Assembly: GCA_902806565.1 (NCBI GenBank)
Contig: CADCXA010000050.1
Span: 434,001 to 498,000, forward strand
DNA from: Hypoxylon rubiginosum
Taxonomy: Eukaryota; Ascomycota; Sordariomycetes; Xylariales; Hypoxylaceae
Direction of reading: 5' to 3'
Length of the DNA stretch: 64,000 nucleotides
Shown: positions 1 through 64,000 of the stretch, piece after piece
Layout: the number at the start of each line of letters is the position of its first letter
Numbering within the stretch: the stretch's first letter is position 1
Program-made: the position numbers and the translations under genes
Notes under the pieces: model-generated
The model's database searches: none
What the model saw: the letters and a program-made list of their open reading frames with translations, nothing else
Told to the model about the DNA's origin: nothing

Positions 1-3000
1 TAAATTTTACTTTTAGTATTTTTAAAATTTTTAACTTTTAAACAAATTTAACTTTTAATATAATTATATAAAATTATTTATATATAAATATAAAAATCTT
101 TTAGTTAATATTAATTATATTAAAAAATTATCCTTATAACTTATTTATAATTATAATAAAATAAACTAATATTAAAAATTATTATTTAAATTATATAAAT
201 AACTAGTTTTTATTATTTTAAATTAATTTAACTTTTAATAAAATATATTTTATTTTATTAAATAACCCGCTAAAAATCTTAACTTTTATATTATATTTAT
301 TAAATTAAATTATAATTATTTAAATGTTGTTATAAAAGTTTTAATCGGGATTTAAATTATGTAACATTATAATAAAAAAACCAACTTTTAATTTTAATTT
401 AACTAGTAATATTTTTTTTAGTTATAAAGTTTAAATTATTTTAATTAGCGTTTTTTTAGTTTATTAATTATTTATTTTAATAAATTTATTTATTAAAAAA
501 TATTTTTATTTTTTTTTAAAGATGTTAAATAACAGGTTATTATTAATTTTTTATATAAACACGTTATATATAAATAAAATAGATTTAAAGGTAAAAACGT
601 TTAAGTTATATAGCGTATTATCTAGGATTTTTTTTAGGTAAATATAATTGTAAAAATCTTTAATACTATTAAACGTTTTTATTATATTAAGTAATAATAT
701 TAATTTGTTAGTTTCAAAACTATAAAAAATTATCCGAAATTATTATAAAAACTTTATATTTTTTATGTTATTTTATTAAACCTTTATATTTTTTATTAAA
801 TATAACTTTTAAAATTTAAACTATAAAAATAAATTTTATAAGTAAATATTAATAACTTATAGTTTTAATTTTTTTTTAATTATAAATAAAATTTATATAA
901 AATCTTTTTTAAATAAAATAAACATTTTATTAAATAAAAATTAATTTTTTTATATATTATATAGTATTTTATAAACTATTTTAAACATGTATTTATATTA
1001 TATAATAATTTTATTTTAAATAATTAATAATATTTATTAAAAGAGATTTATTTTTATTAATTTTTTTTAAATATTATATATTAAATTATTATTTAAAGTA
1101 ATAAAAATTTTAAATTATAAATAAGCGGTTTTTTTATTAAATAATAAAAACATTATAATATTAAATAAAGTTATATATAATATAATTTTTTTTTTTAATT
1201 AATAATAATAATAAAACGTTAAATATAAAAAAATTTTCTTAGTTTTAATTAAGCCTTATAAATAAAAATATATAAAAAAAAAAGTTTATTTAATAATTAT
1301 TATAATAATATTATATATAACATACTAATTATTATTTAATATTAAAAACGTTTTATTATATAAACTTGTTTTAACATTATAATCGTAATTTAATTTTTTT
1401 TTAAATAAATAATTAATATAAATTTCTTTTTAATTAAATTAAAATAAAAAGAGGCTTGTTTTATTTTAGTTTTTTAAGTTTATAATAGTTATTTTAATTA
1501 AATATAAATTATAATTTAAGTAAATAATTTTAATTAAATTAAGTAAGTTTTATATTTTATTAAATACTTATATTAAATTATTATATATAAACTTTTAAAA
1601 TTTATTTTAAATATAAATTAAATTTTAAATATTGTTTTTTTATAAAGCGTACATAAAAACGGTTTTTAGCTAACCGCCAGTTAAAAATATTTATACTTTT
1701 TTAAAAAAATTCTCCTAATAATTATTATTTTTTAAAAAACCTTAAGTTTAATAAATATCTTAAAATATTAAGTATTAAATATTATTATATTTTATTAAAT
1801 TAAGTTAACTTTTAGTTTTAAAAATTAAAATAAAAAGTATTTATAAATAAAATTTTTTACTAACTTTTAAATAAATAAAATATATTTAACTAAACTTCCT
1901 TATTATTTTTCGTTTATATTTTATTTATTTTTTTTTTATATACTATTAAAATAAATATAAAAAATCCTGATATAAAATATTTTAATTATCCTTATAAATC
2001 TTATTATATTTAAACCATATTATAAAAATTATATAGTTTTACTTTAAAACTTTTATTATTAACTTAAAGTTATTTTTAATATAATATTTTACTTTATTTT
2101 TCTTTTTTAAATAAATAACTAAAAGTTAAATAAATAAATATATACTGTAAATTAAAAATTTTAAAAAACAATATATTAATTTATATAGTTTAATAAAACA
2201 GTTATATAAATATTTATTAATTTTATTATAAAATTAATTTTAATTTTAATTTTACTACAACAGCGTTTTCTTTTAATATAAATAAATTATAATTTAATTA
2301 TTATTTTTATAAATATATTTATAAATATATTTAATTGTTTTTATAATAACATAGATTTTAATATTAATATACACTTGGTATTTCCAGTTAAAAAAAAGGT
2401 TATATAACACTATTTAATTATTATTTTATTTTATTAGTTTTAAATAACCTGGGACCTTAATATATAGTTTTTATTTATATGTTAAATATTTATTTAATTT
2501 AATTATAATTTCAAAGTAAAACGGTTTTAAAAAGTTTTTAAAATAATGGTTTTTAATTATATAAAATGATTTTAAATTCGTTACGTTATAAGGTTTATAT
2601 ATTATATTAAATAATATTATTTACTATAAAACGTTATTTAGATTAATGTTAGTTTTTGGAATTTCGGCTTATATAACATAGTTAATATTTATAGGTTTTA
2701 TAAATTAATTACAATTTAATAATAATAAAAAAACCAAATAATATATATAAAATAAGTTTTTTTTTTAATATTTAATTATTTAAATTATACCACGGTATTT
2801 ATTAAAATAATCTTTTTTTATAATATTATTTAAAAGTGTTTTTTATTTTTAATTAAAAATATGGATATTAATATTAAATTAATTACTTATAATTTAACTT
2901 AAAAAAAGCTTATTTTTTATTTTTAGTTAATTTAAATTAATAATAAAAATAATAAAAAAAGTTAACTAATTTAAATAATAAATAATAGTTATTAAGTTTT

Positions 3001-6000
3001 AATAATAATAAAATATAAATTTTTTACTGTTAATAAATAAAGATAGTAAGTATATATTATAATTAATATTAATTAAATTAATATTTTTAGTTAAAATAGC
3101 GTTATAAAAACCATTTTAAAAAACTTTTTATAAATTATTTTATTTATATTTTAATTATTTTAAAGTAACTTGTTTTATAATAATTTAAATATTAATTAAA
3201 TATTATTAGAAGAGTCGATTAAATATAAATAAGATTAATATTTTTTATTTATAATTATATAAATAGTATTAAAAATATTATTATAAAAATAAGTTTTTTT
3301 TTTTATAATTTTTACTATAAAATTATATATTTGAATTATAGTTAGTTTTTTTATATAATTATATTAATATATAAATAAATAATATATATATTAAATAATT
3401 TATAAAAACATATATATAAAAGAATAATATTTTTTTTATAATAGTTTATTTAATTAAAATAATTTTTTTTTATTATTAATTTTTTTTTATAACGTTTAAA
3501 ATAATACTAGTAATATTTTTAGTTTTTAAAAGGTTTTTATATTATTAATTTACACTTTTTTTAAGAATTATATTTAAATTAAATTTTAATATAAATTAAA
3601 TTATAAAATTATTTATATTTAAATTCTTTAAATTATTTATAGCTTTTTATATTTATTTTTAAGTTATAACGTACTTTTTAACGTATAAATTATTTATATA
3701 AATCTTTTTAAAAAGTTATATTAAAATATTTAAGTTTAAGTTATTATTATTAATAATGGATTAATATTAAGCGACTAGTTATAAATTGTAAAAATATAAC
3801 TAAGTATATTTAAACCGTTTATTTTATGTTATTTTTAAAAGGTTAATTATATAATATAAAGTTTTTTAAATTTAAAAATAACTAGAATTTAAGTTATTAA
3901 TATTATAATTAATAAGTTTATATAAAATAAACGTAAAAAAAAAAGCGAAGTTAAACCGTTAAATATTTTTTTAAAACTTTTAAACTTTTAAATCGGAGCC
4001 GATTAATAATAACTATAAAAACTTAAAAAGTTTATAAATTTCTACCAATTATATATTTTTATTTTTATAATAAAACGTAAAAATTTTATTTTCTTTTACT
4101 TTTTTTTTAAAGCGTTTATTAAATTAATAAAACATGTTATAAAAGTTATATTATTTATTTATAACGTTAATATTATAAATATTTATTTATAAAAATTCGT
4201 TACTATATAATTAAGTTTTATAATATTTAATAAAATTTAACTACTTTTTATAATAAAGGTGCGAGGGATATAATAAATAGTTTTATTTTAAAAGCTATTA
4301 ATTTAAAATTTAAAATAATTATAAAAAATCTTGAAACTTAAATTATCATTATTTAATTATTTTATTTTTTTTAGTTTTAAACTTTTAAAAACGCTTAAAT
4401 TAATAAAATATATTTAAATTAATTTTATTTAATAATTAATATTATTTTAAAATATAATATAAATAATAAATATAATAAAAATCTTTTATATAAAAATTAA
4501 AAGTTATTTTAAATAATATATAAACTTTTTTATATTTAATATAAGTTTTAATAAACTTATATACGTTTATTACGTAAAAATAAAAAAAAAATAAATAATA
4601 TATAATTATAATAAACTAGTTTTAAATAATAATAAACTTTAAAAAAACTTAATTATATATTAAAATATAATGATATTTATATATTAAAAATAAATAAAAT
4701 AATAATAATTAAAAGAAGTATTTAATATTAATTAAAACTAAAAAATATAAATAAAAAGTTTAAATAAAAAATAAAAAAACTTATAAATAAAAAGAAATAT
4801 ATATAAAACTTATTTTTTTTTAAATTAACATTTTTAAAACACGCTTAATATATTTTATTATAATATGTTTTATTATATAAAAAGCGAATAAAATAAGAAG
4901 TTTTAAAGAAATAAATATATATTAAAATTACTTAGGTATTTAAATTATATATTAATATATTATTAATTTTTTTTAAATTTTATTAAAAGTAGTTAAATAT
5001 TATTAAAATATAATAGTTAAAATTAAACGTAAATATATTTTATTTTAATTTTTATTTTAATATATTTAATGTTATTAACTTTTATTTAACTTTATATTTA
5101 ATATTTTTAAGTTTTAAAAAAAGGTTAAACATTTTATTAGATTTTAATAAAATAAATGTTAATATAAATTTTAATAAAAAACTTAAATTATTATTTATTA
5201 TAATTAAGTTAGTTAATATTAATAGTGGTAAAAAGCTACTTTTTTTAAGAACCGTAAATAAAAAAGGTAAACTATTTAATAAATTTATAAAAATAAAAGC
5301 CTTTTTATTTATTAATATAACTAAAAATAGTTTTAGTTTATAAAAATTATTTTTTTAACAAAATTATTTTTAGTATAGTTTATTAAAGTTTTAAAAAAAA
5401 TTAAAAAATAAGTTTTATTTTTATAATAATAAGTTTTTATTAATTAAAAAAAAGGAAAAAAATTATAATATAAAGCGGCTTTTTATAAAAAAAGCGTTAA
5501 AAAGTTTATTAAAAAGGTTATTAATATTATAAAAAACTTATATATATAACTAAGAATATTTATTATTAGTAAAAACTTTAAAATATTATAATTTTATAAA
5601 ACAATTATTTATATTATTTAATAAATAATTATTAAAACTTTAATTTAAAAAGTAATAATTAAAAACAATTCTTATAAAAGATTTATATAAAAAAAACAGG
5701 AAAAAATCCAGGACTAAATAATAAAGAAATAATTTTATAGTTTTAAAAAATATAAGCTAATAAATTAACTTTATTTATTTAAAATCAGTTTTATTATTAC
5801 TATTATTACTATTTTTAATCTAATATTACTAGTAGATAATTATCTTTTATTAATTTAAAATATGGAATTATTTAACAGATTTAATTTTTAAATAAATTTA
5901 ATAAATATATATATATTTTTAAAAAAGTAAATTATAATAAATAAAAAAGTTATAATAACGGTATATTAACCATTAAAATAAAAAGTAGTTATAATATTAA

Positions 6001-6394
6001 AAATAAAAAGAAATATTTATATATTTTAAATTTAAAAAATTTTTATAATTAAGTTTTAATATTAAAAAATATTTATTTTATTATATAATTTAATAAATTA
6101 AATAAATATTTATTATAAGTATTAAAAATTAAGTTATAGTTAAATAAGAATAAAAAAAAAGATCTAAGTGTAATAAAAATAAAAAAATAAAAAAATAAAA
6201 AAAAAAAAAAAAAATATATAAAAATAAAAAAATAAATTTAACTTTTTATTATATATAAATATAAACGTAAATTAACATTTTATTACTAATATAATATAAG
6301 ATATTTAAAAAACATTTACAGTTAAAAACTTAAATTAATATAAGCGATTTATTTTTAAATTAATATATTTTATTTTTAAAAGCTTAATTAGTTA

Positions 6395-7260
6395 TAAGTT
6401 GTTTATTTTTTAAATATAATTAATTAAGTTTTATTAAGTATATTTATTATTTTTAAAAGTTTTAACAATTATAAGTTATTTATTTTTTAAATATATTTAA
6501 CTAAGTTTAATTAAATATATTTAAATTAAAATTAAAATTTAAGTGTTTTTTTATAAGTTTTATAAACGTAATAAAAAAAAATTTAAATTAATTAAATAAT
6601 AAAAATAATAATTACTTACTTATTTTTTAATTATAATTAGTTAAATTTAATTAATTATATTTAAAGCTAATTAAAAAATTAATATTTTTTTATAAAACTT
6701 ATAAACATAATTAAAAAAGTAATAAATTAATTAAATAACTAAAAATTAAATGAATAAAAGTTATTTATTTTTTAATTATATTTAGTTAAATTTAATTAAT
6801 TATATTTAAAGTTAATTAAAAAATCAATATTTTTTTATAAAACTTATAAATATAATATAAAAGCTATAAATTAATTAAATAATTAAAAGTTTAATTATTT
6901 ATTTTATAAATATATTTAATTAAGTTTAGTTAAATTTATTTAAAAATATTTTAAATATATTAAAATCTTGTTTTATATATTTATATATTTTTTAAATATA
7001 TTTAATTAAATTTAATTAAATATATTTAAAAATAACAATTAAAATATATTAAAATATTTTTTTATAAATCTATATATTTTTTAAGCGTGTTTAGTTAAGT
7101 TTAATTAAGTTTATTTATATTATAATTAAAAAATTAAACCGTTTTTTTATAAATTTTATAAATATAGTAATTTTTAAATATATTTAGTTAAAATTAAATA
7201 AATAATTTTAAATAATTTAAATATTTTTTTATAAGTTTTGTTAATAATATAAGCTAATTA
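6395..7260. repeat. Degenerate tandem repeat inside the AT-rich block
   Basis: A pattern of TTTATTTTTTAA, then a TTAGTTAAATTTAATTAA-like stretch, then TTTTTTTATAAA and TTTATAAA recurs at about 6400, 6478, 6615, 6768, 6895, 6982 and 7075. Spacing is irregular (roughly 80-150 bp), suggesting diverged tandem units. Two adjacent copies (about 6615-6760 and 6768-6895) match closely over more than 100 bp. Tandem duplication would itself be a target for RIP. Confidence 0.6.
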
Positions 7261-7401
7261 AATATTATAGATAAGTAATTATAAAAATAATAATTAATAG
7301 TATAATTTAAAATATTATAAATTTTATAAGGTTTATTTAGTTTTAATTAAAAAGAAAAAAACTATATTATAAATTTATATAATGTTATATTTATTAAAAT
7401 A

Positions 7402-7588
7402 AAAACTATAGTTAAAAATTAAATTTATTATATTTTTTTATATTATATATAAAACTTATATTAATTAGTTAGTTATATTTTAACGTATGTTTTTTAAAAA
7501 AAAAAACTATAGTTAAAAATTAGATTTATTATATTTTTTTATATTATATTAGTATTTATATTAATTGATTAGTTATATTTTAATATAT
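7402..7588. repeat. Two-copy direct repeat, ~101 bp period
   Basis: The segments 7402-7487 and 7503-7588 are nearly identical. Both start with AACTATAGTTAAAAATTA, continue through a TTTATTATATTTTTTTATATTATAT-type stretch, and end in AGTTATATTTTAA. Only scattered transitions and a few substitutions separate them. This lies at the right edge of the AT-rich block. Confidence 0.7.
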
Positions 7589-7956
7589 ATTTAATAAATT
7601 TTTTATAAAATTAATTAATTTATTTTATTATAGTTTAAAAAAATTAATAATTAATATAGTTTAATAAAACTTATTTTACGTAACTTTTTTATATTATTTA
7701 CACTTTTATAAACTTTGTTATAATAAAACCGTAAAAAAAAACATCAAAAAGTGCGGGGCAATTCTAAGTATATGATTGGTCGGTGAAATTGTGGCAGTAC
7801 TAATAAAATAAAGAGAAGTTGATAACTATCATCAAATCTACAGCTATAGATATCGGAAAGGGGAATACAACCTACCTATCACAAAGCTATACCTAATCAT
7901 CTACCATCCTAGCCCAACCCAAATCAACCAGCTCGAAATCGCCCCGTGTTGACAGT

Positions 7957-9913
7957 ATGGCTCCCGCAACTGTCACGATCGCTAGCGGAGCCAAATGGCA
8001 GGACGTGGCGGCGGACCGCCAACGGCACAGGGACGCTACGATCGCCGAGGTCCGTCCGCCGGTACCGGAGTTAGGCCCCGGAGACACACCTCTCAACACC
8101 ACGGAGATTCCGAAGAAACTGTTAACCGAAGAAGAGCTCAGAATCACGGGTACAGATGTCGAGGACCTGGCTAAGAAAATAGCTGCTGGCGAATGGAGCT
8201 CGACAGCCGTCGCCAATGCTTTCTTGCGCCGTGCGGGCCTGGCGCAGAAGCTTTCCAACTGCATCACGGAGCTGCTACCCAAGCGAGCTCTGGACAGGGC
8301 AGCCGAGCTCGATCGATACCTAGCTACCAACGGGAAGCCGGTCGGCCCTCTCCACGGAATCCCAATTAGTGTCAAGGAGCACGTCGGCATCAAGGGCGAA
8401 GACTTGAACGCGGGCTTTGTAGCTTGGGTTGGCCGGGTCTCCGAAGAGGATGCGCTGATTGTACAATATCTTTCTGATGCCGGGGCGGTGATCTACGCGA
8501 GAACTACGCAACCGCAGACATTGATGCAGATAGAATCTGTCACTAATTTATACGGGTGAGCAAACCCTGACTCGGCGTTGGCTAACGATGTTTTAAGGCA
8601 CCCCAAGTACCCAGGATCTGACTAGCTGACAATTACTACATAGTACCACTGTGAACCCGTATAACACTACGCTGACCCCTGGCGGGTCGTCGGGTGGCGA
8701 AGGTGCACTGATCGCTCTCCGGGGCTCCGTTCTTGGAATCGGGACTGACATCGGCGGATCCATCCGGGTCCCGGCGGCGAACAGCGGCGTCTTCGGCTTC
8801 AAGCCCACGAGCAACCGCCTGCCGACCTCCGGGTGGTCGGCCGCCATGGCGGGCACGGAGTCCATCCTCGCGGCCATCGGCCCCCTGTCGACCAGCCTCG
8901 AGGGCGCGAGGCTCTTCACCAAGACGATCCTAGACCAGCAGCCGTGGCTGAGGCAGCCGAGCCTGGTCGCCATGGACTGGCGGGACGAGACGCAGTACTT
9001 CCCGGACAGGAAGATCAGGGTTGGCGTCATGTACGACGACGGCGTCGTGAGACCCCATCCGCCCGTCTTGAGGGCGGTGTCGGAGCTCGTGGAGAAGTTG
9101 AAGGGGAGCCCCAACGTCGAGGTCGTGGAGTGGAAGCCCTATAAGCACGATTTGGCGTGGGCTATTATTGTATCCCCCCCTTTCTAAATCTTGTCACACT
9201 GATACTATTCCCTCGACCACGCACATCTAACCGAAACATAGGCAAAACTGTACTTCGTAGACGGCGGCGCAGACGACAAAGCGCAGGTGGAAGCGTCGGG
9301 GGAGCCGTGGCTGCCGCTGGCCAAGTTCATCCTGCACGAGAACCCGTTCGTCGAGAGCCTGACGATCCCGAAGCTCTGGAGCGCCGCCCTGGCGCGCGAC
9401 GACTACCGCACCAGGTACGCGGAGCTGTGGAACGAGACGGCCGGGACGAGCCCGGGCGGGCGGCCGCTCGACGTGATCCTGTGCCCCGCCGCGCCCGGCG
9501 TCGCCCCCAAGCACGAGACGAGCCGCTACTGGGGCTACACGTCCCAGTGGAACCTGCTCGACTACCCGTCCATCGTCTTCCCCGCGCACGACGCCGTCGG
9601 CGCGCCCGAGCGGGAGGCCGCGTACGCGTACCCCGACGGCTACCAGCCCCTGAGCGACCCCGACAGGTACGTCTACGACCAGTGGCGGGAGCACGGCGCC
9701 GAGGGGTACAGGGATGCGCCGATTTCGCTGCAGCTCGTCGCGCGGAGGTAAGTCGATTGCCTCCTTTTTTTCTTCCCCTCTTCCGCTTCGGATGTTCATG
9801 GTGAAACAATGAGTTGACGTATGCATCTCTCTAGGTACGACGACGAGAAGCTGTTTAGGGCCATGCAGATCCTGCTGGAGGAGGCTGGCCTGCCAGCTGC
9901 TGTCCCCGCGTAA
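7957..9913 (+). CDS. Amidase (amidase-signature family), 4 exons
   Basis: Exons 7957-8555, 8644-9169, 9242-9747 and 9835-9913 give a 569-residue protein. It is an amidase-signature hydrolase, which cleaves carboxamides to acid plus ammonia, probably in the cytosol since no signal peptide is seen. The catalytic triad is visible: Lys140 in PISVKEH, the cis-Ser in GGSSGGEGALI (Ser215) and nucleophile Ser239 in GTDIGGSIR, with the Ser-Ser spacing of 24 typical of the family. The C-terminus ends in a short segment containing YDDEKLF. The first ATG (7957) lies shortly after the AT-rich block, and all four junctions are GT-AG and keep the conserved signature in frame. Substrate cannot be assigned; it resembles fungal acetamidase and general amidases. 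It is far from the hxn-like locus and is probably unrelated to it. Confidence 0.9.
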
Positions 9914-10998
9914 AGGAGCCCTTATATGCTCACATGGCTTAGCTTTATTTGGATGGTAGGCAGAGTAACGATTGATAATACGTATGACAGTCTTAATAGC
10001 TCAAGGGGAACTTTCTTGACTTATTCGTATTGTGATGTGAAATAAATTACGAGGCTGTGCTTGATCTGGAACTCGGAAAAGCATGGATTGTAGTAGGCAT
10101 TGATGTTTCAACCTAGCTGCACTAAGTTACTAATATCATGGAGGCTATATTTGTGGTCACATCGTGCTCTCGGCCTGCCATCGTTTGCGACTCACATGCG
10201 AGCAACGAGCGGTGAGCTAGGGTCATACAGGACCCCTATGCAAGAGATTGAGCTTACGATATTCTAAGTCCGCGACTGATGATGTAGCTCTAACAAACTA
10301 TATACCTCTTGCTTCTTGGTCCAATCGAGCCATCTTGCGGCGACCAAATTGTAGTACCAACTCTTCCCAAATCTACGATATGCCCTATTGCTGCTTTCCT
10401 AGCAGAGTCCTCGTCGGAAAGTAGTTTGGGGGGGCTAGTAGTTTCCCAATATAATAGGTTTCAGATCCAGGTGATATTCACACCTTCTAGACTCTTGAGA
10501 ACTGCTCTGGTCGCTTTGCTAGCGAGCAGCGTTGTATTATCAAGTTACCCTGAGGTATCTTCGCTTTAAGAGATGGGCTTCTCTTTGCTGCAGCTGGGAC
10601 GGGCAATACTGCTCACCTCTGACGTGTAGTCATCGATAAAAAATGGCGGTATGACTACAACGTTGGATTGTAGTGGGTTGGACCGGGATACGAACTGGCT
10701 ATAGGGGTAGGAACATATGAAGAGTGTAAGATCGAATCTTTCCTCCAGCTCCACGTCGACCCTCAATCTTCTGCGTTGAATATTTTGATTTTCATGAGTG
10801 CCTAATAGAATCTACATCAGCATTAGTTTCCAGCTTTTCAAAAATTCCAAGGCCGTTGTAGGACATACTTGGACAACTTGAGATCAGACAGCCGCTAAGT
10901 GGACGATAGCTTAGGTACCTACCTAGGTAGTTTGTGTTGATACATCTATTACTATGTGTTCCTAGGTAGGTAACGTGTACAGTTCGCTGGCAGTGGCT
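9914..10998. other. Intergenic region, amidase to POP4
   Basis: Both flanking genes end here (convergent). Short open frames of 66-86 codons exist but lack recognisable domains. The right end carries overlapping TACCTAGGTA-type palindromes at 10911-10930 (exact copy 10920-10929) and 10961-10973. I see no RNA gene. Confidence 0.6.
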
Positions 10999-11718
10999 TT
11001 AGATATTCTTCAAATAATGCGCCTTGAACTTCTTGGTCGCGCGATCCGCTGATCGATATTGGAACTGATCACCATGTATCTCAAAAGTGAACAGGTTCCG
11101 CTCCTTGTCATGTGCTTCGGTAGCGGCGTGCTCCTGCTGCGCGGGCGCGGGTGCGGGCACGGGAACATTGACACGGAACATAGTCCCCTCCTTGGGCACG
11201 GTCTTGATCTGGTTTCTCTTGGTAATGATCTCGAAGACGAACCGCGAGTCCTTGATCACGATGCCGCGGATGCCCACGCGGCTGGGGCAGCCGCTCCGCT
11301 CCACCTCGACCTCGGCGCCGTGGAAGTCGGCGGCGGCCAGCTTGGCGGCGGCGCCCTGGCCTCCGCTGTACACCTCGCTGCCCAGTATCTCTCGGACGTA
11401 GCCGAGCCACAGCCGGTTCAGGGGCTCGAAGACGGCGTACTTCTGCCCCTCCTTGGGGACGTCGTAGAGCCCGAGCCGGCGCCGCTCTCGCGAAGACAGG
11501 GGTTTCGGTTTGAGGGCCTTTGCGCGCTTCTGCTTCTCGGCGCGCGCTTTGCGCCGGGCGTCGCGCGCATTGGATGACGGCGGCGGCGAGGTCGACTTGA
11601 GGAACAGCGGCCGGTGCTGGATCTTCTCGGAGAAGATGCGGTTCGTACTGTCTGGGCTGTGGGCTCGCGAGAGAAGTTCGTGGGTCAAGGATTGCTCCTT
11701 GTTATTAGTCGATGTCAT
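10999..11718 (-). CDS. Ribonuclease P/MRP subunit POP4 (Rpp29)
   Basis: Single-exon, 239-residue protein. POP4/Rpp29 is a protein subunit of nuclear RNase P and RNase MRP, which process tRNA 5' ends and pre-rRNA. The N-terminal ~90 residues are basic and Lys/Arg/Ala-rich. The C-terminal half is the UPF0086 Sm-like beta-barrel: a Y-x-x-x-P-L-N-x-L-W-x-G-Y-V block near residue 100, then a GIRGIVIKDSRFVFEI segment and the Lys-rich KTVPKEGTMFRV segment near residue 180. Length and domain position fit other ascomycete POP4 proteins. The ATG at 11718 gives the sequence MTSTNN and has no competing upstream start. It is divergent from the MATE-like gene. Confidence 0.88.
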   Translation of the reverse strand: MTSTNNKEQSLTHELLSRAHSPDSTNRIFSEKIQHRPLFLKSTSPPPSSNARDARRKARAEKQKRAKALKPKPLSSRERRRLGLYDVPKEGQKYAVFEPLNRLWLGYVREILGSEVYSGGQGAAAKLAAADFHGAEVEVERSGCPSRVGIRGIVIKDSRFVFEIITKRNQIKTVPKEGTMFRVNVPVPAPAPAQQEHAATEAHDKERNLFTFEIHGDQFQYRSADRATKKFKAHYLKNI

Positions 11719-12654
11719 GGCTTCGTTTGTGAGGTTGTAAAAGCATAGGTCGCATTTTAGTCTAGCTAGAAGAATTCGGTAGTTTTTGCGTTGCCATTTA
11801 TTTGTTGTTACAATGACGAAGTTTAAAGGTTGATTCTAGTAAAGCTCTCGGTTATCGATAAAAAGAATGCTCACCAACGCTATAAATTATAAATCAATTA
11901 ATTAATTATTTCATAAACCAGGTTATCCATTAATCGGGATCGTAATGGTCCCCTTTCCCTTTGTACAGTTTTGTCATGAAACCCTTCAACGAAGAACAAC
12001 CAACCCAATTGTTGTGAGATGCTTCAATTTCCTTCCTGAAGAGAGCTCAGTATCGTCAAACATAGCTCAAAATAGGGAAGAGATCTCATGATATATAGGT
12101 GGCCTCTGTCTAGTATATCAAGATTTTATTCAAGTCATAAAATAGTCTACGGCTTCCTTAAGCTCCTTAGATTTGTTATACCTACAACCCGATCACCCAA
12201 GGTCTCCCCGACTCTATCTTCGCTACTCTACTGCTCGTGGTTAAATCCGTTGGATTTGCACAAGCTGCTGATACCAGTTTGCTTGTAACAGACGTCGGCA
12301 TGAGCAGCGTCTCTTAAGTTCACACCAATCACTGCGGTTATGTCATTGCCATGTACTGTAGTAATGTCTCCCAGCCGAATGCGTTTCTTGTTGTCCTCGA
12401 GGTCTTTAGTTTCTCACTAGGAACATTCTCATCATCGGCCGAAATAGGGAGCACCGAAACATGAAGAAAGCTGAGTGGACGAAGACGACAACCAGAATTG
12501 TGATCTGTCATGTCACATGATGTGGCACATTTGGCACACCGGTCTTTGCTCAAACTTAAGCTCGCGCGCGGGGACTGACCTTTTTCAGCTTGCTAAGAGA
12601 TTGCATACACCCTCTGTGAGCTATTTCTGAATACATGGTGAGAGGTCTGATGGG
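11719..12654. other. Divergent intergenic region, POP4 / MATE-like transporter
   Basis: About 0.9 kb between the two 5' ends. It contains an AT-rich patch at 11880-11920. No supported coding, RNA or repeat feature was found. Open frames of 66-71 codons here have no recognisable content. Confidence 0.5.
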
Positions 12655-14277
12655 ATGATGAAGTTAGCAGCCTGGATATCGCAAAGACTACACCTTCGTT
12701 ACACAATGCTGCCCGAAGCGGACCATACGACAGTTGAGGAGGTGGGAACCTCCTGGGATGTGGACGCCGGCGATGGTCCCAACGACGCCCCCCAGTACAA
12801 GAATTGGCATCATCGTGACCGTTATGCGGGGGCATTGCTCTTCAACATTGGCGCGTTCTTTCTACCGGCTCTCTACAGTACTCTCTCCAAACTCTGGGTC
12901 GCAAACATTGACGCTTCGCTCATTGTCACAACTGATGTATATACCTACATTGGCGTCGTAGTTGAGGTATTGAACGAAGGTTTACCTCGCGCCTCCTGGG
13001 TCATCATTGCCGACAAGGCGTCGCGCTCGCCAGCACAACGTCTTGGCCTCGCCTACACGCTCATCATATTCCAATCCATCCTCGGACTGATCATGAGTAT
13101 CGCCTTCTTAGCTGGCGCTGCCACCTTTGCTCGGGGATTTGTACCGGGCGAGGTTTACGCCTCAAGCGTGACGTACGTTCAGATCAGCGCATTCTCAGCC
13201 CTGAGTTCGGCCATCGAGACGGCTGTGGCGTCGGCGACAAGGGCCCTCGGCAAACCTGATATACCGTTGGTCATCAGCATGACCAAATTTCTCGTGAACA
13301 TTCTCCTAGATATGCTCATCATCTCGCGATTCCACGTCGGCAGCTTTCAGCCGACCATTAATATGCAAGCCGGCATCCAGCTTGCCTGCGGCCTAACAGC
13401 TTCTTTCGTGGGTCTCGGCTACTTTCTTTGGATGACGAGTTTGCAGCATCGACATCATACACGGGGACGTGCCGATAGTGACCACGAGGATGCCCCTCGA
13501 TTGCGGGTAGAAGATGATGTTGGAATCCGCCCAAGCCTCCGTGCCTTGGGCGTGTTGATGCGGCCTGGGATTCTAACTCTAGCCGAATCGGCTATTCGCA
13601 ACGCATTTTACCTCTGGCTTGTCAGTACTATCGTAGCTCTAGGAGCGACGTATGCGACGGCGTGGTCAATCTTTACTACCATCCGCTGGGGACTGGTCAT
13701 GGTTCCCGTCCAGGCTTTGGAGGCAACAAGCCTCGTGTTTATCGGTCATCGCTGGGGGTCCTGGCGCCGCTACATTGGCAAGACGACCCGCAGACCTGGT
13801 CGTGTCTCTCTTCGAACAATAATCCGCATTGCGAACCCAGCTCTCGTGTCTCTCGCTATCGCACTGGCGGTAGAGGTCCCTCTAGCCATCTTCTTGTCCA
13901 TTTGGGGTGCCAGATCCTTCGCTTACTACCTGAGCCAGGTGGATGAAGTTGCCGACATCACAGCCTATATGTGGCGAACTATCGACTGGTGCTACATTTT
14001 CTACGCTGCTTCGACGCAGCTCGCAACTGTCCTTCTCGCCACGCGGCCCAAGTGGTATCTCTACCAAAGCCTGGTCAGCAACCTTTTCTACGTCCTCCCT
14101 TGGGCTATAGTTTGCCAGGTGATAGATCTGAATGTGAATAATGCTTGGACGTATCACAGCCTGGTTTTTGGCGGAAGCTTGGTATTCAGTTTCATCGATG
14201 TTCTGATAGTGGATGCGCTGTGGGTATGGACGATGATGACTGGTAAGGCGAGGCTTGAGACATTCCGAGAGAACTAG
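12655..14277 (+). CDS. MATE-like multidrug/toxin extrusion transporter
   Basis: Uninterrupted 540-codon gene for a polytopic membrane protein with about 12 hydrophobic segments. It resembles the MATE antiporter family, which exports organic cations or drugs in exchange for H+ or Na+. The supporting block is [20 protein letters not shown] (around residues 190-210), matching the MATE 'R-x-x-G-x-x-x-x-P-x-x-I-x-x-x-x-x-x-x-N-x-x-x-D' pattern in both halves of the fold. A hydrophilic loop with His/Asp/Arg (about 265-290) separates the halves. Two starts are possible: ATG 12655, or ATG 12706 (residue 18), which sits in a better context and removes a poorly conserved leader. No introns are needed. 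The substrate is unknown, and another polytopic permease of the MOP superfamily cannot be excluded. Confidence 0.65.
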
Positions 14278-14883
14278 TATTGTGGCATTTCATATTTATC
14301 AATCCTGGACGTTGAATATCCCTATCTTCTTTTGTAGGAGGTAGCAGCCGCATCATTATAAGATCTTGTACCTACCTAGGTACCTACCTGGTAGTTCCCC
14401 AAGAGATTGATTTAGGTAGCATATTACCATGGGGACCCCACTAATATCCTTGCCATTCCATTTTAGCGGCTCGTCCGGCTTCCAGTGCCAAGTCAGCGCA
14501 GTGCATTAGCAGAGTTAAGTGACCTAAATAGGTGACCTTTCAGGTCATTCACATGCCCCAAAACCTCGGCATTAAAACAGCCCTAGCATCCAATCGATGG
14601 AACTTCGTCATTTCTCCATCGTCACGGTTAGCTACTCGTAAGCTTGCTTTGCCTACAACATTCGCCATCTCTCCAAGTACTCCAACAGAAAAAGTCTCTT
14701 CAGATGGGACACGATGCTTCATGGATAGAATTATGAAATAATCGCTTTCAGTCTTGTTTGCGTCTCGTTCGACTATGCTCCTGGCATGTAATACCCCTAG
14801 ATCGCTGAGATACCCTCGGCCGTAGCGAATGCGACAACAACTTGTCCTCCTTATCCCGTAGTTGCCTTACCACAAATAACATC
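14278..14883. other. Intergenic region, MATE-like gene to acyltransferase
   Basis: Holds the 3' end of the transporter gene and the promoter of the acyltransferase. Contains an exact TACCTAGGTA at 14373-14382 within CCTACCTAGGTACCTACC. A 69-codon open frame at 14532-14741 shows no domain and is considered chance. Confidence 0.5.
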
Positions 14884-17614
14884 ATGGCGCAAGACGACGA
14901 TCCCACGCGCGATTCTGCGCCCGATTTGCAGATTCTAGGCGACCAGATTACTCTACAGCCCAGGAGCTACGTTGAAGCTCGCCGCCATGACGACCAAGAA
15001 CCCTTGATGCATAATATGGCCCGTTTCCGGTCGGAGCCTCTGCAGTATGCTATTCGAATCTCTGCTGTTACCTTTCCTATGTTATTGGACGCTGATCGAT
15101 TCCTCCTTTTTCTGACTAGATTCCTTCGTGAAGTCTCCCTGTACGTTTCCGGCACCGGATGGCGAGCGTACGATAATGTCATCGGCCAACCCATATTCTA
15201 TTCCGGTTTCTCTGAACAAATGAGGAATGCCGTCGTGTCCGCGCCGCTTTTGCAGACTCGAATATCCCAGCTAGCCGATAAAAGGCTAGAGATCGAAGAG
15301 AAGGAGGGCTGGCTGAGGAGGGACGACACAGACTTCGTTACCAAAAAGGCACAAAGACGGGCCATTGTAGAGTCGGGCATCCAGGAGGTCGCAGAAAAGA
15401 TGACGAACGATATGATCTGCAAGTTTGAGAGCAAAACATTCATAAGGGGCGCATACTATTTGGTTACACAACTTCTCACAAGAGCATATCATCAAGGTAG
15501 GCATTCTGGCAGTATGATCGCTTGCTACTCCGTATATGTGCTAACCCGACGTTTAGGAATACATGTGTCTAGCGAAGAGGTGCTGCGATTGAGAAAGGTT
15601 GCCGAAGAGGCGGAAAAGAAAAAGCAAAGCATTATATTTCTACCCTCCCACCGATCCCACGTCGACTATGTGTCTATGCAGTTGATATGTTATCGGCTGG
15701 GACTGGCGCTCCCCGTAGTTGTCGCGGGAGATAATCTTAATTTCCCAGTTGTCGGGAGCTTTTTACAGCATGCTGGTAAGTGTCCCGACCTTTGCACTTC
15801 CTTTTGGATGTCTAGCTAATTCACTATTTCAGGCGCAATGTGGATTAGACGATCCTTCGGAAGCGACACGCTTTACACAACTCTCGTACAAGCTTATATA
15901 GATACCTTACTACAGGGGGGATACAACTTCGAGTGTTTCATCGAAGGTGGCCGGTCAAGAACAGGAAAGCTGCTTTCTCCTAAATTCGGTATCCTGAGTT
16001 TTATCCTTGATAGTCTGCTATCGGGACGGGTCGAAGATGCCATCGTTTGTCCGGTGAGCACACAATACGACAAAGTCATCGAAACTGAGGGCTACGTTAC
16101 AGAGCTCCTGGGTGTTCCGAAGAAAAAGGAGAACCTGGCCGATTTCCTAAGTGGCGGTTCTTCCGTGTTGTCTTTGAAGCTGGGAAGGGTAGACGTTCGT
16201 TTCCACGAGCCTTGGAGTCTGCGCACGTATATCGACGACCAGCTAACGAAACTCACTAAATCTCCTGGAACACTGAGGTTCGATATTAGGACCCCGGAAA
16301 ATGCCGCGATTAAACAGAAATTGTTACGAACAATGGGCTACAAGGTCCTATCCGACATCAATGACGTATCCGTAGTAATGCCTACCGCACTCATTGGTAC
16401 CGTATTGCTTACGCTCAGAGGCCGAGGAGTGGGCAAGTCAGAGCTCATGCGGAGGATCAAGTGGCTCATTGCTAGAGTTGGAGCGAAGGGGGGTCGTGTT
16501 GCACATTTTGGAAACGCCCCCTTATCTGATGTTGTGGAGCGAGGCTTGGATGTTCTCGGCAAAGACCTTGTCGGTGTTGTACAAGGTCTGGCAGAGCCAA
16601 CATACTATGCTGTTGACCGATTCCAACTCTCTTTCTATCGGAACATGACAATTCACCTTTTCATTACGGAGGCGCTGGTAAGCGCGAGCATTTACACTCG
16701 TGTGAAGCTAGGCGGTGGACCCGCTCACCAGGAAATATCGTATGCTGCCCTACGAGACCAAGTATTATTCCTCTCGTCCCTATTTCGTGGAGAGTTCATC
16801 TTCCCAGGCGAAGGGTTGGTTGTGAATTTAGAGAAAACGTTGGCGGGACTAGAGGATGATCATATCCTTGATCTCAAGAGAGACGAGCGAGGTGGCATAC
16901 TGAGCATCGGCCTCGCAGATGAAGAGCGGGCGGCTGGTCGGGAAAACTACGACTTCTATTGCTTCCTAATTTGGCCATTTATCGAATCGAGCTGGCTTGC
17001 TGCTGTTTCGCTGATGGGTCTCACGCCTCCTATTGATCAGAAAGACGATATCTGGATCGATGTTGCGAAAGCGCAGAATACTGCGCAACTGGTACGTTCT
17101 TTCATTACTCTGAAGAAATAAGTAGTGGGATATTGAAGCTAATGCGTGCAAATAGCTTGGGAAGACGCTTTATCATCAAGGCGACTTGAGCTATTTCGAA
17201 GCGGTGAACAAAGAGACGCTAAAGAATGCGTACCAACGATTCGAGGAGGAAGGTATTGTTTACGTGGTGAAATCGAAAGATTCGAAGGTCCCGCCTCGCT
17301 TGAGGCTCGCGTCCGAATGGCGACCGTCTCGCGACCAGACGAAAGACGGCGCTCTACAGCCGTCGGGCAAGCTATGGAATTTCATCGAGCGCATCGCATC
17401 TAGTAGGCGCGAGGGCAAGAACAGGAGAGACGGCGCGACGGTTAGCACGCGAGTACTACGGCTCGCGGATGAGCTGGGGCGGAGGTTGTTCGAGGATGCG
17501 ACCCACCCCGGCAAGGCGGAGGCCAAGTTGAGCGATGAGGAAGCGGCGCATGTGAAGAGGGCCGTCAAGGCAGAGAGGAGGAGACGGAGATTAGAGGGGA
17601 GGGCACATTTGTGA
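14884..17614 (+). CDS. Glycerol-3-phosphate / DHAP acyltransferase (GNPAT/PlsB type), 4 exons
   Basis: Exons 14884-15496, 15557-15775, 15833-17091 and 17156-17614 encode 849 residues. The family acylates sn-1 of glycerol-3-phosphate or dihydroxyacetone phosphate, the first step of glycerolipid or ether-lipid synthesis. Motif I HRSHVDYV carries the catalytic HX4D (His236, Asp241), and motif III FIEGGRSRTGK lies near 313-322, with the usual GDNLNFP block between them. The last residues are AHL, fitting the peroxisomal PTS1 rule (S/A/C)(K/R/H)(L/M), as in animal GNPAT. The start is ATG 14884 (ACATCATGGCG); the frame is open upstream but offers no ATG. The first intron (15497-15556) is exactly 60 bp and stop-free; splicing it restores the conserved HQGIHVSSEE. 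The family call is strong; G3P versus DHAP as substrate is inferred. Confidence 0.9.
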
Positions 17615-18301
17615 TGAGCTCGCTGCTCTGTATATTATGCCTACCTCCTATGTAGGTATGTTTGATACCAACCCCTTAAGCCTATCTTCGTAACACCATT
17701 ATATCAATTCGAAATACCCAACACACGGTTCACCGTAGTTAGTTCGGTGAGATATTTTTGAAATCATTTTCGAGTAGAACAGAGCAGAACGCAGCCAATA
17801 CACAAACAGGCCCAGGTCTCCGGATCCGAGAGCGGCAGTGTGATTGGTAATCGCCAAGTCTAATGCCTGAAGGGCGTGAGGCGGATGCCCTGACGATGCA
17901 GGGGCAGAGGGGGGCATAAACGCGGCGTACGGAACTTGTCCGATGGGGATGGGTGGGGACTCAGTCCACCGGCACCGGGGACAGCGCGGGGATCGTGATG
18001 AAAGAAGAAGGGGAGTTGGGGCATGTGATAGATGTGATATGTGATGGCGACGATGCGGGGACTCGGTTTTCTTCGATCGCTTCGGTCTAGACTGAAGCAG
18101 TTTAGGTCTTACCCGTATGATACCAGAATACCTGGACATCGTCATAACACACCCTAGCAGCCGCCTAGGTGAGGTAGATAAGGAGACGAGGACTCAAGCC
18201 AACTTTGTTTGTTTCTTCCGTTCCAGACCTGTCACACACACACCCTCTCTCTCTCTCTTCACGTAGATAAGGGCTCGAAAATACCAAATCGCGGCTAAAA
18301 A
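17615..18301. other. Intergenic region upstream of MFS transporter
   Basis: About 0.7 kb between the acyltransferase and the MFS gene. Just before the MFS start lies a CA/CT simple-sequence run (18235-18261), a pyrimidine-rich tract common near fungal transcription starts. A 148-codon open frame on the minus strand (17699-18145) has no domain and is rejected. Confidence 0.5.
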
Positions 18302-19948
18302 ATGGCTTCCACGGCGCCCGCTTACCCGTATTTCGCGCCACGATACGTGCTCGCGTCCGTCGCCGTCTCGATAGGCGGTCTGCTCAACGGGTTCGACACG
18401 GGGTCCATCGGCGCCATAACGCAGATGCGCCAGTTCACCGAGTCGATAGGCCCGCTCTCGGCGACGATGCTGGGCATCACCGTCTCGATGATCATGCTGA
18501 CGGGCACGCTCCCGTCCCTGTTCGCCGGCCACTTCGCCGACCGGTACGGCCGCCTGGCCGCCATCGTCCCCGGCGCGCTGCTGTTCGGCGCCGGGTCCCT
18601 GCTGCAGTGCCTCGCGCGCAGCCTGCCGCAGTTCATCGCCGGCCGCGCCCTCGCCGGCTTCGGCCAGGGCATCTTCCTGAGCAACGTGTCGGTGTACATC
18701 TGCGAGATCGCGCCGCTGCGGTACCGCGGCACGCTCGCGGGCCTGCCGCAGTTCATGGCCACGGCCGGCGTGTGCGCGGGCTACTTCACCTGCTACGGCA
18801 CCGTCAACATCCAGTCCGACATCGCCTGGCGCTTCCCCTACATCGTGCAGTGCGTCTTCTGCTCCGTCCTCACGTGGAGCTGCATGCTGCTGCCCGACTC
18901 GCCCCGCTGGCTCATGCTGAAGGGCAGGCCGGCCGAGGCGCGCCGGGCCCTGATGAAGCTCGACTACCCCATGGTCGAGGCCGAGAGGGATTTCCTCGCG
19001 ACTACGGAGCAGTCGCCCAGCCTCTCGCCCTGGCAGAGCTTTTCGCTGTTGTTCCGCAGGGGGTACCGCGCTCGCACGGTTTTGGCCTTGTTCATTCTGG
19101 GAATGGTTCAATTGTCCGGCATCGATGCAGTGGTCTATGTAAGTGCCTTCTAACTAACGCCGACCTTTATCGACAAGCTATTAACATATTTCAAGTATGC
19201 CCCCATTCTTTTCCAGCAAGCCGGCCTGTCGTCGGATAACTCGTCGTTCCTCGCCTCCGGGCTCTCGTCTATTCTGATGCTGGCCATCTCGGTCCCGGCC
19301 TTCTTGCTAGCGGACAAGTGGGGGAGACGCACCTCCGCCATCAGCGGGGGCATAATCTTGTCGAGCTGCATGTTCCTGATGGGCAGCCTCTACGCGGCCG
19401 GCGTAGTACACCCGTACGGCGTGGCCCGGTGGCTGGTCATCATCGCCGTGTTCGTGTTCGGCCTCTGCTACTGCAGCACCTGGGGCATCGTCGGCAAGGT
19501 CTACGCGAACGAGATCCAGCCGAGCCACACGCGGGCGGCGGCCAGCTGCGCGGCCATGGGCCTGTGCTTCGGCACCAACTTCGTCGTCGCCATCGTCACC
19601 CCGATCCTGCTCGAGGCCTCCGCCTTCGGCGCCTACTTCCTGTTCGGCGGCCTCTCGCTTGGCACCGTCGCCGTCCTCGCCGCCTACATGCCCGAGACCC
19701 GCGGCCGCTCGCTCGAGAGCATCCAGGAGGCCTTCCACCGGCCGGCCGCGCTCAGCGGCGGCCTCGCCCAGCTTCTGCGCCCGCTCGGCCTCGCCGCGCC
19801 CCGGCGCAGGGCCCACCAGACCCTGCGCGAGCCGGCGGCCGGGGACGAGGTCGAGTTGCAGCCCCAGGATACGACAGAGGCGGTTGCGGCTAGTGCTGTC
19901 GAGGTTGATACCGTACCTAGGGCTTTGAGGCTCGAGGTCTCAGTGTAG
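18302..19948 (+). CDS. MFS sugar-type transporter, 2 exons
   Basis: Exons 18302-19138 and 19196-19948 give 529 residues. This is a Major Facilitator Superfamily protein of the sugar porter type in the plasma membrane, with 12 predicted helices. Visible signatures are GLLNGFDTGSIGA in helix 1, the loop motif DRYGR, the helix 4-5 block IFLSNVSVYICEIAPLRYRG with the EIAP-x-x-x-RG pattern, PDSPRWLM after helix 6, DKWGRR in the second half and PETRGRSLE at the end of helix 12. The intron falls between VVY and YAPILF, a conserved boundary. The coding sequence is strikingly GC-rich at the third position. A sugar is the likely substrate, but quinate or similar cannot be excluded. It is convergent with the DUF1772 gene. 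Confidence 0.9.
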
Positions 19949-20217
19949 GTGATATGTTCTTGGCGAGGTGTTCGTCTTGATACCACTGGACACTCTTTAT
20001 AAGCACCTACCTTCCCTCAGGTACCTAGATACGTAACGAGGTTTGGCTTTAATAGCTGTCTAGTAGGAACCTTGCCAACTATACTATCGCCAGAATTATA
20101 GACAGACATTTCCATCGGTTAAAAGAAGGTTAAAGGGACAGTGTTAGACTAGATATTACTTGGTGCTTTTAGCTCGTTAGGTAAACTATACAATTCCAAG
20201 ATCCGAAATCATCCAGG

Positions 20218-20767
20218 TTACTGGAGCAGATTCCACAATGCCAATATAGCCCCAGTGAGCGGCATGAGTACTCGTACTGCGCTCAGCTTCGACCACTTCA
20301 CCATCAACATCCTGACCACACTCTCACTCAGCGGTTTACCTGCGCCCGAGACGGCCCCTAGCAGCTTGCCGTTGGTGGCGCCGATGACGATGAGGGTAAA
20401 CGGGGCCATCATCAGATTCGTCACCGCCGCCGTCGCGTAGCCCCGCCACTCCAGACCCAGTGCGTGATGGTGATATGCCAGGTAGATGTAGTTGAGGCCA
20501 ATTATCCCTGCCGTGGTTGGTATGTGGGTCAAGCCCCTGGAGTACTGCAGATGCCATCCTTTCAGGAGCCCTTCTGTGGTGGTCCCGCACTGGAGAAGTG
20601 CCGGAATGGTGCAGATGGACAGCGACGCGAGACTCCCTGAAATCACACCCGAGTTAGAATCATGGTTCTCCCCCCCCACAATTGCTCATCAACTCACCTG
20701 AGACCCATGCGGAGCCAAGGATGCTACCGGTGGTAGAGAGTGTTAAAGGGGTCGACAAGAGCGGCAT
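20218..20767 (-). CDS. DUF1772 (anthrone oxygenase-like) membrane protein, 2 exons
   Basis: Minus-strand exons 20767-20698 and 20636-20218 give 162 residues; the intron has a GTGAGT donor and a TTCAG acceptor. The protein has about four hydrophobic helices and the GSLASLSICTIPALL opening seen in DUF1772 proteins. That family includes anthrone/noranthrone oxygenases of polyketide pathways as well as many uncharacterised small membrane proteins. No polyketide synthase lies nearby, so a biosynthetic role is not supported by context. The first exon is only 70 nt, but its ATG (20767) gives MPLLSTPLTLSTTGSILG, a normal start for this family. Function remains open. Confidence 0.75.
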
Positions 20768-21350
20768 TTTGAGTAACCCAGTTACACTTGGTGATAGATT
20801 CAGGATTTAATAATATTCCAAGACGAGATTCAGTAGTCGAGTCTATGATGTAAAATATGGGGGATTTTATGTCACTTTTTATATCGAGGCTCCCTCGGTC
20901 GCGAAGCATGGATTCCCGGTGCGGAACCCGGGCATCTCGAAATCTCCGAGACGGACGCTGGGCAAGTACTCATTAGCTCGTAGGATCACGCTGCCCTATC
21001 AATTCGACATATGAGCATCGATATAAGGATTCAGTAAGCATGATCAGATCATTTCAGCCGCATATGGAGCTCAATTACAGATAAGTTACCAATGTGATGG
21101 TCTTTTGTATACCTACTACCTGGTAGATAAGAGTGATTTCATTGGTATTGTAAATATAGCAGCAGTTCAATTCAAGAATGTTAGGAGGCGCCTAAAATAG
21201 CGATAATTATGCCCCTCGATCCGTGAGGACATGTCTTTCTTGATAAGTGACGGACATAATTTCATAAAACTTCAAGTGGCCATGTACTGTTAAATATAGC
21301 TAGGACGAGCAGTGATTTCCTAGGCCCCTGTCTCAAAGGATCTCTATCTC
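20768..21350. other. Intergenic region
   Basis: Upstream of the DUF1772 gene and downstream of the F-box-like gene. Around 20900-21000 is a short GC-richer patch in an otherwise AT-leaning spacer that could be a decayed coding or repeat remnant. I could not assign it, and it does not fold into a convincing tRNA. A TACCTACTACCTGGTAG half-palindrome lies at about 21111-21127. Confidence 0.4.
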
Positions 21351-22163
21351 CTATTCCAAACAGTCACCTCCTTTCCACGCACAATCCGACAAAGACACAT
21401 CCGTATAGCCCAGTTCCTCTAATCGCCCCTCCAAAAGCTTCAGCATATCCTTTGCTTCATCTTCAGGTGCCTGTCTATTGAAGTATGCTCCTAAGAAACG
21501 TTCGTGGTCTTCGGAGAATTCTATGCCCATACAGAGCGGGCAGGCAATATCAACACCACAGCCTAACATACGTCCAAAATCGAAACTCTCTGCCTTTCCT
21601 CCGGTACAGCCTGGACATAAAACTCTTAATCCATTGCAAAACCAACATTTACCACCGTCTACGATAGCAATAAATTCGGGGACGTCAAAGAAAAAGAGAC
21701 AGGGGTCTGTTGACGTGGTATCCAAGACGACATCGAAAGTATTGCCCGGACCGGAGAGACAGTTCAAGTCAGGTAGTTCAAACCCGAGTTCGTCATCTCT
21801 TGCAGAAACTAGATACTTCTCGAATTCCGATACGCTCTCCTTATCTTGGAGGTCGCCCGCTACTAGCTCGTTTGTGTTTTCGGGACGGTCAAACTCGTGT
21901 CGAATGCAGCGAAGAAGTGCGGTGTTGGGCGACACCGCTACAAAATCGGCCTTTACCAACCAAAAGCGATCTTCTCTACCCTCACGTCCGAAGTTTAAGA
22001 TCATGGCCCATAGCTCGTTCGGCAAGGCTATACCACCCTTGGTCCGAATATTGGCGCTGCCACGTGTGAGAAGCTGCGTTACGTAGCGAAGGCTTAACTT
22101 GCTGATATTGAGAAAGAGTAGATGGTTTTTTCCGGGAAGGCCGTCTATTTGTACCGGCCTCAT
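21351..22163 (-). CDS. F-box-like, cysteine-rich hypothetical protein
   Basis: Single-exon gene of 270 residues. Near residue 50 is ALPNELWAMIL, resembling the opening of an F-box (LPxELxxxIL), which would link it to SCF ubiquitin ligases. The remainder does not allow a firm domain call. The C-terminal half has three CxxC pairs (CWFC, CPGC, CPLC) within about 45 residues, suggesting a zinc-binding fold. It also carries an acidic stretch. Start ATG 22163 (MRPVQIDG) was chosen; the frame stays open further upstream but without an ATG. Similar 'F-box-like plus Cys pair' hypothetical proteins are common and expanded in filamentous ascomycetes. Function unknown. Confidence 0.6.
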   Translation of the reverse strand: MRPVQIDGLPGKNHLLFLNISKLSLRYVTQLLTRGSANIRTKGGIALPNELWAMILNFGREGREDRFWLVKADFVAVSPNTALLRCIRHEFDRPENTNELVAGDLQDKESVSEFEKYLVSARDDELGFELPDLNCLSGPGNTFDVVLDTTSTDPCLFFFDVPEFIAIVDGGKCWFCNGLRVLCPGCTGGKAESFDFGRMLGCGVDIACPLCMGIEFSEDHERFLGAYFNRQAPEDEAKDMLKLLEGRLEELGYTDVSLSDCAWKGGDCLE

Positions 22164-22453
22164 TGTGTTCGATGGAGTTCGAGAATGATGATAATGAGGT
22201 TGTGACAGGTTGTAAGAACCGAAGTTTGGCCTTCTGAGGTAAACTACAGGCCTTTTATAAATAAACTTGAACGGCTGCCTGGAAGAGGGTTGCACAAAAG
22301 CTCCAAGTCCACCCGAACAACGTAGTGTCGTAGGCTAGATGACGGGAGCTAGCATACGGAAACGGGAGGTCACCTCGGCCGGGTAGGCACGCGCGCCGCC
22401 ACGATGAGTCACATTGATTAAATATCTCCTACGTTTACAATGGAAAGAAACCG

Positions 22454-24550
22454 TTACTCCTTATTTAGCGTAATCCGCAACGACGGCGACGTAACGCTGA
22501 CAACCTTCCCGCCCGAATCCAGGTTGAAAATCAGCTCGTCCATAGCTGCCGATCCGTATATGACCGACTCGACCGTGACCCACGATCCGCACTCCGTCGA
22601 GAACAGCTTGTTCTCGTTCCTGGGGCCGTCCGCGTCCTCGAACATGGCCTTGAATACCACGCGCTTCCCGCCGTCCGCGGCCGGCCCCTCGAGCCCGCTG
22701 GGGTAGAGCCTGATGCGGGGGGTGACGGGGTAGTACTGGTTTTGCAGCACCGTTGCGATCCACGCGAAGTCTGTTCCGTTGCTGAACCACTGGGAGATGC
22801 TCAGGCCGGGGAGGTCGTCTGTGGTTATGGTTATGGATGAGTTCACCCGGCTGTTAGGCAAGACGTAGTGGCCGCTGTAGATGGCTCCCGCTTCGGCGCG
22901 GGCGGCCTTCTCTATTGCTGGGATGATCGGTTCGCCGATAATGTCTACTTTGGTGTTAGCATTTTATCTTCTCATCTGCTCGTTTTGTTTCTATCGTAGG
23001 TAGGACGCGTACCAGCAAGCCCAAAGTTGAGATTTCCAGGAAGTGTACCGGCAGACAAGACAGTGATCCCAATGTCAAAGTCTGGTAGGATCGCCAGGAG
23101 AGCACTGTAGTCTCCAATGTTGCCAGCTTTGTTAAAAGCCGTAGTCCATCGGTAAGGGTCGCCTACGTTGATCCGCCTCGCACCCCATGGCATACCTACC
23201 ATTGCTCGCGGGTCTGATGAGAAGGCAAAGGGCTTGAGCCACCGCCTCGTCGTAACTGGTGAGAGCAACTTGTGGCTCATAATTGCCCGACCTAAGTTAG
23301 ATAAGTCTTCTGCAGAGGCATACATGTTGCCTGTTCTATTTTAAGTCACATTAGCTTTCGTTCAGTGTCAAGGACTGCCAAGGACATACGCTACCGATTC
23401 ACCAATGTCGAAAGCCCATCCTGTTTCTATATTGTTTCCGGGGATAATGCCTCGCGAGTCTTGTGGTGCTCGAAGAAAGGTGTTGTTCAATGCCAAAGGC
23501 TTGATAACCGTTTCCTCCACTAGCGTTTGGAAAGTCTTTCCAGTAATTGTCTCGAGGGCATATCCGCTGAGAATTTTCTGTGATAAGCAGTAGAACGATA
23601 CGATAAGTTTCAAGTGCTCTTACAGTAACTGGAATGCAACATTGGAATATGCCGGTGTCTGGAAAGGGGCTAGAGATGGATAGAACAGCCCAATTCCAGT
23701 GAAGAATTCTAGGGAGATTCGTTAGTGGTCTTCGCCACTCGTACAGGTTGGTGATAAATCTCACGCGCTCGTGTACAAGTTGGATTTGCTCCGCACTATG
23801 AGATCTAGAGTCAGCGGCTGCCACTTGAAATTTCCGGTATATTGACTCAAAGTGCTACTGCTTTCAATAGCGAATAGCTCTAGGTGTACTCACTGGTGGC
23901 TTTTCCTCTTGAGTCAAGGGTGGGAACCCGAGCTGCACCACCTGGTCTTTTTGGTCTGATTGTGTCAACTCCCCCAGTAATGCATCTGCCATCCATCAGC
24001 TAAAAGCATGTCAAATTAGTGATCTATACGAACATTCCCTCGGGATGCCTGTCAACTGCGTTGCGAGTCCTCCGAGCGTTATATCGTCCCATGCTGTGTA
24101 GTCCACTGGGTCCGATCGATTGGCCAACTCTTGCAGCTCAGGGACGTATTTAATAACGGGTTCGTTCCAAAGGCTATCGCCAGCGTTGATCAGAAAGGTG
24201 TATATCGTGTAGATCTTCGTCAAGCTCCCAAGCCGGAAGACTGAGTTCTCATCCACGGTTTTCACTCCCGGGGAGTGCTGCCCTGCGAGACTCGGTGCTG
24301 TGTGGTATAAGGCGAATATGGGCTCTGGTTCGTTCACTGAGAAGACCTGTATGGACAATGAGTAATCCTGAGCTCCCGCTGTGATATTGGCGAATAGACC
24401 GTTCAGGGTTGCTACGGCGGCCTTGACATCCTCGCTCTCGGACAGTCGCGTTGGCTTAGGAAAAATAGGACCATCAAGCGGGCATACTGGACCTGCGACT
24501 GCAATCGAAGCGATGCAGCCTACCAAGGCACCGACCTTATAGACATGCAT
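22454..24550 (-). CDS. Secreted beta-lactamase-like serine hydrolase, 7 exons
   Basis: Minus-strand exons 24550-24034, 23985-23894, 23795-23765, 23708-23624, 23566-23390, 23335-23013 and 22944-22454 join in frame to 571 residues. The N-terminus (MHVYKVGALV..) is a secretion signal. The serine beta-lactamase / DD-peptidase fold shows the nucleophile motif SLTK (Ser109, Lys112) after FRLG, and YSN (Tyr234-Asn236) in AYSNVAFQLLGYALE. The C-terminal ~150 residues form the beta-rich extra domain of fungal members. Such proteins act as esterases, peptidases or lactonases, and some belong to secondary-metabolite clusters; the substrate here is unknown. Introns are very short (48-69 bp) and one exon is 31 nt. 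Two acceptors had competitors; those chosen keep the family consensus in frame. It looks intact, not a pseudogene. Confidence 0.82.
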
Positions 24551-26959
24551 CTTGGAACGATGCAAGTCAAAGGAAAAGAGTATAATCGGTAGCTAAGGGG
24601 CTATACTTGGCGTTCCCATTCACTCGGGGTAGCTGAATAAAAAGGAATTCCAAAAGCAGCACTGGAGAAGGGATTACGTCAAGGAATATCAAGACGTCGC
24701 GCCCAGGTCGTTGGTAATATTTCATATGTGACGCGGCATACAATATCATAATAGCCAATTATGAGATGCCAATCATGTCGTGGCTAAAAGCAGAGCTCCG
24801 TGCTCTCGGAATGGAACCTGGGGTTACAATATAATCTTGCAGATAAACCCAGATGACGGGGGTCTAGATGCTAAAATAAAGTAATTGTTCTAATCGGTCT
24901 AGAGCTTGGATACCTAGGTAGGCATCTTGTCACCTGTCTTGTTACTATCTGTTCCTGTGCGAGATGGGCGTTGTTACATCTGGACGGGGTTGCGATATTG
25001 GCGACCCCTTATCTAGACTTTCGGGACCTGCAGATCTTCGCACTCCCTATCTACTACGAGACATCTCGACCACACATAAGCCTACGGAATATATATGATC
25101 AAGACACCATCTACTGAGATGCTACTGTTGGAGGAAGGTGATTCATATCTCCGTCACCCACGATCATAGTGTCACAAAATTGTCTTGAGCTCTGCGTTCA
25201 CCGACCACATATAACCCCTGCCTCCAGGTACGGTTAAAATCATACGCGTCACACTATACAGCCCATGGTGACAATCTTGGGTCTTGGCATCTAGATTGCA
25301 ACATAGGACCGCCCACCGCCTGCGGAGTCCTGCCGAAAAAGGCACAATAAAACCTTCCTATAGAAGCAAGTTTGGTCGAGGATCTAGAAGATCTGTAAGA
25401 TTTGTACGAAAATCATAGACTGTTCAGACTGTTAAGCAACCACTTACGGTGGGGGCCAGGCGTGTTATTTTCCCTTTTTCAATTGCTTGGACGAGATTTC
25501 ATATAGCCATATTGAGTTACACTTCATGATACTGAGCCTTCAGCCACAGTTCTGCACGTCTGTTAGGGCATGGTGGAGTTTGTTCCGGTTCTTAAATCAT
25601 ATCTCGCTATTATGTTGTACGTAGTTCGTGGGTATTAATCTAGAGTGAAAAGGGCCTGTTGAGGAAGATAGGCCAGAGTTGTCTTCTACATAAATGACAA
25701 GTACCAAACAGTTACAAGTTGACACCAGAGACTGTCCAGGGCTATTAATCAACAGTCTGTATGAGATTTCGAGGTGCTGGATGAACGCGAGCTCTTATAA
25801 TGTATTAGGAAACTACATTTGCTCTCAGAAGTTCTGTCAGTCTTGGATGCGTACCCGGATTACAGCTCACAAATTACGAAATGGAGGAAGATGAAGGAGC
25901 ATTGCTCGATTCTAGGATGACGATATCCGATATGCTCTCAACAAGAACCGTACCACTTTCACCTCAATATGCATGAAGCCAATTTAACAAATAGCTCATC
26001 ACTCCTGAATCGTCTATTTTCTGACACTTCTACAGCCTGAACATTCATTTCATAGCAAATAGTATGAAAGCTAAGGCTAAGTTAACCCATAATTAAGCCT
26101 TGAAAACTAGAACGTGTATGTATAAAGAAAGGATGGAAATGTGAAGTATTCGCTTGCTGTTTTATGGAATTTAAATACGTACTAATCGAACAGTCTAGCT
26201 CTAGATATTTTCATCTCATCTAGTATCTGCCCCTTAATCTAGGGAGTTTTTATTTATATTAACCTGCTGTAATTGACATTGGATCAAAATAGGGATAGAT
26301 GATGGTGGAGTTTAATACGAAGGAAATTAATATGTTTGCTTGTTTGCTGTGTTGTTGCTATTAATGTAAGAGAAACGTTTCCGTTATAAGAAACGCAATC
26401 TTCGCATTCTCCTTTTCCATTTCAGCACTCATCTGTGTTCTCGATGGTTGTTAATAACCCTAACTTATCGTCCTTATATAACACCTACTTAATATGTATA
26501 CCCTTGCATAACTTTGTCTTAGAAAATTAAGGCATCAACGTCTGAAAGTAGCATGTAACGTGATAAAACATAGAGACTGAGAAAGGGCAAACACATCAGT
26601 AGAATAGCGTAGGTACGCGAGTACCCGTGAGTGTGAGTATGTGACTCGGATGACTGATGATAGTTGTTGCAGATTTGGATCCATGTGACCTTAGCTACCC
26701 GGGCACACAATCCTCATGCAACGATTGGTCTGGCGCGTGCTGTACATCCTGTTTGGGAAATTGATTCACCTCCTGGCCTCCAAGTCAGTGGTTCCAGCAA
26801 ACGCCTACAAACCTGTATTTGATACCCCAAATCTATACGATATAAATAGGAGTAGCTTTGCCCTCGAAAAGTAGGCCAATAACGTACCTATGAAGATTCA
26901 AAGAATCACACCCGCACATAGAAATCCGAAGACCGAAAGAACAAATCGCAACAAGCAAG
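24551..26959. other. Gene-poor 2.4 kb intergenic region
   Basis: The longest ordinary-composition gap in the window. The segment 25900-26520 is AT-leaning. It contains one exact TACCTAGGTA palindrome (24911-24920). Open frames do not exceed 66 codons and show no domains. I found no tRNA, transposase or terminal inverted repeats. It may be the remains of a decayed element or simply regulatory spacer for the secreted-protein gene that follows. Confidence 0.45.
26841..26849 (+). promoter_or_regulatory. TATA box of the Hce2-like gene
   Basis: TATAAATAG lies 119 bp upstream of the ATG at 26960, a plausible TATA position for a strongly regulated secreted-protein gene. Confidence 0.55.
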
Positions 26960-27523
26960 ATGAAGATGCATTTAGCCAAATCCACTGCTCTAGCTTTTCT
27001 GGGTGCCTCCAGTCTAGGAACAGCAGTTCGACTACCGGGCATCAACGGAGAATATTTCAAACAGTACGCAAACGGTAACGGAGCCAACGTGTACATTCGG
27101 AACTCATACCATGATGGCCTAGACGCGCACAGTAAACGCTTCTACGAGACGTATCACAACGACACCAAAAAATTCGAGATTTGCGCCGAGACCAACTTTG
27201 TTGACACTTACACCACGGACGGGGCTCTTGGTGCCGACTGCTCGGACATAATGGAGGAGCTCGAGGCGAACCCGGGATATTTCGAAACCGGCGACTACGT
27301 GGGCAGTGACTACAACTACCTTGCCGTATGCGGCACCTGCGCATTTGGCGTCTACCGTCTCGACGGCTCTAACGCCGAGGTGAATATCGGGAGCAAGGAT
27401 GTCGTGGACAATATCTACTCGGCCCTCAACAGGTTCCAGAGAAATGGTCATGTCGGAGCCAAGGGCAACTTTACCTGTGGTGACTCGATCCCAATTAGTT
27501 GGGCCATATTGAAAGCAACTTGA
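26960..27523 (+). CDS. Hce2/Ecp2-like small secreted protein
   Basis: Intronless, 187 residues, with an N-terminal hydrophobic signal peptide (about residues 1-22, after MKMHLAK). The mature part resembles the Hce2 domain of fungal Ecp2-type secreted effectors. It has a Cys at 75, then GADCSDIMEEL (Cys94), the VCGTCAFGV block (Cys124, Cys127), an IGSKDVVDNIYSALNRF helix and VGAKGNFTCG (Cys173) before the C-terminal SWAIL. Cysteines are presumably disulfide-bonded outside the cell. Family members can affect host or microbial cells, but many have no known activity. A second ATG at residue 3 could also serve as start. It stands alone with a TATA box upstream and large gaps on both sides, as is common for effector-like genes. 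Confidence 0.68.
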   Translation: MKMHLAKSTALAFLGASSLGTAVRLPGINGEYFKQYANGNGANVYIRNSYHDGLDAHSKRFYETYHNDTKKFEICAETNFVDTYTTDGALGADCSDIMEELEANPGYFETGDYVGSDYNYLAVCGTCAFGVYRLDGSNAEVNIGSKDVVDNIYSALNRFQRNGHVGAKGNFTCGDSIPISWAILKAT

Positions 27524-28464
27524 GTTGGAGGATGTAGACGGACATAGGGGTTGGCCATGTGTGCTTACTTTCCTTTCTATTTGGCGGTAGAACAAAGGGG
27601 CAGAATGAACCTGTAGTACGATTGAATATCGCTCTTTGAGGAGACCATGCCATAGAAGCGACCATCCATCCAACGGCTATTAGTCTATAACATGTCTTAG
27701 ACATTGAACACTTTTGGCAGAAATTCCTTGAAGAAAATCGATATGTGTTCATGTGGTGTTTCTTCTAGGCACCTAATACAAGAAGTAAACTATGCACGTT
27801 TCCCCTTAGCAAGGAGCGGCTGAGGAGTCTTGAATAATGAATCCTAACCTTCGTTTTGCCTCATTCTATCTAGCCTCAGTAAGCCATAATTGAAGGTGGA
27901 GAAATATGACTTCGGTTGATTTACCCCTAAATATAAGACAAGATATCCCGTAGCCACTTGTTCATACTCCTGTCAACTTACTATTGCAAATACCATATCT
28001 TCCTAAAGTTTGTGACATCCAGGTCAGACTAGATGTATGATCATAACATAAATAACATAAAACAGGGCTGTTTTTGAAGGCCTCCTGCAAGAAGTGGGAC
28101 TAGACACGTGTTCTCGGATTCACGCTGTGATAAGGTGGCCCAATTCACCACTAGAAGACAAATTCAACATTAAGATCATGTGTGCGTGTAAAGAGGTAGA
28201 TACTCATCGGAGTAAGTCTAGGAATATCTGCCCGGACTCTGTGTATTGAATTATCCCTAGACACGTGGTGAGAGACACTGTTACACCAACTATCTGCTTA
28301 GAGTAGCCTTTTGTCTGTAACTCGCAAAGCTACCCGTCTACATCTTTTCCTCGCCCAGTTGCCTCGTAGCATGTGTACGCCGCAGCTAAGCTTTAGGATC
28401 AGCTTCCTCAAGATACCGACCATCTAGGTCTCGGGTGAATGCGCAGCTTTTCCTTGTTTTTTTA
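27524..28464. other. Intergenic region, convergent genes
   Basis: About 0.9 kb between the stop codons of the secreted-protein gene and the glycolipid transfer protein gene. No coding, RNA or repeat structure was recognised. Confidence 0.5.
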
Positions 28465-29274
28465 TCACCACTTGGCCTCCTTGCGGCTCTGGAATCCCTT
28501 CAGTATGCCCACGATCTTCTCGAGGGCAGCCAGGTATGTCCGCAGCTCGGCAGCGACCTGGGTTTCATCGGTACCCAGCTTGGGGTAGAAGTCTTTGCGG
28601 TACGGGCAGGCGCTCATGGCGGCGGAGAATACGGGCTTGATAAGGATACCGTGGTGAGGCTTAAGGGTCGAGCCATATGCGTTTCGGAAGGAGGTGGAGA
28701 GTTCTTCGGCTTCCTTGGCAATGTTCTGGCTCAGCGCAATGCAAGTAAAGTCCAAACCCCTGGAGAAGCGGTCAGTTAGTTGGCATTCGTCGTAAAGGCA
28801 TGTTTTGGGGGGGGGTTGTCGTACCGGACCAACCACAGAAGCCCCTCAGTAGCGGTGTGCTTCTTAGTCTTTAGCTCGTTGATAACGAGGGCTTGTAGGG
28901 TCTCGGATTCGGCAGGGGCAGCGAGTTGGCGTTCGCGGAGTTTCTTTCGGGGGTCAGTATCATATACTATATACCATACTACACGCCGATCTTGTATCTG
29001 CACTTACCTTAACGTTGCCCAGCATGTCGTTCTTGACGGGTGAGAAAGCCATGGATCCAAGGACATCTATTGGAGGTCAGTTATAAGCTACGGCATCCCA
29101 CATACTCGGTAACAAGTGGAACGTACCGAACATGGTGGTAAGGGACTCGGCAGCATCGAGGAACTCGGAGGTAGAGATAGCATTGTCGTTGTCGGCGTCA
29201 ATGGGCACATCGACAAACGACTTCCTGAAAGTCTGGATCAGGGTGCCTCCAGGGGGGAACGAGGGAGTAGACAT
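28465..29274 (-). CDS. Glycolipid transfer protein (GLTP), 4 exons
   Basis: Minus-strand exons 29274-29127, 29066-29008, 28943-28825 and 28759-28465 encode 206 residues, the normal GLTP length. GLTPs are soluble proteins that move glycosphingolipids between membranes; the fungal member (HET-C2 type) is linked to heterokaryon incompatibility in Podospora. The sugar-binding residues are visible: the Asp, Asn and Lys of NDMLGNVKKL (spacing +4 and +7), the Trp of LLWLVRGLDF, and the His of LKPHHGI. The N-terminal ~50 residues precede the all-alpha fold. All introns are GT-AG. The shared Asp-Asn-Lys-Trp-His set argues for real glycolipid binding. Whether it is the het-c2 orthologue needs a phylogeny. 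Confidence 0.9.
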
Positions 29275-30706
29275 GACTGGGTACGATATTCCTTTTTCTT
29301 GACTAGGAAGTTAGAGGCTGGGGAATGACAGAGAAGTGAAAAGGACGACGGAGTATATGCACACAGAGTATAAATAGTTACTTCTTGGTAGAGAAGTAGA
29401 TCAGATCAAAGGGGATGGCGGTCAACAATGGTAGATGCACGTGTTAGGAGGTAAAGTGGATATTCACATATGTTAGTAAGAGGTTAGGGGATGTGATGAT
29501 GTGGGATAGCTTCATACATGAAACTGCTCTTTTGCTACATATGTGATTGCGTTTGGTGAGGGGCAGAGGGGTAAGGGGTTCCAACAAGGAGGGGGCGGGG
29601 TATCGGTGGCCACAGTGTTACGTTCTTCACCAGCCACAGATCTCCTCTTGAAAGTGGAGTGGTAGAGCTCTCGATTGGTGAATTACAAGCAAATGACACG
29701 GGAGAGCAAGGATTGGTGTGGCTTGCAAACCTTGCCGTTTTCAATCTTTGAATCTCCCTGCATTGCATTGATTGTGCTCTCGAGGTTCGTATGACGTCAC
29801 CTGATTTATCTAGGGCTTGAGCTGAGAAACTGAAGATGTTCAAGACTCCAAAATACATACACGTCCTTTCATTCAATTCCGGCTGAAAGGGACTAATACA
29901 CTGCAATACGTCACACGCGGAACGATGTGAGCTCAGGATCTCTACCGATATACATATATGTACCTCGTATGTATTCGTAGGCTCAACTCGTAAAAGCAAA
30001 GTCATAACGGTCTGAACGGTTTAAGCTGCCAGGTACTTGCATCCCTGAGTCTTGGCTGGCCGAGTCTTGGCTTGGAGATATCCAAGTAAATTAGGGCTTC
30101 TCTTCTTCAGCTGCCCGCCTGCCTGCCTGCCCGCACACATGTAAGACAAGTAAGACGAGATCAACATAGTACCTAGATGTAGACGTGTGCCGCATTGCCG
30201 TGGCTTGCGTGATGGTCTCGTTCCCAACCGGAAGGGTCATGCCATTCTTTATAAAGTAGATCCTAGAAGCGGATATATGACCTTGGAAAGAACCTGCTTT
30301 TCACCTGCTTTTCCACCTAGACTGCTAGATTAAGGCAGGTTATGGTTACCTAAGCTCGCAAGACAATAGCCAGCCACCTATGACGACTTCTTTCTCTAAT
30401 CCTGTACAACTCGACGTCCGTAATAACAGACCTCTCTAATATCCCCACAACCCTCAACAGCCCATAACCATTTTATTTTCTCTCTAGACTCTACATTCTA
30501 TCATTACTCTTACCTCCTTGATCGCCGTGTTTCGAGCTGCCTAGTGTCCTCTGAGACCCCGCAGTGTACGCAATCATCACTTACATACCAATCATCTTAT
30601 ATAGAAAAGTCCTGGTCCAGCTTCCGTCCGCATTTACCTCCGACCGCCTCCAACGTCATCCCTTGCTCGAGTTGTCCTCGTTCGTGAGGCTCTAGTAAAC
30701 CGCACC
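29275..30706. other. Divergent promoter region, GLTP / phospholipase D
   Basis: About 1.4 kb between two 5' ends. The right 300 bp is CT-rich (e.g. 30470-30540), as is usual for fungal 5' leaders. Open frames at 29535-30005 and 30021-30227 on the minus strand lack domains or plausible splice context. Confidence 0.5.
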
Positions 30707-33527
30707 ATGGCTGGCTCGCATGATCAAAATGGGGAGAAGGAGCATTCCGACTTGGGTGATAAATTGAAGCATCCCTTCCATGAATTGAAGGAAATGCTGA
30801 AGGATACGCATCTTCACGATGCCAAAGTTAACCTAATCCACAAAAAGTATGGCGGCATTCTCGTAAAGAGATAACTCCCAAATCAGTGATAAGTGATACT
30901 AACTTTTGCTTCAGACATAAGATTGGAAAATTTGCAAATCTTGTAAGCCTTCTATATGTTAATGTCACTTAATCACCACGGGAATGGCTGCTCACAATGG
31001 CCCCCAAAATGTAGTTTAACCCACAGCACCGCCACGACGAGGAGCATGAAAAGGCTTGCGATGACAAGCGCAACAGAATCGCCGATGAGCACCGTTTCAA
31101 GTCCTATTTCCCCGAGCGTGATGGGAATCTTATCAAATGGTATGTCGACGGAAGGGATTATTTCTGGGTGAGTCGCCCGGTGGAGTGTGATTATCCTTCA
31201 ACGTGTTAGCTCATGCAGTTTGGTAGGCCGTGTCAGAAGCTCTGGAGCAGGCGAAGGAGACCATCTACATTGCGGACTGGTGGCTTTCCCCCGAGCTCTT
31301 CCTCCGTAGGCCCCCCTACTACAATCAGGAATGGCGCTTGGACAGGGTCTTGAAGCGCCGCGCCGAAGCTGGAGTCAAGATTTTTGTTATGGTATACCGT
31401 GAAGTTGAAGCGGCAATAACATGCAACTCCGAACACACCAAGCACGCGCTACAGAGTCTATGTCCTGAAGGCTCTCCAGGTTATGGCAACATCAAAGTCA
31501 TGAGGCACCCTGACCACAATGTCCTGGAAAATGCTGCCGACATGACTTTCTACTGGGCCCACCACGAGAAATTCATCGTCATTGACTATGCGATGGCCTT
31601 CATTGGAGGTCTGGACCTTTGCTTTGGCCGATGGGATGACAACCAGCATATCCTGGCCGACGTACATCCGGAGGGGGTCGCAAACGAAATTTGGCCGGGC
31701 CAGGACTTTAACAACAACCGAGTCATGGACTTTCAGAACGTCCAAGACTGGAAGCAGAACGAGTTGAGCAAGGCCGAATATGGGCGCATGCCCTGGCACG
31801 ATGTAGCTATGGGTGTGATCGGACCTTGTGTCTACGATATCGCGGAGCACTTTGTGTTGCGTTGGAATTTCATCAAACGGGACAAGTACAAACGCGATGA
31901 TAGATTTGACTGGCTAATGCTTCGTGGCCGCGAGGGTGAGGATGAGGACCTTGTGGGTGTGCAGCGGCCGAAGCATCCCGTTGGGGAATATATTCTTCAT
32001 CCCCTAACACCGGTGGAGAGTAAAAACCTCGACAACCGAGGAACTATTCACGCCCAGATTGTTCGAAGCAGCGCCGACTGGTCTAGTGGTATACTCACCG
32101 ATCATACCATTCAAAATGCATATTCAGAGGTCATCCGAAACGCGCAGCATTACGTCTACATCGAGAACCAGTTCTTTATTACCGCAACTGGCGATCAGCA
32201 ACCCCCTATTCACAATACCATCGGAAGATCGATTGTAGATGCTTGTGTAAGAGCCGGCAAAGAAGGCAGAAAGTTCAGGGTCATCATCATTATCCCTGCT
32301 GTCCCGGGGTTTGCGGGTGACTTGAGAGACGACGCGGCGACCGGAACGCGCGCCATTATGGACTACCAGTATAGGTCAATCTGCCGTGGGGAGCATTCAA
32401 TCTTTGAGCAGATCCGCGCACAGGGTGTCAATCCTGAGGACCACGTTTTCTTGTTCAATTTGCGTTCGTACGATCGCTTGAACAAAACCCCCGCAGTCGC
32501 AAAACAGGAAGAGGCATCCGGCGTCAAGTATCAGGAAGTTCAACGTGCCGAGGCAGAGGAAGTTATGGGCGAAGGAATCCATGGCACCACAGATGTTGAG
32601 GGTGAACGGGATACGCATATGGGGAAAAAGGAGAACCAGAAGGAAACTAATGAAAACACGAAGAGCAACGAAGCCAAGCGACGTTTCGAGGCAGCTAAGC
32701 AAGAGGGTCAAGGGACCGAGTCGGCTGCTAGCGTAGCTCATCATGCTATGGCTAACACTGGCAAGCTTTCAGACGAGCTTTGGGAGGGTGAAGCCCAAGA
32801 AGAAATCGATAACTGGATCCAAGAGGAGCTATATATCCACGCCAAACTTCTTATCGTAGACGATAACATCGTGATCTGCGGCTCGAGCAACCTGAACGAC
32901 CGCAGCCAACTAGGCACTCACGATAGCGAGTTGTCCATCGTCATGGAAGATACCGACAAGATACAGAGTGTCATGGACGGGCAGCCGTTCCAGGCCGGAA
33001 GACACGCAGTTACACTACGGCGATATCTCTGGCGAGAACATCTAGGCCTGCTACCTCCGCAGCCGTACGATGCAAGCAAAGACCCGAATGCCCAACCACC
33101 GGGAGAAAATTCGCCCAACGACATCCGGGACGGAGATGACAGCTACAAGTTCGTCGAAGATCCCATGAGCGACCAGCTTTGGGACATGTGGACCGCCAAC
33201 GCGACGACCAACACGGAAGTTTTCAGGCATCTGTTCCACGCGGACCCCGATGACCACGGTAAGGTTTGAGACGATAAAGACACCTAGGTATAGTCAGCTA
33301 ATTTCAATATAGTGAAAACATTTGACGACTACAATACCTTCTTACCACCGAAAGGGGTAAAGGCTGGTCATATCTTTGATAGGTTCCTACCTCCCGACGA
33401 CATCCGCAAGAAACTTGACCAGATCAAGGGGCATCTCGTTTGGATGCCATTGGACTATCTTAAGGATGCTAACATGGCTGAAACGGGATTGCAGGTCAAT
33501 TCGTGGACGGAGAGTGTATATGCTTAA
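30707..33527 (+). CDS. Phospholipase D (two HKD motifs), 5 exons
   Basis: Exons 30707-30846, 30915-30942 (28 nt), 31027-31167, 31227-33258 and 33313-33527 give 851 residues. Phospholipase D hydrolyses phosphatidylcholine to phosphatidic acid and choline at membranes. Both catalytic HxKxxxxD motifs are intact: HHEKFIVID (His216, Lys218, Asp223) and YIHAKLLIVD (His641, Lys643, Asp648), each followed by its GG/GSSN-type segment. IENQFFITAT (about 415) is the conserved block between them. The protein lacks the PX and PH domains of Spo14/PLD1 and starts almost directly at the catalytic core (DYFWAVSEAL). A charged Lys/Glu-rich insert lies at about 530-605. All introns are GT-AG with clear branch sites. 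It is the short fungal PLD class. Confidence 0.92.
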
Positions 33528-34445
33528 TATCTCTTGGTCTGCCGATAGTTGGGGGTTCGTTTGGCGTTCTCGATTGGTTTGATGAGAGGATCGGGGGGTT
33601 TGCATGTGGCGGCATGGTTGTTTTCATGTCATTATCCTGGATATCATGGCTTGAATGAACATTGAATAGGTACTTTTGGTGATACTGAGTCCTTTGACTC
33701 CTTGGTACCCAATCATAATACTCATATACCTGTGAAGAATTTCGTGATATTTTAGGGGGCTGTGGTAACGAAAGGTCTAGCTCCCTTAGGCCCTAATGAG
33801 CAGTAAACCTAGGCACTACTCAGTTGTGCAAAGCTTCTAATTGGAAGGGTTTAAGGTTCATTTCAGGGGCCGTATACTACCGGTTCGGCCCCCAATACCC
33901 CTGCAGCTCCGGCCCCAGGCCCCCAAGCTCCAAGCTCCAAGCGCCCGCGCAAAAGACTAGAGCGCAGAGAAATGAAATGGCCAGATTATTGAACTTTACA
34001 CACCTCCATCAAAAGTCAGATATCTAAAGGGCAGCCAACTTCCACTGCTATATCATATCTTATTGGATCCTTCTGGTTATTACAGGATGTCGCGACGTAT
34101 CGAGCAATCTACCAAGGCCATCTTGTACGGGCGTAGGAATCAAACTATTCCTGTTCCTTCACCCACACCAATGACGATTCGAGTCCACCGTTCACGATTT
34201 GATCGTCCGTCAGCCAAGTGACCTCTTGCTTCCTTCGTCTCTGAAACTATCGGCCCCGGCGTCGCTTTTATTGTATTGGACGAAGCTATGGCGATCCTCT
34301 ATAATTACTTCGTCGTATCCCAACTTATCTTAGTCTCGACCGTCTGATTTCTTCTCCCATGCGCCCGTCCTTATTGACGTGTAGCTCGGCATAATCGTGA
34401 AGCACGACCAACGAAGTCTTTAGGGTTAGTTAGCAAGTGATCACA
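33528..34445. other. Intergenic region downstream of phospholipase D
   Basis: About 0.9 kb with no recognisable gene. It contains the terminator of the PLD gene and the promoter of the small membrane-protein gene. Confidence 0.5.
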
Positions 34446-34925
34446 ATGCGAGTCGGCTTTCCAAGACCGCGTGCTGCCATGCCCGAACAACCAAACAGCA
34501 CCGCGGAACCGTCGACCACTGCAGCAAGCACTTCTACAACCGCGGCTCAAGATGCGACTTCGAGTGTGTCACCCAACCCAGCCATGAGCTCCGGTTTATC
34601 CACCGGCATACTCATAGGAATCGGGGTTGTAGCTTCTTTGTGTGCTCTCGGACTAGGCATGCTGGCAGTGTACTTGTTGCGGAGGTGGATCAGGCAGAAA
34701 GGGACTAGGAAGAACAATCACTACGTCGGCATGCCGCCAGCGCAATATCCAGGTTTCCAGCTTCAACGAGGGTATACCACACGGAGCGGCGACCGTTCAC
34801 ATTCCACGACGAAAGCCAGCGCGTCGAAAGGCTATGCCGCAACAACACATACACACGTCCCACAGGAACTTCCAGCCGAGCCCGCGGCGGTTGAACTACC
34901 AGCTTATTGGCATCGGTATCGATAA
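34446..34925 (+). CDS. Single-pass membrane protein, Ser/Thr-rich
   Basis: Intronless, 159 residues, no known domain. The first ~60 residues are Ser/Thr/Ala-rich (STAEPSTTAASTSTTAAQ) and likely O-glycosylated. One long hydrophobic helix (about residues 61-83, GILIGIGVVASLCALGLGML) is followed by basic RRWIRQKGTRKNN, so the tail is probably cytosolic. The C-terminus ends with an acidic/Pro segment and ELPAYWHRYR. This layout resembles the many fungal Mid2/WSC-like sensor or anchor proteins with a short ectodomain, but no cysteine-rich WSC domain or signal peptide is present. The start is ATG 34446. It may also be a mispredicted frame; length and the single clean helix favour a real gene. Confidence 0.5.
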   Translation: MRVGFPRPRAAMPEQPNSTAEPSTTAASTSTTAAQDATSSVSPNPAMSSGLSTGILIGIGVVASLCALGLGMLAVYLLRRWIRQKGTRKNNHYVGMPPAQYPGFQLQRGYTTRSGDRSHSTTKASASKGYAATTHTHVPQELPAEPAAVELPAYWHRYR

Positions 34926-35653
34926 AAACAACCGGTCGACCGAGCGTTTTTATATCCACGTTGCGCTGTACTATGTACTAGGAAGCAAAGCCAGACGAGG
35001 CTTAGCAGCCCTATTAAGCTTTTACGTCACTATATAGATGGAGGCGATCTGGCTAAGCGACGACAAACGCGGGGTCAAGATGTAACGCTACGGATGATGC
35101 GCATGACCAAGAGGAGTTATTTGGGGTAGAGCTGGCGGCATCCGCAGAAGCGAAGCGAATATGGGCGCGAACATGACATCTTTACAGTACCGTCTTGACG
35201 GAGACGCCACGCCGCTCCCTTCCAAAAGCATGCCTCGTCCTCCGCGAGTACGCTTGCGTTGATTGGCAGCGATGGCTGATGTCTCCGGATGAATGGGTGA
35301 GCAAGTCGGCCGGTGTCCATTGACCCCCAAAGCCGACCAATAAGGCACATAGCACGATTCCCCTGGCTCGGTATATAGTCATGCGAGAAGTTGGCAATAT
35401 TTCCCACGATGGAACCCTGTTGCGGTGCAGTTTGTCTGCGAAGGAGCTGCGATCTAGACGTGTATGGCGTTTGCTTGGCTTTGCTGCTGTGAGGTAGGTA
35501 GCGGGGCTTACGGTGCCTTGGGGTATATATCTAGATGTATAATCCCGTGTTCGGGTTGCTTGTAGGCATAGCTAAGACGAGGAAGTAGCTTTGATATACC
35601 ACCAATAGTCAAACGCATCTGTCGGCACATTTCCGAACAATACCTACCTAGCC
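34926..35653. other. Intergenic region upstream of the acetylesterase
   Basis: About 0.7 kb. No convincing coding or RNA feature. Overlapping minus-strand frames around 35088-35407 have no domain. Confidence 0.45.
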
Positions 35654-36683
35654 ATGCTGCACCCAGTTTTCCTGATGGCGGCTCTGTCTGCCGTGGTCGT
35701 AGGACGCGCGTGCGCTAAGCCTCCGGCATTCTTCCTCGCGGGAGATTCTACGACGGCGATCGACGGCGGCTGGGGAGACGGCCTGCTCGCTACACTCAAG
35801 AGCCCGGCTTGGGGCGTCAACATTGGCAAGAGCGGCGCCACGACCGCGTCCTTCCGCGCGGGCGGCTATTGGGCCAACGTCACGCAGCATCTAAAGGACA
35901 ACGTAGCCAAGTTCGACAGCTACGTGACCATTAGTGTAAGGACCAGAGCCCCGGAGAGAGATCGTTGTGTCTTGAGGCAACTAAGTGAGGAAGGGTACTT
36001 AAATAGAGTCTGAGCTGACATATTGCTCCTTTTCCGGGGCCGCGTGTTTGTAGTTCGGACACAATGACCAGAAAGATACCAGCGGTGTCACCTTCGAACA
36101 GTACAAGGCCAATCTGATCAAGTTCGCCAATGAAGTCAAGGATCTAGGTGGCATACCGGTACGTATTCCTAGTATTTCTAAGAATAGCGAGGGGGGAAAG
36201 TAGTTGCGGGAAACACACCTACCTACCTACCTACCTACCTACCTAGGACGTACCTAGATACCCAAGAAAGGGGTCTACAAAAAGAGACGACGGCAAAGTC
36301 AAGATTCGTCACTAACACAAATCTAGCTCCTAACATCCTCGCTCACCCGGCGAGTCTTCCCCAGCGGGCAGGACCACAACGCCACGGACTCGCTGCACGA
36401 CCAGCGCCTGGCGGCCATCGACGCGGCCAAGGCGACGGGCTCGGCCGTGATCGACCTCAACGCGGCGAGCCTGGCGTACGTCGACGCGATCGGGAAGACG
36501 GCCGCCTACGCGTACAACTACGGCGCCGACGGGTCCGACACGACGCACCTGAACGAGCACGGCGGCGTCGTGTTCGGCCGCATGGTGGCGGACCTGATCA
36601 TCCGCGCGAAGCCCGCCTTGGAGAGCTACTTCATCCCCAACGAGACGCTGAGCAGCGCGATCTGGAATAACCAGCCCGCTTAA
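35654..36683 (+). CDS. Rhamnogalacturonan acetylesterase (CE12, SGNH fold), 3 exons
   Basis: Exons 35654-35935, 36054-36158 and 36327-36683 give 247 residues. The enzyme removes acetyl groups from the rhamnogalacturonan backbone of pectin outside the cell. It has a signal peptide (MLHPVFLMAALSAVVV..A). All SGNH blocks are visible: GDSTT near residue 30 (nucleophile Ser), GKSGATTASF (block II Gly), GHND (block III Asn) and DTTHLNEHG (Asp and His of the triad). Length matches the known Aspergillus enzyme. The third exon is GC-rich in codon third positions. Intron 2 (36159-36326) carries an (ACCT)n run at about 36219-36246. The function call rests on these motifs plus the overall CE12 layout. 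A different SGNH esterase is possible but less likely. Confidence 0.86.
36219..36246 (+). repeat. (ACCT)n microsatellite in intron 2
   Basis: About seven tandem ACCT units inside the second intron of the acetylesterase gene, running directly into a CCTAGG motif. Confidence 0.8.
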
Positions 36684-36993
36684 GGAGACGATTAGAGAGG
36701 TTTAGGATTGTTGCTGTTGTTCTTAATGGATTCATAGCTTAGGTACCCAGCTTTTATACTAGGTATCTTTATAGGTTATCTAGACGTAACTACGCCGTCG
36801 CGAAATACAGATCAAAGCTCTTTCGCTGTAGTATTTTCTTTTATTAGGTTCCGCGTCACTGTAACCCCGTGCTTCCTAGTTTGAATTGTGACACGTAACT
36901 GTTGTAATCCACAGCTCTCCTCCTGCAAATGCACCACGTTACCATTCCCCCCCCCTCCTTCTTCTTCTTCTTCTTCTTCTCCTTCTTTCCAAC
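36684..36993. other. Convergent spacer, acetylesterase / PDX1
   Basis: About 310 bp between two stop codons. It holds both terminators and a CTT trinucleotide run (36958-36980) just beyond the PDX1 stop. Nothing else seen. Confidence 0.6.
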
Positions 36994-37941
36994 TCACCAC
37001 CCCCTCCCGGCCATCTTCTGCTCGGGCCGCATGCTGCTCACGCTGATACCAACCATGGCCTCCCCGAGCCCCTCGCTGCACTCGGCCAGCACCTGGGGGT
37101 CGCGGTAGTGCGTCGTGGCGCGTACGATGGCCTTGGCGCGCTTGGCCGCGTCGCCCGACTTGAAGATGCCGCTGCCGACGAAGACGCCGTCGCAGCCGAG
37201 CTGCATCATGAGGGCGGCGTCGGCCGGCGTGGCCACACCGCCGGCCGCGAAGTTGACTACCGGCAGCCGGCCCAGCTCGGCCGTCTGCTTGAGCAGGGCG
37301 GCGTCGACCTCGAGCTCGCGGGCCAGCGCGCGGATCGCCAGGTCGCCGCCCTCCTGGAGGGCGGCCTTGGCGCGGCCGATGTCGCGGTTGACCTGGCGCA
37401 TGTGCTTGACGGCCTCGACGACGTCGCCGGTGCCGGCCTCGCCCTTGGTGCGGATCATGGCGGCGCCCTCGGCGACGCGGCGCAGGGCCTCGCCGAGGTT
37501 GCGGCAGCCGCAGACGAAGGGGACCTTGAAGGGGGCCTTCTCGACGTGGAAGGCGTCGTCGGCCGGGGTCAGGACCTCGCTCTCGTCGATGTAGTCCACG
37601 CCCAGGGCCTCGAGGATCTGGCACTCGACGAAGTGGCCGATGCGGGCCTTGGCCATGACGGGGATCGTCACGGCCGCCTGGATCTCCTTGATCTTGCCCG
37701 GGTCCGACATGCGCGCCACGCCGCCCTCGGCCCGGATGTCGGCGGGGACGCGCTCGAGCGCCATGACGGCGCACGCGCCGGCCTCCTCGGCGATGCGCGC
37801 CTGCGCGGCGTCCGTCACGTCCATGATGACGCCGCCCTTCAGCATCTGCGCCAGGCCGGCCTTGACGATGAAGTCCGACTTGGAGGAGGTGGTGGGTATC
37901 GCCGTGTTGCCATTGGTGGCGCTTACGTCGTTGTTCGTCAT
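36994..37941 (-). CDS. Pyridoxal 5'-phosphate synthase, PDX1 (SNZ) subunit
   Basis: Intronless, 315 residues. PDX1 is the synthase subunit of PLP synthase: it condenses ribose 5-phosphate and glyceraldehyde 3-phosphate with ammonia from PDX2 to give vitamin B6. The (beta/alpha)8 barrel carries the catalytic Asp in KGGVIMDV and Lys in [16 protein letters not shown] and the phosphate-binding GSGIFKSGD near residue 255 are also intact. The ~20 N-terminal residues ([12 protein letters not shown]..) are a normal extension. Codons are strongly GC-biased at position 3, suggesting high expression. It is divergently transcribed from its partner PDX2 1.1 kb away, the same arrangement as pdx-1/pdx-2 of Neurospora and SNZ/SNO of yeast. 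The name is secure. Confidence 0.97.
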
Positions 37942-39034
37942 GGCTGTTTTTTGATATGGGAAAGTGTTTGCCTTTTTCTATGTACCTTATGTATGTAGGC
38001 AGGTAGATAGGCACTTTGATGACTTTGGAGATGCTATCTACGATGCCAATTGGAAAGAGAAAAAAGGAGAAGTGATAGGAAAGGAAGCTAAATGGTATAG
38101 GATTCCAGACCGAAGTATGAAATATCTAATATGACAAGGTCCGTGAAGACGTCGGGTCTCTCTTAGTTTTTGTTACTCATCCATGTATCCGCCAGTACAT
38201 ATTACATAGTACATGGTAGGTAGTACGAATGCCGTTCATACCCGTCCTTCTTATTCCTTTAGGGGCAAGAATCTTCAGGGTCCGGCGCGGCCTTTAAAGT
38301 CATATACGCTGCGAGTGACAAACAAGGGAAAAGGGAAGTCGTCTTGTACCAATCAGATGGGCTGCTCAGGTGTCAAACGGATCCATAAACTTCCCCAAGG
38401 TAGACTTAGCTGCTTAGGGGCTATTAGTCTTGGGAGTTTAATAGACCTCTCGGCCGGGATCCGATGGAAATTGAGAAAATTTTCTGTAGCATGTAGCAAG
38501 AAAGGCGAAAAGGGCGAGGTACTACACCCGTACTTCGGGTGCAATGACGCATACGGACCGCCGGTCTCGGGGGTTTGCTCGGTACTATGAGAGTACCTAA
38601 CCTTCTGAAGCATTGGCAAGTTCGATGAGTCTTTTTTGTAAGCTGCGCCAAGAACGAGAAGATTAATAGTGCATACCACTAGGTATTTGCTATTTGACAA
38701 TGTTCTTGCTCTTACCTGACTTGCTGCTTTGCCCTATTTAAGAGGTTAGAATAAAGAACATTGAATATAATAAAGGGTTAGAACATACAGGAGGATTGCA
38801 AAGTATAGACATCCTACATCCTACACTCTGAAAGTGCAAAGTGCATATGCCACCTGCACTATCGCGTCGCATTAGCTCCCGATCATCAAATCCCGTATCG
38901 CTTTTTACTCCGGTCCCTTCATATCCCGGCGAATACCAATCTCTTATATCGCTTTCGTTTACCGCGCTGAGCGAGGCATTGACTAAGACCGAACAACCTA
39001 GCAGCCCATGTAAAGTGGTCATCTAGAACGAACA
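37942..39034. promoter_or_regulatory. Divergent PDX1/PDX2 promoter region
   Basis: About 1.1 kb between the two start codons, expected to hold the shared control region of the vitamin B6 genes. No open frame has plausible content. No conserved operator can be named by eye. Confidence 0.6.
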
Positions 39035-39934
39035 ATGGTGACGGTTGGCGTCCTTGCGCTCCAGGGAGGTTTCTCGGAACATCTCGGGTCGCTGCGGAAA
39101 GCAGCCGCTTATATCTCATCTCGCTCGTCGTCAACACCCAATCTCAACTTTATCGAAGTACGGACGCCGGAACAGTTAGCCAGATGTGACGCGCTGGTCA
39201 TTCCCGGAGGTGAGAGCACTACTTTGTCTCTCGTAGCGGCACAGTCTGGATTACTGGATCCCCTGCGAGAGTTCGTCAAGTAAGTCTGGCCTGCGTGTGC
39301 GGATCTTAGAGAACAATTACGCTAATTATCAAACTTTGCGATGGACTTAAGAGTCACCAAGAAGCCTACTTGGGGCACGTGTGCTGGTCTCATCTTTCTG
39401 TCCGAGCAAGCGAGCGCAACCAAGAGGGGTGGGCAGGAGTTAATCGGGGGGCTCGACGTCAAGGTCCACCGCAACCATTTTGGCCGACAGATAGAAAGCT
39501 TCGTGACCGACTTATACTTGCCCTTCCTTTCTCAAGGGGAGGACGGTAAACAGGTTGCTCCTTTTCCGGCCGTCTTCATTCGGGCTCCCGTCGTGGATCA
39601 TGTGTTAACAACCGAGATTGGGTCGATTGACGACAAGATGGAGAAGAGTACAACTGCAGAAATTGCGGTGTCGGCTTCCGGAAACCAGACAAAGAACTCG
39701 AAAGGGAAGGTTGAGATCCTGGCGACTCTCCCCGGACGTCACGCCTCAAATAAGGCGGCAGCGGCGGCGACCGTAGGCGCAAACGCCGAGACCGTGTCTC
39801 CGAAAGGAGCAGGAGACATTGTAGCGTTAAGGCAAGGAAATGTATTCGGAACCAGCTTCCACCCAGAACTAACAGACGACATTCGAATTCACGTCTGGTG
39901 GTTAGAGCAAATAGTTGGACGGACAGATGAATAG
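39035..39934 (+). CDS. PLP synthase glutaminase subunit PDX2 (SNO), 2 exons
   Basis: Exons 39035-39279 and 39352-39934 give 275 residues. PDX2 is the glutamine amidotransferase that feeds ammonia to PDX1. It has GVLALQGGFSEH at the N-terminus, the GGEST block near residue 60, the nucleophile Cys92 in WGTCAGL and the His252/Glu254 pair in SFHPEL, so the triad is complete. Bacterial PdxT proteins are about 190-200 residues. The extra length here is a low-complexity, Ala/Lys/Ser-rich insert at about residues 168-235, between the VIRAPV-type strand and the catalytic His, as in other ascomycete PDX2 proteins. The intron is GT-AG and lies before the active-site segment. It pairs with the divergent PDX1 gene. 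Confidence 0.95.
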
Positions 39935-40688
39935 AAATACTTGAACTGAAGAAATTGATGAAAGCGACATTGGAAAGGGGAGCGCAAGAAGGTACGGTAT
40001 CATCCGTGCATAAAATGTAAAAGACACAGCATATGCACAGCGAACTCCTTTAACCAGCCGAGTTTGCTTCACTCTTGACATCTGTTTCACCTTGCAGGTT
40101 AACCCCTACCCAGATGACACACAGATACGACAAGTAATTCGATATCAACCACTACTTAAACGACGCCTACCTGGTCGCCATGAAATACATATGTCGGGAA
40201 CATCCGAATACCTCAAGTTATAGGCTAGGATAGATAAGTAAAGTGTGCTGCATATCTAATGCGGGCAAAACGCACGAGTAAACGATAGGAGCACACTGAA
40301 ACCTGCGGGGTACATGGACCAGATGGCCAAGAATGGGGGTTGTGTATCTTAGAGTAACGCCTTATCATGGTTGGGTTAAGGATGTATCGTTTGACGAATG
40401 GGATCGACCTGGCCTACTATTCCTTTTAGATACATGCCAAACCTCTAGGGTCAAACTTGAGGAACGCCAGAGACTATCAAAACCCGACTACCCGAGTTAG
40501 CAGCATATCTGCTATCCTCCGGCTATCTAGATAGCTTCAGCGGGGTATCAATCAGAGTTGAACAAGCCGTCACGTAAAGGCTTGATTCCTTGGGGAAATC
40601 GTAGAAAGCGGCCATCGAGTTTTATATTCTCGAGCTATCATTTGGCAACCACCTGGACTAACTTGATCGTCATCCGCATTGATTCATC
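39935..40688. promoter_or_regulatory. Upstream region of hxnM-like gene
   Basis: About 0.75 kb between PDX2 and the first hxn-like gene. It contains GATA-type (AreA-like) sites, the clearest being AGATAA at 40233 and TGATAAG on the minus strand at about 40370-40376. The number of such sites is only slightly above random expectation, so nitrogen control is an inference. Confidence 0.4.
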
Positions 40689-42124
40689 ATGGGAAAGAAG
40701 AAGATCCTCGTTGGGTGAGTATCTCGCCTAATGCATGGTTGAATAATAACGGCTAATGCAACATCCTCTAGCTACGGTGTAGACATTGATGCCGTGGCTG
40801 GTTGGCTTGGTTCCTACGGAGGCGAGGATAGCACGAGCGACATCAGCAGAGGTTAGAAATTCTTGATGCGAGCAGACCTTGTTGCAAAGCTACTTGACTA
40901 ACAGCGGCTGTTCTTTGCCCTAACCAGGACTCTGGGCGGGCACAATTGGAACTCGTCGTCTACTCAAGTTATTTGAGAAGTACAACATCAAGGCATCATG
41001 GTTCATTCCAGGCCATTCGCTTGAGACCTTCCCGGAAGAATGCGCCATGGTGAGAGATGCCGGCCACGAGATCGGCCTTCACGGGTATTCGCATGAGAAC
41101 CCGGTCGATATGACACTTGAGCAGCAGCGAGACGTCCTCGATAAGACCTTCAGGCTCCTAACCGACTTCTGCGGCAAGCCTCCAAGAGGCAGCGTCGCAC
41201 CATGGTGGGAGACCAGCAAGGAAGGCACCGAGCTGATGCTCTCATATGGCATCGAGTATGATCATTCTATGTCTCATGAGGATTGCCAGATGTATTGGCT
41301 GCGGACGGGAGACACCTGGACCAAGGTAAGCTTAATGAAGTTCCCTGACATAACCTCTAATCTCGCTCGTACCTAATATATACCTAACGTATAACTAACG
41401 AGATCGTAGTATGCTACATTACCTAACCCTTAACATATCCCTTGTTTTGAAGGGTCGACATTAGACTAGTATACTAGGGCGGGTTGAAGCTTCTGTACAG
41501 ATATTTCTAACATATAGTAGGATTGATTATTCAAAGAAAGCCGAAGAGTGGATGAAGCCACTTGTGAAGGGACAACCCACAGGCATGGTCGAAATCCCCG
41601 GCTCGTGGTATATCGACGACCTGCCGCCCATGATGTTTATGAAGAACTCGGCCAATTCGCACGGCTGGGTGAACCCGAGGTCAGTAGGAGCATCCAATTT
41701 AAAAGTTATTAGGGGGTAGTTGACAATTGGCGTAGGGATGTTGAGGATATTTGGCGTGACCATTTTGACTACTTTTACCGCGAGTACGACGAGTTCATCT
41801 TCCCGATGACAATTCACCCTGACGTGTCAGGGCGGCCTCATGTTCTATTGATGCATGAAAGGTACTATATACCCTTACCTCAAGTCGTGCTCACAGGAGT
41901 GATACTTACCTTGTATTCAGGATAATTGAACATATCAACAAGCACGAGGGAGTTGAGTGGGTGACATTTGCTGAGGTATGCGCACTGCACGCTCTTCGAG
42001 GTTGTTTAATCGTGGCTAACATATACCAAAGATGTGCGACCACTTCAAGAGTAAGAATACACCAGCTGAGGGGGCTATGATGCCTGCACCCCCCGGTGAA
42101 ATTCTCAAGAAGTCGAAGGAGTAG
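40689..42124 (+). CDS. HxnM-like cyclic imide hydrolase (NodB/polysaccharide deacetylase fold), 7 exons
   Basis: Exons 40689-40714, 40772-40851, 40928-41325, 41501-41679, 41736-41861, 41921-41975 and 42032-42124 give 318 residues. The NodB-fold metal site is visible: GVDIDAV (Asp13/Asp15), the zinc motif HGYSH (His87, His91) and [10 protein letters not shown] near the end. This is the HpPgdA-like branch rather than chitin deacetylases; it has no signal peptide or chitin-binding domain, so it is probably cytosolic. A. nidulans HxnM, a cyclic imide hydrolase that opens the ring late in nicotinate breakdown, belongs to this fold, and the neighbours support that role. The start of exon 4 is uncertain: the acceptor at 41500 keeps frame but adds seven residues. 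All other joins are clean. Confidence 0.75.
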
Positions 42125-42408
42125 GTCGATTGATGGGTGGATTTAAGGGGTTAAATGCTTGGGCGAGCTTTTCTCATTATATTACATTATTGAGAGAAAA
42201 CGATGAGAGATGCACAGCACCACGACTAGAACAATACGAAATAAATGCAATTTCAAAATACGCAAGATGTCTAATTCAAGTCATTCTAATATGAGCCTCT
42301 TGTCTAAAAATTACACCTACGGCAGTGAGAGTAGAGAATATGTTGGTAAACGTTCTATTTGGATGCAATATACCAACTATACGAGGCTTCTAAAACATAC
42401 GCCCGTTT
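42125..42408. other. Convergent spacer hxnM-like / hxnN-like
   Basis: 284 bp between two stop codons, AT-leaning, presumably holding both terminators. Confidence 0.6.
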
Positions 42409-44480
42409 TCAAAGTAATCCGTCGATAACGGCACCGATCGCTAGGACTTTCTCTTCTTCCAGTCTCCTTCCGACTATCTGCACGCCAACCGGCAGATCCA
42501 GTTCAGCCATCTTCTCTCCGGCCTGGTTCCACAGCGCCAGATTATGCTCGTCTAGTATGTTCCTCGGCGTATGGTTCCATGGCGCCTCTCTGTCGACGGA
42601 GGCGACTTTGCCGGCGGGTACAACCAGAGCCGTGTAGTCCAACACGTTCCAGATCTTGGTGTATCCTACCCATCGGCAAAAACGATGCGGAACGGAAGTA
42701 TGCGGCATGGGCGGCATCAAGACAACATCGACCTGCTTACCGGTTCTTGGCGACTTGATGTCGTTCCACTTGTTGAGATACGCCTGCTGAAGCGCTACCT
42801 TGCGCTTGTTCAGCTGCCAGTACTCGTAGACGGAAATGGGCTGGCCTTTGTTGACCAGTGCTTCTACGTGAGGTATGAAGGGCTCTCCGCCAGCTAGGAT
42901 GTCACGGCGAATATCCTCGCCGCCGTCCGCTGTGTAGAACTCATCCTAAGCGAAGACAGATTAGACACTGCAGTACTTCACATGATGTGTCGACTCACCA
43001 TAACCTGGATACATTCGGCGTGGAGGTCGGCATTCCACTCGACGATGTCATGGCCAGCTTCTCGAAGTTTTTCTACTAGAGACAGCAGTACTCGGCTCAG
43101 GGGTGGGTGCGGCCGAACCACGCCGTCGTCAGCAAGGACGCCGATGGTCAGCGGCTTAGACTTGAACTCTTCAAATGTCTCGCTCCTCCAGGGTACTGGG
43201 GCACATCGCGCATCTAGTTTCCAAGGCTCCAACTGGATCAATTCTTTCATAACTAAAGTCAGAGATGGCAAGCTTCGGGTCAACGGCCCTACCGATGACG
43301 GGACGTGCTCCTGGCCATCGGTTGACACGGGCGCTCCCTGGTACGGAAGACGGGCATACTGCTAAATTGTTAGGCCAAATATACATCTAGCAGCATATGG
43401 GGAGCCTCTTACACTTGGCTTCAACCCGTACAGACCCATCATAGACGCAGGTATCCGGACACTACCGCCAAGGTCGGTACCCCAACCAAGGAGACTGCCA
43501 TGAAGGGTTAAGAGCGCCGCTTCGCCGCCCGTCGAGCCTCCCGGGGTGTAGTCGCTACATAAAGGATTGGTGGTGAGTCCCCAGAGAGGGTTCTCAGTCT
43601 CGCACCACTACGACCCATAGTGGTTAGACGCATCCAACTTTTGACGGCAGAAAGGGAGGCTGCAGTGGCTCACCATTATACTCTGAGGGAGGTTTGTCTT
43701 GGCCAGCACGACGGCGCCGAGCTTCTTGAGCATCTGGACCAGAACTGCATCTTCGCTCGCGGGATCGAATGTGCGGCTGACGTATCCGAGCGTGGTGTCA
43801 TAGCCGCTGACATTAAACTGGTCTTTCAGAGTGACGGGGATGCCGTGTAGGGGCCCAACTACGCTTCCGTGCTTCTCTCGGTACTCGTCAAGCTGGCGAG
43901 CCTGCGCAAGGGCGTCTTGGAAGAGGATCTCGGTGAGACTGTTGTAGTGTTAGCCAACCATCAGGCATGATGATGCAACATAGGTTTCTTGCCAGTTCGT
44001 CTGTTATGTTAGTAGAGAGTTAGTAACCTGCAGTAACGCGTGCGTCCGGGTATCGGTTTACCTGATTGTGTGCTTTAATGGCCCTGTATATTGCACCAAT
44101 AATTAGCGATTTTTTGAGCGACGGTTAGGTACGACTGTAAAACTTGAATTCAATAAATCTCTACTAAACTTGTCTATATATGCTTTCGCTACAGCTTCCG
44201 AAGTCAGCTCGCCAGAGGCGATACGGCTAGCAAGTGTCGAAATATCGTCAATATCTACCACGGATAGGTCAAGTCCTCGAAGCTGTCGTCCCAATCAAAC
44301 TTAGCAACTCTGCGCCGGAGGCTCTCAACAGACTACCAACGGTAACAAAAAGACGGCTGTTTTTACACATACATCCGCAGCAGCAGCAGTAGCAGCAGTA
44401 GCAGCAGCCAATGCTTTGGCTTGAGCCTCGCGCTTTAGACGGACTTTATCCTGCCAGCCGCCCGAGATTCCTACCATCAT
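42409..44480 (-). CDS. HxnN-like amidase, 8 exons including an 8-nt microexon
   Basis: Minus-strand exons 44480-44373, 44282-44170, 44083-44062, 44000-43993 (8 nt), 43938-43674, 43607-43413, 43358-42999 and 42945-42409 give 535 residues. It is an amidase-signature hydrolase with Lys122 in PVTLKDQ, Ser197 in GGSTGGEAALL and Ser221 in GTDLGGSVR, the complete triad. In A. nidulans, amidase HxnN removes the amide nitrogen of a late nicotinate intermediate; the neighbourhood points to the same job here. The 8-nt exon is needed to rebuild HNQTNCLTEILF, a conserved amidase block, and is followed by a GC-AG intron (43992-43939). Exon 7 has a TAGCAG tandem acceptor, so one Gln may be optional. Exon 1 has an Ala-rich repeat. 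The exon 1-2 junction and the N-terminus are the least certain part. Confidence 0.8.
44376..44408 (+). repeat. GCA/GTA trinucleotide run (Ala-rich coding)
   Basis: Roughly eleven GCA-type triplets with GTA interruptions. On the minus strand it encodes the Ala/Thr-rich stretch of exon 1 of the amidase. Confidence 0.75.
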
Positions 44481-46090
44481 GAGATCGTGCCCCTTGTTTC
44501 GTCCGGATCGGTCAGGGAGGGGTGGGTGTAGGGTAGGAGTAAACTTCCATTCACCGAAACATCGACTAGAAACACACTGCCGCAAGGGAGATTGCCTAGC
44601 CGTGGGCCAGATCACTTTATTTCTTATTCCTGTAGGGCTGGGGGGGTTGCGACACGTGGTATTTCGCGAAACTCCGCTCAACGGGCACCAGGTCTGTTTC
44701 ATTAGCGGCGGGCTATGATTAGACACTTTGTTAGCTGGGATGCGGCAGATGGACCTAGATAAGTCTAAGACGACCCAAGATGGGATCAAGATAGCCTAAG
44801 ATGGTGTTTGATTATGCCATATCCAGAGTCATACCAGGTAGGTGTAGGTATCATACAGCTCTGCTTCAGGGTATTTGGGATTTTAATATCAGATCTGCCC
44901 AATCTTATCCAATCTTATCGACCTGCTTGTATCGGAAAGTACGTACCTAACCCAAAGAGACGCTGTAACCGTCTGACTGTATAAAAGTGGTGTGATATCT
45001 GACAAGGATATTCATCAAGTTTACTAGTTTGCGTAAGAAAGTGGGAGGGATTGTCTGACTGTATGTGACTGTTGCAGCAGCATGTGTTTTTTCTGCCTGT
45101 CTGCCTGTATCAGTTCTTGTCAGTTGTAGTGAGTGCCCTATCCAATCCTAGAATGGGGGGGGGAGGATAGGGGATGGGGGAGGGGCAAAAAGGGGGTTTA
45201 AGGGTCCTTGGAGGGGCACACACAAGGGGGCTTTACAAGGGTTACAAGGGCTACAAGGGCTACAAGGGCTACAAGGGCTACACAAGACCCCATTAGGGGG
45301 ACTGAACTGGGATTGTGGATCGCCTGAAGTTGTAATGGAATCCAAGTCTAGAACAAGTCGAAACAATCCAATACTCCCGCCCACCACCAGCCCACCAGCC
45401 CACACGTAGCCCACACGTAGCCCACACTTTTACGTCCAGTTGGTCCAGTTAGGGGCCTTCGGGGTTAACCAGTTACACGCCTTCTCTCCTTCTCTTGCCT
45501 CCTCACGTCTCTCAAGCCCCCGATCTAGGGATCGGAGTGGTTCGAGAATGGTGCCAAACCACCTGACAATGGTCTGAGCACAGTGCGACCGTCTTATGTC
45601 GACTTTATGACTTTATTCGACTTTCTCGATTCTTCCCAACTCCCCCGGCCCCCGGCCATTCATTCGTCTAACCGGCCTCTACTATACCCTGCCTTTCCAC
45701 TGCCTTTCCACTGCCTTTACAACTGACATTAGGTACTTTTTCTAACTCTTTAGCTCTTCTCCCCCCCGTGTGGCAGTGGAAGCACTCCAACCACCAGGTC
45801 ACCGAACGGAACGCTTGCTCCCCGGTGATACAGTGCTCAGTGGCCCAGTCATCTTTCCCCGTCAATCCCCCAATCAGCAAATCAATCAACCGATGATTCA
45901 ACCCATTCTTGATCGGGCCAACCCTTCATCAACGAACCACCAACTCCCAGCCTTGCCTTGTCCCGGTTACTTCTTGCTACCCTAAAACACTAAAATAAGC
46001 CACCTTTGCTATTTTATTGTGTTCTGGCAGGGAAAAAAGGGATCCAAGTACTCGCATGATCAAAATCCCCTCGGGCATTCTATCGGCACC
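44481..46090. promoter_or_regulatory. Divergent promoter, hxnN-like / hxnV-like
   Basis: 1.6 kb between two 5' ends, the longest promoter in the locus. It has AGATAAG at 44757-44763 and a perfect 10-bp direct repeat AATCTTATC(C/G) at 44901-44920, i.e. two adjacent GATAAG cores on the minus strand. A five-copy 9-bp tandem repeat lies at 45234-45278. A C-rich CCCAC/CCCACACGTAG repeat spans about 45375-45430. GATAAG sites are compatible with AreA nitrogen control. Confidence 0.5.
45234..45278 (+). repeat. Five-copy 9-bp tandem repeat (TACAAGGGC)
   Basis: Consecutive units TACAAGGGT, then four TACAAGGGC, in the divergent promoter. Because 9 is a multiple of three, it leaves a repetitive 88-codon frame open on the minus strand, which I consider accidental. 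Confidence 0.85.
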
Positions 46091-48281
46091 ATGATCGTAG
46101 ATGAGGTAAACGGTGTACGACAGAACAGCGACACCAACGGCGACACCAATAACGAAGTCAGTAGCCATGGCCCAGCCAAGCGCCGTGAAACCAGCAGAAC
46201 TCGACACAGCTCCGAGGTATGCGTTGTCGGAGCAGGGCCGGCGGGCTTGATGCTGGCGTAAGTTCCCTTTTTTTTCTTCTCTTATTTCATTTTTCATATA
46301 TTATAATTGTACGAGAGAGAGGGAGAGATGTCATATCTCAAAATCCCCTTCCCGGCCCCCGTGCTTACGCCTAAAATCATGCAGCGTTCTATTGGCCAGG
46401 TACGGCATCACTGTTGAGATCATTGATGAGAGAGCCGACCAGACCCAAGCTGGTCGCGCCGATGGACTGCAGCCCAAGACGATAGAGACTCTACGTCAAC
46501 TCAGACTAGCAGACGGTCTTTTACAGCGAGGCGCTAAGGTGTTCGACATTTGCTTCTGGGAAGCCACTGCGAACCGCCGCTTAAGGCGTTTAGGCCGTGA
46601 GATTCATTATCCGGCATTGGTCGTTGACCTTCTCGACGACTACATCCTCCTTGTCCATCAGGGGGTGGTAGAAGGAGTTTTCATAGAGGATCTACGAAAG
46701 CGGGGTATCGAAGTGAAGCGAAGTCACCAATTTCAGACTTTCAAACAGAAGGAAGATGAAGAGGGTTTCTTAGAGATTGAGTCCACGCTCACGACTACGG
46801 GTGAAAAGGAGACGTCACTTTCCAAATACATAGTGGGATGTAAGTTGCTAACGAATATGCGCACCTGAGATACCCCTGACTAACCCCGCCAGGCGACGGC
46901 GCTCGATCCAAGGTACGGAACTGCATCCCGGACACGTACTCGGTGGGCAAGTCTCACGAGTCCGTATGGGCGGTGCTTGATGGAGAGCTCATCTCAGACT
47001 TTCCCGACCTCTGGTCCAAGACGGTCGTCTACAGCGAAGTGCACGGTTCCATACTGATCGTCCCGCGGGAACGGGGCACCACACGATTCTATGTCGAGAT
47101 CAAACCCGATACCGAGACCGGCAACTTGCGGGAACTCGGACAGGAGTTCGTCATGCAGCGTGCCAAGCAGATCTTGGCACCGTACTCTGTCGAGTGGCGA
47201 ACCGTGGAATGGTTCGGCAACTACCAGATTGGACAGCGAATAGCGAACAAGTTCACAGATCCGCACCTGCAGGCGTTCATTGCCGGAGATGCAAGTCATA
47301 CCCATTCGCCCAAGGCTGCCCAGGGTATGAACACGAGCATGCATGACAGCTGGAACCTAGCATGGAAATTAAACCTGGCGACAAGAGGCTTAGCAAAGCC
47401 CGTTCTGCTCGAGTCGTACGAGATGGAACGTAGGAAGATTGCCCACGACCTTATCAACTTCGACTATGAGCACGCCAACAAGATGGCTGGCGGTGATGCT
47501 AAAGAGCTAGCAGAGAACTTCCGCACAAACGTTCGATTCATCTCGGGCGTCGGTGTCGAGTACGATAATAACGTACTCAACCAAGCATCCAAACGAAGCG
47601 GAGGCGAACTGCGACCCGGCTGCCTCGTACCGCCTGCTAAGGTAACTCGGTATATCGATGCGAACCCAATCGACGTCCAGCTGGATATCCCCATGCTAGG
47701 TCAATTCAGGGTGTACTTTTTCGTCCCGGATATCCACAACAGCATGCCGTTTCTCCAGATGTTCTGCAATGGCTTAACGAGGCAAGACTCTCTGTTTAGG
47801 AAACTGAGCCAGGCGGCCGCCGCAAGCTACGCAGAAAAACCGAGGACCCCGACTGCTGAAGACGTCTACGTGCGTTCCGAGAGATACACAAGTGTTAGCG
47901 AGCTCACCACTTTTGGTCTTATTAGTAAGTCTCTCGCCATCCTATTTTCGTAAGCTGGTAGGCATGGCTAACCCAGACGCAGCTACTATGGACAAAGCTA
48001 GAGTCGAGATTCAGGATCTCCCCCCACTCTTTGCTCGCAGCGCGTGGACATTCTATCTGGACAACGTGCCGTATCTAGACACGCGCAGACAGACATGCAC
48101 GAGCAAGTGGGTAGGAACTCTACAGAAGGACGAGGTGTCTGTTGTGATCGTACGACCCGATGGCTACGTAGGGTCGATCAGCAGGTGGGATTCACTCGGT
48201 GCAAACGCCGGCTCTACGGCAGCCGACTGGCTCAATTCGTATTATGGTGGATTCCTCAAGGTTCCCGAGGAGGATAGATAA
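46091..48281 (+). CDS. HxnV-like FAD monooxygenase (phenol 2-monooxygenase type), 4 exons
   Basis: Exons 46091-46257, 46385-46839, 46893-47924 and 47983-48281 give 650 residues. It is a flavoprotein aromatic hydroxylase: [12 protein letters not shown] (FAD dinucleotide-binding, about 45-56), [16 protein letters not shown] (substrate/FAD pocket), CDGARSKVR (DG motif near 208) and [16 protein letters not shown] (GD motif near 339). The C-terminal ~170 residues form the thioredoxin-like domain of phenol hydroxylases, ending in a [16 protein letters not shown] strand. HxnV of A. nidulans belongs to this class and hydroxylates a dihydroxypyridine intermediate. The second exon starts at 46385 (GCAG acceptor), which restores the conserved LARYGI. 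No targeting signal is seen. Assignment to the pathway rests on synteny. Confidence 0.82.
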
Positions 48282-48739
48282 TAATTGTCGGCGAATAACT
48301 CAATCGGGATGGGAAGCGGCATATTTGCATGATTACGGCTTTCTTTGGTAGTACTTTGGCAAGTTGTACGGTATAGTTCATATGAGGTAGCTCTACTAGG
48401 GGATACATGCTCGGTGAATTCATCTGTTAAATTTTTGAAGTGTATTTTTTCTCTGAGATATTTCACATATATATCGAGTGACTTATCATGATGCCTTATT
48501 TATCAGGAGGTATTTTTAAGATCTAACATGTCGTCAGTCCGTCTTAGGATGAATAGGCCGGTGCATTGGAACAAGAGTAAGCCCCTGACACCGGCTAATT
48601 CCGTATCACCCGCTGCATTCAAAATAACTCATAATTCATCGCTCATATTTAATATTAAGCTGGATGTGTGTCTAATACCTTAGGTACCTAGGTAGGTAGC
48701 TAAACGACGCCTGTAGCCATCCTAGGTAAGTCCATGCAT
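48282..48739. other. Convergent spacer hxnV-like / hxnR-like
   Basis: About 460 bp between two stop codons. Contains one exact TACCTAGGTA (48685-48694) and a further CCTAGGTAAG at 48721. No gene seen. Confidence 0.6.
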
Positions 48740-51700
48740 TTAAATAGGAGCATCATCAAACTGCCCTATAAGCCTCCCCGGAACCAGCCCTTTGAGCACC
48801 GGCACGGCACCGTCATGGACGATTCCCCAGCGCACCTTCCTAAGGACCTCGGCCATAACCCACACCAGCCCGCCGGTCCGTTTGGCCCCTTGTATCCGGG
48901 GCAGGCCTTCGACCCCGGCCCGCACCATGGCGTCCACCACGGAGCGCATCTCCGCCTGCGCGTCCCAGACCAGCTCGCTGTCGTCCTCGGGGGACCCCCT
49001 CGCGCCGGTGTGGTGGAACGTCCATATCGTCAGGGCGGCGATGTAGAGACACCAGGGGACGTGGAAGAGACCCATGGAGTCGTAGTCTGCGAGGGTCTGC
49101 GACGCAGTCTGCAGGAGTTGCGCAGCGTGCCAGGCTGCCGTGGCCGCGTCGTTGTTAGTATCGTCGTCGTCGTTATCGTTTTCGTCGTCTTCATTATCAG
49201 AGGGGCCATCCAGATTATTAGTAGTAGTATTCCGCCGCGTAGTAGTAGCAGTAGTAACAGCAGTACCCGTAGCCCAGCGCTTGACGACCTTCTCGGAGCG
49301 CGCGAAGTCGGGCCGGCCAACGGGGCGGCCGAGGATGCTGCGGGCGCCGGCGAAGATCTGGACGTCGAGGAACTCGGAGCGCAGCAGCACGTGGGCGGCG
49401 TGGTACACGGCGGCGTACGCGGCGCGCCACACGTCGAGCTCGGCGCGGGCGCGGGGAGGCGCGGCGCCCCGGCCGGCCTCGGCTAGCGTTAGGTCTGCCT
49501 GACGCGCGCAGAAGGCGTCGAAGTCGGCCTTCCACGCGCGGTACGCGGCGCTCAGCCGGTTCTCCCACCGGCCGCTGTTCGGTGAGGAGATGACGCCGAG
49601 GCTCGTCTGGTCGCGGCGGCGCATGTCCCAAGCTGCGTGTATAGAAACATGTCGCATTAGCATTTTTTTTTCCCTTTTGGTATTTGAGAATCCGAGAGAG
49701 TATTCCCCGAGGTAAATAATTTCTCGAAGTTTATAGACAAGGTACCTAGGTAAACATGGAATAGGGGGTTCGGGGGAACTCGGGGTTAATTAGGTAAAAA
49801 TGAGACCACGACATTTTCTCGTACGTACCGATCGACATCAGCCCGTGGAAGACGATGACGCGCGACAGGCCGTTGAGGCGGTGCGGGACGCGGCGGGCGT
49901 CGCCGTCGCGTGCGATGTACGCCTTGAGGGCGAGCAGGTACATGGGCTCGGGCGCGGTCGAGACGGAGAGACGTGCCCACTCGGCGGGCGTTGACGCCTC
50001 CCAGAGCGCCTGGCCGCAGGGCAGGGGGAGCCGCAGCTCGAAGGCCGACATGCACAGCGACTGGCAGAAGAGCACGGCGTGCTGGGTGTCCCACATGAAG
50101 CACAGGAGCGCGAGCCTGTTCCAGGAGGAAAAGAAATTGGCATTTGTCTCAGCTCACGATGGCCCGGGGGTGGGTTTCAAAGACACGGCACGGGGTGGGA
50201 CGGGGCGGGCTGGGGCGGTGTGAAATACGAACCTCTTCTTCTCTTCGGCTTCGACCCACCGCCTCCAGTAGCTGTGCTGCTCGTCCCCTACCGCGTTATC
50301 TTCACCTCCTCCGCCCCCGAAACCCGCCCCGTCACCCGATCCGGGGCGCACCGGCCGCACGGACTGGCAGTCGGATCGTCGGATCAGGTTGATGAGCATG
50401 CCGTGGAACAGGTGGCTCATGTCGTGCTGCTTCTGGCCCGCGCGGCTCTTGCCGAAGCACTCGACTAGCAGGATCGTCTGGAGCATCCAGAGGTCGGGTT
50501 TGGCGTTGAAGCTTGCGTGGGAAAATACTGTAGTTTTATGTCAGTTAGTCGGCACGATGTGTAGTATTCGATATGTGTGTAGCGCCATAAAGCCACAGAG
50601 ATTGACAGGCAATGACTTACTCGCAGGACGGATTACATCGTGTATGCAGACGGCGAGCTGGTGCGCTTCTTTCTCGGAGTCTATGACGAGAGTTAGTAAT
50701 GACACGAAGGAGAAGAAGAAATAGAAGATAAAAAAAGGGGGGTCAGGGGGACCGGCTCCCTCAAAGAACTCACAAGTTGCTCCAAGTAATATAATAGATA
50801 AAAGCAGGAGGGTCTCCTTCTGACTTGGTTCGAAGGTTGCTTGGTGAATCAAGGGATATGCAGTATTGAATCTTGTAAAATACAAGTCGCAATATGACTG
50901 TAATGACAGATGTGATAGTAAGGGGTGGTTGATATCTAGAAGTGACTGGTTAGGAGCTAGCGGCCGCGCAGTTTTGATGGTCTCTAGAATCCGAGCGTAA
51001 GTGAACTCGTCTATAGTTGGTAAGCGATTCGTTGACCGGAGATTTGCTAGAGGGCGTTCGAACTCTGCCGCAAGAGGGTCTTCGGGACCTTCAGGAGACC
51101 CCTGCTTCGCAACCGGGGAGAAACTAGATGCTACCCCATCCGAAATGCTGGGGCTTGTTGTATTTTGCGTGCTGGCTCTAGAGCGAGTGTAGTCGAGCGA
51201 TGCCATGGGCGTCAACGAATTCTCTGTTGTACTGCTATCATAATGCCCGCCTTCCGGCGAGAGTTCGGTTCGGCTTAAACTCATAGACGCAGGCTGCTGC
51301 TGCATGCCGCAGGAGTAGGGTGTTAACGACGTGGCGGGAACATACGGAGTCTGAGGGACGGCAGGGCCCGAATAATTATTGTTTAAACTAAATAGCCAGT
51401 CATAATTGACTTGTGTCGTATATGGCATGTTAAAGGAGCTTGCAGTATCCGGTTGAAAGACTTCGTCGTAGTTGATGTCGAAGTAAGGCGACGCGATGCT
51501 CCGAGGATGGGATGTCTCTGGCGGAATCCAGTAATTGCTGGGTCCTTGCGAATCAAATTGGCCCGCTGACAGTGAGTACTCCTGTAAGAGACCGTGGTTA
51601 TTCACAAAGGATGCCTGCGTCGGGTCGGTGTCGCCTGGTAGATCTGAGTGGTGGGACGACACAGGAGGTGAAATAGGGCCTTCTACCCCGGATGCGAACG

Positions 51701-52113
51701 GAGCTCCCAAGCTGCTACTATCAAGGGCCTGATGCTCTGTGGGCTTCTTCTGGACGATTCGCCCGTCGATGTCTTTCCACATACGTTTGCGAGTGTTTAA
51801 TGTACCGGAACCTTCACCGCCGGCTTCCTCGTCCTTCTGTTTGTGTCGGTTCATATGTCTTTCTAGACGATTATGTTAATCCTCACGAGTCCGAGGCGGG
51901 TCACGGCGAGGGATCTCTCTCACCAAGCAGGTCTTGCCGCTTGAAATGGGCGCGGCATCTCGGGCATGTAGCATCTCCATCCGTGTGGTTCTTCTGATGG
52001 CGATGGAGATGCTCCGACCTCGAAAACGATTTCCCGCAGCCGTCCTGAGCGCAAGTAAACAGCCGCCGGGGACTATCCCCGTCCCGGGCCCTACGCTTGG
52101 ATCGCTGCATCAT
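48740..52113 (-). CDS. HxnR-like transcription factor: two C2H2 fingers plus fungal-specific domain, 6 exons
   Basis: Minus-strand exons 52113-51924, 51862-50774, 50680-50621, 50527-50233, 50115-49829 and 49632-48740 encode 937 residues. Two classical C2H2 fingers sit at the N-terminus: Cys21/Cys26/His39/His43 and Cys50/Cys53/His66/His70. An intron splits the second finger. A Pro/Ser/Gln-rich middle follows, then the fungal-specific transcription factor domain (about residues 310-700), with AHQLAVCIHDV, RPAIFSHASF and KPDLWMLQTILLVECFGK. A short Asp/Asn-rich run (NEDDENDNDDDD) lies near 790. HxnR, the pathway-specific activator of nicotinate genes in A. nidulans, has this same pairing of domains. 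Its central position in the locus makes it the likely regulator. The first ATG (52113) is doubled (MMQRSK). Confidence 0.83.
49743..49752. repeat. TACCTAGGTA palindrome in intron 5 of the regulator
   Basis: Exact copy of the dispersed 10-bp palindrome, located inside an intron. Other exact copies start at 10920, 14373, 24911, 48685, 52139, 52430 and 54941. Confidence 0.8.
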
Positions 52114-52543
52114 AGCTGGTGTCACAAATACCACACAGTACCTAGGTAATTAGATGTCATTCACCGCTTTCCAGGAAAGTCTCAAGTGGAGCCGCTCGAC
52201 CCCCATTCTCTCACGAGAATGCGAGAAGGAGAGTGAAGAGAAAAAGAGGAGAAAGAGAAGTGTATAGCGTATAGCGTATAACGTATAGTCAATGACAATG
52301 AACACCAAACACGGGAGCGCAGTAGAGGGCCGCTTTGCTAAGACAAGTTAGAGTATATTGCTTATTGCCAGGTGGCAGTAGTGTAGAAGCTATCATAATT
52401 CTACTATGTATAAATCTCGGAGATATTCGTACCTAGGTAGCCAGTCAGCTGAGCTGAATGTACGATTTTCGGCTTGAGGCCGACGAGTTTCGCAATGTTC
52501 TCCTCATATTCTCCCACTCTTGCTATCTTTCGATGTACAAAGT

Positions 52544-52565
52544 CCCCCACTATTGAGAGTGGGGG
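52544..52565. promoter_or_regulatory. Perfect 8-bp stem hairpin followed by T-run
   Basis: CCCCCACT, six-base loop, AGTGGGGG, then TTTTT. Could be a paired binding site for a zinc-finger regulator (GTGGGG-like) rather than a terminator, which fungi do not use for mRNA. A related CTCCCACTC lies 30 bp upstream. Confidence 0.55.
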
Positions 52566-52726
52566 TTTTTGATTGTAAGCAGTCCTACAGGCTGACAAGC
52601 TCCAGGCTACAGTACAGGCTACAGCAGGTACCACTACGCCCGTGTTTGCTTGGAGATAAGACGGGGATTTACGTATATCGTCATACCAAGGAGGTACCTA
52701 CCTGCGTAATAAAATACCTCCGCCGC

Positions 52727-52742
52727 CACATGTGCACATGTG
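52727..52742. promoter_or_regulatory. 16-bp perfect palindrome CACATGTGCACATGTG
   Basis: Built of two overlapping CACATG/CATGTG E-box-like units. A symmetric site of this size in a divergent promoter is a good candidate for dimer binding, e.g. by a bHLH protein. Confidence 0.5.
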
Positions 52743-53149
52743 CAGTCTAGCCAGTCTGGCCAGTCAAGAGAGTTCAGGCAGGTACGTGTATCTTGGATCT
52801 AAAAAGGCATGCACCACGATAGTGGGCGTTGAGGAGGGAGCGTTCTGCCATTAAATGGATTGATGGCTTTTGTGCTCCCCGAACCGCAGCCTAACAGTGG
52901 AATAGTTTAATTTACTCATCTCTCGACTCACTTTGTCATGTCTGGATTCATCCGATTCACCTAGTTGTCTAATCATGTCCCGAGTCGTTTAGAGGTAGTC
53001 ATGTCTTTGTGTATCCGCCGACAATTTCACCATCCTCGATCTAGTTATAAACACCTGGACAATACTGAACCAGCTGCTGTACTAGCTCTTTCCGATTGTC
53101 GGATCTTACAACACTCAAGATAACCACGACGACATCATCAGTTTTCAGA

Positions 53150-54709
53150 ATGTCGACTAGACTTCCTCCCAAGGTGTGGGAAAAGGCCGAGAGGGATCCC
53201 TCCAGCCAGCTACATGTAAGTGGAGTTTGAGCGTCTAGGTACCTGATCAAAGCAATCCCAGGTATTGAGCTTTATCATAGGTCATAATTGTCGGTGCTGG
53301 GCTCGGTGGTCTCGGTGCAGCTATTGCTATACTTCTAGCAGGTCACAATGTGACGGTCCTCGAGAGTGCGTCTGAAATCGGCGAAATCGGCGCCGGCATC
53401 CAGGTCTTGCCTAACTCGTCGAGGATCTTAATATCTTGGGGACTCGAGGAGAAGCTTGTGAAGCATGCGACAATGCCCCGTTTCTCCAACATGATTGGCT
53501 GGAAGGGGAATTTCTTGTCGAGGATGGACCTTCATGGCTATGCAGATGCCTTAGGAACACCTTTCTGGGATTTCCACAGAGCCAACCTGCATCGCTGCCT
53601 CCTCGATCGAGCCATCGAGCTCGGAGCTCAGCTTCATGTCAGGTCCAGAGTTCAGGACATCGAGTATGCTCAAGACGGACTGACATCAACTGCCGTGTTG
53701 AGCGACGGTAGAACCATGTCTGCAGATCTCATTGTTGGCGCAGATGGTATTTCATCTCACTTGCGCGAGATTCTCCTAGGAAAACCGGATCCCCCTTTAC
53801 CTACAGGAGACCTGGCATACAGGCTACTCATCAATACTAAGGACATGCTAGCTGACCCTGAGCTACAACACTTCATCAAAGATCCTCAAGTCAATTACTG
53901 GCTGGGACCCGACGCGCATGCTGTCAACTACGTCCTCAGGGGTGGGGAGTTATTTAACATGGTTCTTCTAGTCCCGGACGATATGCCCGAGGCCGCCATG
54001 ACCGTGGATGGGAACGTAGAAGAGATGCAAGCCTTATACAAGGATTGGGATCCGAGAATAGGCAAGATATTGAGTCTCTGTCAATCGGTGCAGAAGTGGA
54101 AACTCTGCATTCGACCAACTCTAGAACAGTGGACACATGAGTCGGGTACCTTCACGCTATTAGGAGATGCTGTTCATGCAACTCTTCCATACCTCGCAAG
54201 TGAGTCACTGCCTTCTACAAGCGCTCGACCGTCCTAGTAAAGACATTATAAACTTAGAATTGGTGAGTTAGTATATTTGGTATATCAACTAACATTTTAT
54301 CCTAGGTGGCTGTGGTATGGCCTTGGAAGACGGGGCAGCTTTAGGCCTCTGTCTCGCGAAGGTGACAGATAGATCCCGAGAGCAAAAGATTAACGCATTG
54401 AAGGTGTACGAAGAATGTCGAAAGGAGAGAACAGAGAGGGTTGTTACGAGAGGCAATTACCAGCAGTACATGTACCACATCCACGACGGCGAAGAACAAA
54501 GGGAAAGGGATAAGAAGCTCAAGGCGTTCGGGGAGATTGACGAGCAATTATTCAAGAACCCAGGAGCCATTGCACAGCCAACAGAAGAATCAGGGGATGA
54601 TCCGTTGCCCTGGAGATACCATGGTGTTGGAGGCTGGCTTTTGACTTACGATCTCGAGAAGGATGTAGAGAAAAGATGGGAGCAAGCCCAAGGAGAAGAT
54701 AAGGTCTGA
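53150..54709 (+). CDS. HxnX-like FAD monooxygenase (salicylate/6-hydroxynicotinate hydroxylase type), 3 exons
   Basis: Exons 53150-53215, 53281-54199 and 54306-54709 give 462 residues. It is a single-component flavin hydroxylase: VIIVGAGLGGLGAAIA (about 23-38), the DG motif VGADGISSHLR and the GD motif GDAVHATLPYLA (about 317-328), continuing after the intron as SGCGMALEDG. There is no extra C-terminal domain, which distinguishes it from the phenol-hydroxylase type upstream. A. nidulans HxnX converts 6-hydroxynicotinate to 2,5-dihydroxypyridine and belongs to this group. A different aromatic substrate is possible on family evidence alone; the neighbouring molybdenum hydroxylase, OYE and ring-opening enzymes support the pyridine role. 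All junctions are GT-AG. It is convergent with the OYE gene 312 bp away. Confidence 0.83.
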
Positions 54710-55021
54710 CCGGTCTTACAACGTTAGCTAGATCTCATAGACGTGATGCATAATTGCTAGGAAGTAGGTAGTTCCAGACAAGCTACCTCCAATGCGAAGT
54801 ATTCTAATCAGTCAAGATAGCATAGCAATTGCGAGACACTTTGCTTCTGAGTCCATAGAGTAGATAACGCAGACTAATTTATTTTACCTCGTTCTATGTC
54901 TATCTAATGCACCTTAGTCTTTCTAGCTACCTACCCCAGGTACCTAGGTAGGCAAGGTATCTATGGTAGGAGGTATCTAACTAGATATTAAAGGATGCTT
55001 GGGAAAGCTCTTGAGTTACCT
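54710..55021. other. Convergent spacer hxnX-like / hxnT-like
   Basis: 312 bp between two stop codons. It contains an exact TACCTAGGTA at 54941-54950 inside CCAGGTACCTAGGTAGGCA. Confidence 0.6.
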
Positions 55022-56316
55022 TCACTCATGAAAGGGGTAATCCGTGTAGCCTTGCGACGGGGGCACCCCAGCATAGAAGGTCGCTCGGTTATACGGTGTA
55101 AGAGGGATTCCTTCGGCGAGCTTCTTTGGCAAGTCCGGGTTTGCGATGAACCACCGACCAAAGCAGACGATATCCGCCGCGCCGGACTCCAACTTCGGAA
55201 CGGCATTTTCCCAGTTGAAGCATCCGGCAGTCAGGAACAAGACGTTGCCCTTTAGAAGGATTTCCCGGAACGGCGAGAGTGAGATGGTGGCTTCCTTGCC
55301 ACTCTTCGCAAGAGATTCGATCTTTTGCTGTTCCTCCATGCCTTCGTCAAATCGCGGCTCGACCCTAGTAAAGACGTCAGTGTGCGCTTAGGTTTGAAGC
55401 TTCTTTTCCTTAACATACATGTGGACATAAACGGGCTTGTGGTTAGCCGGCAGAGCAGCCAGCTGTTCGCAGAGATAGGACCAGTGCTTAAGTCTGTCGC
55501 TGTCCTTGGTGGTTTGGAAATAACTCCAAGGGCTCAGTCGGATTCCGACCTTGTCGGAGCCGATCGCATCGGTGACGGCTTTCACAACTTCCAGGGGGAA
55601 TCGGCATCGCTTCTCTATGGAGCCGCCATAATCGTCGGTCCGGTCGTTGATGTTGTCATTAAGGAACTGATCCAAAAGGTAGCCATTGGCGCCTGTGAAC
55701 TGTAAGTGGCTGACCCGAATATTCTGTGCCCGCCGACAGGGACGTTTTACGTACTATGGATTTCCACTCCGTCGAAACCTGCCTCGACGGCGTTCTTCGC
55801 AGCCTGCGCGAAGTCTTGAGTGACAGCCTGGATCTCCTCTACCGTCATGGGGGTTGGTGGGTGATCTGAACAGGCCGTCCCGTCTACCCAAGAACCATCT
55901 ATGGGATTGTTGCTGGAGCTTATCGGTGTCTTCCCACCACGGAACGACGGGGGCGAGGCCCTCCCGGTGTGCCAGATCTGCAGGAATATGTAACCTCCCT
56001 TCGCGTGGACGGCATCGGTGACCTTCTTCCAGCCGGCAATCTGGGAGGACGAGTAGATACCGGGGGTGCCAGGATATCCCGAGGCGTAGTGGGCGATGTC
56101 AGTTGCCTCGGCGATTTGCAGGCCGCCTTTGGAGGCACGCTGGCCATAGTATTCTGCCATCATGTCGTCGGGCACGTAGACGCCATCGCTCTCCTTGGTG
56201 CCGCGGAGGCGAGTACAGGGTGCCTGGGCGGCGCGATGCAGGAGCTCAATGCTGCCCAGCTTGATGGGGCTGAACAGCTTGGTGTCCTTCAGCGGCGTGA
56301 ACGTCGGGTTCGACAT
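55022..56316 (-). CDS. HxnT-like NADH:flavin oxidoreductase (Old Yellow Enzyme family), 3 exons
   Basis: Minus-strand exons 56316-55755, 55692-55419 and 55364-55022 give 392 residues, the usual OYE length. OYEs are FMN TIM-barrel enzymes that reduce activated C=C bonds with NAD(P)H. Visible landmarks are [20 protein letters not shown] at the N-terminus, [10 protein letters not shown] (about 115), the [16 protein letters not shown] block rejoined by the first intron, [20 protein letters not shown] and the FMN-phosphate motif [16 protein letters not shown] near residue 330. A. nidulans HxnT is a flavin oxidoreductase of this family acting on a hydroxypyridine intermediate. Other OYEs do unrelated chemistry, so the role rests on the cluster. 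It is divergent from the molybdenum hydroxylase gene. Confidence 0.85.
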
Positions 56317-57415
56317 CGTGCTTGTAATTCTGCCTTGAGCTCGGAACGATGGTATTTCCCTATTCTATCCTCCAAACGGTTCAGACAATGTACGAAAGAT
56401 CGAGACTGGGCAAGAGGATGTGGGATGCAGTAGAGGAGCAGCAGAACTAAAGGCGGTAGAAAATATAGACCGCGACTTACCGTGTCTCGGCCCGCACGAC
56501 GCCGTTCTCGGTGGTGTTAGAGGACTCCTGCTGGAGAGTACCTGCACAAACTGGTTACATTGGGCTGGGTTTGCCATCGTTAGCGGGATTCGATCATTAG
56601 CCGTGGCTGCCATGGCGGCCATGGCGTTCGTAAGTGGGATAGCCCTGAGCTATTGGATTGGACCCTGAATAGGAGCAAGAATGCGACAGTGGGGGCGGGG
56701 CTACTCTCGAAGCTCTAGTCAGGGGTATGCTAGGTACCCCCTAATATATGGGACGGAGGCATGAACAGGGGGTTGACGAGTTGACTATAAGGTTTAGTCT
56801 TCGTAGATACATGTACTAATCTTTATGAGTATCTACCTTCCTCGTTTGCCTACGCTCGTTTGGTGCCTAGGAAGATAGGATGGTAGGAAGGTTAGCTCAT
56901 ACCTTGGTAAGGGGTAAGCTACAGAAGGAATGCTTACCAATGACCAATGTGACTTTCCCACTCAGAGCTACCACTCGCCACTCAGAAGCTCTGAATCTAT
57001 TATACTTTGGTACACGCCTCCTCATATGCAGACAACTCCATGTCTACGTCGTCTACGCCTACATAATCAGGACTTCCATTAATGCCTGATCAAAGTGGGG
57101 GAGGCGAATGTACTATGTAGACCTGCATGTGGTCATCCCCGAATCATCCAAGTGCTATCAATGCGTTGTCCAATCTGTAGAGATGCATTCAGGACCTTTT
57201 TAAACCGCTTACAATTCAACGACTGCTTAAGATATCGTCGGAATAGCAACTTTGTACTTGCCATCCCTGGACATGTTCGTAAAACCGTAATCTCGCCTTG
57301 TCCACCCAAGGTATATGAATTGCAACACCAAGGAACAAGACAGACAGACATCGATCCCATCGCCTCCGACTAACCATCTGCCGAAACCTCAAGCACGTTT
57401 CGCCCTCCTAACACA
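56317..57415. promoter_or_regulatory. Divergent promoter, hxnT-like / hxnS-like
   Basis: 1.1 kb between two 5' ends. Has one AGATAG GATA site at about 56874, but no strong GATAAG pair. Open frames within it show no domain. Confidence 0.45.
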
Positions 57416-60400
57416 ATGGCGTCAGCTGAAATCCTTCCGAAGCTGCCCCTCGTCGGCCCGCTGTCCGAGCCTCAGCCCCTTCCAGCTCCGTCCGCCGCCG
57501 AAGCTCTCACACCTTTAATTCAATCGACTTACAGAACCTCAGAGCTATGTTTCTTCGTGAATGGACGCCGAGTTACCATTAGTAACCCGAACCCCGATTG
57601 GGTTCTCCTCGACTGGATTCGTGCCCAAGACAACCTGAAGGGGACTAAGCTTGGGTGTGGCGAAGGAGGATGCGGCGCCTGTACTGTGGTTCTTCAGACC
57701 ATCGAAAAGGGGAGGCAATTGAGGCATGTGGCGGTAAACGCTTGCCTCTTCCCCCTAGTAGGTGTCGACGGGAAGAGCCTAATTACCATCGAGGGTCTGG
57801 GAACCGTTGATCGACCACATCCCTTGCAAGAAAGGATAGCAAAGATGCAGTTAGTAACCTCCGTTGCCTCTTCTGTTCGGCTTGCCAACCTCGTCAACCA
57901 CGGCACTAACATCGAGGCTGTCACTCAGTGGCTCCCAATGCGGCTTCTGTACCCCTGGAATAGTCATGAGTTTATACGCATTAATTAGAAACTCATATCG
58001 AGACGGGAAGTTTCGACTTTCGAGCTCCGATGTCGAATTACAGGGGCATTTGGATGGTAATCTTTGTAGATGCGTATGTATTCCTTTTTATATCTATGAG
58101 TACGTTGAATTCTAAGCCTTTTTAGACTGGTTACAAGCCGATCCTCGAAGCGGCCAAGACGTTTATTGTAGAGGACTTGAAAGGTGACTTGGTTGAAGAA
58201 CCTAGTCCGCCACCTTCAAACGCCGACAGTGCCACTGATGACCTTTTGAAAACTCCAGCCAATGGAAATGTATGTGGTACTACAACTACAGGCTCCTGTG
58301 GGCGCCCAGGTGGATGCTGCCGCGACCCATCAACGTCATCTTCTAGGAGTAGCATCGGCAGACAATCTTCACAAGAGTCGGAAGTCACCGGAGCCACATC
58401 CGTGGATTCAGGCAGAAGCACCAGTCTGTCCAGTTCATTCATTCCGTACAGTCCCACGGCTGAATCAATATTTCCCCCGTCTCTCTGGAAATATGAGCAA
58501 CGACCGATTTGCTATGGGGATGAGAGGAAAATCTGGTTCAGGCCTACAACTCTTACACAGCTTATCGAGTTAAAGGACGCTTGGCCCTCCGCTAAGATTG
58601 TGGGAGGCGCCAGTGAAACTCAGGTATGCCTATATCAGCACCCAAATTCTGTTATTGTGGACAATTCTCACACCGCACAAGATCGAGGTTCGTTTCAAGA
58701 AGTTAGAGTATCAAGTATGCATCTATGCTTCAGATATTAGAGAGCTGAATGCTTTCAACGAACCCGAGAACGATGCCGCAGTACAATCCTTGTCAGAAGT
58801 ATGTATTCCGGGCAATATGTCGCTGACGAAGGTAGAGGAGCTATGTACCGCGCTGGTCCTAAAGCTCGGTACAAGAGCAAGTGCTCTTGAAGCACTCAGG
58901 AAGCAGCTCAGATATTTCGCAGGTCGTCAGATTCGAAACGTAGCCAGTTTAGCTGGGAATTTGGCAACTGCTAGTCCTATATCAGACGCCGCTCCAGCAC
59001 TACTAGCAGCAGGAGCAGTAATTACCGTGAGAACCAAGAAAGAGGGTTCATACGACATACCGCTGTCAACGTTCTTCGTAAAATACCGAATCACCCAGTT
59101 ACCTGTCAACGGGGTTATTACGCACATCAAGATACCACTACCACCACGAGAGTCGATAGAAGTAACAAAAGCGTACAAGCAAGCCAAGAGGAAGGACGAT
59201 GATATTGCGATTGTAACTGCCGGTTTTCGAGTACGCTTAGATAGAAAGGGCGTCGTCCAGCAGGCCACATTCGCACTCGGTGGTATGGCTCCAACTACTG
59301 TCGTTAGTACTACCGCACAGAAAGCCGTCCTAGGGAAACAATGGGCGGATATCAATACGCGCGAAGAGGCAATTAGTGCTCTTCTGAAGGACTTTGATTT
59401 GCCTCTTGGTGTCCCGGGAGGCATGGCTCAGTACAGGAAAGGTGAAGCGCCTGAATTCCCTGATAAACGGCTAGTTATTAACGAATCTAATAGCTCTGAC
59501 CTTGTCCCTGTTCTTCCGTTTCTGGAACGAGAGTATCAAAGAATTTGAAATTCGTGACGTGGGTTACGACGTTGTGGAAGAGATACACCGAGGGTTGTCT
59601 ACTGGGACTCGCGATCACATCGCCACCTCGGGGACCAAGGTTGTGGGCAAAGAGATCCCGCATCTCTCCGCACTAAAGCACTGCACTGGCGAGGCAGAGT
59701 ACGTCGACGATATGCCACATCAGAGGAATGAGCTACACTGCGGTCTCGTCTCGTCAACAAAAGCACATGCCAAAATCCTGGCGGTTGATTGGAGCATCGC
59801 ACTTGAAATGCCAGGAGTTGTCGGTTATCTTGATAAAAACAGTGTGCCTCGAGAGAACAACAACTGGGGTCCGATCCGAGTGGATGAACCCCTATTTGCT
59901 ACAGATGAGGTACATTCACACGGTCAGACAATAGGTTTAATCTACGCCGAGACAGCTTTGCAAGCTCAAGCCGCTGTCGCTAAAGTTCGAGTTACGTACG
60001 AGACATTACCAGCTATACTCACTATCGACCAAGCGATTAAAGCGGAAAGTTATTTCGACCATGGCAAACAATTGAAGAAAGGGGCAGCTATTGAAGGACC
60101 TCTAGATGATATCTTTGCTAACTGCGATCATGTCTTCGAGGGAACAACGAAGCTGGGTGGCCAGGAGCATTTCTACTTGGAGACGAACGCCGCACTAGCG
60201 ATTCCTCACGCTGAAGATGGATCCATGGAGGTATACTCCTCCTCACAGAACTTGGCGGAGAATCAGATCTTCGTCGCGCAGGTACTCGGTGTACCTATGA
60301 GTCGTGTTAATATGAGAGTCCGACGTCTCGGCGGGGCTTACGGCGGGAAGGAATCAAGGAGTACACCATTCGCATGCTTGGTTGCCATTGCCGCCAAGAA

Positions 60401-62215
60401 GGAGCGCCGTCCCATGAGGCTAATGTTGAACCGCGACGAGGATATTGTTACCAGTGGGCAGAGACATCCGATGCAAGTCAGGTGGAAAATCGGTACCGAC
60501 GTCAACGGAATAATCGAGTGCCTGGATGCAGACCTCTACGATAACGCGGGATATTCTCTTGACATGTCCGGAGCCGTAATGGACCGAGCCTGCACTCATA
60601 TTGACAACTGCTACAACATACCACACGCCTGGATCCGTGGCTGGGTTTGCAAGACCAATACAGTATCGAATACGGCGTTCCGTGGCTTTGGAGGGCCGCA
60701 AGCAATGTACATCACGGAATCTTTCATGAGCGTCATAGCTGAGAAGCTCCAGATTGATATTGACGATCTTCGATTGAGAAATCTATATCAGGAGGGTGAC
60801 CTAACACCCTTTTTGCAGCGAATCGACGCTGACTTCCACATTCATACCATGCTGGAGCAACTGAGCATCAACGCAGATTATAAAAATAGGAAAAGGGAGA
60901 TCCAACTATTCAACTCAAAGAACCGCTATAGGAAGAGGGGGATTTGTAAGATCCCGACAAAATTCGGGTTGAGGTAGGCGTCTTTTGAATCGCTTGAGAC
61001 ATATACAAAAAAACTAACTTCTTTCAATAGCTTTGCCACTGCTCTGCATCTAAACCAAGCCGGCGCATATGTAAGGATTTATGAAGACGGCAGCATACTC
61101 CTTCACCACGGAGGCACAGAAATGGGACAAGGCCTTTACACCAAGATGTGTCAGGTCGCTGCCGAAGAGCTCGGTGTGGGCGTGGATCAGATCTTCAATA
61201 AAGATTCGCAAACCGATCAGGTCGCCAACCCATCTCCCACGGCAGCATCTTCGGGCAGCGACCTAAATGGCATGGCCGTCAAGAACGCTTGCGATCAGCT
61301 CAACGAGCGATTGGCGCCGTATCGGAAGCAGTTTGGGCCCGATACTCCAATGTCCGTGATTGCCCATGCCGCGTACCGAGATCGAGTCAACCTCGCAGCC
61401 AACGGCTTTTGGAAGATGCCTCGAATAGGTTGGTCTACTCAGTGCTCCTTGGCTAGTAGCACATGCCGAATGAATAACTATCTAATAACTTGACAGGATA
61501 CAAGTGGGGAAACTATACAGATCCCCTTCCCATGTACTACTACTTCACTCAGGGTGTTGCCATAACCGAGGTCGAGTTAGACGTCCTCACAGGAGACCAT
61601 ACTGTTCTGAGGACTGATATAATAATGGTAAGTGAAACTTAGGGTTACTTTGAGAGACTCGCCTAATTGCGATGTAGGATGTCGGCCGCTCCATCAATCC
61701 ATCTATCGATTACGGACAAATCGAAGGAGCTTTCGTTCAGGGACAAGGTCTATTTACGATGGAGGAATCGTTATGGACTCGGGAAGGGGAACTTTTCACT
61801 CGGGGGCCTGGGACATACAAGATACCAGGTAAGCTGACGAAGGAAATACAATCGCATAACTCGATATATGCTAACATGAGCCAAAGGCTTCTCGGATATT
61901 CCCCAAATATTCAACGTGTCCATGTTGAAACACGATTCAAGCGGAAATGCCATAGACTGGAAGCATCTGCGTTCTGTCCAGAGTAGCAAAGGTATCGGGG
62001 AGCCGCCGCTATTCCTAGGCTCCACCGTCTTCTTCGCGCTCAGGGAAGCCGTCAAGGCCGCGAGGGAGATGAACGGGGTGAAAGAGCCCTTAGTGCTAAA
62101 CGCCCCAGCGACTCCAGAAAAGCTGCGTCTCGCTGTCGGCGACGATTTCGTCAAACGCGCTGCTGTGGTTCCGAAAGAGGGGGAGACGAACTTTTTCGTT
62201 CGTATCGAGGATTAG
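57416..62215 (+). CDS. Molybdenum hydroxylase, xanthine dehydrogenase family, HxnS-like, 9 exons
   Basis: Exons 57416-57849, 57929-58073, 58126-58623, 58682-59441, 59494-60973, 61031-61428, 61497-61627, 61678-61828 and 61887-62215 give 1441 residues. Domains: 2Fe-2S ferredoxin type (CGEGGCGAC, Cys81/86/89), second 2Fe-2S (QCGFC, Cys149/152, and GNLCRC, Cys191/193), a Ser/Pro/Cys-rich linker (about 205-300), FAD domain (about 320-600), and molybdopterin domains with [29 protein letters not shown] and the catalytic Glu in GEPPLFLG. The substrate-site Glu and Arg of xanthine dehydrogenases are present. Fungi have two paralogues: HxA (xanthine dehydrogenase) and HxnS (nicotinate hydroxylase). Its place beside hxn-like genes and the altered GGAY loop (GGGF is usual in xanthine dehydrogenases) favour HxnS. 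A GT-AG intron rejoins [17 protein letters not shown]. Enzyme class is certain, substrate inferred. Confidence 0.87.
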
Positions 62216-62775
62216 ATCCCACGTATCCTGCTTGCGCACTTGAAATGTGGCCCGGATATGTCTATTTCGAGGTATATATATGATTGCCTGCGTCATGAGT
62301 GAGGAGTCTTCCTGATGTAGTTTTCTCGTATGGTCGAAAACACGAGAATACGGAAGACGCATCTATATATTCTAACTCCTAGAGGACTAATACTAGAAAA
62401 TATGATTACCAGACATTACACATATATAAATCAGCAGGCAATATGTACTGAGGTATTCAGGGGCGGCCAAGGTGCGATACGTCTCATTGGGCTATGCCTA
62501 GAAAGATGTTCTGAGCTGTTCCGACGAACAAGAATGAGACATGTCAATTCCTATCTTGGTATGTACCTAAGGTACTGTGCTTGTAACAAGGTACAAGTAG
62601 AACCTTGAATCGTGAATCGTGACTTGCAAGTAATTGAGCTGCTACCATATACGACAGGCTTCATTGGCACTTTCAACCTCTGACACAGTCAACATATTAT
62701 TATGGGCTGTCGTATGTTTATATCCTCGACGCAACAGATTCGCATGTATAATGACGATTCCGATTTCCGCTGATA
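62216..62775. other. Convergent spacer, hxnS-like / METTL16-like
   Basis: 560 bp containing the two terminators. No gene or repeat seen beyond short AT-rich stretches near 62330-62430 and a GTACCTAAGGTAC half-palindrome at about 62560. Confidence 0.55.
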
Positions 62776-64000
62776 TCAAGGTAGACGCAACGAGTTTCGA
62801 AGGAACCCCGCGAAGCTCTCGAAGAGCACATGGTCGTTGCCCTGCAGCCAGCGAACCACGACAACGGCGACGACATTATCTTCCTTGCCTGTTTCTCCTG
62901 GATCCTTGGAGGTCCGGACTTCCACGGAAAAGCCGAAGGCGCACTGCTCGCACCGCTGCTGCTGCTGCTGCTGCTGCTTCTGCCCGGGAGACGAGGCCGG
63001 GTTGTCTTTATCTCCATCTCCGCTGGTGGTGGTAATAGGATGCACACCTCTTGCCTTTTTCCGCCGGTACGCCCGGCTCCACACGTTGCCGTCCGCGAAC
63101 CCGAGGCCGCGGGACCGTGTCCGGTCCCACGACCACGAGACCAAGTCGAGCGTCGCCACCGCCTCGCAGACGGCCCGTCTGAGCCGCTCTGTGCTGCTAC
63201 TGCTGCCGACCTCCTCCTCCTCAGCGGGCCACGTGGCAACCGCGATCTCCGTAGACGGGGGAAGAAGCTTCTTCCCGCCCGGCGGCTCGCAGCCCCGGCT
63301 AGCCGACGCACCGGGCCGCCTGGCGCCGAAGCTCCAGCCGACGGCCCAGCGGCGCGTCCGGCTGCCCTGGACGAAGGCGGTGACGGCGTAGTTCGTCACG
63401 CCGCCGCGGCCCCGGAGGTCGGCGATCAGCACGTCGAGGCTCGACTGCTTGCCCAGCATCGCCGTGTACCACTGGACGCGCTCCCGCAGCACCAGGGACT
63501 CGGCGACGAGGCGCCGGACGAACCCGACCTCGCCCCCGTCCGCGTACACCATCTCGACGGGCGCGCCCGTGCACGCGCCGCTCGGGGGCCGCGCCTTCTG
63601 CCGCGCCAGGTCCGCGAGCTCGGCCGCCGACGCGTAGAAGGGCGGGTTGGTCATGACGAAGTCGATACTGTCCAGCCCGAGCTCGTCGAGCGGGACGAGG
63701 GGATCCGTCGCGGCGGCGTCCCGGGGCCCGACGATGCGGACCCGCGACTGCATGCCGTTGATCGCGGCGTTCCGGCGCGCGTACGCCAGCGACCGGGCGT
63801 CGACGTCGGTCGCGACGAAGGACCAGGCCGGCCGCTGGGCGCAGCCGAGGAGCGGGTAGACGAGGCTGGCGCCGGTGCCGACGTCGAGCCCGACGACGCC
63901 GCGGCCGGGCTCGTAGGCGCCGCGGTACGAGGGCGCCGAGGAGTCGAGCAGGTCCTGGAGCCAGAGAATGTAGTTGTGGCGGTTCGGTACCGGGGGGCAG
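62776..64000 (-). CDS. METTL16-type RNA m6A methyltransferase, 5'-partial
   Basis: The open frame runs from beyond the right edge to a stop at 62776, giving at least 408 codons; the N-terminus is outside the window. METTL16 methylates adenosine in U6 snRNA and some mRNA hairpins. The frame opens with CPPVPNRHNYILWLQDLLD (substrate-binding block), followed by GLDVGTGASLVYPLLG (SAM-binding motif I) and NPPF, the adenine-N6 catalytic motif, then VEMVYADGGEVGFV, as in METTL16/RlmF proteins. The C-terminal half is less conserved and carries a Gln run (QQQQQQQ) and a Lys/Arg-rich KKARG segment. Codon third positions are very GC-rich. No intron is needed in the visible part. The family call is firm because of NPPF plus the flanking blocks. 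Confidence 0.88.
   Translation of the reverse strand, partial: CPPVPNRHNYILWLQDLLDSSAPSYRGAYEPGRGVVGLDVGTGASLVYPLLGCAQRPAWSFVATDVDARSLAYARRNAAINGMQSRVRIVGPRDAAATDPLVPLDELGLDSIDFVMTNPPFYASAAELADLARQKARPPSGACTGAPVEMVYADGGEVGFVRRLVAESLVLRERVQWYTAMLGKQSSLDVLIADLRGRGGVTNYAVTAFVQGSRTRRWAVGWSFGARRPGASASRGCEPPGGKKLLPPSTEIAVATWPAEEEEVGSSSSTERLRRAVCEAVATLDLVSWSWDRTRSRGLGFADGNVWSRAYRRKKARGVHPITTTSGDGDKDNPASSPGQKQQQQQQQRCEQCAFGFSVEVRTSKDPGETGKEDNVVAVVVVRWLQGNDHVLFESFAGFLRNSLRLP
62959..62980 (+). repeat. GCT (CAG on minus) trinucleotide run, polyglutamine
   Basis: About seven tandem CAG codons on the minus strand, coding the Gln run in the METTL16-like protein. Confidence 0.8.

Follow-up and report, generated by a model that had tools for sequence, protein, structure and literature searches.

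We have analyzed a stretch of 64,000 nucleotides of Hypoxylon DNA (the window), in which a block of seven neighbouring genes is, judged by its sequence, very probably an hxn nicotinate-utilisation cluster of H. rubiginosum or a very close species, with seven of the 11 known hxn genes side by side. The host genome measures 48.3 Mb. The block occupies positions 40689-62215 of the window in the gene order hxnM, N, V, R, X, T, S, and its limits are coding ends, the first being the ATG of hxnM and the last the final base of the hxnS stop codon. All seven gene models run from ATG to stop without internal stops and together comprise 14205 coding bases. The genes and associated features are as follows.

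40689..42124, plus strand: hxnM candidate, NodB-fold cyclic imide hydrolase, 311 aa, 7 exons (Pfam Polysacc_deac_1)
41325..41520, plus strand: predicted [D1,2] stwintron of hxnM (splice enumeration; gene-model artefacts at the same point in relatives)
42409..44480, minus strand: hxnN candidate, amidase, 535 aa, 8 exons (Pfam Amidase)
44481..46090, no strand: intergenic region shared by the divergent pair hxnN/hxnV (gene-model coordinates)
46091..48281, plus strand: hxnV candidate, phenol-hydroxylase-type FAD monooxygenase, 650 aa, 4 exons (Pfam FAD_binding_3 and Phe_hydrox_dim)
48740..52113, minus strand: hxnR candidate, two C2H2 fingers and Fungal_trans, 937 aa, 6 exons (Pfam)
53150..54709, plus strand: hxnX candidate, FAD monooxygenase, 462 aa, 3 exons (Pfam FAD_binding_3)
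55022..56316, minus strand: hxnT candidate, old yellow enzyme, 392 aa, 3 exons (Pfam Oxidored_FMN)
56317..57415, no strand: intergenic region shared by the divergent pair hxnT/hxnS (gene-model coordinates)
57416..62215, plus strand: hxnS, xanthine-dehydrogenase-family nicotinate hydroxylase, 1441 aa, 9 exons (Pfam xanthine-dehydrogenase domain set)

Both of the divergent pairs described as conserved in Pezizomycotina (PMC8478523), hxnN/hxnV and hxnT/hxnS, are present. An earlier note on this DNA had placed seven genes of these families here, and the coordinates, Pfam domains and open frames agree with it. Its statement that all catalytic motifs are intact is right insofar as the seven frames are open and the domains were found, but the C-terminus of HxnX is about four residues short. 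The note's identification of the seven genes as hxnM, N, V, R, X, T and S is borne out by HxnS-specific features, HxnR domains, linkage, HxnT and HxnV active-site residues and the divergent pairs.

Assignment of the genes

The assignment of hxnS is based on published features that separate HxnS from HxA (PMC5746545): the motif FATAL with a following His, Pro for His954, Ser-Gly for Val1081-Ser1082, an aliphatic residue at the position of Phe417, and an insertion between the second and third Cys of the second Fe-S cluster. All five were found in the candidate, partly by eye, as FATAL, His1069, Pro1008, Ser1137-Gly1138, Val at 478, and a 7-residue insertion. A single further PF02738 gene was found in the genome; it has FTAL, THF and Ala-Ser, lacks the insertion, and is of the HxA type. 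Published active-site residues support the assignments of hxnT and hxnV. The three HxnT residues H183, N186 and Y372 are all matched at a constant offset of +4 (His187, Asn190 and Tyr376). Among the six HxnV residues D65, I126, K231, L243, I245 and Y255, five are matched at offsets of +17 and +19, and I245 is replaced by Val. The matches include Ile126, a position at which 3-hydroxybenzoate hydroxylase, a relative of HxnV, is described as having His. The best-scoring HxnV paralogue in the genome shares 35% identity.

The hxnN candidate was assigned by family, length and divergent pairing with hxnV; a submitted core of 461 residues matches Pfam Amidase at 2.5e-101. An 8-base exon and one GC-AG intron (43939-43992) give it an unbroken reading frame. 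A frameshift near 44270 was considered and dropped, since an intron with the acceptor ...GACGACAG and the GC-AG intron together give the full frame. The hxnR assignment rests on the two C2H2 fingers and Fungal_trans domain (PF04082) identified by Pfam and on two homologues annotated "nicotinate catabolism cluster-specific transcription factor". Tandem C2H2 fingers, scored by pattern, occur in 109 of the 120 HxnR homologues among the matches listed.

HxnX is identical to a database protein (P0001) and has seven of eight active-site residues taken from PMC9304392. We dropped this signature as a strong proof of identity, since a 39%-identical paralogue also has seven (a 43%-identical one has six; four paralogues were scored), and used linkage to HxnR homologues instead, which is the main basis of the hxnX assignment. 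The longest contigs of HxnX and HxnR homologues are equal in size in 40 of the 44 other named fungi common to both lists, and in five of those 40 the two genes carry consecutive locus tags. Because the rows compared are 90% clusters, equal longest-contig size is an indirect sign of linkage that says nothing about distance. The counts derive from the named rows among 120 listed for each protein (49 organism names for HxnX, 14 for HxnM and 47 for HxnR), nearly all organisms occurring in one list only being excluded. None of the matches in these three lists is named as an A. nidulans protein. For HxnM and HxnR, seven of ten organism names agree (7/9 without one name added later). The corresponding figure for HxnX and HxnM is only 5/9, and linkage of hxnM to other hxn genes is therefore less general.

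HxnX ends with GEDKV, about four residues before its closest relatives. Tails of the form R-[SAP]-x-[LI] end 88 of the 120 matches listed, and a strict PTS-1 signal was found in five. A peroxisomal PTS-1 tail, which is said to be conserved for HxnX in Pezizomycotina, is absent both here and in P0001, each of which ends in DKV. With this tail missing, HxnX may not be peroxisomal in this Hypoxylon species.

The predicted nested intron of hxnM

The hxnM candidate was assigned by its high identity to fungal homologues, 73-94% over the 120 listed, Aspergillus proteins among them; the other relative detected in this genome shares 44% identity. The gene appears to be interrupted by a [D1,2] stwintron, a rare kind of nested intron, in which an internal U2 intron (41326-41409) splits the donor G|T of an external intron made up of 41325 and 41410-41520. 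With such nesting, hxnM would seem to require splicing twice in succession. Two of five [D1,2] parses restore the family-conserved residues exactly. The better of these has consensus donors (GTAAGC and GTATGC), and its branch sites agree with the consensus fully in the internal intron and 5/6 in the external one. At the same point, gene-model artefacts were found in all three of the listed matches named Hypoxylon or Annulohypoxylon and in one from Xylariaceae. From these faulty models the stwintron seems to be common to relatives, and the hxnM models deposited for some Hypoxylaceae probably contain an error here. No second copy of the stwintron was found in the genome, and nothing thus indicates that it belongs to the replicating kind.

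We initially treated hxnM as a possible broken gene and dropped this candidate, since the [D1,2] parse restores both the frame and the conserved residues. A related reading, that the odd junction is a disabling lesion or an assembly error and hxnM a pseudogene here, draws on the failure of all 12 one-intron and all 45 two-intron parses to keep the conserved residues, and on the nested intron being a prediction from sequence. We consider it very unlikely, given the exact restoration by two [D1,2] parses, the recurrence of artefacts at this spot in four related matches and not in the other 116 of the 120 listed, and the known occurrence of such stwintrons in Hypoxylaceae.

Genes not found, proposed pathway and alternatives

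No hxnW-type (SDR) gene was found in the block or in the flanking frames scanned. The segment 39936-40688 gave no Pfam match in any of its six frames, leaving hxnM without a divergent hxnW partner. When 17 SDR loci were scored for HxnW by published residue spacing, five had both SDR motifs and none had all four positions. Neither were hxnP, hxnY and hxnZ, whose presence is described as variable among known clusters, found in the block or flanks. The only transporter families found, Sugar_tr/MFS_1 and MatE, are represented by genes at a distance of over 20 kb, and no 2OG-FeII_Oxy match was found in the window. HxnR and AreA motifs were counted in eight tests over four upstream regions and showed no clear increase; one test gave 0.023 and the rest at least 0.197, and the motifs were not above expectation in the hxnN/hxnV and hxnT/hxnS intergenic regions.

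We infer the substrates, induction and working pathway of the block from these assignments and by analogy with A. nidulans. HxnS would convert nicotinate to 6-hydroxynicotinate, which HxnX would decarboxylate and hydroxylate to 2,5-dihydroxypyridine. HxnV would add a hydroxyl to give 2,3,6-trihydroxypyridine, and HxnT would reduce the ring of this compound. A cyclic imide would then come from an HxnW-type dehydrogenase, the enzyme not found in the block; HxnM would open this imide, HxnN would release ammonium, and HxnR would switch on the hxn genes. In the A. nidulans route as described, HxnW is needed between HxnT and HxnM, and its product is the substrate of HxnM. The claim that the block alone could take nicotinate to an open-chain acid goes too far, because scans of the block and its flanks turned up no hxnW-type gene.

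These absences, the missing HxnX tail and the repeated losses of hxn genes described in Ascomycota (PMC8478523) would all suit an incomplete or decaying cluster that does not allow growth on nicotinate and perhaps serves only pyridine detoxification, or the action of HxnS on hypoxanthine. This reading is nevertheless unlikely in our view: all seven frames remain open across 14205 coding bases, and one Ile-to-Val change is the sole departure among the active-site residues checked in HxnS, HxnT and HxnV. An unlinked HxnW or transporter may also exist, only 18 of the 296 SDR candidates having been scored. A different substrate is suggested by the solved structures that HxnX matches best: 8gsm (labelled 4-hydroxybenzoate decarboxylase) at 373 bits and 8x38 (decarboxylative vanillate 1-hydroxylase) at 299, followed by an FAD protein at 297, with NicC lower at 165-168. 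HxnX would then be a decarboxylative 4-hydroxybenzoate/vanillate 1-hydroxylase, and the locus would degrade a phenolic acid. This match does not discriminate, because NicC is described as likewise exchanging a carboxyl for a hydroxyl. The HxnS features and the identity of HxnR indicate nicotinate, and the homologues of HxnX and HxnR show linkage. Nor do we know of any obvious role for an amidase and a cyclic imidase in a phenolic-acid route, which we regard as most improbable. If the block is, as we favour, an hxn cluster, it could also be a working seven-gene regulon without a clustered HxnW, in which another dehydrogenase supplies the imide for HxnM, HxnX is not peroxisomal, and the output of the ring-opening enzyme is tied to efficient two-step splicing of a clade-specific stwintron in hxnM; this proposal is speculative and rather improbable.

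Comparison with known systems

[D1,2] stwintrons are documented in Hypoxylaceae (PMC9024468, PMC8469720, PMC12403724), although neither the main text of PMC9024468 nor that of PMC12403724 was found to mention hxn. The predicted hxnM stwintron resembles them in the splitting of its external donor by the internal intron between G1 and T2, in its consensus donors, and in a position apparently common to related species, as judged from faulty models. It differs in being a prediction from sequence for which no sister copy was found in the genome.

The hxn regulon of A. nidulans is described as 11 genes in three clusters (PMC5746545, PMC8478523, PMC9304392). For its seven genes, the Hypoxylon block draws on the enzyme and regulator families of their A. 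nidulans namesakes, and it shares the HxnS features, the divergent hxnT/hxnS pair, all three HxnT residues and five of the six HxnV residues. It differs from the regulon in forming one block in which hxnW, P, Y and Z were not found, in an HxnX without an SRL-type tail, and in the stwintron predicted for hxnM. It provides a natural case in which a clustered HxnW and a peroxisomal HxnX, which both belong to the A. nidulans scheme, appear to be dispensable or to have moved elsewhere.

The earlier note called the locus a compact one-locus version of the pathway. It does form one block; this arrangement is not special, however, since PMC8478523 describes all 11 hxn genes in single clusters in Cyphellophora europaea and Hymenoscyphus repandus, and treats Aspergillus, where hxnM and hxnN lie apart from the main cluster, as the exception, the two genes being inside the cluster elsewhere. 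Among the listed papers on Xylariales or Hypoxylon that we looked through, no further hxn-cluster study was found. With seven genes instead of 11, and with hxnM lacking its usual divergent partner hxnW, the block departs from the C. europaea and H. repandus clusters. It agrees with both in having hxnM and hxnN inside one cluster and in the divergent hxnT/hxnS pair, and with that of C. europaea in the divergent hxnN/hxnV pair. With this block the known hxn clusters gain a Hypoxylon genome, a routine addition for the wider field; the block is an ordinary example of a kind of cluster already described across ascomycetes.

The gene block and its surroundings

The host genome (G000) comprises 48.3 Mb in 70 contigs, with the window at C50:434001-498000. 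All seven hxn gene models were hand-built from splice sites with the aid of a simple script, and their products were submitted to Pfam.

Hand-built splice models of the seven hxn genes, with Pfam assignment (window coordinates)
40689-42124, plus strand, hxnM
42409-44480, minus strand, hxnN (461-residue core only submitted to Pfam)
46091-48281, plus strand, hxnV
48740-52113, minus strand, hxnR
53150-54709, plus strand, hxnX
55022-56316, minus strand, hxnT
57416-62215, plus strand, hxnS

None of the seven models has a broken frame and all seven products have the expected domains, that of hxnN being found with its core. The HxnX model equals P0001, a deposited Hypoxylon rubiginosum protein, at all 462 residues, which makes this species (Xylariales, Hypoxylaceae) the probable source of the genome; HxnX is the one model that was compared with an identical deposited protein. 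In hxnN a GC-AG intron (43939-43992, minus strand) adjoins an 8-base exon (43993-44000).

The block is bordered by the vitamin B6 genes SNZ and SNO and by an RNA methyltransferase gene. SNZ and SNO are divergent (36997-37977, minus strand, and 39326-39934, plus strand), and vitamin B6 synthesis here adjoins a vitamin B3 breakdown cluster. The left flank (1-40700) contains 159 open frames of at least 70 amino acids, and every one of the 52 whose coding score exceeds 5 was submitted to Pfam; on the right, the submission covered 4 window frames and 8 of the 36 frames listed for the adjoining 9.9 kb. No SDR, 2OG oxygenase or TNA1-like transporter was found among these frames, a scan that short exons and low-scoring frames could escape; the block is therefore counted as seven of the eleven hxn genes. 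The transporters found in the left flank are a Sugar_tr gene (18.3-19.9 kb) and a MatE gene (12.6-14.3 kb). Neither the PF03171 match list nor that for PF13561 (18 of 296 candidates scored) has an entry within the window, and 39936-40688, the expected site of a divergent hxnW partner of hxnM, has no Pfam match in any of the six frames. HxnW is described as acting between HxnT and HxnM (PMC9304392). The earlier note, which had the block alone taking nicotinate to an open-chain acid, thus overstated its capacity, since no hxnW-type gene for this step was found in the scanned frames. Genes elsewhere in the genome may or may not supply the missing steps.

Other features of the left flank are a second amidase gene (PF01425; 7897-9748, plus strand), about 33 kb from hxnN, an open frame with an Hce2 domain (putative necrosis-inducing factor in Pfam; 26894-27520, plus strand) and one with an anthrone oxygenase domain (PF08592; 20221-20685, minus strand).

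Identity of the genes

The gene identities proposed in the earlier note (hxnM, N, V, R, X, T and S) were a good reading. Two PF02738 (molybdenum domain) genes were found in the genome, the window hxnS and one on contig C49. The latter has FTAL, THFNQ and TAASASSD, with a short loop between Cys 2 and Cys 3 of the second Fe-S cluster, features to be expected of HxA. The window protein has the motif residues [20 protein letters not shown] (the His954 position was taken by eye from the motif), Val where the bovine enzyme has Phe417, and a 7-residue insertion between Cys 2 and Cys 3 of the second Fe-S cluster. Such features are ascribed to HxnS in PMC5746545, and the assignment of the window gene as HxnS is taken as settled.

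In Pfam, HxnR (937 residues) combines a pair of C2H2 fingers with a Fungal_trans domain, the make-up described for HxnR in PMC8478523. A pattern test found the tandem fingers in 109 of 120 listed homologues (of 369 matched); among the 120, two Colletotrichum proteins, 41-42% identical, are named "nicotinate catabolism cluster-specific transcription factor".

For HxnX, seven of eight published residue positions match at one offset and the eighth, a Gln, is one residue off. This test alone is not decisive, because among four paralogues one with 39% identity equals its score of 7, another with 43% reaches 6, and the remaining two get 1 and 2. The best-scoring HxnX paralogue in the genome is 43% identical. 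Linkage between HxnX and HxnR does better as evidence. The longest contigs carrying their homologues are equally long in 40 of the 44 organism names common to both listed match sets, 26 of these 40 having contigs below 1 Mb; the disagreements are Fusarium lateritium, F. oxysporum, Sporothrix epigloea and Xylaria grammica. Locus tags of the two are consecutive in Hypoxylon texense, Parahypoxylon ruwenzoriense, Stylonectria norvegica, Sporothrix bragantina and Fusarium decemcellulare, and in Diplodia intermedia the X, M and R homologues are tags 554, 555 and 558.

A. nidulans HxnX is peroxisomal and ends in SRL, a signal said to be conserved. Among 120 listed homologues a strict peroxisomal signal is found in 5 and an R-[SAP]-x-[LI] ending, which may be a non-canonical signal, in 88; six end in ANI, reported to function as a signal in a fungal protein. 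The window protein stops at DKV (54695-54709), as does the deposited H. rubiginosum protein, and its closest relatives run about four residues further with an R-P-x-L type tail.

In HxnT all three published ligand residues are present at a single offset, and in HxnV five of six; among paralogues in the genome, the best-scoring are 50% identical to HxnT and 35% to HxnV. A piece of an OYE gene, 39% identical to HxnT, gives identical scores at five places (contigs C5, C19 (two), C28 and C46), one of them 1.3 kb from a contig start, which suggests a repeated segment. The putative hxnN assignment is based on family, length (535 versus 543 amino acids) and divergent pairing with hxnV. HxnM shares 83% identity with the A. 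terreus protein ATEG_05673 and 84% with one from A. niger; the genome yielded one other relative, with 44% identity to HxnM. Its linkage is lower among listed matches, agreeing with HxnR in 7 of 10 organism names and with HxnX in 5 of 9, as may be expected because hxnM-type genes have unclustered copies in many fungi.

A predicted nested intron in hxnM

Within hxnM, 196 bases separate codons that are adjacent in nearly all listed relatives (WTK-IDYSKK or close). Ordinary splicing gives 57 open-frame parses of this insert (12 with one intron, 45 with two), none of which yields WTKIDYSKK exactly; two of five open-frame stwintron parses do. The segment 41325-41520 would thus be a nested [D1,2] stwintron, in which the internal intron sits between G1 and T2 of the external donor. 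In the better parse, excision of 41326-41409 would join G41325 to T41410 and form the donor GTATGC, from which the remainder up to 41520 would then be removed.

Spacing at this site is conserved by pattern in 114 of 120 listed homologues, and two more (proteins P0182 and P0216) look normal on visual inspection. In the other four, residues have been added or replaced exactly at the stwintron point; these proteins are all three listed matches named Hypoxylon or Annulohypoxylon and one from the Xylariaceae, other Xylariaceae being normal. Their odd models are apparently gene-finder artefacts of the same nested intron.

No further copies of the element were found in the genome, and hxn was not found named in the main texts of PMC9024468 and PMC12403724. 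These papers describe stwintrons of this type from Hypoxylaceae, so that of hxnM would be one further case. The hxn block of this genome is a cluster of an already known kind.
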